Source: a virus
Virus record (IMG/VR): IMGVR_UViG_3300035010_000003
Coordinates: 1-28,791 of that record
DNA: 28,791 nt
Direction: 5' to 3' (one strand)
In this document: piece by piece, positions 1 through 28,791 of the stretch
Position numbering within the stretch: the first letter of the stretch is position 1
How the letters are laid out: each line of letters begins with the position of its first letter
Notes under the pieces: generated by a model
Seen by the model: only the letters and a program-made list of their open reading frames with translations
Told to the model about the DNA's origin: nothing
The model's database searches: none
Program-made: the position numbers and the translations under genes

Positions 1-1530
1 AGCCACCCCTGGCTCTGGCTGCCCGGCCTGCTCGCCGCGGCGCTGGCGCTGCTCGGCCTCTGGGACCTCTCCCAGACCGAGCACGCCATCCGGCGCAACT
101 ATCCGGTGATCGGCCATATCCGCTGGTTCGCCGAGCTGGTTCGCCCCGAATTGCGCCAGTACCTGTTCGAGGCGGATGAGGAGGCGGCACCGTTCTCGCG
201 CTCGCAGCGCTCGCTGGTCTATCGCCGCGCCAAAAACCTCGCCGGCGACCATCCCTTCGGCACGCTGCTCGACGTCTATCGCGACGGCTACGAATTCATC
301 GGCCATTCGACCCGGCCGGCGCCGGTCTCAGACCCCGAGAGCTTCCGCATCACCATCGGCAACGGCCAGTGCCGGCAGCCCTATTCGGCTTCGGTCTTCA
401 ACATCTCGGCGATGAGCTTCGGCTCGCTTTCCGCCAATGCGATCCGGGCGCTCAACACCGGCGCGCGCCTCGGCCGCTTCAGCCATGACACCGGCGAAGG
501 CAGCATCAGCCCCTATCACCGCGAGGGCGGCGGCGACATCGTCTGGGAGGTCGCCAGCGGCTATTTCGGCTGCCGCGACGCGCAAGGCCGCTTCGACCCC
601 GAACGCTTCGCCAGGCAGGCTGCCGATCCCCAGGTTAAGATGATCGAGATCAAGCTGAGCCAGGGCGCCAAGCCCGGCCATGGCGGCATCCTGCCGGCAC
701 CGAAGGTGACGCCCGAGATCGCCGCGACGCGCGGCGTCCCGGTCGGACAGGATTGCATCTCGCCGCCGAGCCACAGCGCCTTCTCGACCCCGCTGGAGAT
801 GATGGCCTTCATCGCGCAATTGCGCGAGCTCTCCGGCGGCAAGCCGGTCGGCTTCAAGCTCTGTCTCGGCCATCCCTGGGAGTTCATGGGCATGGTCAAG
901 GCGATGCTGGAGAGCGGCGTCGTGCCCGATTTCATCGTCGTCGACGGCGCCGAGGGCGGCACCGGCGCCGCCCCGGTCGAATTCAGCGACCATATCGGCT
1001 TGCCGATGCGCGAGGGGCTGCTCTTCGTCCATAATGTGCTGGTCGGCGCCGGGCTGCGCGACAAGGTCAAGGTCGGCGTCGCCGGACGCATCGTCAGCGC
1101 CTTCGATATCGCCAGCGTCCTCGCGATCGGCGCCGACTGGGCCAATGCCGCCCGCGGCTTCATGTTCGCGCTCGGCTGCGTCCAGTCGCTGTCCTGCAAT
1201 ACCAATCGCTGCCCGACCGGCGTTGCGACGCAGGACGCCGTCCGTCAGCGGGCGCTGGTGGTGCCGGACAAGGCGCAGCGCGTCCACCGCTTCCACGCCA
1301 ACACCCTGCACGCGCTGGCCGACATGCTGGCGGCAGCCGGCCTGACCCACCCCGAGGAGCTCGGCCCGCATCATCTCGTGCGCCGCGTCAGCGCCACCGA
1401 GATCCGCCTCTTCTCAGATCTGCACGTATTTCTTCAGCCGGGCGAATTGCTGACCGGCCTCTGCGAGCATGCATTCTATCGGCGCAACTGGGATCTCGCC
1501 CGCGCCGAGAGCTTCGACAGATTGTCGTGA
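1..1530 (+). CDS. FMN-binding glutamate synthase family protein (5' end outside window)
   Basis: The reading frame is open from base 1, so the gene starts upstream; the visible part is 509 residues. A hydrophobic Leu/Ala-rich segment (about residues 4-20) followed by the LWDLSQT..HAIRRNYPVIGHIR stretch is typical of the membrane-anchored N terminus of this family. The barrel domain of glutamate synthase follows: a Gly-rich substrate loop (AKPGHGGILPAPKV), the FMN-site segment DFIVVDGAEGGTGAAP, and SCNTNRCPTGVATQD, which matches the cysteine region of the family. There is no glutaminase domain, so this is not a full GltB. Stand-alone members are annotated as oxidoreductases of unproven substrate; ammonia-dependent glutamate synthesis is only an inference. 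The GTG at 106 could be mistaken for a start, but the upstream coding sequence is clearly part of the family. Confidence 0.9.
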   Translation, partial: SHPWLWLPGLLAAALALLGLWDLSQTEHAIRRNYPVIGHIRWFAELVRPELRQYLFEADEEAAPFSRSQRSLVYRRAKNLAGDHPFGTLLDVYRDGYEFIGHSTRPAPVSDPESFRITIGNGQCRQPYSASVFNISAMSFGSLSANAIRALNTGARLGRFSHDTGEGSISPYHREGGGDIVWEVASGYFGCRDAQGRFDPERFARQAADPQVKMIEIKLSQGAKPGHGGILPAPKVTPEIAATRGVPVGQDCISPPSHSAFSTPLEMMAFIAQLRELSGGKPVGFKLCLGHPWEFMGMVKAMLESGVVPDFIVVDGAEGGTGAAPVEFSDHIGLPMREGLLFVHNVLVGAGLRDKVKVGVAGRIVSAFDIASVLAIGADWANAARGFMFALGCVQSLSCNTNRCPTGVATQDAVRQRALVVPDKAQRVHRFHANTLHALADMLAAAGLTHPEELGPHHLVRRVSATEIRLFSDLHVFLQPGELLTGLCEHAFYRRNWDLARAESFDRLS

Positions 1531-1641
1531 GCGCATTCCTGCAGCGACGAAGATGGATGATCACGGAACATCGCAAGCCCGTAACAAGACCGTAGCGCTC
1601 CTGACAGAAAACGCACAGTATCGACTCGGGATAGGATTGCT

Positions 1642-1671
1642 CGCTCCCTGCCAGCCGATCAGGCAGGAGCG
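1642..1671. promoter_or_regulatory. Inverted repeat upstream of the efflux operon
   Basis: The arms CGCTCCCTGCC (1642-1652) and GGCAGGAGCG (1662-1671) are complementary except for one bulged base. The repeat lies about 20 bases upstream of the adaptor start and just upstream of its ribosome site. It could be an operator for an efflux regulator or a leader hairpin. No regulator gene is adjacent in the window, so the role is inferred from position only. Confidence 0.35.
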
Positions 1672-1692
1672 AACCGGCTAAAGGAGTATCGA

Positions 1693-2853
1693 ATGTCTGA
1701 GCGTTCTCGGATGGCGCAGGTGAAACGAACCCCGGCAGCCTCGTGCCTTTCTTCTGCGACGCTCATCGCCTGCTTCGCGTTCGCTCTTGGAACAAGCGCC
1801 CTTGCCCAGCAGCCGGCGCCCACCGCCGTCCCGGTCGGCACTGTGATCGCCGAGAAGCGCGCCATCACCCAGACGGCCGACTTCGTCGGGCGCATCGAGG
1901 CGGTCAACCGCGTCGATGTCCGTGCCCGCGTCACCGGCTATCTCGAGGAGGTTCTGTTCAAGGACGGTTCGACCGTCGCCGAGGGCGCCCCGCTCTTCCG
2001 GATCGAGCGCGCTCCGTTCGAAGCCGCGGTCGAGCAGGCGCAAGGCGCGCTGGAGCGCGCCCAAGGCACCTTGCAGAACGCCACCGTGCAGCGCCAGCGC
2101 GCCGAGGAGCTGCTGAAAACCAGTGCCGGCTCGGTCGCCATCCGCGACCAGCGCGTCGCCGAGGAGAAGGGCGCGCAGGGCGACCAGACCACGGCCGAGG
2201 CCAATCTGAAAACGGCGCAGATCAATCTCGGCTACACCGAGATCAAGGCGCCGATCGCCGGCCGGATCGGCCGCACCAAGCTGACCAAGGGCAATGTCGT
2301 CGGGCCCGACACCGGTGTGCTCGTGCAGATCGTCAGCGACGATCCGATGTATGTCACCTTCCCGGTCAGCCAGCGCGAATTCCTGGCGCTGAAGACGAAC
2401 CGTTTGCCGGCAGATGGCTCCGCCCCGCTCGTCAGCCTGAGATTCTCGGATGGCTCGACCTATGAGCAGAAGGGCCGCGTCGACTTCATCGACGTCTCGG
2501 TCGAGCGCGCCACCGACACCGTGCTCGTGCGGGCGACACTGCCCAACCCGGCGGGCAAACTCATCGACGGCACGCTCGTCCGCGTCGCCGTCCAGGCCGA
2601 CAAGAGCGAGGAAAAGGTGCTGGTGCCGCAATCGGCGCTGATCGCCGACCAGCAAGGCGCCTATGTCTTCGCCGTCGAGGACGGCAAGGCGGTGGTGAAG
2701 CGCGTCAAGGTCGGGGCCGAGACCGGCTCCTATATCGTGATCGAGCAGGGGCTCGTCGGCAACGAGCAGATCGTCATCCAGGGCTTGCAGAACCTCCGGC
2801 CGGGCGTGCCCGTGCTCGCCTCGCCCGTGACCCTGACGACCGGCCGGAGCTGA
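1693..2853 (+). CDS. RND efflux periplasmic adaptor subunit (AcrA/MexA family)
   Basis: This 386-residue membrane-fusion protein would link the inner-membrane pump encoded next to it with an outer-membrane channel. The start is fixed by a strong ribosome site (AAAGGAG, about 1680-1686). A basic N terminus, a hydrophobic stretch and ALA before QQP indicate a signal peptide; an LIAC motif could alternatively be read as a lipobox but lies inside the hydrophobic core. The family order is visible: a beta-barrel/lipoyl start ([17 protein letters not shown]), an Ala/Glu/Gln-rich coiled-coil hairpin (about residues 110-180), the second lipoyl half ([17 protein letters not shown]), then the barrel and membrane-proximal domains. 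It is translated four bases ahead of the pump gene, so the two form an operon. No outer-membrane factor gene follows, so a TolC-like partner must be encoded elsewhere. The substrate cannot be told from sequence. Confidence 0.95.
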
Positions 2854-2857
2854 CCTC

Positions 2858-5800
2858 ATGCTGAGCTCCGTCTTCGTCGACCGGCCCCGGCTGGCGATCG
2901 TCATCGCGCTCGTCACCACGATCGCCGGCCTGCTCTCGCTGTTCGCGATTCCCGTCGCGCAATATCCCGACATCGTGCCGCCGCAGATTTCGGTGCGCGC
3001 CTCCTATCCTGGCGCTTCGGCGGCGGTGGTCGAGCAGACCGTGGCCCAGCCGATCGAGGCCCAGATCGTCGGCACCGACAAGATGCTCTACATGAAGAGC
3101 GTCAGCGGCAATGACGGCAGCTATTCGCTGCAGGTCTCCTTCGAGCTCGGCACCGACCCCGACATCAACAACGTCAACGTCAACAACCGTGTCCAGCTCG
3201 CTTTGTCGAAGCTGCCACAGGAGGTCCAACGCAGCGGCGTGACGGTGAAGAAGCAGTCCTCGGCGCTGCTCGGCGTCATCGCTGTCTATGCACCGAAGGG
3301 CAATTACGACACGCTGTTCGTCTCGAACTACGTCACCATCAATCTGCTCGACCCGATCAAGTCCACGGCCGGCGTCGGCGACGCCGCGCTGTTCGGCGCG
3401 CAGGACTACGCCATCCGCGCCTGGGTCCGCACCGACGCCCTGACCGGCCTCAATCTCACTACCGGCGACATCATCGCCGCGATCCAGAGCCAGAACGCGC
3501 AGGCCGCGGTCGGCCGCATCGGCGCCCGCCCGATCTCCGACGACCAGCAATTGCAGCTCAACATCCAGACCAAGGGCCGACTGACTTCGCCGGAGGAGTT
3601 CGGCAAGATCGTGCTGCGCACCAATCCCGACGGCTCGATCCTGCGGCTCTCGGATGTGGCGCGCCTCGAGCTCGGCGCCGCCAATCTCGACCGCGACACC
3701 CGTCTGAACGGCGGCCCTGCCGTGCTGATCGGCGTCTACCAGGCGCCCGGCGCCAACGCCCTCACCGCGCTCGAAGCAGTCAAGAAGACGATCTCCGACC
3801 TCGATAAGTCCTTCCCCGACGGCCTCGCCTGGAAGGTCACCTACGACCCGACGGCCTTCGTCACCGCCACGATCCACGAGGTGCAGAAGACGCTGATCGA
3901 GGCCTTCGTCCTCGTCGTCCTCGTCGTCTACCTGTTCCTCGGCAATCTCAGGGCGACGCTGATCCCGACGGTCGCCGTGCCGGTGAGCCTGGTCGGCGCC
4001 TTCATCGTGCTCAACGCCATCGGCTACTCCGCCAACACCGTCTCGCTGCTCGCCGTGGTCCTCGCCATCGGCATCGTCGTCGACGACGCGATCGTCGTCA
4101 TCGAGAATGTCGAGCGCGTGATGGAGGAGCATCCCGAGCTGACGCCGGCCGAGGCGACCAAGCGCGCCATGGGCGAGATCGTCGCCCCGATCATCGCGAT
4201 CACGCTGGTGCTGCTCTCGGTCTTTGTGCCGGTCGCCTTCATTCCCGGTATCTCCGGCGAGCTCTTCCGCCAGTTCGCCGTCACCGTCGCGGTCGCGATG
4301 GTGCTCTCGGCGATCAACGCGCTGACGCTTTCGCCGGCGCTCTGCGCCATCCTGCTCAAGCCGCATCACGGTCCGCGGCGCGGGCCGATCGGCTATGTCA
4401 TGCGCGGCATCGACTGGACGCGCGACCGCTACGGCAACGGCGTGGCGCGTCTCGTGCGCATCTCGCTCGTCAGCCTTGCCCTGACCGCGGCCTTCGGCGC
4501 CGGCATCTATGCGATGGGCCGGATCACGCCGACCGGCTTCCTGCCGGAAGACGACCAGGGCGCCTTCTTCGTCGTCGCGCAATTGCCCGACGGTGCCTCG
4601 GTCGCCCGGACATCGGCGCTCGCCGCCGAGGTCGAGGGCATACTGAAGACGGAGAAGGCGATCGCGGACTATTCCACGGTCATCGGCCTCAACTTCATCG
4701 ACAATTATTCGCAGCCCAATGCCGGCTTCTTCGTGGTGACCCTGAAGCCCTTCTCCGAACGCACCAGCCGGGAGGATTCGGCTTCGGCGGTCATTGCCCG
4801 CCTCGCCCAGAAATTCCGCGCGGTGCGCGCCGGCAACGTCGTCCCGATCGCGCCTCCGCCGATCATCGGCCTCGGCACCGGCGGCGGCTTCAGCTATGTG
4901 CTGATGGACATGGGTTCCGCCGATCCCAAGGCGCTCGGCCAGGCGCTGCGCGGCCTGACGGTCGCCGCCAATCAGGAGCCGCAATTGCGGCGGGTGTTCT
5001 CGACCTTCTCGGATTCGGCGCCGTCGATCTATCTCGATATCGACCGCGACAAGGTCCAGATCCTCGGCGTCGCCCTGAACGACGTCTTCCAGGCGCTGCA
5101 GGCTTCGCTCGGCGGCTACTATGTCAACGACATGAACCTGTTCGGCCGCACCTGGCAGGTCCAGGTCCAGGCCGATGGCGCCGACCGCGCCTCGGTCGAC
5201 GACATCTACCGCATCAATGTCCGCAGTCGCGCCGGCGACATGATCCCGCTGCGCTCCTTCGTCGAGGCGAAGGTGGTGGTCGGCCCGCAGGCGCTGATCC
5301 GCTACAACAACCGCCTGGCGGTGACGCTGCAGGGCTCGCCCGCCCCCGGCGTCTCCTCCGGCCAGGCTCTGAAGGCAATGGAGGACGTTGCCGGGAGGAC
5401 CCTGTCGTCGGGCTATCGCGGCGCCTGGACCGACGTCTCCTTCCAGGAGAAGCGGGCCGAGGGGCAGACGGGGATCATCCTCGCCTTCGCGCTGCTCTTC
5501 GCCTACCTCTTCCTGGTCGCGCTCTACGAGAGCTGGACCATTCCGGTGCCGGTGCTGCTCTCCGTCGCGGTCGGTATCCTCGGTGCCTTCCTTGCGATCG
5601 TCGTGGCCGGGCTGACGCTCGACCTCTATGGCCAGATCGGCATCGTCGTGCTGATCGGCCTCGCCGCCAAGAACGGCATCCTGATCGTCGAATTCGCCAA
5701 GGAGCTGCGCGAGAAGGGCCACCCGTTGCTGCACGCAGCGACCGAAGGCGCGCGGCTGCGCTTCCGCCCGGTGATGATGACCTCCTTCGCCTTCATCCTC

Positions 5801-5992
5801 GGCCTCTTGCCGCTGGTGATCGCGGAGGGTCCCTCGATGCTCGCGCGGCGCCATGTCGGCACGCCGGTCTTCGGCGGCATGCTGGCGGCGTCCATCCTCG
5901 GCATCTTCGTGATCCCGGCGCTCTATGTCGTCTTCCAGTCCTTGCGCGAGCGCCTGCGGCCGTCGACGCGGCCGAAGGAGGAGCAGGCCTGA
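2858..5992 (+). CDS. RND multidrug efflux permease (AcrB/MexB family, HAE1)
   Basis: At 1044 residues this is full length for a hydrophobe/amphiphile RND pump, a proton-driven inner-membrane transporter exporting drugs or other amphiphiles. The N terminus ([19 protein letters not shown]) is the first membrane helix. Two large periplasmic loops separate the membrane helices into two pseudo-repeats. The proton-relay aspartates are in [17 protein letters not shown] (TM4), and the conserved lysine of TM10 is in [16 protein letters not shown]. The gene begins four bases after the adaptor stop, implying coupled translation. A strong hairpin follows the stop codon. Nothing in the sequence looks broken. 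Confidence 0.96.
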
Positions 5993-6012
5993 GCTTGGCT
6001 TACGAATGACAA

Positions 6013-6050
6013 GCGCCGCTTCGACAATTCACGCATTGCCGAAGCGGCGC
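6013..6050 (+). terminator. Hairpin after the efflux operon, probable terminator
   Basis: The arms GCGCCGCTTCG (6013-6023) and CGAAGCGGCGC (6040-6050) are perfectly complementary over 11 bp, with a 16-nt loop. The hairpin lies 20 bases past the pump stop codon and before tRNA-Arg. No T-run follows, so it may act with Rho or as a 3'-end stabiliser rather than as a classical intrinsic terminator. Confidence 0.55.
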
Positions 6051-6077
6051 CAATCAGCTATCCACCCTTCACGGTTA

Positions 6078-6154
6078 GCGCCCGTAGCTCAGCTGGATAG
6101 AGCGTTGCCCTCCGAAGGCAGAGGTCACAGGTTCGAATCCTGTCGGGTGCGCCA
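6078..6154 (+). tRNA. tRNA-Arg (anticodon CCG), with CCA encoded
   Basis: A 77-nt cloverleaf can be drawn by eye: acceptor GCGCCCG/CGGGTGC, D arm GCTC...GAGC, anticodon stem TTGCC/GGCAG, loop CTCCGAA with anticodon CCG (reads CGG), T arm ACAGG/CCTGT with TTCGAAT loop, discriminator G and CCA. Two stem pairs are wobbles: G3-U70 in the acceptor and T-G at the end of the anticodon stem. The gene is the integration target of the element to its right. The half from about 6110 onward was probably supplied by the element, and the ancestral 3' half is stranded at 23282-23326. Confidence 0.97.
6110..6154 (+). repeat. attL: integration site inside tRNA-Arg
   Basis: These 45 bases of the tRNA 3' half match 23282-23326 at 41 positions. 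The first 11 bases (CTCCGAAGGCA, anticodon loop and 3' stem) are identical and are the likeliest crossover region. The four differences lie downstream of this core (6121, 6131, 6140, 6148). Confidence 0.85.
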
Positions 6155-6201
6155 ACAAAACCAAGGGTTTGCCGAAGTCCCTGAAAAATCGGCGATTCAC
6201 C

Positions 6202-6220
6202 ACTCACCAAATACTCACCA
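6202..6220 (+). repeat. Left-end copy of a 19-bp block, candidate integrase arm sites
   Basis: The block consists of two direct copies of ACTCACCA separated by AAT. An identical 19-bp block lies at 23133-23151 near the right end in the same orientation. A weaker unit (ATTCACC) lies just to the left at 6195-6201. Arm-type binding sites of tyrosine integrases typically appear as such short direct repeats flanking the core. Confidence 0.65.
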
Positions 6221-6230
6221 GCAGCGCCGA

Positions 6231-7925
6231 TCAGACGAACAGGAAGCCATTCGGGCGAAGCCGCTCGTATGGTGACGGCGCATTGTCCTTCGTCAGCATC
6301 CGGCCCATCGCCATGATCAGCGCCACCGGGCCGTCGATCTTGTTTTCCGGGCGCTCTTTCCGGGGATAGACGTTATCCTTCGCGTCGGGCTTGGCGACGA
6401 CATTCGACAGCATCCACGTCATCGCCGGATCGCCATCGTGAGCGATCTTGCGCGAGCGGATCAGCCCTTCGACTTCCTTCAGCGGCTCCGACATGGTGTT
6501 GACGATTTGCCGGTACTCGACGCAAGGCACGCCATGCCCGGATAGTTCGGTCATGAGCATGGTGGCCTGCCACGGATCGAAGGCCACTTCCTCAATCTGG
6601 AACTTGCTGGACAGGTCGAGGATGTCATCGCGGATGCGGCCGAAATCGATCATGTCGCCATCGGTGACGATCAGCCGGCCTTCGGTTGCCCAGGTCTGAT
6701 AGTGCTGGTTTTCGCCCAACTCGACGGTCTTCTCCGGCAGATACCAACGGCCAAATGAGACGAAGCCGCCGCCCTCGCGCCGGAACAGGATCACCATTGC
6801 GGCGATGTCCACCTTCGACGCCAGGTCGAGGGCGATGATGCATCGCTGCCCGGCAAAGTCATCGATCTTCATTTCCGGCACGGCGGATTCGTGCCAGCGC
6901 TGGATATTGAAATAGGCTTCGCGGGCCTGCACCCACTCGTTGAGGTGCTTTGTCTTGAACGCCGACACCTTGCGGGCGTTGTTCACCGCGTCCCGCTGCG
7001 CTCGCAACAGGAAGTCGGCCTTCACCGAAACCTCATAGTTCGGATTGGCCTTGATCAGCGCGGCTTCGGTCGTCCAGTCGTCGCCGGGATCGATGCCGTA
7101 CATGAGGGCGAACAACTCGTCTTCCTCGACCACGCCTTCAAGCACCCGGCGAGCCTCGACTACCGCCGCGTAGCAAGGGCCGGAGACGTTCGCGCCGGCC
7201 GTCGTGATAATGAGCTGCAACGGCTGTTCCCGCGCACCCATGCCGGTTTCCATGCTCGACACCTGATCGTCGGTGTCGTGCTCGTGATACTCGTCGTGGA
7301 TCGCGCAATGCGGCGAGCTGCCATCGCCGGGACGGCCGACGATCGGTTCGAAGCGACTTTCGTTGCCGAGCACATGCAGGTTCGAAGCGTTCACTGTCAG
7401 GCCGACAGCCGAGCACAGTTGCGGCGAGCGCAGCGCCATGATGCGCGCCGGCCGGAAGACTTCCCATGCCTGCCGCTCATTGGTCGCGCCGGAATAGACT
7501 TCCGCACCATGCTCGCCGTCGAAGGTGAGCATGTAGAGACCGATCGCCGCCGCCCAGGCCGACTTGCCGTTCTTTCTCGGCTCCAGGATCAGAGCCTTGC
7601 GGAAGCGACGATAGCCGTCCGATTTCCGCAGCCATCCGAACAGGCACACCGTCTTGAAGCACTGCCAAGGTTCAAGCTTCAGCTTCTCGCCGGCCGATGC
7701 CCATTTGCCCTTGGTGTGCGGCAACAGCTCGATGAACCGGCATACCCGTTCGGCCTTCTCGGTATCGAACCGGAAGGGATATGCTCGCGCCTTCGACTTC
7801 TTCAGGTCATCAAGGTGCCGCTGGCACGCCAGGCGCACCCACTTGTTCGCCGGTTTGGTGCCGGCGACGACAGCGCGCGCGTAGCGGTTCGCCGCGTCAA
7901 CATGCGGGTGTTTGTCGGCTGCCAT
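6231..7925 (-). CDS. Phage terminase large subunit (Terminase_1 family)
   Basis: This 564-residue protein would be the packaging motor that pumps DNA through the portal and cuts it. The ATPase domain carries a Walker-A-like loop in LEPRKNGKSAWAAA (about residues 113-126), a Walker B acidic pair in CAIHDEYHE, and a coupling motif LIITTAGAN. The nuclease domain shows its metal-binding aspartates in IIALDLASKVD and EVAFDPWQA. Length and motif order match the HK97-type family. The gene lies four bases after the small terminase gene and is the last gene of the head operon, next to the left end of the element. It appears intact, so the element could package DNA without a helper terminase. Confidence 0.93.
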   Translation of the reverse strand: MAADKHPHVDAANRYARAVVAGTKPANKWVRLACQRHLDDLKKSKARAYPFRFDTEKAERVCRFIELLPHTKGKWASAGEKLKLEPWQCFKTVCLFGWLRKSDGYRRFRKALILEPRKNGKSAWAAAIGLYMLTFDGEHGAEVYSGATNERQAWEVFRPARIMALRSPQLCSAVGLTVNASNLHVLGNESRFEPIVGRPGDGSSPHCAIHDEYHEHDTDDQVSSMETGMGAREQPLQLIITTAGANVSGPCYAAVVEARRVLEGVVEEDELFALMYGIDPGDDWTTEAALIKANPNYEVSVKADFLLRAQRDAVNNARKVSAFKTKHLNEWVQAREAYFNIQRWHESAVPEMKIDDFAGQRCIIALDLASKVDIAAMVILFRREGGGFVSFGRWYLPEKTVELGENQHYQTWATEGRLIVTDGDMIDFGRIRDDILDLSSKFQIEEVAFDPWQATMLMTELSGHGVPCVEYRQIVNTMSEPLKEVEGLIRSRKIAHDGDPAMTWMLSNVVAKPDAKDNVYPRKERPENKIDGPVALIMAMGRMLTKDNAPSPYERLRPNGFLFV

Positions 7926-7928
7926 CGA

Positions 7929-8411
7929 TCATCCCAGCAGCGCCTTGAAGGGGTTAGCCTCGGGTTTCTTGTTCGCCGACACCTTGGATCGCGCGGCCGG
8001 CGTCAATCCGAACTCGCCGAGCAGGGATTGCGCGTGCCGCATCGCCTCGCTGCGCTGGGCAACGGCCGGGTGTCCTTTGATTTGCTGACTCGTGACGCGC
8101 CCTTCGCCGTCATACTCGGCAGAGCTGACGAAGGTCCGGCCGCCATCTTCGATCACAGCGGTGCAGATTTCCACCTCCTCGAGGCGGGATGCCGCAAGCG
8201 CCAGCGCCGCCGTGTCGCTCGCCGACGCGATGCCCATTTCCTCGATGACGCTCACCAGGCCGGCGAAGATTTCCGCCGCGCGTGCCGAAAGCCAATCCGG
8301 CGGCACGGGAAGATCCGATGCAGCGACCGGCGCGTCGGCGTTCATCCGGCATGGCTGGGCCGTCCCGGCGACGATCTTCAGGTGATCGGGAATGCGTTTT
8401 CTACCGGCCAT
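7929..8411 (-). CDS. Phage terminase small subunit (P27 family)
   Basis: This 160-residue protein would recognise the element's packaging site and recruit the large terminase. The N terminus (MAGRKRIPDHLKIVAGTAQP) is a hallmark of the P27 family, as is the middle helical part with SDTAALALAASRLEEVE. I chose the ATG at 8411 because AGGTGA lies six to seven bases upstream; a TTG one codon earlier is less likely. An element-specific small terminase is what would let a satellite package its own genome selectively. Confidence 0.9.
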   Translation of the reverse strand: MAGRKRIPDHLKIVAGTAQPCRMNADAPVAASDLPVPPDWLSARAAEIFAGLVSVIEEMGIASASDTAALALAASRLEEVEICTAVIEDGGRTFVSSAEYDGEGRVTSQQIKGHPAVAQRSEAMRHAQSLLGEFGLTPAARSKVSANKKPEANPFKALLG

Positions 8412-8501
8412 CAAAATTCACCTTCATTTTGCACGCGCACGAAGTTGACCCCCCAGCGGTCCCGACCCCCAGCATAGGCAAGCTCGAATGGCCCCCTGCC
8501 G
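8412..8501 (-). other. Intergenic segment between HNH and terS; candidate packaging (cos) region
   Basis: Read on the minus strand, this 90-bp gap in an otherwise overlapping array holds two direct copies of a G-run motif: GCTGGGGGTC (8464-8473) and GCTGGGGGGTC (8447-8457). A GC-rich stretch with GTGCGCGTGC follows just before the terS ribosome site. In HK97-like phages the cohesive-end site lies near the HNH and small-terminase genes. The assignment is by position and composition only. Confidence 0.35.
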
Positions 8502-8846
8502 TCATGGCCTTGCCTCACGGTCTCTGCCGAAGCCGCCTTCGGTCGCCACGGCCTTGCGGCTGTTGCAGGGCAGGCAGAGCGGTTGCCAGTTCGATCGATC
8601 CCAGAACAGGCGCATGTCGCCCTTGTGAGCGATGATGTGATCCACGACAGCGGAGGGATCACCACACCGACGACAGGTCCGGTTCATGGCGAGGAACGCC
8701 TTTGCCTCGACATCCCATTCGCGGGTGTAGCCGCGCTGCCTTGCGTTCGGTCGCCGGGCTTCACTGGCGAGGGCGCACAACGGGCATCGGCTGCCTCGAT
8801 AGGGCGGGTGGCCGGCCGGGCAATGACGTGGTGCTGACCAGGGCAT
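8502..8846 (-). CDS. HNH endonuclease of the packaging module
   Basis: This 114-residue protein contains the HNH core with two zinc-binding CxxC pairs: CRRCGDPSAVVDHIIAHKG, then NWQPLCLPCNSRKA. A first Cys/His-rich part (HCPAGHPPYRGSRCPLC) precedes it. In HK97-like phages and in cf-PICIs, an HNH protein encoded next to the terminase genes is needed for cutting at the cos site together with the large terminase. Its place directly before the small and large terminase genes supports that role. The ATG at 8846 lies three bases after the stop of the upstream gene, implying translational coupling. Confidence 0.9.
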   Translation of the reverse strand: MPWSAPRHCPAGHPPYRGSRCPLCALASEARRPNARQRGYTREWDVEAKAFLAMNRTCRRCGDPSAVVDHIIAHKGDMRLFWDRSNWQPLCLPCNSRKAVATEGGFGRDREARP

Positions 8847-8849
8847 CGC

Positions 8850-9242
8850 CTATCCGATCACGCTTAGTTCGATGCGAATGCACCCACCGGCGTCGAAGAC
8901 AGGTGCGACACGCTGCACCGCCTTCGTCGCACCGCGAAGGATGACGCTATCGCTGGTCGTCGGGATGCGCGGATCGCTGGGAATGATCAGGCCGCCTGTC
9001 GCGGCTGGGGTGCGACCACCAGGCCACTGCGCACGGATGATGTGCGTCGGGCTGATGATGATGAAGAAGTTCTGTTGCGTGATCGAACCGATGAGCTGCT
9101 CGACGGTGAGCGCGCGCACGATCGCGGGGATGACGCAATCGACGTTCGATCCCGTGCTTCCGGCATTGGTGCGCTTGCGAAGGATGATGTCCTCGCCACG
9201 CTGTTCTAGTCGCCGGTCGAGCTGCGCAAGAAGCTGGTTCAC
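8850..9242 (-). CDS. Hypothetical head module protein, possible head-tail joining factor
   Basis: This 130-residue protein starts with GTG in a four-base GTGA overlap with the upstream gene. The N terminus (MNQLLAQLDRRLEQRGEDIILRKR) is helical and basic, and the rest is predicted mainly beta (for example SITQQNFFIIISPTHI and DSVILRGATKAVQRVAPVF). I do not recognise the family with certainty. Size, beta-rich body and position between the gp6-like connector and the HNH gene fit head-completion or stopper proteins of HK97-like phages. If the element uses helper tails, this is one of the two best candidates for the adaptor that contacts the foreign tail. Confidence 0.7.
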   Translation of the reverse strand: MNQLLAQLDRRLEQRGEDIILRKRTNAGSTGSNVDCVIPAIVRALTVEQLIGSITQQNFFIIISPTHIIRAQWPGGRTPAATGGLIIPSDPRIPTTSDSVILRGATKAVQRVAPVFDAGGCIRIELSVIG

Positions 9243-9649
9243 CGGACACTCACCTTCACGCTCATGATGGTGTTGGCATAGGTGCCGGTGCTGGTGAGCT
9301 TCACCCGCATAGCCGAGCCGAGCACGCCATCCTTCACGGTGTCGTCAGCCATTGCGCCGTCGCTTGGGGCGAAGGCCGTAGTGACCGGCGTCAGGCCGGA
9401 CAGGTTCACCACCTTGATCGCGCTCGCGGTCGTGAAGGCGAAGCACGCGATGTCCATCCACGTCTGCCCGTCATCGATCGTGACTTGCACCCATGCCTTC
9501 AGGCTGGTGCCACCGGAGCCGTAGGACAGCTTCGCCTCGATGGTCGCGGCGAGGATGCCCTCAAGGTTCTGGATAGGCGTTTGGGCGATGCCCGTGAGCG
9601 CCGTGGTGACGGCGAGGTCGGCAAGGGAATAGTCCCCAGGGTTGAGCAT
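9239..9649 (-). CDS. Hypothetical head module protein
   Basis: The product has 136 residues, starting MLNPGDYSLADLAVTTALTG. The middle reads as a beta-sandwich-like segment (LKAWVQVTIDDGQTWMDIACFAF, split by a DDG turn), and the end as VKLTSTGTYANTIMSVKVSVR. Similar small beta-rich proteins are encoded near capsid genes of HK97-like phages and are often annotated only as hypothetical. The reading frame remains open far upstream of 9649, but that part is a shadow of the connector gene; the ATG at 9649 gives a clean start five bases after the upstream stop. It overlaps the next gene by four bases. A role in head completion or tail adaptation is inferred from position. Confidence 0.75.
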   Translation of the reverse strand: MLNPGDYSLADLAVTTALTGIAQTPIQNLEGILAATIEAKLSYGSGGTSLKAWVQVTIDDGQTWMDIACFAFTTASAIKVVNLSGLTPVTTAFAPSDGAMADDTVKDGVLGSAMRVKLTSTGTYANTIMSVKVSVR

Positions 9650-9654
9650 GGCGG

Positions 9655-10266
9655 TTATCCCAGGTTCACGTTGCGATAGGGCGAGAGAAGGCTTTCCACG
9701 TCCGGCGGAAGGCGCGAGACGGTGCCGCTGAAATAGTCGGTCGAGCCGGCACCCTCGACGGTTTCGCTTCGGATCAGCGGATCGCGGGTGCGGGCGAACC
9801 AGCTTCCCTTCACCAGCGAAAGCGCGGCGCGCTCGATATCGTTGGGCAGGGTCCGGGAGGGCCGGCCGGGCAACACATAGCCCGCGCTGTACTCGACCAC
9901 GATCCGGCCTGAAGGCCAGGACGTGCGACAGCCGCTCGCGTCGATCCTGAAAAGATGTCCGCTGTCTTCGGCCTCGACGTTGGCGATATCTTCCGCCGTG
10001 CCGTTGATGGTCACGGCCGTAATGGCGACGACAGGCCAGCGCGCCAACATGAGCGACTTGCCCGGCTTGTCGGGATAGATGGATTCCCGGACGGTCTCGA
10101 CGGCGAAGACGCGCTTGCACCAGGACCGCACCGCATCGCTGGCCTGATCGATCAGCGTGGCGAGATAGGCATCATCCGCACCGCTCGTCACCTGCAGCTC
10201 GGCCTTTGCCGCCGCGAGCGTCGTGAGCTTCGTCTCGGCTGCCGCCGCAATGGTCGTCAGTGCCAT
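9655..10266 (-). CDS. Head-tail connector protein (HK97 gp6-like)
   Basis: This 203-residue protein would form the ring under the portal that closes the filled head and receives the tail. The N-terminal part (LTTLAAAKAELQVTSGADDAYLATLIDQASDAV, read as three helices) is the gp6-like signature, and a beta-rich body follows with WPVVAITAVTINGT. It is about twice the length of minimal gp6, as in many alphaproteobacterial versions. The ATG at 10266 is chosen for its AGGA ribosome site seven bases upstream; the open frame further upstream overlaps a strong hairpin and is not convincing coding sequence. It begins a sub-block that runs without gaps to the HNH gene. Confidence 0.87.
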   Translation of the reverse strand: MALTTIAAAAETKLTTLAAAKAELQVTSGADDAYLATLIDQASDAVRSWCKRVFAVETVRESIYPDKPGKSLMLARWPVVAITAVTINGTAEDIANVEAEDSGHLFRIDASGCRTSWPSGRIVVEYSAGYVLPGRPSRTLPNDIERAALSLVKGSWFARTRDPLIRSETVEGAGSTDYFSGTVSRLPPDVESLLSPYRNVNLG

Positions 10267-10288
10267 GTTCGATCCTCGAAAAGGGAAG

Positions 10289-10319
10289 CGGCACGGCCAA
10301 CATCCCGCTGGCCGTGCCG
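10289..10319 (-). terminator. Perfect 11-bp hairpin between capsid-block genes
   Basis: The arms CGGCACGGCCA (10289-10299) and TGGCCGTGCCG (10309-10319) pair fully around a 9-nt loop. Read on the minus strand it is followed by CTTCCCTTTT, so it may end or attenuate transcription after the capsid genes, lowering expression of the connector and terminase genes. The surrounding gap (10267-10504) shows no convincing gene. An mRNA-processing or stabilising role is the alternative. Confidence 0.6.
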
Positions 10320-10504
10320 ATGGACTTGCCTTGCCCGGCTGTCCGGTGAGCCCTTGGCCGCGCGAAAGTTCACGGCTGGTGCTCGCGATCTTTGCCACCT
10401 TGAACCCACACTTCGACCGCGCGAGCGGCGGGGCGGCAGGCAGGTGACTTTCCGTTGTTGGACCGACCGCAAGGTGCCCTCAATGAACGCCGCCCCTGAA
10501 GCCA

Positions 10505-10894
10505 CTACGCGACGGGCGCGGTGAGCGGATGGCCCTTCACGGCGACGGCGCCAGCGGCGATAGACGTGCCGCTGTTCTTCGTCGCCACGATGCGGGCGTA
10601 TCGCTTGCTGCCGATGTAGCCGACCTTGAAGCTGCCATCGGCCGTCAGGGGATTGACCAGCGTCGAGCCGATCACCGTTGCAGCCGGCGCGGCGGTGAAA
10701 TCGCCGTCCGTCGTGGTGTCGCTTTCCTCGACGGTGACGGTGAAGTTGCCGGAGCTGGCAATCGCGCCGGTGTTGATGACGAACATCACGCTTTCGAAGC
10801 CCAGGAGGTCGATCGCGGTGCCCTTGATGGTTGCCGCCTGCACGGCCGGCGAAAGCGCGAGGGCAACGCCGAGATTGTGAACGAGGTCACGCAT
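10505..10894 (-). CDS. Hypothetical protein after the capsid gene, possible head decoration
   Basis: This 129-residue, Thr/Ala/Gly-rich, beta-strand-rich protein starts MRDLVHNLGVALALSPAVQAATI and contains FTVTVEESDTTTDGDFTA and KRYARIVATKNSGTSIAAGA. The ATG at 10894 has AAGGA eight bases upstream. It is encoded immediately after the major capsid protein, which is where HK97-like phages keep head decoration or minor head proteins. Such proteins bind the outside of the mature capsid. No motif proves the role, so the name is by position and composition. A 238-bp gap with a strong hairpin follows. Confidence 0.72.
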   Translation of the reverse strand: MRDLVHNLGVALALSPAVQAATIKGTAIDLLGFESVMFVINTGAIASSGNFTVTVEESDTTTDGDFTAAPAATVIGSTLVNPLTADGSFKVGYIGSKRYARIVATKNSGTSIAAGAVAVKGHPLTAPVA

Positions 10895-10921
10895 GTTGAT
10901 GATCCTTTCCGCGATCGTCGC

Positions 10922-12106
10922 TTAGGACGTGGCGCACTTGATTTTCTTGATGGCTGCCGGCTGCACCACGGCACCGCCGACGCGGCGGGTGGCGTGGATG
11001 CGGGTGATGCCCTTGGTCGCCAGCAGGTACGGATTGACCAGCACCGACATGTCGAGGCGGTCCACGATGCGATAGCCGGTCGCGATGTCGCCGAAGGCGA
11101 TCGGCGTGGTGCCGCTGCCGACATCATCCATGTCCGGCACCTCGACCACCGGCCGGCCCAGGATCGTTTCGGGCTGTCCGGCCGCATAGGAAGGCTGCCA
11201 GAGATAGACGCCGGTCGTGCCGTCCTTCAGCTTCCTGATCGCCGCCAGCGTCGAGCCGTTCATGAGCCAGGTGCCGCGCGAGCGATACGCCGCCGGCAGG
11301 CTGTACATGTGCGTGATCAGAAGATCGGCCGGCGCGGAACCGAGCGTCGAGGCGTTGCCGGTCGGGGTGTAGCCGACGCCGGATGCGGACAGGATGCCTT
11401 CCGGCGCGAGCGGGCCGATGCCCGACACGAAGGCCAAGCCTTCCTTCTGTCCGAAGTCTTCGGCGAGCGCCATGCGGACTTCAGCTTCGGCGGTGCCGCC
11501 ACTGTCGGCGAGCAACTGGTTGCTGATGTCCACGAAGGTCGAGAGGTTGCGCGCCGGGATGTCCACCTGCCCGAACGGGACGGTGCTTTCCGCCTGATCG
11601 TCGGTTTCGCCTTCCCACTGCGCATTGGTCACGCCGGTGCGGCGCGGATACTTGACGCTGGGCGAAACAATCTGCCGCACGGTCGCCAGCGAACGGATCG
11701 GCGAGAACTCCACCAGGTCGCGGATGAACTCGGTGCTGATCTCTGCCGGGGCGAGGTAGCCGCCCTGCGGGTCGTTGGACACGGTGAGCGCGCGCAGGGA
11801 GACTTCGCCGGCCGCATTGCCCAGGCGCAGGTAGGTGCCGAATGCCTGCCGGCGTTCTGCCGCTTCGGCGTCAGTCGTCTCGGTCCCGTTTCCGGGCCGC
11901 TGGGTGCGAACGTCGATCGCGTCGAGCCGCTGGGTGAGAGACCGCATCTCGGTCGTCACGCGCTCATCGATCGCGGTGCGGTGCTGATCGACGGCAGTGC
12001 GCAGCTCGCCGACAGCCTGCACGGCCGCCGCGATGTCATCGCCGCCTTCGTCGCGGGTTTCGATCGGCTCGGCCGAACGGGTTTCAAGGGGCAGGGTATG
12101 CTTCAT
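10922..12106 (-). CDS. Major capsid protein (HK97 family)
   Basis: This 394-residue protein has an N-terminal scaffolding delta domain predicted as coiled coil (DIAAAVQAVGELRTAVDQHRT and onward to about residue 65), followed by the HK97 fold. Family landmarks are the E-loop/P-domain segments around SNDPQGGYLAPAEISTEFIRDLVEFSPIR, the A-domain part RGTWLMNGSTLAAIRKLKD and the C-terminal DMSVLVNPYLLATKGITRIHATRRVGGAVV. The prohead protease encoded just upstream would remove the delta domain, probably near the Arg-rich segment before residue 110. Start and upstream stop overlap as ATGA. The length is normal, so the element can build its own shell. Capsids smaller than the helper's are expected for a 17-kb genome, but size cannot be read from sequence. 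Confidence 0.95.
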   Translation of the reverse strand: MKHTLPLETRSAEPIETRDEGGDDIAAAVQAVGELRTAVDQHRTAIDERVTTEMRSLTQRLDAIDVRTQRPGNGTETTDAEAAERRQAFGTYLRLGNAAGEVSLRALTVSNDPQGGYLAPAEISTEFIRDLVEFSPIRSLATVRQIVSPSVKYPRRTGVTNAQWEGETDDQAESTVPFGQVDIPARNLSTFVDISNQLLADSGGTAEAEVRMALAEDFGQKEGLAFVSGIGPLAPEGILSASGVGYTPTGNASTLGSAPADLLITHMYSLPAAYRSRGTWLMNGSTLAAIRKLKDGTTGVYLWQPSYAAGQPETILGRPVVEVPDMDDVGSGTTPIAFGDIATGYRIVDRLDMSVLVNPYLLATKGITRIHATRRVGGAVVQPAAIKKIKCATS

Positions 12107-12651
12107 TTCAGGGTTCCTTTTATGGAGAGCGCGGCGCGGCGGGCCGCCTCAATGAATGCCGCGACGCTGGCCTGATCGGCCGCGCCCTTCACACTGGTGA
12201 TCCTCGCCTTCGACGCCGCCGGCAGCGAAACGAGGCTGATCTCGACAAGCTCGATATCGGTGAGCACGCGGCCACCGTTCGGCCCGCGTTCTGCCGATCG
12301 CGCCCGGAAGCCGATCGACAAACCGTTGACGGCACCGGCCTTCAGCAAGGCGAGCGCTTCCGCGCCCTTGGCGGTTTCGGTGACAAGCCTGCCCGCCACC
12401 TTCAGGCCGCGCTCATCCTCGACAAGTTCGGTCCACACGCCGATCGGCTGATTGCTGTCGTGATTCCAGAACATCGACGGCCCGCCGGTGGCCTTGCGCT
12501 CGCGGAGCGTCTTGCGGAAGGCACCGCGTTTCACGGTGTCGCCATAGGAATCCGCTTCGCCGAAGATGCTGGCGTACCCGGTGAAGGTGCCCGCATCGTC
12601 GGTGGCGAACCGGACTTCGGTCGCGGCGAGCGTGATGGTCTCGCGCTTCAT
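12103..12651 (-). CDS. Prohead protease (HK97 family, S78)
   Basis: This 182-residue serine protease matures the capsid by cutting off scaffolding regions. The catalytic residues can be placed: His64 in FWNHDSNQPIG, Ser112 in VNGLSIGFRA and Glu137 in LTDIELVEISLVSLPA. The start (MKRETITLAATEVRFATDDAGTFTGYASIFG) is typical of the family. It overlaps the portal gene upstream and the capsid gene downstream by four bases each (ATGA), so portal, protease and capsid are translationally coupled. All key residues are present; nothing suggests decay. Confidence 0.95.
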   Translation of the reverse strand: MKRETITLAATEVRFATDDAGTFTGYASIFGEADSYGDTVKRGAFRKTLRERKATGGPSMFWNHDSNQPIGVWTELVEDERGLKVAGRLVTETAKGAEALALLKAGAVNGLSIGFRARSAERGPNGGRVLTDIELVEISLVSLPAASKARITSVKGAADQASVAAFIEAARRAALSIKGTLK

Positions 12652-13871
12652 TCCGGCTTCTCCGGTTGCTGGGGAACGGCGGGCGCATCGCCCTGTCCGG
12701 CCTGAAGGATCAATTCATCGCCGCCGTCGATCGGCGGGCGATTGTCGAGCCGGCGGATTTCGTTGCGAGTGAGCCAGGCACCACCGGCAGCCTGCCGATA
12801 GGCCGTGAAGCGCGCCGACAGGTCGCCGCGAAGCAAGTCGTCGAAGACGGCTTCCACGAAGTATTCCCGGCGCTCTTCCGGCGACAGAAGCACCCGCTCC
12901 AAGGCGGACTGCCAGATTTCCGCCCAGGGTATGAGACAGGTCTGAACGAACTGCCGCATAAGCTCTTCGACGTTGCGCCAGGTGGCGCGGTCGAGGTCGC
13001 CGATCAGCGTTCCGGGCACCTTGAAGGCGCGGGCAATTTCCTGAATGACGAAGCGGCGAAGCTCGATGAACTGAAGATCGACGCTCGAAAATTGCAGCGC
13101 CTCGAACTCCATTCCATCTTCAAGGATCATGGTCCGGCCGCTGTTCGCGCCGCCGGCATGGGATGCGTCGAAGCTGTCCTTCAGCCGCTTCAGCACGTCG
13201 TCGCCGAGCGTCTTGCCGTACTTGAAGACGCCACCAGGCCGCGCGCCGTTCGAAAACAGCCGGCCTTGGTGTTCCGTCATCGCCATGTCGATCGCGATGG
13301 CTTCGCGGCACAGATTGATAAGGCAGACGATCCGGTTGCCGATCGTGCCGGGCGTCGGGACATAGAGCACGTCGCGCCAGTCGAGCACGCGCTCGACGCC
13401 GTTCTCCCGCACCTTGAAGCGCGGTTCCGGGCCTGTCGTGTCGCGGGTGACGGAACGCGGGTCGAGGCGATGGATTTCGCGGGCCTGCCCGTTGACGCGG
13501 ATCACCAGGCCATAGGCTGCACCGTGCAGCAGGGCGTCGAGCTGCATGGCGGTGCGGGTCTCCACACCACCGGCCCAGGGGCACCAGTCACCGGCGAGGA
13601 TTTGCGCGGCGGGATGCGTGCCGTCGCGTTCGCGAGCGCCCCCGGCACCACGACGGAAGAGATGGAACGGCAGGCTGCCCATGCTTTCGGAAATGGCGCG
13701 GCATGACGCCAGCGTGGTCGGACTGCGCAACGCGGTATCAGCCGACACCGATATGCCGGCAGCGGTCGGAACGGAGCCGAACAACGCAAGAAGCTCCGGC
13801 GAGGGGTTCGCCAGAGTGCTCTTCGTTTCGATGCCGAGTAGCCGCTTCAGTCCTTCAAGCATTTCTTCCAC
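12648..13871 (-). CDS. Phage portal protein (HK97 family)
   Basis: This 407-residue protein would form the dodecameric ring at the capsid vertex through which DNA enters and to which the connector binds. Family landmarks are SCRAISESMGSLPFHLFRR, the wing segment REIHRLDPRSVTRD, and the C-terminal crown-like part (NEIRRLDNRPPIDGGDELI). The GTG at 13871 is the first start in frame, and an ATG lies three codons later; ribosome sites do not settle which is used. It is the first gene of the head operon and is preceded by the candidate promoter at 13940-13968. Confidence 0.94.
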   Translation of the reverse strand: MEEMLEGLKRLLGIETKSTLANPSPELLALFGSVPTAAGISVSADTALRSPTTLASCRAISESMGSLPFHLFRRGAGGARERDGTHPAAQILAGDWCPWAGGVETRTAMQLDALLHGAAYGLVIRVNGQAREIHRLDPRSVTRDTTGPEPRFKVRENGVERVLDWRDVLYVPTPGTIGNRIVCLINLCREAIAIDMAMTEHQGRLFSNGARPGGVFKYGKTLGDDVLKRLKDSFDASHAGGANSGRTMILEDGMEFEALQFSSVDLQFIELRRFVIQEIARAFKVPGTLIGDLDRATWRNVEELMRQFVQTCLIPWAEIWQSALERVLLSPEERREYFVEAVFDDLLRGDLSARFTAYRQAAGGAWLTRNEIRRLDNRPPIDGGDELILQAGQGDAPAVPQQPEKPE

Positions 13872-13939
13872 GCGCAGTTCATGCGGGGAAGAATCAGGCC
13901 AAACCGATGCCCGTGGAAGGAATTTCGGCCAATGACCGC

Positions 13940-13968
13940 AATCTAGAAGTGCTGGAAAATGCTCGCAA
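13940..13968 (-). promoter_or_regulatory. Candidate promoter of the head operon
   Basis: Read on the minus strand: -35 TTGCGA (13968-13963), a 17-bp spacer, -10 TAGATT (13945-13940), about 70 bases before the portal start. The stretch is visibly AT-richer than its surroundings. A palindrome, GCAAAT-6-ATTTGC (13965-13982), overlaps the -35 and could be the operator that keeps the head genes silent until helper infection. Confidence 0.5.
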
Positions 13969-13989
13969 ATTCAGGGATTTGCGCGCTTG

Positions 13990-14292
13990 TTACGCTGCCC
14001 TTGCTCGGCTGCCGAAGACTTCGGCCCAGGCCAGCGATTCGGCATCTTGCCGAGACATGCCGCCGTCATATTCCATGATCGCAGCGCGCTCTTCGAATGC
14101 GTCGATCAGGTCGCTTTCATGCACGGTGACGCTGTTTGGCAGTGCTACAGGTGCTACAAGTGCTACACGACTGTTTTCATTGGTGTTTTCCTGTAGCACC
14201 TGCCCAGGTGCTACGGTGCTACAGGTGCTACAAGCCGGTGATACAACACCGACGCGGCTGGCGAAGGCGGCGAAGCGGGACAGGTCAGGCAT
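13990..14292 (-). CDS. Small protein carrying an iteron array in its coding sequence
   Basis: The product is about 100 residues from the ATG at 14292, which overlaps the stop of the helicase gene by eight bases (ATGCCTGA). The N terminus is MPDLSRFAAFASRVGVV. The middle (CSTCSTVAPGQVL, then VALVAPVALP) is simply the translation of the 9-bp DNA repeats and is low complexity. The C terminus (EERAAIMEYDGGMSRQDAESLAWAEV) is a motif I know from small proteins encoded near primase-helicase genes in alphaproteobacterial mobile elements. Function is unknown. The DNA under this gene may matter more than the protein, because it holds one of the two iteron clusters. Confidence 0.7.
   Translation of the reverse strand: MPDLSRFAAFASRVGVVSPACSTCSTVAPGQVLQENTNENSRVALVAPVALPNSVTVHESDLIDAFEERAAIMEYDGGMSRQDAESLAWAEVFGSRARAA
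14142..14248. repeat. Iteron cluster 1 (9-bp TGTAGCACC family), candidate replication site
   Basis: Perfect GTGCTAC cores start at 14142, 14151, 14160, 14208, 14216 and 14225. An inverted core lies at 14193-14199 and a variant GTGATAC at 14238. The first three are head-to-tail at 9-bp spacing. The inverted copy and the next direct copy form a 10-bp perfect palindrome (14193-14202 with 14205-14214). A T-rich 22-nt stretch (14169-14190) separates the triplet from the palindrome. One isolated copy lies outside at 14326-14334. On the minus strand the layout matches cluster 2. Confidence 0.85.
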
Positions 14293-15622
14293 GGGCTTCG
14301 TCGCCAAAGATGCCGGACGTGACGATGTAGCACCGGACAGGGTTCGGGAAGCCGGGCACCCGCTGGAAGTTCTGAAGCTTGCCGTTGCCGCCGGACTTGA
14401 TCATGCCGCGCGTGGCGAGCGACTTCGCCACCGTCACGGCATCCATGCCGGCGCACACCTCGCCGCGCCAGACTTCGGGCAACACCAGGTATTCGATGCC
14501 GCCGCTTTCGTCTCGACGGCGGAAGCCGGCCCGGTTCTGGATTCGCACGTCGATCGGCGTCCCCATGCCGTCGCGATGGATCAGGTCGCCCATCGGCTCG
14601 AAACGGGAATTGCCGTGCAGCTCAATGAACCGGCGCACGGCCGACACCGCCTCGCGCTCTTCCGCCGGCTCGACACCACCGCGCAACTGCAACCAGTCGC
14701 GGAAGCAACGTGCTGCCGCCTTGGTCGCCTCGCCCGGTTCCCAGGGCAGAACGCCGAAGGCCGTCGCCATCTCGCCACCGGCAGCGACAAGGCCGAAGCG
14801 GGTCGCAACACGGCTCACCTGTCCATCGGCACCGGCTGGCGTGTGCTCTGCCATGAACTCGTCGCGGTAGCCGTTGACGGTCGGGGCGATGGCGTCGAAG
14901 TCCTTCACCAGCACCCGCATGAACGCGCGCCATGCCTCGCCGTAGTGCTCGCCGGAAGTCATCTTCAAGTGCCGGGCGAAGGCGTCGGCCGAAGGGAAGC
15001 CGTGCAGGTTTTCGAAGATCCCCATGCCCGCGCCGGCATCGGCGGCGATGTCCACGATCCGCACTTCCTGCCCGGCAGCGATACGCCGGCCGCGTCCGTC
15101 TTCGGCGATCTTGTCGGCGAGGCTGATCTCGCCGCTCGATAGGAAGAGCAAGCGCCACTCGGCGGAAGGCCGCGTCTCCCCCGATCGGCCGGCCCGCGTC
15201 TTGCCCTGCCCATTGGCGAGCATGTAGGCAATCTGCCCGGCGTCCCTGCCATCCACCTGCCCGATCTCGTCCAGGCACAAGAGCGCATCGCAGTGCAGCG
15301 CCGCGATGCCTTCCAAGCCGTTCGACGTGGCGCGCCAGGTGCGGATGAAACCGCGAATACCGCCACCGCCCCAGGCCGAACCGGCGACGTGCAGCGCCGT
15401 CGTCTTGCCGGTCGAGGAACCACCGCGGAAGTGGAAGCCACCGGATTCGGAGCCGGTCGGATGGAGCAACGGCGCGGCGAACGCGGTGGACAGCGCCAAG
15501 CCGAGCCGGGAGTTGCCGACAGCATATCGGGCAACGTGTTCCTGCCAGCTCGCGACGGTGCCGCGCTGGCGATAGGCGTGATCGATCGCGCCGGTGTGCT
15601 GAAGGATATAGCGCTCACCCAT
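14285..15622 (-). CDS. DUF927 helicase/ATPase part of the element's replication protein
   Basis: This 445-residue protein starts MGERYILQHTGAIDHAYRQRGT, which is the middle of the DUF927 domain in fused homologues. Walker A is GGSSTGKTT (residues 67-75) and Walker B LLCLDE (114-119). It would unwind DNA at the element's origin, as the ATPase half of P4-alpha-like primase-helicases does. The C-terminal third (from about residue 340, YLVLPEVWRGEVCAG onward) resembles a winged-helix tail and could be the iteron-binding part. The ATG overlaps the previous stop in ATGGGTGA and has GGAGAG four bases upstream, so separate translation is feasible. Removing one base from the GGG at 15618-15620 would fuse it in frame with the TOPRIM protein. 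Confidence 0.88.
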   Translation of the reverse strand: MGERYILQHTGAIDHAYRQRGTVASWQEHVARYAVGNSRLGLALSTAFAAPLLHPTGSESGGFHFRGGSSTGKTTALHVAGSAWGGGGIRGFIRTWRATSNGLEGIAALHCDALLCLDEIGQVDGRDAGQIAYMLANGQGKTRAGRSGETRPSAEWRLLFLSSGEISLADKIAEDGRGRRIAAGQEVRIVDIAADAGAGMGIFENLHGFPSADAFARHLKMTSGEHYGEAWRAFMRVLVKDFDAIAPTVNGYRDEFMAEHTPAGADGQVSRVATRFGLVAAGGEMATAFGVLPWEPGEATKAAARCFRDWLQLRGGVEPAEEREAVSAVRRFIELHGNSRFEPMGDLIHRDGMGTPIDVRIQNRAGFRRRDESGGIEYLVLPEVWRGEVCAGMDAVTVAKSLATRGMIKSGGNGKLQNFQRVPGFPNPVRCYIVTSGIFGDEAHA

Positions 15623-16865
15623 TGGTCTCTCCGAAGTTTTCGTTCAAGCCGATGTAGAAGCGGCTCTGCCAGCCGATGCGGCTCACGCATCGCGCCTTCT
15701 GATCGGGGCGAGCCGTCGAGATGTATTCGTGCAGCGCTTCCTTCGCGAAGCGGCTGGGCGCGATCTCGACGCCAAGGGACAGGAGCCTTTCGCGATACGT
15801 GGTGCCGTCGCCGGCCAACATGGACATGGGCATGGCCCATTCCTTCACGCGGCCGTCGCGGTCGGTGATCCGAAGCAACCGGCCCCATTCCTCGCCGTCG
15901 CCGCTGCGGGTCTCGGCACCCACCTCCAAGAGCGAACAGAACCACTTCCATTCGACGGTGACGGTGCCGGTCTCTTTGTCCACGCGCTCGATGCGCTTCT
16001 CGACGCCGTTGGTGATGATGCGGAACGGCCAGCGTGTCAGCTCTTCCGGCTCGCCGGCCTCGACGCGGCGAAGCGTCTCGCGCTCTTCGGCATCGCGATA
16101 GGGCGGCAGGAAGGCCGGGTCGCTCTTCAGCGCGGCGACGGCATCGGCGGTCCATCCGTCATCGATCGCGTCGGCGATATCCCAGCCCTTCGGAATGATG
16201 CCGTCGCGAAGGTGCTTCCCGCCTTCCTTCCACACCCATGAGCCGAGCCGATCGGGCGGAAGATGCAGGACGGCCGTCGCGCCGGCAGCGCGGACCAGTT
16301 CGCACACCTTGTCGCCGAATTGCTGCCCGGCTTCGTCATTGTCGGTGGCGATGATCACGGTGCGGCCGGCGACTGGCGTCCAGTCGGCCTTATGCGGCGA
16401 CTTCGCGCCATGCGGCGGCGTGGTCGCTACCATGTCGGGGAAGAGGATCGCGGCAGCGTCGGCGGACTTCTCTCCCTCGGCGACGATCAGCACCGCGTCG
16501 AGGCGCGCGGTGATATCCGGCAGGCTGTAGAGCGGACGCGGGCCGGCGATGCCCTTGGCGCGCCAGGCGCGGCGTCCCTTGCCGATATCGCAGAACGTCA
16601 GCGGCAGGATGTCCTTCGCCGGCTTGCCGTCGCCGTCGAGGAAGTCGAAGCGCGCCACGGTGAACATGAGCTGGTCGAGCGCATCGGTGTAGCGCCACAC
16701 CTTCGACGGCGCGCCATGCTTCGGGTGCCGGTAGGTTTCTGGCGACGGGGCATCGGTCGGCACCGGCACGATCGGCAACTTGTCGGCAGGCTGGGCAGTC
16801 GTGGCATCCACGGCCGCGATCTCATCGGGCGACAGCGGTGCGAACATTGCGGTGCCGTGCATCAT
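15615..16865 (-). CDS. TOPRIM primase-like protein with N-terminal part of DUF927
   Basis: This 416-residue protein has an Asp/Glu TOPRIM core: VLIVAEGEKSADAAA (Glu130, Glu132) and TVIIATDNDEAGQQF (Asp175, Asp177), as in DnaG-like and phage primases. From about residue 300 it enters DUF927 (WAMPMSMLAGDGTTYRERLLSLG, then ARCVSRIGW) and stops at NENFGETNG. The ATG at 16865 overlaps the upstream stop as ATGA; the open frame further upstream is a shadow. It would synthesise primers, or organise priming, at the element's origin together with its two neighbours. The zinc-binding module normally fused at the N terminus is encoded by the gene upstream and the ATPase half by the gene downstream. Confidence 0.88.
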   Translation of the reverse strand: MMHGTAMFAPLSPDEIAAVDATTAQPADKLPIVPVPTDAPSPETYRHPKHGAPSKVWRYTDALDQLMFTVARFDFLDGDGKPAKDILPLTFCDIGKGRRAWRAKGIAGPRPLYSLPDITARLDAVLIVAEGEKSADAAAILFPDMVATTPPHGAKSPHKADWTPVAGRTVIIATDNDEAGQQFGDKVCELVRAAGATAVLHLPPDRLGSWVWKEGGKHLRDGIIPKGWDIADAIDDGWTADAVAALKSDPAFLPPYRDAEERETLRRVEAGEPEELTRWPFRIITNGVEKRIERVDKETGTVTVEWKWFCSLLEVGAETRSGDGEEWGRLLRITDRDGRVKEWAMPMSMLAGDGTTYRERLLSLGVEIAPSRFAKEALHEYISTARPDQKARCVSRIGWQSRFYIGLNENFGETNG

Positions 16866-17149
16866 TTCACCCCCAGCATGTCGGCGAGGGCACGGGCGGC
16901 TTCGGCCTGTCCGGTTCCTGCAAGATAGGCAGCAAGGCTGATCGGATCGCCGCCAGCGTCGTCGGTGGCGAAGTCGGCCCATTTGCCGGTGTTCATGTTC
17001 ACCCGGAACGATCCGGGCTTGCGGTCGCTACGGCGTGGATTCCGGCACACCCATTCGTGGCCGACGCGACGGCCATCGGGCAGCCACCGGCCCAGGAGCG
17101 ACGGCAGGACGGCGAGCGAGGCGGAATTGATCTTGTCGAAGTCGATCAT
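16862..17149 (-). CDS. Small primase zinc-finger-like module
   Basis: This 95-residue protein matches, by eye, the N-terminal domain of phage and satellite primases: an LGRWLPDGRRVGHEWVCRNP start, then DRKPGSFRVN, GKWADFA and GGDPISLAAYLAG. Those motifs (NP-x-RxD, GSF-x-V, GxWxDFA, GGD) occur just before the TOPRIM domain in single-chain primases. Only one cysteine is left, so the metal site seems lost or replaced, as in several family members. It is coupled by ATGA overlaps to the genes on both sides. Most likely it is a separately encoded DNA-recognition part of the three-piece primase-helicase. Confidence 0.75.
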   Translation of the reverse strand: MIDFDKINSASLAVLPSLLGRWLPDGRRVGHEWVCRNPRRSDRKPGSFRVNMNTGKWADFATDDAGGDPISLAAYLAGTGQAEAARALADMLGVK

Positions 17150-18036
17150 GCAGCGCCTCCCGTGATCTCGGCGAGGCGGTCGAAGTAGTCACGCGCGGAC
17201 TGTTCCTCGACCTTGGCGACGGCGAGCGCGCGCTCCGGCAAGAGGCTTTCGATGTTGGTCCGCAACAGATTGCGCAGGATGCCGGCCGGCATGGCTTCGG
17301 CTTCGACCGTCTCGCGGATATGCAGGGCGCGGCGATCGGTGTCCTTCCTCGGCTTCGCCGGGAGGTCGAGCACGTCTATCTGTTCGGACGTGATGGCGAT
17401 GCGGTTGAAGTGAAGGTCGATGCCGGCGGTCAGGTGCTCGCGCAGCTCGCGTTCGAGCGCCACGTCGATCAGGACGCCGGCCGGGTCGTAGTCGCCGATG
17501 TAGTAGATCACCACCGGCCTGCCGGCCGCGTAGTAATTGATCGTCTCGGCGGACTGGTAGGCGAGCGTGATGCTCGAAAAGCCGCCGGCCGGATACAAGC
17601 TCACCGCCAGCTCGCGGCAGTCGTTTTCGATTACACCCGCGATCGAACGGCTTTCGGTCCACACCTCGCAATAGAAGTCGGCCTGTTGCCACAGGTCGGC
17701 GCGGTAGTGTTCCTTCATGCTGCGCAGGAAGTCGGCTTCGTCGCGATATGTCGGGGTGTGGTAGCCGCGCCGCGTGGCGTCCGTCACCCATCCGAACGGC
17801 AGCCGCTTCGCCCGACGAAGCTTCACCATGCGGTCCTGCACATGGCGGTATCCGCGATCGGTCTTTTCCACCGGCTCCGGCAGACGCGGATTCGTCATCC
17901 GATAGAAGACGTGCCGCACGCTCTGCGGATGATCCTCACGCAAGACGGCAAGGATTTGCTCGTCAAGCTGATCGATCCGCGCGTTGGTGCGCCTCTCGCG
18001 TTTTAGCGTGCCCGCACGATAAACCATGTCCGGCAC
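17146..18036 (-). CDS. Topoisomerase VI subunit A-like TOPRIM protein
   Basis: The product has about 296 residues. The N-terminal part looks like a winged-helix CAP domain with SVRHVFYRMTNP (Tyr45 in the place of the Spo11/TopoVI-A catalytic tyrosine). A TOPRIM domain follows with an acidic residue in CEVWTESRSIAGVI (about residues 122-135) and the metal-binding pair in YYIGDYDPAG (Asp181, Asp183). Family knowledge: such proteins bind and may cut double-stranded DNA; relatives include TopoVI-A, Spo11 and Wadjet JetD. No topoVI-B-like ATPase is encoded nearby. A role at the element's origin, in resolution or in defence is possible. GTG at 18036 is the first start; the ATG at 18027 has a better-placed AGG. 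Confidence 0.75.
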   Translation of the reverse strand: MPDMVYRAGTLKRERRTNARIDQLDEQILAVLREDHPQSVRHVFYRMTNPRLPEPVEKTDRGYRHVQDRMVKLRRAKRLPFGWVTDATRRGYHTPTYRDEADFLRSMKEHYRADLWQQADFYCEVWTESRSIAGVIENDCRELAVSLYPAGGFSSITLAYQSAETINYYAAGRPVVIYYIGDYDPAGVLIDVALERELREHLTAGIDLHFNRIAITSEQIDVLDLPAKPRKDTDRRALHIRETVEAEAMPAGILRNLLRTNIESLLPERALAVAKVEEQSARDYFDRLAEITGGAA

Positions 18037-18318
18037 CTATTCGTCGCTGGTGCTGGCCTTGGTCTCGCCGAGCTTTTCGAGCGCCCAGGTATCCAGATCG
18101 TCCCGGTGATAGAGCGCCGAGCGATTGAACTTCTGGAAGCGCGGCCCGCCGCCGACCGACCGATACTTGTCCAAGGTGCGCATCGCGACGGTGAGACCGT
18201 GGATGGCGGCGAGGTAGGCCGACGCCTCATCCGAGCGATAACGGACCTTGGCGCGAAGGGCAGGCGGAAGACGCACCTCTCCCGTGGCGGGTCCAGCCCG
18301 CAAAATTTCGGTATCCAT
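18037..18318 (-). CDS. Small helix-turn-helix protein (AlpA/excisionase-like)
   Basis: The product is 93 residues with an ATG supported by AAGGAA seven bases upstream. The central part (YRSDEASAYLAAIHGLTVAMRTLDKYRSVGGGPRFQKFNRSALYHRDDLDTWALEKLG, given here as landmarks only: SDEASAYL, GGGPRF and YHRDDLDTWA) has the shape of the MerR/AlpA winged helix with its wing GGGPRFQKF. Proteins of this class act as activators or excision factors in P4-like satellites and PICIs, where AlpA switches on the integrase or the satellite program. Here it precedes the replication genes directly, so it may activate them. Confidence 0.78.
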   Translation of the reverse strand: MDTEILRAGPATGEVRLPPALRAKVRYRSDEASAYLAAIHGLTVAMRTLDKYRSVGGGPRFQKFNRSALYHRDDLDTWALEKLGETKASTSDE

Positions 18319-18334
18319 GTCTGTGTTCCTTTAT

Positions 18335-19147
18335 CTAGCTCGCGGGCACTTCATCGATGTGAAGCAAGCGCCGGAGGGCAATCCTCAGCGCGAGGCTTGC
18401 GTTGATCGTCAGCAACGAAGTCGGATTCTCATATGCTTGGCCGGCAGCTTCTCCATCTTTCTCTGTCGCGGCCTTCATGCGGAAGGTCAGCGTCTTGGGG
18501 TTTTCAGTCGTGTCGAAGGTTCCGAAGGGCATCGGGGAATGATCTCCGATGCCTTTGACGCTCAGGTGCAGGACACCATCTTTGCCCAGCTCGCGGATGT
18601 GGTCGTACATGGAGTTGTCCCACCACACGAAATCCGTGAGGTCCGGCGTCAACTCTCCATAGGCGGCGTCGGGCTTGCCTACGCCGAGCAGGACATACTT
18701 CGAATCCACGATGCAGATGCGGAAGTCGTCGTCTTCGGCCGTTGGCTGGTGAGCGGGATCGAACCAGGTCGCGCGGTTGTGCGGGAGCTTTCTCGGCTCG
18801 TACAGGCCGGTTTCGGGATCGAAGGTGCTCGCCGCGTCGTAGTAGACATCCCAGGGATCAACGATGTCGAAGATCAGGTCTTCGAGCATCATGGCGGCGT
18901 AGACGATCCGGCCGGCAACTCCGAGACTAAGGCCGGCCTTGGTGAGCGGGGCGGCGATGGCCGCGCGCTTCAGCATCGTGTCGGTGACAAGGCGCTGCGC
19001 CTTCGGGTTCGGCTGGGGCACGGCCTGAATGACGCCGAGCTTCAGCAACTCGCGCTGCGAGCGTTCCGAAAGGTCGGTGGCGCGCGTCACGTCGTCGGCC
19101 GTGAAGCGGCTCTGCCGATACCAGTGAAGGGTTTTCTCGTACTCCAT
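18335..19147 (-). CDS. MerR-like HTH protein with unknown C-terminal domain
   Basis: The product has about 270 residues from the ATG at 19147 (MEYEKTLHWY), which has GGGAG a few bases upstream. A longer form from the ATG at 19234 would overlap the upstream stop as ATGA and would translate the operator-like repeats as LLTDARQ twice; I prefer the shorter one. The N-terminal 90 residues (FTADDVTRATDLSERSQRELLKLGVI, then KAGLSLGVAGRIVYAAMM) follow the same pattern as the N terminus of the gene upstream. The remaining 180 residues, with aspartate- and tryptophan-rich stretches such as DPWDVYYDAAS and DFVWWDN, match no family I recognise. A regulator sensing something of the element or helper is a guess. 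Confidence 0.75.
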   Translation of the reverse strand: MEYEKTLHWYRQSRFTADDVTRATDLSERSQRELLKLGVIQAVPQPNPKAQRLVTDTMLKRAAIAAPLTKAGLSLGVAGRIVYAAMMLEDLIFDIVDPWDVYYDAASTFDPETGLYEPRKLPHNRATWFDPAHQPTAEDDDFRICIVDSKYVLLGVGKPDAAYGELTPDLTDFVWWDNSMYDHIRELGKDGVLHLSVKGIGDHSPMPFGTFDTTENPKTLTFRMKAATEKDGEAAGQAYENPTSLLTINASLALRIALRRLLHIDEVPAS

Positions 19148-19164
19148 GATCTCCCGTCTATCTG

Positions 19165-19210
19165 ATTGACGCGCATCCGTCAATAGGAACTGACGCGCGT
19201 CCGTCAATAG
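19165..19210. promoter_or_regulatory. Tandem palindromic repeats, candidate operator pair
   Basis: Two 20-bp direct copies of TGACGCGCATCCGTCAATAG (19167-19186 and 19191-19210, one mismatch) repeat every 24 bp. Each copy is itself a palindrome: ATTGACG-6-CGTCAAT (19165-19184) and TGACG-6-CGTCA (19191-19206). They lie between the two MerR-like genes, just ahead of the preferred start at 19147. Confidence 0.65.
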
Positions 19211-19230
19211 CTCTATCTGCACTTCTGTCG

Positions 19231-19803
19231 TCATTCCTCGCCGGCCTCTTCGGACTTCGAAACCTCGAACCGGATAAGCGGCGGGCCGGCACGCTGGGCG
19301 ATCAGCTCGGCGAGCAAGTGGCAATCCATGATCGTGCAGTGCGAGGTCGAGCACTCGGCGAGACGCGCCTCGATGCCGTCGAGCGCGCCCCACCGTGAGA
19401 TGTCCGGCTTCCCAGTCTTGCCGTCCGTCATCATCACCAGGAACCGGCCGCGAGCGCCGACAATGCTGGAACCGATGATGCGGTCTTTCATCTCATCGGT
19501 GACATCCTCGCCCTCGAAGACGGCCACGCCGGGGAGATCGTCCAGCGCCGCCAACGTCGGCAGAACGGCCATGCTGGCGAACTCGGCGACGTACTGGACA
19601 GAGAAGCCGGCGTCGGAAAACGACTTCATCACCGACATTTCGATGACATCGGTCAGGGTGAACTTCGTCCACTTGCCCGACTTGTTCTCCGGCAGGATGC
19701 CGCGCCGACGCCAATCACGCTGAAGCGCCACCGCCACGCCGGTGATCTCGGCGGCTTCGGCTGGCGAGAACTCGCGATCGACGCGGTGGATGGTGATGGA
19801 CAT
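19231..19803 (-). CDS. MerR-like HTH regulator
   Basis: The product is 190 residues from the ATG at 19803, which has AAGGGG eight bases upstream; the in-frame codon at 19842 lies in the operator region and is not preferred. The N terminus (FSPAEAAEITGVAVALQRDWRRRGILPE, then KWTKFTLTDVIEMSVMKSFSDAGFSVQYV) has the MerR-type recognition helix, wing and second helix. The C-terminal part (FEGEDVTDEMKDRIIGSSIVGARGRFLVMM) is of unknown function. Its promoter contains repeated GTTAGAGCGTG sites, suggesting self-regulation. It is followed directly by a second regulator of similar N-terminal design. Confidence 0.78.
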   Translation of the reverse strand: MSITIHRVDREFSPAEAAEITGVAVALQRDWRRRGILPENKSGKWTKFTLTDVIEMSVMKSFSDAGFSVQYVAEFASMAVLPTLAALDDLPGVAVFEGEDVTDEMKDRIIGSSIVGARGRFLVMMTDGKTGKPDISRWGALDGIEARLAECSTSHCTIMDCHLLAELIAQRAGPPLIRFEVSKSEEAGEE

Positions 19804-19823
19804 GACGATGACCCCTTGATTCG

Positions 19824-19877
19824 TTAGCGTGAGACTTACCACGCTCTAACAAACCGTGTCAAGCCACACGCTCTAAC
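19824..19877 (-). promoter_or_regulatory. Promoter with repeated operator sites ahead of the MerR-like gene
   Basis: On the minus strand a perfect -35 TTGACA (19862-19857) is followed, 18 bases on, by TAAGTC (19838-19833) as a possible -10. Two identical 11-bp sites, GTTAGAGCGTG, lie upstream of the -35 (19877-19867) and inside the spacer (19850-19840). A similar but shorter site, in the opposite orientation (GTTAGCGTG, 19823-19831), follows the -10. Binding at the spacer copy would block RNA polymerase. Confidence 0.65.
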
Positions 19878-19881
19878 GCAA

Positions 19882-19913
19882 ACCGCCCCGACAGCGCGAG
19901 CCGGCGGGGCGGT
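19882..19913 (-). terminator. GC-rich hairpin, probable terminator
   Basis: The arms ACCGCCCCG (19882-19890) and CGGGGCGGT (19905-19913) are perfectly complementary around a 14-nt loop, followed on the minus strand by a short T run (TTTG). It lies 24 bases past the stop of the acidic small gene and just before the promoter of the MerR-like gene, separating two transcription units. Confidence 0.6.
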
Positions 19914-19936
19914 GAGGCGTTCGACGCGCGAGCGGA

Positions 19937-20224
19937 TCAAATGCCGTCGTCCGGCTCGCCCATCTCTGCCGGATCGTGTTCCCGGTCGTCGCGGCCGATG
20001 CTTGGCTCGTCGTCCGCGCCGTCTTCCAAGTTCTCATCGCCGCCCTTGTCGAGTACGCGGGCGATATGACCCTCCGGCCATGTGCCGGCCTCGCCGTCGA
20101 GGTCCGGCTCGTCGTCAGGGTTGCCGTCGATTTCGTCCAGCAAGGCGATCAGCGATTCGATCGTCGTGGCGATCGTGATGCGCATCTGCGGAGTGACGGC
20201 GAGGAAAGTGGTCTCGCGTGTCAT
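19937..20224 (-). CDS. Small acidic hypothetical protein
   Basis: The product is 95 residues from the ATG at 20224, overlapping the stop of the S24-like gene as ATGA. The first third (FLAVTPQMRITIATTIESLIALLDEID) forms a likely amphipathic helix; the rest is very rich in Asp, Glu and Gly, with DGADDEPSIGRDD as a recurring type of motif. Similar acidic DEPS-containing proteins are common in alphaproteobacterial prophages and islands, with unknown function. The charge is compatible with a DNA mimic or a protein-binding tail, but nothing proves it. Confidence 0.7.
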   Translation of the reverse strand: MTRETTFLAVTPQMRITIATTIESLIALLDEIDGNPDDEPDLDGEAGTWPEGHIARVLDKGGDENLEDGADDEPSIGRDDREHDPAEMGEPDDGI

Positions 20225-20706
20225 GCCCGGCGCTTCCTCTTCGGCGGGGCGACTTCGTCGTCGCTCACCATGTAGGTGCGAACATCGTCCGGCACCGGGC
20301 CAAGGCATTTGTGGATGCCCTGAAGCCCGGAGACACTGTAGGCGAGCTGCCGGCGCGGATTGAACATCTCCACGATGACGACGGGATCGACTTCGCTCTT
20401 CGGATGGCGATCGACGCCGAACTTCGCCCAGGGCGCTGGCGGCAGGACCAGGCGTTTCACGATCGCCTGATGCTCGCCCGGCTTCACCATGTCCGGCCGG
20501 CGGAACAGGATCACCATATCGCCGGGCTGGTAGGCTTCCGTGCGCGAGAACATGAGCTTGGTGCCGGTCTTGATGTGGGGGAGCATACAATCGCCCTCGA
20601 CAATCATGGCGTAGATGTCGGGCATTTCGTCGGGATGGATATTGAAAGTGATGCGCTTGTCGGCGGGCATAGCTTCGCCGGCTGCGCGAACAGCGGTGTT
20701 CGGCAT
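20221..20706 (-). CDS. S24/LexA-like protein without DNA-binding domain
   Basis: The product is 161 residues from the ATG at 20706, chosen because GGAG lies six bases upstream. It has the S24 peptidase core: YAMIVEGDCMLPHIKTGTK followed by PGDMVILF and HQAIVKRLVL. The usual catalytic serine of the GDSM motif is cysteine (Cys40), while the general-base lysine is kept (Lys84). The N-terminal HTH found in LexA and CI repressors is absent; a small HTH protein is encoded divergently 70 bases away. It could be a detached repressor sensor domain that works with the HTH protein, or a binding domain without cleavage activity. It is co-transcribed with the acidic small gene downstream. Confidence 0.8.
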   Translation of the reverse strand: MPNTAVRAAGEAMPADKRITFNIHPDEMPDIYAMIVEGDCMLPHIKTGTKLMFSRTEAYQPGDMVILFRRPDMVKPGEHQAIVKRLVLPPAPWAKFGVDRHPKSEVDPVVIVEMFNPRRQLAYSVSGLQGIHKCLGPVPDDVRTYMVSDDEVAPPKRKRRA

Positions 20707-20717
20707 GGGATTCTCCA

Positions 20718-20768
20718 TTGCAGGTAAGTTGCATTTTTGATATAACTCTGCACCAGAAGCGTAGTCAA
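20718..20768. promoter_or_regulatory. Divergent control region with facing promoters
   Basis: Leftward: -35 TTGACT (20768-20763), 18-bp spacer, -10 TATATC (20744-20739). Rightward: -35 TTGCAG (20718-20723), 17-bp spacer, -10 TATAAC (20741-20746). The two -10 boxes overlap on opposite strands, so the promoters exclude each other. Half-sites TTGCAT (20729) and ATGCAA (20777) flank the region. The layout is that of a lysis-lysogeny type switch. Confidence 0.55.
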
Positions 20769-20776
20769 CACTTTTA

Positions 20777-21031
20777 ATGCAAGGTTGTATCAAATTGTCC
20801 GTCTCACCTGCACAATGCCGAGCGGCACGCGCCCTGATCGGATGGTCACAGGATCAGCTCGCGACTGCCTCAAAAGTAGCGAAGGCGACGATCGCGAATT
20901 TCGAAGCCGGCAGACGCGCGTCATATGATCGGACGCTAGAAGACATCCGCACCGCCCTCGAATCGGCGGGCGTGATATTCGTGGAAGAGAATGGCGAAGG
21001 GCCGGGCGTCCGGCTGAAAAAGGGGAGGTAA
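20777..21031 (+). CDS. Cro/CI-type helix-turn-helix protein (XRE family)
   Basis: The product is 84 residues: SPAQCRAARALIGWSQDQLATASKVAKATIANFEAGRR is the HTH (landmarks WSQDQLA and TIANFEAG), followed by LEDIRTALESAGVIF, the usual end of the short XRE proteins of Rhizobiales. No sensor domain is attached. The ATG at 20777 lacks a clear ribosome site; a TTG at 20795 with AAGG upstream is an alternative. It is transcribed rightward, divergent from the S24-like gene, and leads a short operon of three genes. By analogy with phage switches it would repress the divergent promoter. Confidence 0.85.
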   Translation: MQGCIKLSVSPAQCRAARALIGWSQDQLATASKVAKATIANFEAGRRASYDRTLEDIRTALESAGVIFVEENGEGPGVRLKKGR

Positions 21032-21035
21032 GGCC

Positions 21036-21425
21036 GTGGCAGCGTTCACAGACATCAAGATCAAGGAACTCGATGACGCCGCGTCCGGCCCGTCCGGGCA
21101 AGGTGCGTTGATGCGGCTAGTGCTTCGCCTGTCGCAGAGCGCGCCCGGCCCGTGGTCGGAGTATTTCAATCAGGCGTGGCAGCAGCACATGTACATGATG
21201 AAGCGCCGGGCTTCGGTGTCGGGCGACAGGCTCGAAATCATCTGTATGCCGGACGAACTTCAGAGCGATCACCTGCCGGAGTTGAACAAGGTCATCGCAC
21301 AGACGAACGCCGCTTATGGCGCGTATGCCGCCGAGCAAAGCCGGCTCCGGCAACAAGCGGCTGACGAAGCGAAGCGCCAGAAGGACGAACTCGCCAGCCT
21401 CAAGGGCAAGCTCAAATTCGACTGA
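21036..21425 (+). CDS. Hypothetical coiled-coil protein
   Basis: The product is 129 residues starting with GTG, with a strong GGGGAGG seven bases upstream and only four bases after the XRE stop. The N-terminal half (IKIKELDDAASG, SAPGPWSEYFNQAWQQHMYMMKRRA) is not a family I recognise. The C-terminal third (AEQSRLRQQAADEAKRQKDELASLKGKLKFD) is a charged coiled coil. It belongs to the rightward operon with the XRE gene and the next small gene. No function can be assigned. Confidence 0.78.
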   Translation: MAAFTDIKIKELDDAASGPSGQGALMRLVLRLSQSAPGPWSEYFNQAWQQHMYMMKRRASVSGDRLEIICMPDELQSDHLPELNKVIAQTNAAYGAYAAEQSRLRQQAADEAKRQKDELASLKGKLKFD

Positions 21426-21438
21426 TAGGAGACCAACG

Positions 21439-21702
21439 ATGTTCGAAGTCGGGAAGCGATACGAAATCCGCATGATCATCGGCGGCGACGAAACCACCAT
21501 GTGGCGCACTGTCGAGAAATATGAGCACCCGCTGGTCAAGTTCGCCGACGCTCACTTCGATGCGAAGAACGACTACCTGCCGGCGAGCACCGTCCGGGGC
21601 GAAATCGTCAACGTCACCTCGCCGAACTTCATCAGCGCCGTCGAGCAAGAGGCAAAGCCGATTCCCGATCGCCTGAAGCCCGGCAAGCCGCCCAAGGGCT
21701 AG
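21439..21702 (+). CDS. Small hypothetical protein
   Basis: The product is 87 residues with AGGAG seven bases before the ATG. The sequence MFEVGKRYEIRMIIGGDETT, then WRTVEKYEHPLVKF and VRGEIVNVTSPNFISAVEQE, suggests a small beta-barrel of the type often found in phage and island operons. Many Rhizobiales islands carry a similar small protein, with unknown role. It is the last gene of the rightward operon; the second iteron cluster begins four bases after its stop. Confidence 0.75.
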   Translation: MFEVGKRYEIRMIIGGDETTMWRTVEKYEHPLVKFADAHFDAKNDYLPASTVRGEIVNVTSPNFISAVEQEAKPIPDRLKPGKPPKG

Positions 21703-21705
21703 CTT

Positions 21706-21796
21706 GTAGCACCTGTAGCACCTGCCAATTTCCGTGGTGCTACAGAACTTCGCCCTATCGTTTCAAGGCTGTAGCACCTGTATCACCTGTAGCACC
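21706..21796. repeat. Iteron cluster 2 (9-bp TGTAGCACC family), candidate replication site
   Basis: GTAGCAC cores lie at 21706, 21715, 21771 and 21789, an inverted copy (GTGCTAC) at 21737, and a variant GTATCAC at 21780. Spacing is 9 bp within each direct array. The order is direct copies, one inverted copy, a 24-nt spacer, three tandem direct copies. The gap between genes (21703-21821) is otherwise empty. The same variant core occurs in cluster 1. Confidence 0.85.
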
Positions 21797-21821
21797 GCCG
21801 GAATGTCGCCGCGCGCGCGGA

Positions 21822-23105
21822 TCACGCCTTCCGCTTCCGGTTCGGGAGCGCCACTACCTTGCCTTCGATGCCCGTCATCTGCCGGTGGATGTCATTGGCG
21901 ATCTTGTTAGCCGCTGCGATCAGAACGCTGTCGAGCTTGTGGATGTAGCGGGACGTGATCGAATGCCCGGCATGGCCGATCACCGCGCCGATGGTGTTTT
22001 CGGTGAAGCCCAGGTCGTCGCCGACGCTGGCGAAAGAATGCCGCAAGGTGTGCGAGGTGACGCCGGCCAATTCCGCCTTGGCGACGATCCGTTCCACCGC
22101 CGCGCCGAGCGAAGCATAGTGTCCCTTCGGAATCCGCACCGCCGGCAGCACATAGGGGTTGCCCTCGACGCGCTCGATCTTGTCCAGCACCTCGATCGCG
22201 CGCTTCGCCAGCGGCCGGATCGAAGCGCCGGTCTTGGTGTCGCCGAGCCGTAGCGCCTCGCCCTCGATATCGACTTCCGACCACTTCAGCGACTGCACCT
22301 CGCCGTAGCGGCAGCCGGTGAGCGCGATCAGCCATGTGCCGGCGATGGACTGCGGCAACATCATCTCGGCTTCAGCAGCCGCCAGGGCCTTGCCCAGCGC
22401 CCTATATTCCTTCGCGTCGAGCCGGCGCTCGCGCTTGTTGTCGGCCGGCCGCTTCACGCCGCGCGCCGGGTTGAATTGCAGCACGCCTTCCGACACCGCG
22501 TAGGACAGGATGCCGCCGAGCAAGCCGGCGGTGCGAGCTGCCGCGCCAGCGCCGCCTTCCACGATTGCACGACCGCGCTTCCGGTCGGTCTTCACGTCGG
22601 CTGCCGTCTTGCCGGCGGTTACGTCACGGATGAACCGGGCGATGTCCGATTGCTGAAGGTCGATCACCAGTTTGCGCCCCAGCAACGGCTTGATGTGCCG
22701 CTCGACGCGGCCGTGATCCGTGCCCAGCGTCGAAGCTTTCTTCGGCCGGCCGGCCTTGCCGATGATCAGCCCTTTCTCGGCAGCCTTCAGGTAGTTGTCG
22801 CACAGCTCGGCGACGGTGAGCGACTTCCGGCGCGTGGTGCGCTCTTCGGCCGGGTCTTCGCCGCGCACGGTGCTGCCCAGCGTGGCGACGGCGAGCTTGC
22901 GCGCCTCTTCGGTCGTGATCTTGCCGTGCCGGCCGATCGTCATCCGCCGCCGGACGCCATCGGTGTTCCGATAATCCACGAAATAGGTGCGGTTGCCGGT
23001 CGGCTGGATGTAGACGCCGAAGCCGGGGAAGTCGCTGCACCACACGCTGTATTGCTTCGCTTTCGGCGCGGCTGCCTCGACTATCGACTTCGTGAGCTTC
23101 GGCAC
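21822..23105 (-). CDS. Tyrosine integrase of the satellite element
   Basis: This 427-residue enzyme would integrate and excise the element at tRNA-Arg. The N-terminal arm-binding domain (DUF4102 type) is seen in CSDFPGFGVYIQPTGNRTYFVDYR and the GRHGKITTEEARKLA stretch. The catalytic residues can be placed: Arg266 (GCRYGEV), Lys291 (DTKTGA), His352 and Arg355 (SHTLRHSF), His378 (GHAGHS) and the nucleophile Tyr387 (SRYIHKLD). The start is GTG at 23105, with AGAGG eight bases upstream. It is encoded next to the right attachment site and reads away from it, as in most tRNA-targeting islands. All active-site residues are present, so the element may still be mobile. Confidence 0.95.
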   Translation of the reverse strand: MPKLTKSIVEAAAPKAKQYSVWCSDFPGFGVYIQPTGNRTYFVDYRNTDGVRRRMTIGRHGKITTEEARKLAVATLGSTVRGEDPAEERTTRRKSLTVAELCDNYLKAAEKGLIIGKAGRPKKASTLGTDHGRVERHIKPLLGRKLVIDLQQSDIARFIRDVTAGKTAADVKTDRKRGRAIVEGGAGAAARTAGLLGGILSYAVSEGVLQFNPARGVKRPADNKRERRLDAKEYRALGKALAAAEAEMMLPQSIAGTWLIALTGCRYGEVQSLKWSEVDIEGEALRLGDTKTGASIRPLAKRAIEVLDKIERVEGNPYVLPAVRIPKGHYASLGAAVERIVAKAELAGVTSHTLRHSFASVGDDLGFTENTIGAVIGHAGHSITSRYIHKLDSVLIAAANKIANDIHRQMTGIEGKVVALPNRKRKA

Positions 23106-23132
23106 GCCTCAAACCTCTGCCTTGGGAAAACA

Positions 23133-23151
23133 ACTCACCAAATACTCACCA
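23133..23151 (+). repeat. Right-end copy of the 19-bp block, candidate integrase arm sites
   Basis: The block is identical to 6202-6220 and in the same orientation: ACTCACCA twice with AAT between. It lies between the integrase start and the attachment core, 131 bases from the core. The rest of 23106-23281 shows no gene and would form the long arm of the attachment site. Confidence 0.65.
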
Positions 23152-23281
23152 CAAAATCGGAAAGTGGGGAAGACGCCAGAGTTGACGCGGAAAGTCGGAT
23201 CGGGCGAAAGTAACGTGTTTTCAGGCAGATAGTGACATCACGAATTTTCCGGTAAAGTGCCGAAAAGCCGCAACCAAAACT

Positions 23282-23326
23282 CTCCGAAGGCAAAGGTCAC
23301 ACGTTCGAATCGTGTCGGGCGCGCCA
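23282..23326 (+). repeat. attR: stranded 3' half of tRNA-Arg
   Basis: The segment runs from the anticodon loop to CCA and matches the 3' half of the tRNA at 6110-6154 except for four bases. It has no 5' half beside it and cannot fold as a tRNA. Its acceptor strand CGGGCGC and stem GGCAA pair perfectly with the 5' half of the tRNA at 6078, better than the half now attached there. The two T-arm differences compensate each other (ACACG/CGTGT). Confidence 0.88.
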
Positions 23327-24964
23327 CTTCCGTTCAAAACTGCGAACACCCAGATTGCGCGCGGCATTGCCCGCGATCGCCTGCTCCAGGGTGGATTTAT
23401 CCCCGATGATGCGGACGAGATCGTCGTCGACTTCGACGCGATCGACGACCGACTGGATGTAGGCCTTGCGGAACGGGATATCGCCGGCTGTGACGCTTTC
23501 GCGCATGAGGCGTCCGAACCGCTCGATGGCTTCCGGCTCCAGGACGACCGACGGGGCAGCTTGCGCCCTGATTCGCTCCAGCGCGGCGGTGGCGCGATCA
23601 CGCTCGAGCTTGAGGGTGGCGATCCGCTCCTTCAGCAGGTCGTCGAGATCGGTCACGCCATCCTCGACCATCTTGTAGAGGCGTTTCAACCTGTCCTCGG
23701 CCTGGGTCGCCTCGGTCTGGAGAGTCGTGATCCGGGTGTCGACCTCCAGTGCGCGCTCAGCGCGCCCCGCCGCCAGGCCGGCAAGCATCACCGTGAGCCG
23801 GTCCGGCTGGAACAGGTGGTCGACGAGATGGTCGGTGACGAGCGTGTCGAGCCTGTCCATCCGGATGGCTCGCCCCTTGCAGGCCGTCTTACCCATCCGG
23901 CCATGGACGGAGCATGAGTAGTAGCGGTGGACCTGCCCCGATTTCGAGGTGCCGGTCCGCAGGGTCATCGCGCCCGAGCAGGTCGCGCAGGTCGCAAGGC
24001 CGGTCAGCAGGATCGGACCGGTGACGACGCGCGGCGGCGTGGTCATCGGGGCGTTGACCTTCATGCGCGCCTGCACCGCGTCGAATTCGTCGCGCGGGAT
24101 GATGGCCGGCACCTCGACAACGATGTGCTCGCTCGCCGGTTTCTGAGACAGTGTTTTGGCCTCGCGCCTGTTGAAAACCCACTGCCCGATATAGACGGTG
24201 TTGGTCAGGATGCCGTGGACGGTCGCGACGCCGAAGCGGGCTCCCTTGCGCGTGCGGTAGCCGCGCTCGTTCAGCCAGCAGGTCAGTTGCTTGATGCCGA
24301 GCGGTCCGCTCGTCCCGTCACCCGACCGGTAGAGCTTGAAGATCTGCCGCACGGTCTCCGCTTCGACCGGATCCTCGACAAGCTTCTTCTTGGCCCGGTT
24401 GCCGCGCTTCTCGACTTCGGCGGTGGTGTAGCCGAGCGGAACCGGCGAGCCGTTATAGAAACCTTGGCGTGCATTTTCTTTCATTGCACGTAAAACGTGT
24501 TTTGCGTTCTCCCGGCTCTGATATTCGTCGAACAGCGCGATCACCTGGCGCATCATCACCTGAGCCGGATCATCGCCTAGTTCCTGGGTGATGGAGACGA
24601 GACGCACGCCCGCCTTTGCCAGCTTGCGGATATACATCTCCAGGCCGAAGGCATCGCGGAAGAAGCGACTGAAGGAGTGGACCAGGATCACGTCGAACGG
24701 CCGATCGTCGTCGGTCGCGCGCTCGATCATCTTCTGGAATTCCGGTCTGGCATCGTCGGTCGCCGAGGCGCCGGGCTCGACATATTCGGCGAGGAGGTTC
24801 CAGCCTTTGCCAGCGCAGAAAGCGATGATCTGCTTGCGCTGATCCGGGATCGACAGGTCAGACTCGGCTTGCCGTCCGGTCGACACACGAAAGTATCCAC
24901 ACGCACGAACCGGGCCGTCCGATATCGTCGACTCAAAATTCGACTTGTGAAGATACTTGTTCAT
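23297..24964 (-). CDS. Large serine recombinase
   Basis: This protein of 555 residues begins with a resolvase-type catalytic domain: the nucleophile Ser28 is in GYFRVSTGRQ, and VILVHSFSRFFRDAF is the conserved second motif. A recombinase domain (GSPVPLGYTTAEVEKRG, NERGYRTRKG) is followed by a zinc ribbon with CATCSG and CSVHG...ACKG, then a long coiled coil (LQTEATQAEDRLKRLY, IATLKLERDRATAALERI). This is the architecture of phage and ICE integrases. The last residues (KWRARHDSNV) are translated from the antisense of the tRNA remnant, and its stop codon lies within it. It probably belongs to the right-hand element rather than to the satellite, which has its own integrase. Confidence 0.93.
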   Translation of the reverse strand: MNKYLHKSNFESTISDGPVRACGYFRVSTGRQAESDLSIPDQRKQIIAFCAGKGWNLLAEYVEPGASATDDARPEFQKMIERATDDDRPFDVILVHSFSRFFRDAFGLEMYIRKLAKAGVRLVSITQELGDDPAQVMMRQVIALFDEYQSRENAKHVLRAMKENARQGFYNGSPVPLGYTTAEVEKRGNRAKKKLVEDPVEAETVRQIFKLYRSGDGTSGPLGIKQLTCWLNERGYRTRKGARFGVATVHGILTNTVYIGQWVFNRREAKTLSQKPASEHIVVEVPAIIPRDEFDAVQARMKVNAPMTTPPRVVTGPILLTGLATCATCSGAMTLRTGTSKSGQVHRYYSCSVHGRMGKTACKGRAIRMDRLDTLVTDHLVDHLFQPDRLTVMLAGLAAGRAERALEVDTRITTLQTEATQAEDRLKRLYKMVEDGVTDLDDLLKERIATLKLERDRATAALERIRAQAAPSVVLEPEAIERFGRLMRESVTAGDIPFRKAYIQSVVDRVEVDDDLVRIIGDKSTLEQAIAGNAARNLGVRSFERKWRARHDSNV

Positions 24965-24994
24965 CTTTGCTTTCCCGCGCAGACCGATTTCTGT

Positions 24995-25023
24995 ATTAAA
25001 GCATAATTCTTCTTATAGATCAA
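24995..25023 (-). promoter_or_regulatory. Promoter of the serine recombinase gene
   Basis: On the minus strand, -35 TTGATC (25023-25018), a 17-bp spacer and -10 TTTAAT (25000-24995) lie in an AT-rich stretch that stands out from the GC-rich surroundings. The transcript would start about 25 bases before the ATG at 24964. The rest of the gap up to 25190 holds no gene I can support. Confidence 0.6.
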
Positions 25024-25190
25024 ATATTTACAGCATGGCGACGAGCGATATCCTCGCTCGGATTGATTTCGCGCCAGGGACGACCGGGCAAGCCAGCGCT
25101 CGCTACTTCTCAGCCTCTGCATCATGCGATGCGGCCGAGGTTATCGATCCTGCAGACGATGGCTAGCGCAAGTGCCGCCGCGGGAGCGGC

Positions 25191-25508
25191 CTATCCACGC
25201 GCGGCGCGTCCGTCACCGAAGATCTGGCGCATGGCTTCGGCCTCGGCCGGTTCCCTGCAGGGCACGGCCGTCATCTTGACGACCACAGCGCGCGCGGACT
25301 GCCGGATCAGCATCAGCCAGCCCCGACCCTTGATGATCATGCTGTCGACGCCGTTCGGGCAGGTCTCATCCTGCCAAACGCCCCAGACGATGTCGCTGCC
25401 AGCGATGATCTCGCGCACGGCGTCGGTGTGGTTCTCGCTCCGGAGGATAAGGCCCTGGTTCGCGTTGGCCATGTCCACGAGCGTCTGCAGATGCTGCTGT
25501 TCATTCAT
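25191..25508 (-). CDS. Hypothetical protein in relaxase operon
   Basis: The product is 105 residues; the ATG overlaps the upstream gene by eight bases and has AAGGAA six bases ahead. The sequence (MNEQQHLQTLVDMANANQGLILRSENHTDAVREII, IVWGVWQDETCPNGVDSMII) reads like a compact alpha/beta protein and resembles no family I can name. It is the last gene of a probable three-gene operon headed by the relaxase. A role in transfer or its control is inferred from context only. Confidence 0.7.
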   Translation of the reverse strand: MNEQQHLQTLVDMANANQGLILRSENHTDAVREIIAGSDIVWGVWQDETCPNGVDSMIIKGRGWLMLIRQSARAVVVKMTAVPCREPAEAEAMRQIFGDGRAARG

Positions 25509-25755
25509 GTCGAGTTCCTTCTGATCGGGTCGGTGGCACGGGCCGGGCTGGTTTGGGGCGAGGTTCTCGACGGTCCTGCTTGCCCGGCGGGGTCAGGATT
25601 CCGTCGAGAAGGCGACCGAGCCAGGTCTCGATCACGTCGAGCTCGGCCGGCGTGACCGGGACCGGTTTGGGCCAGTCACCGACGACGGTCGGGTTACCGC
25701 CGCGTTCTGGCGAGCCGACGCAGGCGGCGGGCCCTCTCTCACGCTCAAAGCTCAT
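25501..25755 (-). CDS. Small hypothetical protein downstream of relaxase
   Basis: The product is 84 residues from the ATG at 25755, overlapping the end of the relaxase gene by 11 bases in another frame. The N-terminal half is polar; the conserved-looking core is VTPAELDVIETWLGRLLDGILTPPG, an amphipathic helix; the C terminus is Arg/Pro-rich and basic. It could be a small accessory DNA- or protein-binding factor of the relaxase. The longer open frame upstream is a shadow of the relaxase gene. Confidence 0.6.
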   Translation of the reverse strand: MSFERERGPAACVGSPERGGNPTVVGDWPKPVPVTPAELDVIETWLGRLLDGILTPPGKQDRREPRPKPARPVPPTRSEGTRHE

Positions 25756-28381
25756 GGTCGAGCTCGCGGCGTCGTGAGGCGGTCGGGGTCCGGCTTTTCG
25801 TCTGTTCGCGATCCGCTTCGATCGCCGCGACGGTCGAAAGCTTGACGTTGGACCGCGACAGGCGCCCGGCGAGCCAGACGCGGCGTTCCAGCGCCGATGG
25901 CACGGCATCCGGCATCTGTCGATCGAGAGGGCGGTCGGCGAGCAGATGACGATCGATCGCTGCCGTATCGACAACCAGGGTCGTCTCGATTCGCGCCCGG
26001 CTCGCGGCGACATAGATGTCGTGGCGATCGAGCGCGGGATCGGCGAGAACCAGCGCACGGTCGACGGTCAGCCCCTGACTTCCGTAGATCGAGCTCGCAT
26101 AGCTCCAGCCGAGGCGGACGCGGCCCTTCTCGTCGGCCAACGCGGCGGGGTCGAACGTGACGAGACGCCCGCCGATAACAGCTTCGATCCGAACCCTGCG
26201 CCCATCCGGCGCATTCCGTTCGGCTTGCTCCATCACCTTGGTGACGATGCCGACCGATCCGTTGACGACACCGAGTTCGTCGCTGCGAACGAGGAACCGG
26301 ATGTGATCGCCGGCTGCGAGCATCAGCTGGTTTGCATGTCCGGACGGGGTGACCGCCGCGATCTCGATCTCGGGTCCGCGGATCAGTCCCCTGTGCTTGA
26401 GCCGGCTGCGAATCTCGCGCGAAATCGCCGCGACCTGCGCGTTGGTCTTGGCCAAAAGCAGGGTGGAAGCGGTCGGATCGACATCCTGCGCTGCTTCCCA
26501 ACCATCGACGATCGCCGTAATGGCGGCCTTGGCGCCTTTCGTCTCGACGAGCATTCCACGCTTGGCGAAGGCGTCGAGCGCGCGACCGGCCTCGCCGGCG
26601 CCGAAATCGCGCACGGCGTCTCTCGCCCAGGCGTCGTGCTGGCGCACGATCGTCTCGACGCGGGCGGCCTCGACGGCGCGGCTGACGAGATCGAGCCCGG
26701 GACCCGCGCCGATCGCCTGGAGCTGGCCGCGATCGCCGACGAGGATCAGCTTGGCCTGCGCCTGCTGCACCTCCGACAGGATCGCATACATGTCGCGCGA
26801 CGAGAGCAGGCCGGCTTCGTCGACGATCAACACGGTATTCCGGTCGAGAAACCTGTGCCCTCGCTTCGCCTTCTCGATCCAGCTCGCGGTGGCGCGCGCC
26901 TCGATGCCGAGGTCGCTCTGCAGCATCCGGGCGATGCGCCAGGCGGAAGCGGCGCCGAGAACCCGATAGCCTGCTTCCTGATACGCGCTGACGATCGGAG
27001 CGAGGGTCGTCGTCTTGCCGCTGCCCGGCGCGCCCTCGATGAGCGCGATGGCCTGGGAGCCCGCCGCGGCCAAGGCAGCATCCTGCTGCTCGAAGCTGAG
27101 ACCGGCCTCTTTGCATCGTACGATCAACGCGGTCTGGTCGACGCCCTTGCGCGTATCGGCGGCGAGGTCGCGCGCGATCTCGACGACCTGGCGCTCGATC
27201 GCGACCATTTCGGAAGTCGAGTAGCGGGGAAGCCCGATGGCATCGCGGCCGATCTCGACGACCGCACCGTCCTGCAGCAGTCGTTCGACCTCAGGACCCG
27301 CCCGCTCGGCCGGAAGTCCGGTGCCGACAAGCGCGGCCGAGACCGCCCGGAAGAGATCGCGCCGTTCGAAGACGCTGCGGGCTTCGGTGAGTTCGCGCGG
27401 CAGGGCGGACAGCCGCTCGGCCAGCAATCGCTCCCCGAGCTCCAATTCGGGCTGGCGGCCCTGCCCGCGAAGATTCTCCGTGAAGGACGCAACTGCGACG
27501 CCCCGCGCTGCGGCGGCCTCGGCCCAGATCTCCTCGCGCGAGCGGGTGCCGGCTTCGCTCTTCGCTTCGCGCGTCGCCCGGGTGATCGCCGAGGCGAGCG
27601 CCACGGCCGAGCGGCTGGTCGTCTGGTGCTCGGCGAGCTCGTCTTCGATCTCTCTCCGGCGCGCGCTGAAATACCGGATCAACTCATCGGTAACGCCGGC
27701 GAGCTCGAAGGTACCGTTGTAGCCGATGCGGTCGATCGAAAAGCCGAGCGCTTCGAGTTCGTGAGCCAAAGCCGCGTGATAATGCGCGCCTGCGGCCATC
27801 TTCCAGTCGCGCAGGATCTTCGAATGGATGGCTCCGACCGTCCCGTCCGCCCGCGTGGCGAGATTGAGAATGACGGCGTGTGTATGGAGGTTTGGATCGC
27901 CGAAGATGCGCCCGTCGGCATGTTCGGCCGGGCGGCTTTCGCCATGCTGGAACAACGCGGCCGAGAGCGCGACCGGCTCGAGCGTCAGGCCGCCTTTGCC
28001 ACGGCGCGCCCACATCGCTTCCCGCTCGACGACACCGAGAGCTGAACGGACCGCACGCTCCTGTGCGGCTTCGATGGCGGACTTTCGTTCCGGGCTGGCG
28101 AAAGCCCAGGCTTCCGCGACGGAACGCGGCGCGCTGAAGGTGAGATCGAAAGCCGGGACACGATCGGCCCGGCCGCTCTGCGAGAGCAGGATTTTGCCAT
28201 CGGCGCCGACGCCTGCGTAGAGGCGCTCGAATGCGACCGGCTCGACCTCGGCGCCGTCCACGAGCCCGAAATCGCCGGCGGGAGCATACCAACGGCCAGT
28301 CGGCTCGACGGTACCGAGGTAGTATTCGGCTCCGCGGAGATAATACGCGCTGGCTGCGGCGGGATTCCAGGTAGCGACCAA
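25745..28381 (-). CDS. MobF-family conjugative relaxase-helicase (TrwC/TraA-like)
   Basis: The protein has about 878 residues. The N-terminal relaxase domain has tyrosine pairs near the start (AYYLRG, EYYLG; Tyr13/14 and Tyr20/21) and the metal-binding histidines His146 (LFQHGESR), His166 and His168 (DPNLHTHAV). A RecD-like helicase follows with Walker A in IEGAPGSGKTTTL, Walker B in VLIVDEAGLLSS, and motif VI in YVAASRARIETT. It would nick at oriT, stay bound to the strand and unwind the DNA for transfer. No ATG or GTG fits the start; the TTG at 28381 has GGAGG five bases ahead, and a TTG at 28393 would add four residues. The ribosome site lies in a hairpin. Confidence 0.92.
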   Translation of the reverse strand: MVATWNPAAASAYYLRGAEYYLGTVEPTGRWYAPAGDFGLVDGAEVEPVAFERLYAGVGADGKILLSQSGRADRVPAFDLTFSAPRSVAEAWAFASPERKSAIEAAQERAVRSALGVVEREAMWARRGKGGLTLEPVALSAALFQHGESRPAEHADGRIFGDPNLHTHAVILNLATRADGTVGAIHSKILRDWKMAAGAHYHAALAHELEALGFSIDRIGYNGTFELAGVTDELIRYFSARRREIEDELAEHQTTSRSAVALASAITRATREAKSEAGTRSREEIWAEAAAARGVAVASFTENLRGQGRQPELELGERLLAERLSALPRELTEARSVFERRDLFRAVSAALVGTGLPAERAGPEVERLLQDGAVVEIGRDAIGLPRYSTSEMVAIERQVVEIARDLAADTRKGVDQTALIVRCKEAGLSFEQQDAALAAAGSQAIALIEGAPGSGKTTTLAPIVSAYQEAGYRVLGAASAWRIARMLQSDLGIEARATASWIEKAKRGHRFLDRNTVLIVDEAGLLSSRDMYAILSEVQQAQAKLILVGDRGQLQAIGAGPGLDLVSRAVEAARVETIVRQHDAWARDAVRDFGAGEAGRALDAFAKRGMLVETKGAKAAITAIVDGWEAAQDVDPTASTLLLAKTNAQVAAISREIRSRLKHRGLIRGPEIEIAAVTPSGHANQLMLAAGDHIRFLVRSDELGVVNGSVGIVTKVMEQAERNAPDGRRVRIEAVIGGRLVTFDPAALADEKGRVRLGWSYASSIYGSQGLTVDRALVLADPALDRHDIYVAASRARIETTLVVDTAAIDRHLLADRPLDRQMPDAVPSALERRVWLAGRLSRSNVKLSTVAAIEADREQTKSRTPTASRRRELDHEL

Positions 28382-28384
28382 AAT

Positions 28385-28405
28385 GGCCTCCAATGACAGG
28401 AGGCC
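28385..28405 (-). promoter_or_regulatory. Hairpin covering the relaxase ribosome site
   Basis: The arms GGCCTCC (28385-28391) and GGAGGCC (28399-28405) are perfectly complementary around a 7-nt loop. On the minus-strand mRNA the 3' arm contains GGAGG, the likely ribosome site for the TTG at 28381. Folding would hide it and reduce relaxase synthesis. Confidence 0.5.
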
Positions 28406-28480
28406 TTCGAATTAGCCGGCAGGGCGCCTTCAAAGTTTGGGATTAACTCGCGTAGCGCCGTCCGACTGCTCTAATGGCAT

Positions 28481-28509
28481 CGGATCGCTCTCCGACAGGA
28501 GGCGATCCG
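28481..28509. terminator. Hairpin in the gap before the relaxase gene
   Basis: CGGATCG (28481-28487) and CGATCCG (28503-28509) form the outer stem, with CTCC/GGAG as a second stem inside, so most of the 29 bases pair. No T run follows on either strand. It may end transcription of the partial gene to the right or be part of an oriT region. The 28394-28550 gap has no convincing gene. Confidence 0.35.
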
Positions 28510-28550
28510 AAATCGTCCGTCTCGCGAACTCGATTTGCGAAGAGGCGAGG

Positions 28551-28790
28551 CTACGGGTTGAGCCAGGGCGCGGGCTCATGGCCGAGGCGGCGATCGGGCC
28601 AACCCGTCGCCGGAATATCGACAACCGCGGGATTGCCCAAGCCCAGGATCATCGCCCGAACGATGGGCTGCCCCTTCTGCATCCGCACGCCGAGTTCGGT
28701 TTCGAGGCGATCTTCAGCCAGGACGGGAGCGGTTTCGCGAACCGTGTCGCGAATGTTCCGCTTGGCGGCCGGATCATATCTCTCTGGCCC
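28551..28790 (-). CDS. Hypothetical protein, 5' end outside window
   Basis: A frame open to the right edge reads at least 79 residues (GPERYDPAAKRNIRDTV..., then ETELGVRMQKGQPIVRAMI and GHEPAPWLNP) and stops at TAG 28551-28553. Codon usage looks like real coding sequence and no other frame competes. The family is not recognised. It is on the same strand as the relaxase and upstream of it, so it may belong to the same element, but the 157-bp gap with a hairpin suggests separate transcription. Confidence 0.6.
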   Translation of the reverse strand, partial: GPERYDPAAKRNIRDTVRETAPVLAEDRLETELGVRMQKGQPIVRAMILGLGNPAVVDIPATGWPDRRLGHEPAPWLNP

Positions 28791-28791
28791 A

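Follow-up and report, generated by a model that had tools for sequence, protein, structure and literature searches.

The DNA between positions 6110 and 23326 of the window, by which we mean the whole 28,791-base IMG/VR virus record that was analysed, is best read as a member of a cf-PICI-like satellite lineage of Alphaproteobacteria. Capsid-forming phage-inducible islands (cf-PICIs) are phage-inducible elements packaged in their own heads with helper tails, and those of E. coli make their own heads and borrow phage tails; a classical PICI has no capsid genes and hijacks the capsid of its helper. The parts list, the size, the integration at a tRNA gene and the lack of a tail all support the cf-PICI-like reading put forward in an initial annotation, and we put at about 0.86 the probability that the element is a capsid-forming satellite working like a cf-PICI, its use of a helper being read from its genes. 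By analogy, it very probably borrows the tails of other phages. This would place cf-PICI-like satellites, as a coherent lineage at tRNA-Arg, in Alphaproteobacteria, a good number of which live in soil or the sea.

Insertion site and ends of the element

The left 6 kb of the window is bacterial (glutamate synthase, HlyD and AcrB), and AcrB is followed by a tRNA-Arg(CCG) gene found with ARAGORN (6078-6154, plus strand), the 3' 45 nt of which form the left attachment site (6110-6154). The right attachment site (23282-23326) is identical to this copy at 41 of 45 positions, and two of the four differences swap a base pair of the T-stem, as would be expected of a tRNA end that derives from a different tRNA. 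The closest host relative found in a survey of 397 genomes from the order of the host of contig L002 (a partial match to the element) is G368, which shares 92.6% nucleotide identity with the window over the part of AcrB compared and in which AcrB precedes an uninterrupted tRNA-Arg(CCG), i.e. an empty site. The 5' part of the G368 tRNA is identical to that of the window, the four differences being confined to the 3' half, and its 3' 45 nt match the right copy at all 45 positions. The element therefore entered the tRNA gene, leaving the host's original 3' end at the right and supplying a replacement at the left. Together, the imperfect repeat and the perfect match to G368 place the boundaries far beyond chance, bearing out the tRNA-derived ends initially proposed (6110-23326), with 17.2 kb between the attachment sites. 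The comparison with G368 also rules out an element that reaches past 23326; the region beyond, which encodes a serine recombinase and a TrwC-type relaxase, is a separate second mobile element.

Head and packaging genes

Genes, all on the minus strand, were assigned with Pfam, PHROG and NCBIfam profiles and compared with those of ten viral contigs (L206-L215) retrieved with the C-terminal half of the primase as query. Matches to these profiles confirmed the integrase, primase-helicase and HK97-type head module that had been annotated. The head module runs from an HK97 portal protein (12648-13871; Pfam, 2e-82) through an S78 prohead protease (12103-12651; Pfam, 4e-32), an HK97-type major capsid protein (10922-12106; TIGR01554, 8e-108; 5e-84), a small beta-rich protein (10505-10894; phrog_5707), a head-tail adaptor of the Ad1, gp6-like type (9655-10398; phrog_442, 5e-37), a protein without assigned function (orf136, 9239-9649), a probable stopper (8850-9242) and an HNH endonuclease (8502-8846; Pfam, 4e-7) to TerS, a terminase small subunit of the P27/Terminase_4 type (7929-8414; Pfam, 1e-15; PHROG 83), and TerL, the large subunit, of a phage-type clade (6231-7925; Pfam nuclease, 6e-46, and ATPase, 9e-22), which lies 76 bp from the tRNA gene. 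Within this module, initially described as gap-free, the two ORFs between adaptor and HNH have no profile-based assignment.

The protein encoded by the second of these ORFs (8850-9242), which matches neither Pfam nor PHROG, is probably a head-closure (stopper) protein by its predicted fold: its AlphaFold model (pLDDT 83.5) matches the phage neck protein 8hdr (E 2e-4), the gene transfer agent (GTA) structure 6tba and the T1 stopper in Foldseek, with TM scores of only 0.45-0.52. The product of orf136 is conserved in relatives (54-77% identity in L207, L209, L210 and L213) and its gene has a dN/dS of 0.16-0.18. The beta-rich protein belongs to a family of 98 proteins across relatives and its fold weakly matches a phage capsid chain (8cjz, TM 0.55), suggesting a possible role in capsid decoration. 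Ratios of dN/dS relative to L002 (TerL 0.03, portal 0.08, capsid 0.17, protease 0.15 and adaptor 0.18) indicate that the head genes are under purifying selection. As previously annotated for integrase, protease and terminase, catalytic motifs read by eye look intact in the integrase (R, HxxR, Y), protease (H, S) and TerL (Walker A/B, Asp), and also in HNH.

Integrase, regulators and replication genes

The tyrosine integrase (21822-23105; Pfam, 2e-14) has a dN/dS of 0.26 and is 52-66% identical to those of eight relatives and 36% identical to that of L207, L208 being truncated and giving no figure; a pattern search of viral contigs for this integrase returned no match, which is a limit of the pattern since these homologues exist in L206-L215. 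Regulation may involve a possible CI-like repressor (20221-20718; phrog_4, 4e-4), a MerR-type HTH regulator (19231-19842; Pfam, 1.5e-7) and a small putative HTH protein, possibly AlpA or an excisionase (18037-18318), which has homologues in nine of ten syntenic relatives (the nine that cover that region) and matches an AlpA-like family (f16) with an HHalign probability of only 61%. A protein without assignment (18335-19147; a 29% match in L210), a phrog_6247 protein annotated as DNA topoisomerase (17146-18036; 7e-40) and a small ORF with weak similarity to a primase N-terminus (16862-17149; phrog_510, 0.004), 70-80% identical in L207, L209, L210 and L215, complete this region.

The primase-helicase of the initial annotation is confirmed by its DUF927 and Toprim-like domains, but it is naturally split in two ORFs. 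The N-terminal half (15615-16982; Pfam) is Toprim-like and holds the start of DUF927, and the C-terminal half (14285-15622; Pfam, 1e-54; phrog_1139, 5e-78) holds the rest of DUF927 and the ATPase, the two sharing an 8-nt overlap (ATGGGTGA). The same overlap is found in seven relatives (L206, L208-L212 and L214, with one base changed in L208), where GGAG precedes the second ATG by a few bases, while L207 has two ORFs separated by a 5-nt gap and the primase is one fused gene in L213, L215 and L216. With dN/dS values of 0.12-0.19, both halves are under purifying selection. From the sequences compared, we read this arrangement as a gene that has split naturally, its two halves being translated in a coupled fashion; a programmed frameshift is a possible alternative. 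A frameshift mutation was rejected given the overlap in seven relatives, the two separate ORFs of L207 and the fused gene elsewhere. L052, once considered as an example of an unsplit DUF927 gene, was discarded as its C-terminal half is unrelated.

A tail-less lineage linked to tRNA-Arg(CCG)

The initial annotation had noted no tail or lysis gene, and this was upheld: tail, neck-1, tail-terminator, tape-measure and chaperone families built from relatives gave no match among six-frame ORFs of at least 40 aa across the whole window, a search whose HMMs would overlook small tail proteins of strongly diverged sequence, and no lysis gene was found in the window by Pfam or PHROG match. None of the tail, lysis and hub genes of a complete temperate phage was found in the window; it also departs from a GTA, which has tail and baseplate genes in its cluster and no integrase, and from a classical PICI, since it carries a capsid set.

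The ten closest contigs share the element plan (integrase, primase and the same head gene order), with 62-77% identity in the C-terminal half of the primase, and no tail family matches them. They are 14.5-17 kb long, or have 15.1 and 16.5 kb between exact repeats: L214 has exact 47-bp tRNA-Arg(CCG) repeats around a 16.5-kb element and L215 exact 49-bp repeats of the same gene around a 15.1-kb element. Since L206 and L213 also carry tRNA-Arg(CCG), four of the ten contigs adjoin that gene. The shared plan and these sites place the window in a lineage that has no tails and is associated with tRNA-Arg(CCG).

Terminase exchange with full phages

In the TerL tree, the window, L002, L052 and L136 form a clade inside the TerLs of full-size phage contigs, well away from the other satellites save the long-branched L050. 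For TerS, identity to such phages goes up to 77-79%, and for TerS and TerL against full phages of 31-67 kb the maximum is about 78%; the capsid and portal of the window are satellite-type. As judged from tree and identities, the TerS-TerL pair of the window was taken from full phages, an exchange that points to candidate helper partners. HNH is where the junction falls, which agrees with the reported presence of nucleases at the borders of exchanged segments (PMC10448857). The genome of L002 has four further TerL genes.

A wider family with different amounts of tail

A search with the capsid found 133 loci, in Alphaproteobacteria wherever the host is named, and no capsid more than 60% identical to that of the window in named phage records. 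The portal-protease-capsid-connector-HNH-TerS-TerL order is kept across these relatives, seven of which have clean tRNA attachment pairs 16.2-17.9 kb apart (tRNA-Pro, Lys, Gln, Trp, Asn in two cases, and Arg). Their genes were called with a simple home-made caller and grouped into families, and tails were scored in the 101 loci whose sequence continues for 2.6 kb or more beyond TerL. A tape measure is present in 69 of these, and 34 have the complete set of adaptor, stopper, neck, terminator, tail tube, chaperone and tape measure. At most 25, window included, have no more than a head and an adaptor, or these and a stopper, an upper bound since L106 has a diverged tape measure and L111 and L113 have tail-fibre-like genes. 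Beyond the tape measure, genes could be matched to 19 families, which include tail chaperones, a distal tail protein (4/52), minor tail proteins and others but none for a hub, a fibre or lysis; the assignment of family f24 (10 relatives) as Lambda tail-protein-I was dropped for want of Pfam support. No PF13550 tail hub lies less than 15 kb from any of 39 capsid loci in 35 genomes, the nearest being 17.5 and 24 kb away on the opposite strand. Such a hub occurs elsewhere in 33 of the 35 genomes, possibly in helpers or GTAs.

It follows from the tail test and the hub distances that tails are absent or partial family-wide, rather than lost once in the window. The tail-tube genes of distant relatives sit in similarly small elements without a tail hub and are not remnants of a full prophage; relatives with a tape measure may borrow only the tail tip. 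It is conceivable, at slightly less than even odds, that the lineage of the window stands at one end, with heads only, of a large satellite family in Alphaproteobacteria. Its members would take over the head alone, the head and neck, or both of these together with tail tube, chaperone and tape measure (in some cases the distal tail protein too) but no hub; those in the last category would borrow from a helper only tail-tip, host-recognition and lysis parts. If this is true, the tail-tube group would rank between cf-PICIs and full phages in how much it pirates. As a naturally graded set, the family can be used to ask what a satellite has to steal to complete its virion.

Alternative explanations and proposed cycle

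The element could be a satellite of this kind that can no longer move, either because the adjoining serine-recombinase/relaxase element has trapped it or because its helper has been lost. The second mobile element does abut the right attachment site, but similar neighbours lie beside other satellites, the integrase motifs and attachment sites look intact and purifying selection acts on the genes, which leaves this quite improbable. Slightly less probable still, and already largely refuted, is a full temperate phage that has lost its tail and lysis genes by deletion and is now decaying. The identity of TerS and TerL to those of full phages and the nesting of TerL among these would suit such an origin. 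Yet portal, protease, capsid and HNH are of satellite type, the tail-less order recurs in ten sequence-diverged relatives, the genes show purifying selection, and TerL is the gene next to the tRNA at the end of the element, not a neighbour of a portal-tail operon. Close relatives with a tail and lysis module beside the connectors, named at the outset as the mark of a deleted prophage, were not seen among the closest syntenic relatives, L206-L215 and L136, or in L002 and L052, which match in part. A GTA or host-domesticated head, suggested by the closest solved capsid being that of the Rhodobacter capsulatus GTA (E 4e-42), is the least probable: integrase, attachment repeats and an own primase are present and GTA tail genes are not, the site is empty in the close host relative G368, and related elements occupy varied tRNA sites in varied hosts.

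A cf-PICI-like satellite would be released by its regulators upon growth of a helper phage, excise and then replicate with the split primase-helicase. It would build its own small heads and fill them with the 17-kb genome by means of its own TerS/TerL, probably by cos-type packaging with HNH; the heads would be closed by adaptor and stopper and fitted with helper tails, cell lysis being left to the helper.

Comparison with known systems

The signature genes reported for cf-PICIs are terminase, protease, alpA, adaptors and Pri-Rep (PMC10448857). Terminase, protease and adaptors are found in the window, as is a Pri-Rep replication protein (Toprim/DUF927, homologous to the EDL933 DUF927 protein at 3e-42) but as two genes; it has its own capsid, protease, portal and head-tail connectors and its own TerS, TerL and HNH. 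For alpA, the window offers the MerR-type HTH regulator and the small putative HTH protein, whose match to the AlpA-like family has an HHalign probability of 61%. In E. coli EDL933 (NZ_CP008957), positions 1680329-1694760 (14.4 kb) encode an integrase, a small HTH regulator, a DUF927 primase, PerC, capsid, protease, portal, closure, connector, HNH, TerS and TerL, a gene content that fits cf-PICI EcCIEDL933 and agrees with its description (PMC11773190). The window resembles it in having an integrase, small HTH regulator, DUF927 primase-helicase, capsid, protease, portal and adaptor/closure, HNH-TerS-TerL at the element end and no tail. TerL (35%), portal, capsid, protease, HNH and DUF927 are homologous and the relationship, as seen in protein alignments, is real but distant (only 25-42% identity in matched stretches). 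Unlike EcCIEDL933, in which the order is capsid-protease-portal, the window has portal-protease-capsid, a primase in two overlapping genes, extra decoration-like and orf136 genes, a tRNA-Arg site and a TerS-TerL pair that appears to come from full phages. Relative to the portion of the cf-PICI literature consulted, the novelty of this lineage is a lead.

RcGTA of Rhodobacter capsulatus has a related HK97 capsid and a similar stopper fold but, unlike the window, a full tail and no integrase. The E. coli RepA_N satellites, which are tRNA-linked and carry capsid, tape measure and baseplate hub, parallel the tail-tube relatives in their site and partial structural gene sets but, unlike the family of the window, have no terminase, protease or adaptor genes (PMC10448857). 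The Streptomyces satellites MulchRoom and MiniFlayer, for which no significant homology to cf-PICIs was reported, have their own head and packaging genes like the window, MulchRoom taking its tail from its helper; they differ in host phylum, in their virulent helpers and in their terminal repeats (PMC10690885).

The TerS-TerL genes of the clade to which the window belongs (6231-8414) derive from full-phage lineages, while the capsid and portal of the same clade are, unlike the terminase, of satellite type, with the HNH gene at the junction between the two gene sets. Two related head modules occur within a single genome in KB899087.1 (loci L014 and L017), in NZ_JAUCYU010000007 (L024 and L047) and at L050, where the genes for TerL, protein family f5 and the adaptor are duplicated.

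In the primase-helicase (14285-16982), the break between the two ORFs falls within DUF927, where they overlap by 8 nt of the ATGGGTGA type, a conserved arrangement that has GGAG upstream of it. This overlap recurs inside DUF927 in the same-lineage viral contigs L206, L208-L212 and L214, and the gene is fused in the related loci L213, L215 and L216.

L011, L054, L080, L082 and about 65 more loci are integrated elements of 15-18 kb that encode a head, a neck, a tail tube, a chaperone and a tape measure, and in which no hub, fibre or lysis genes were found. They are possible satellites that would take only the tail tip from a helper phage.

When the window's unknown proteins were pooled with genes past TerL from head-only relatives (alignment A4), some members of this pooled set matched PADLOC RmrA/RmrT and PD-Lambda-2 models and are perhaps defence cargo.

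A serine recombinase and a TrwC relaxase (23297-28393) adjoin the right att site, and related serine recombinases (family f44) likewise abut tRNA ends beside satellites at L014, L075 and L097.
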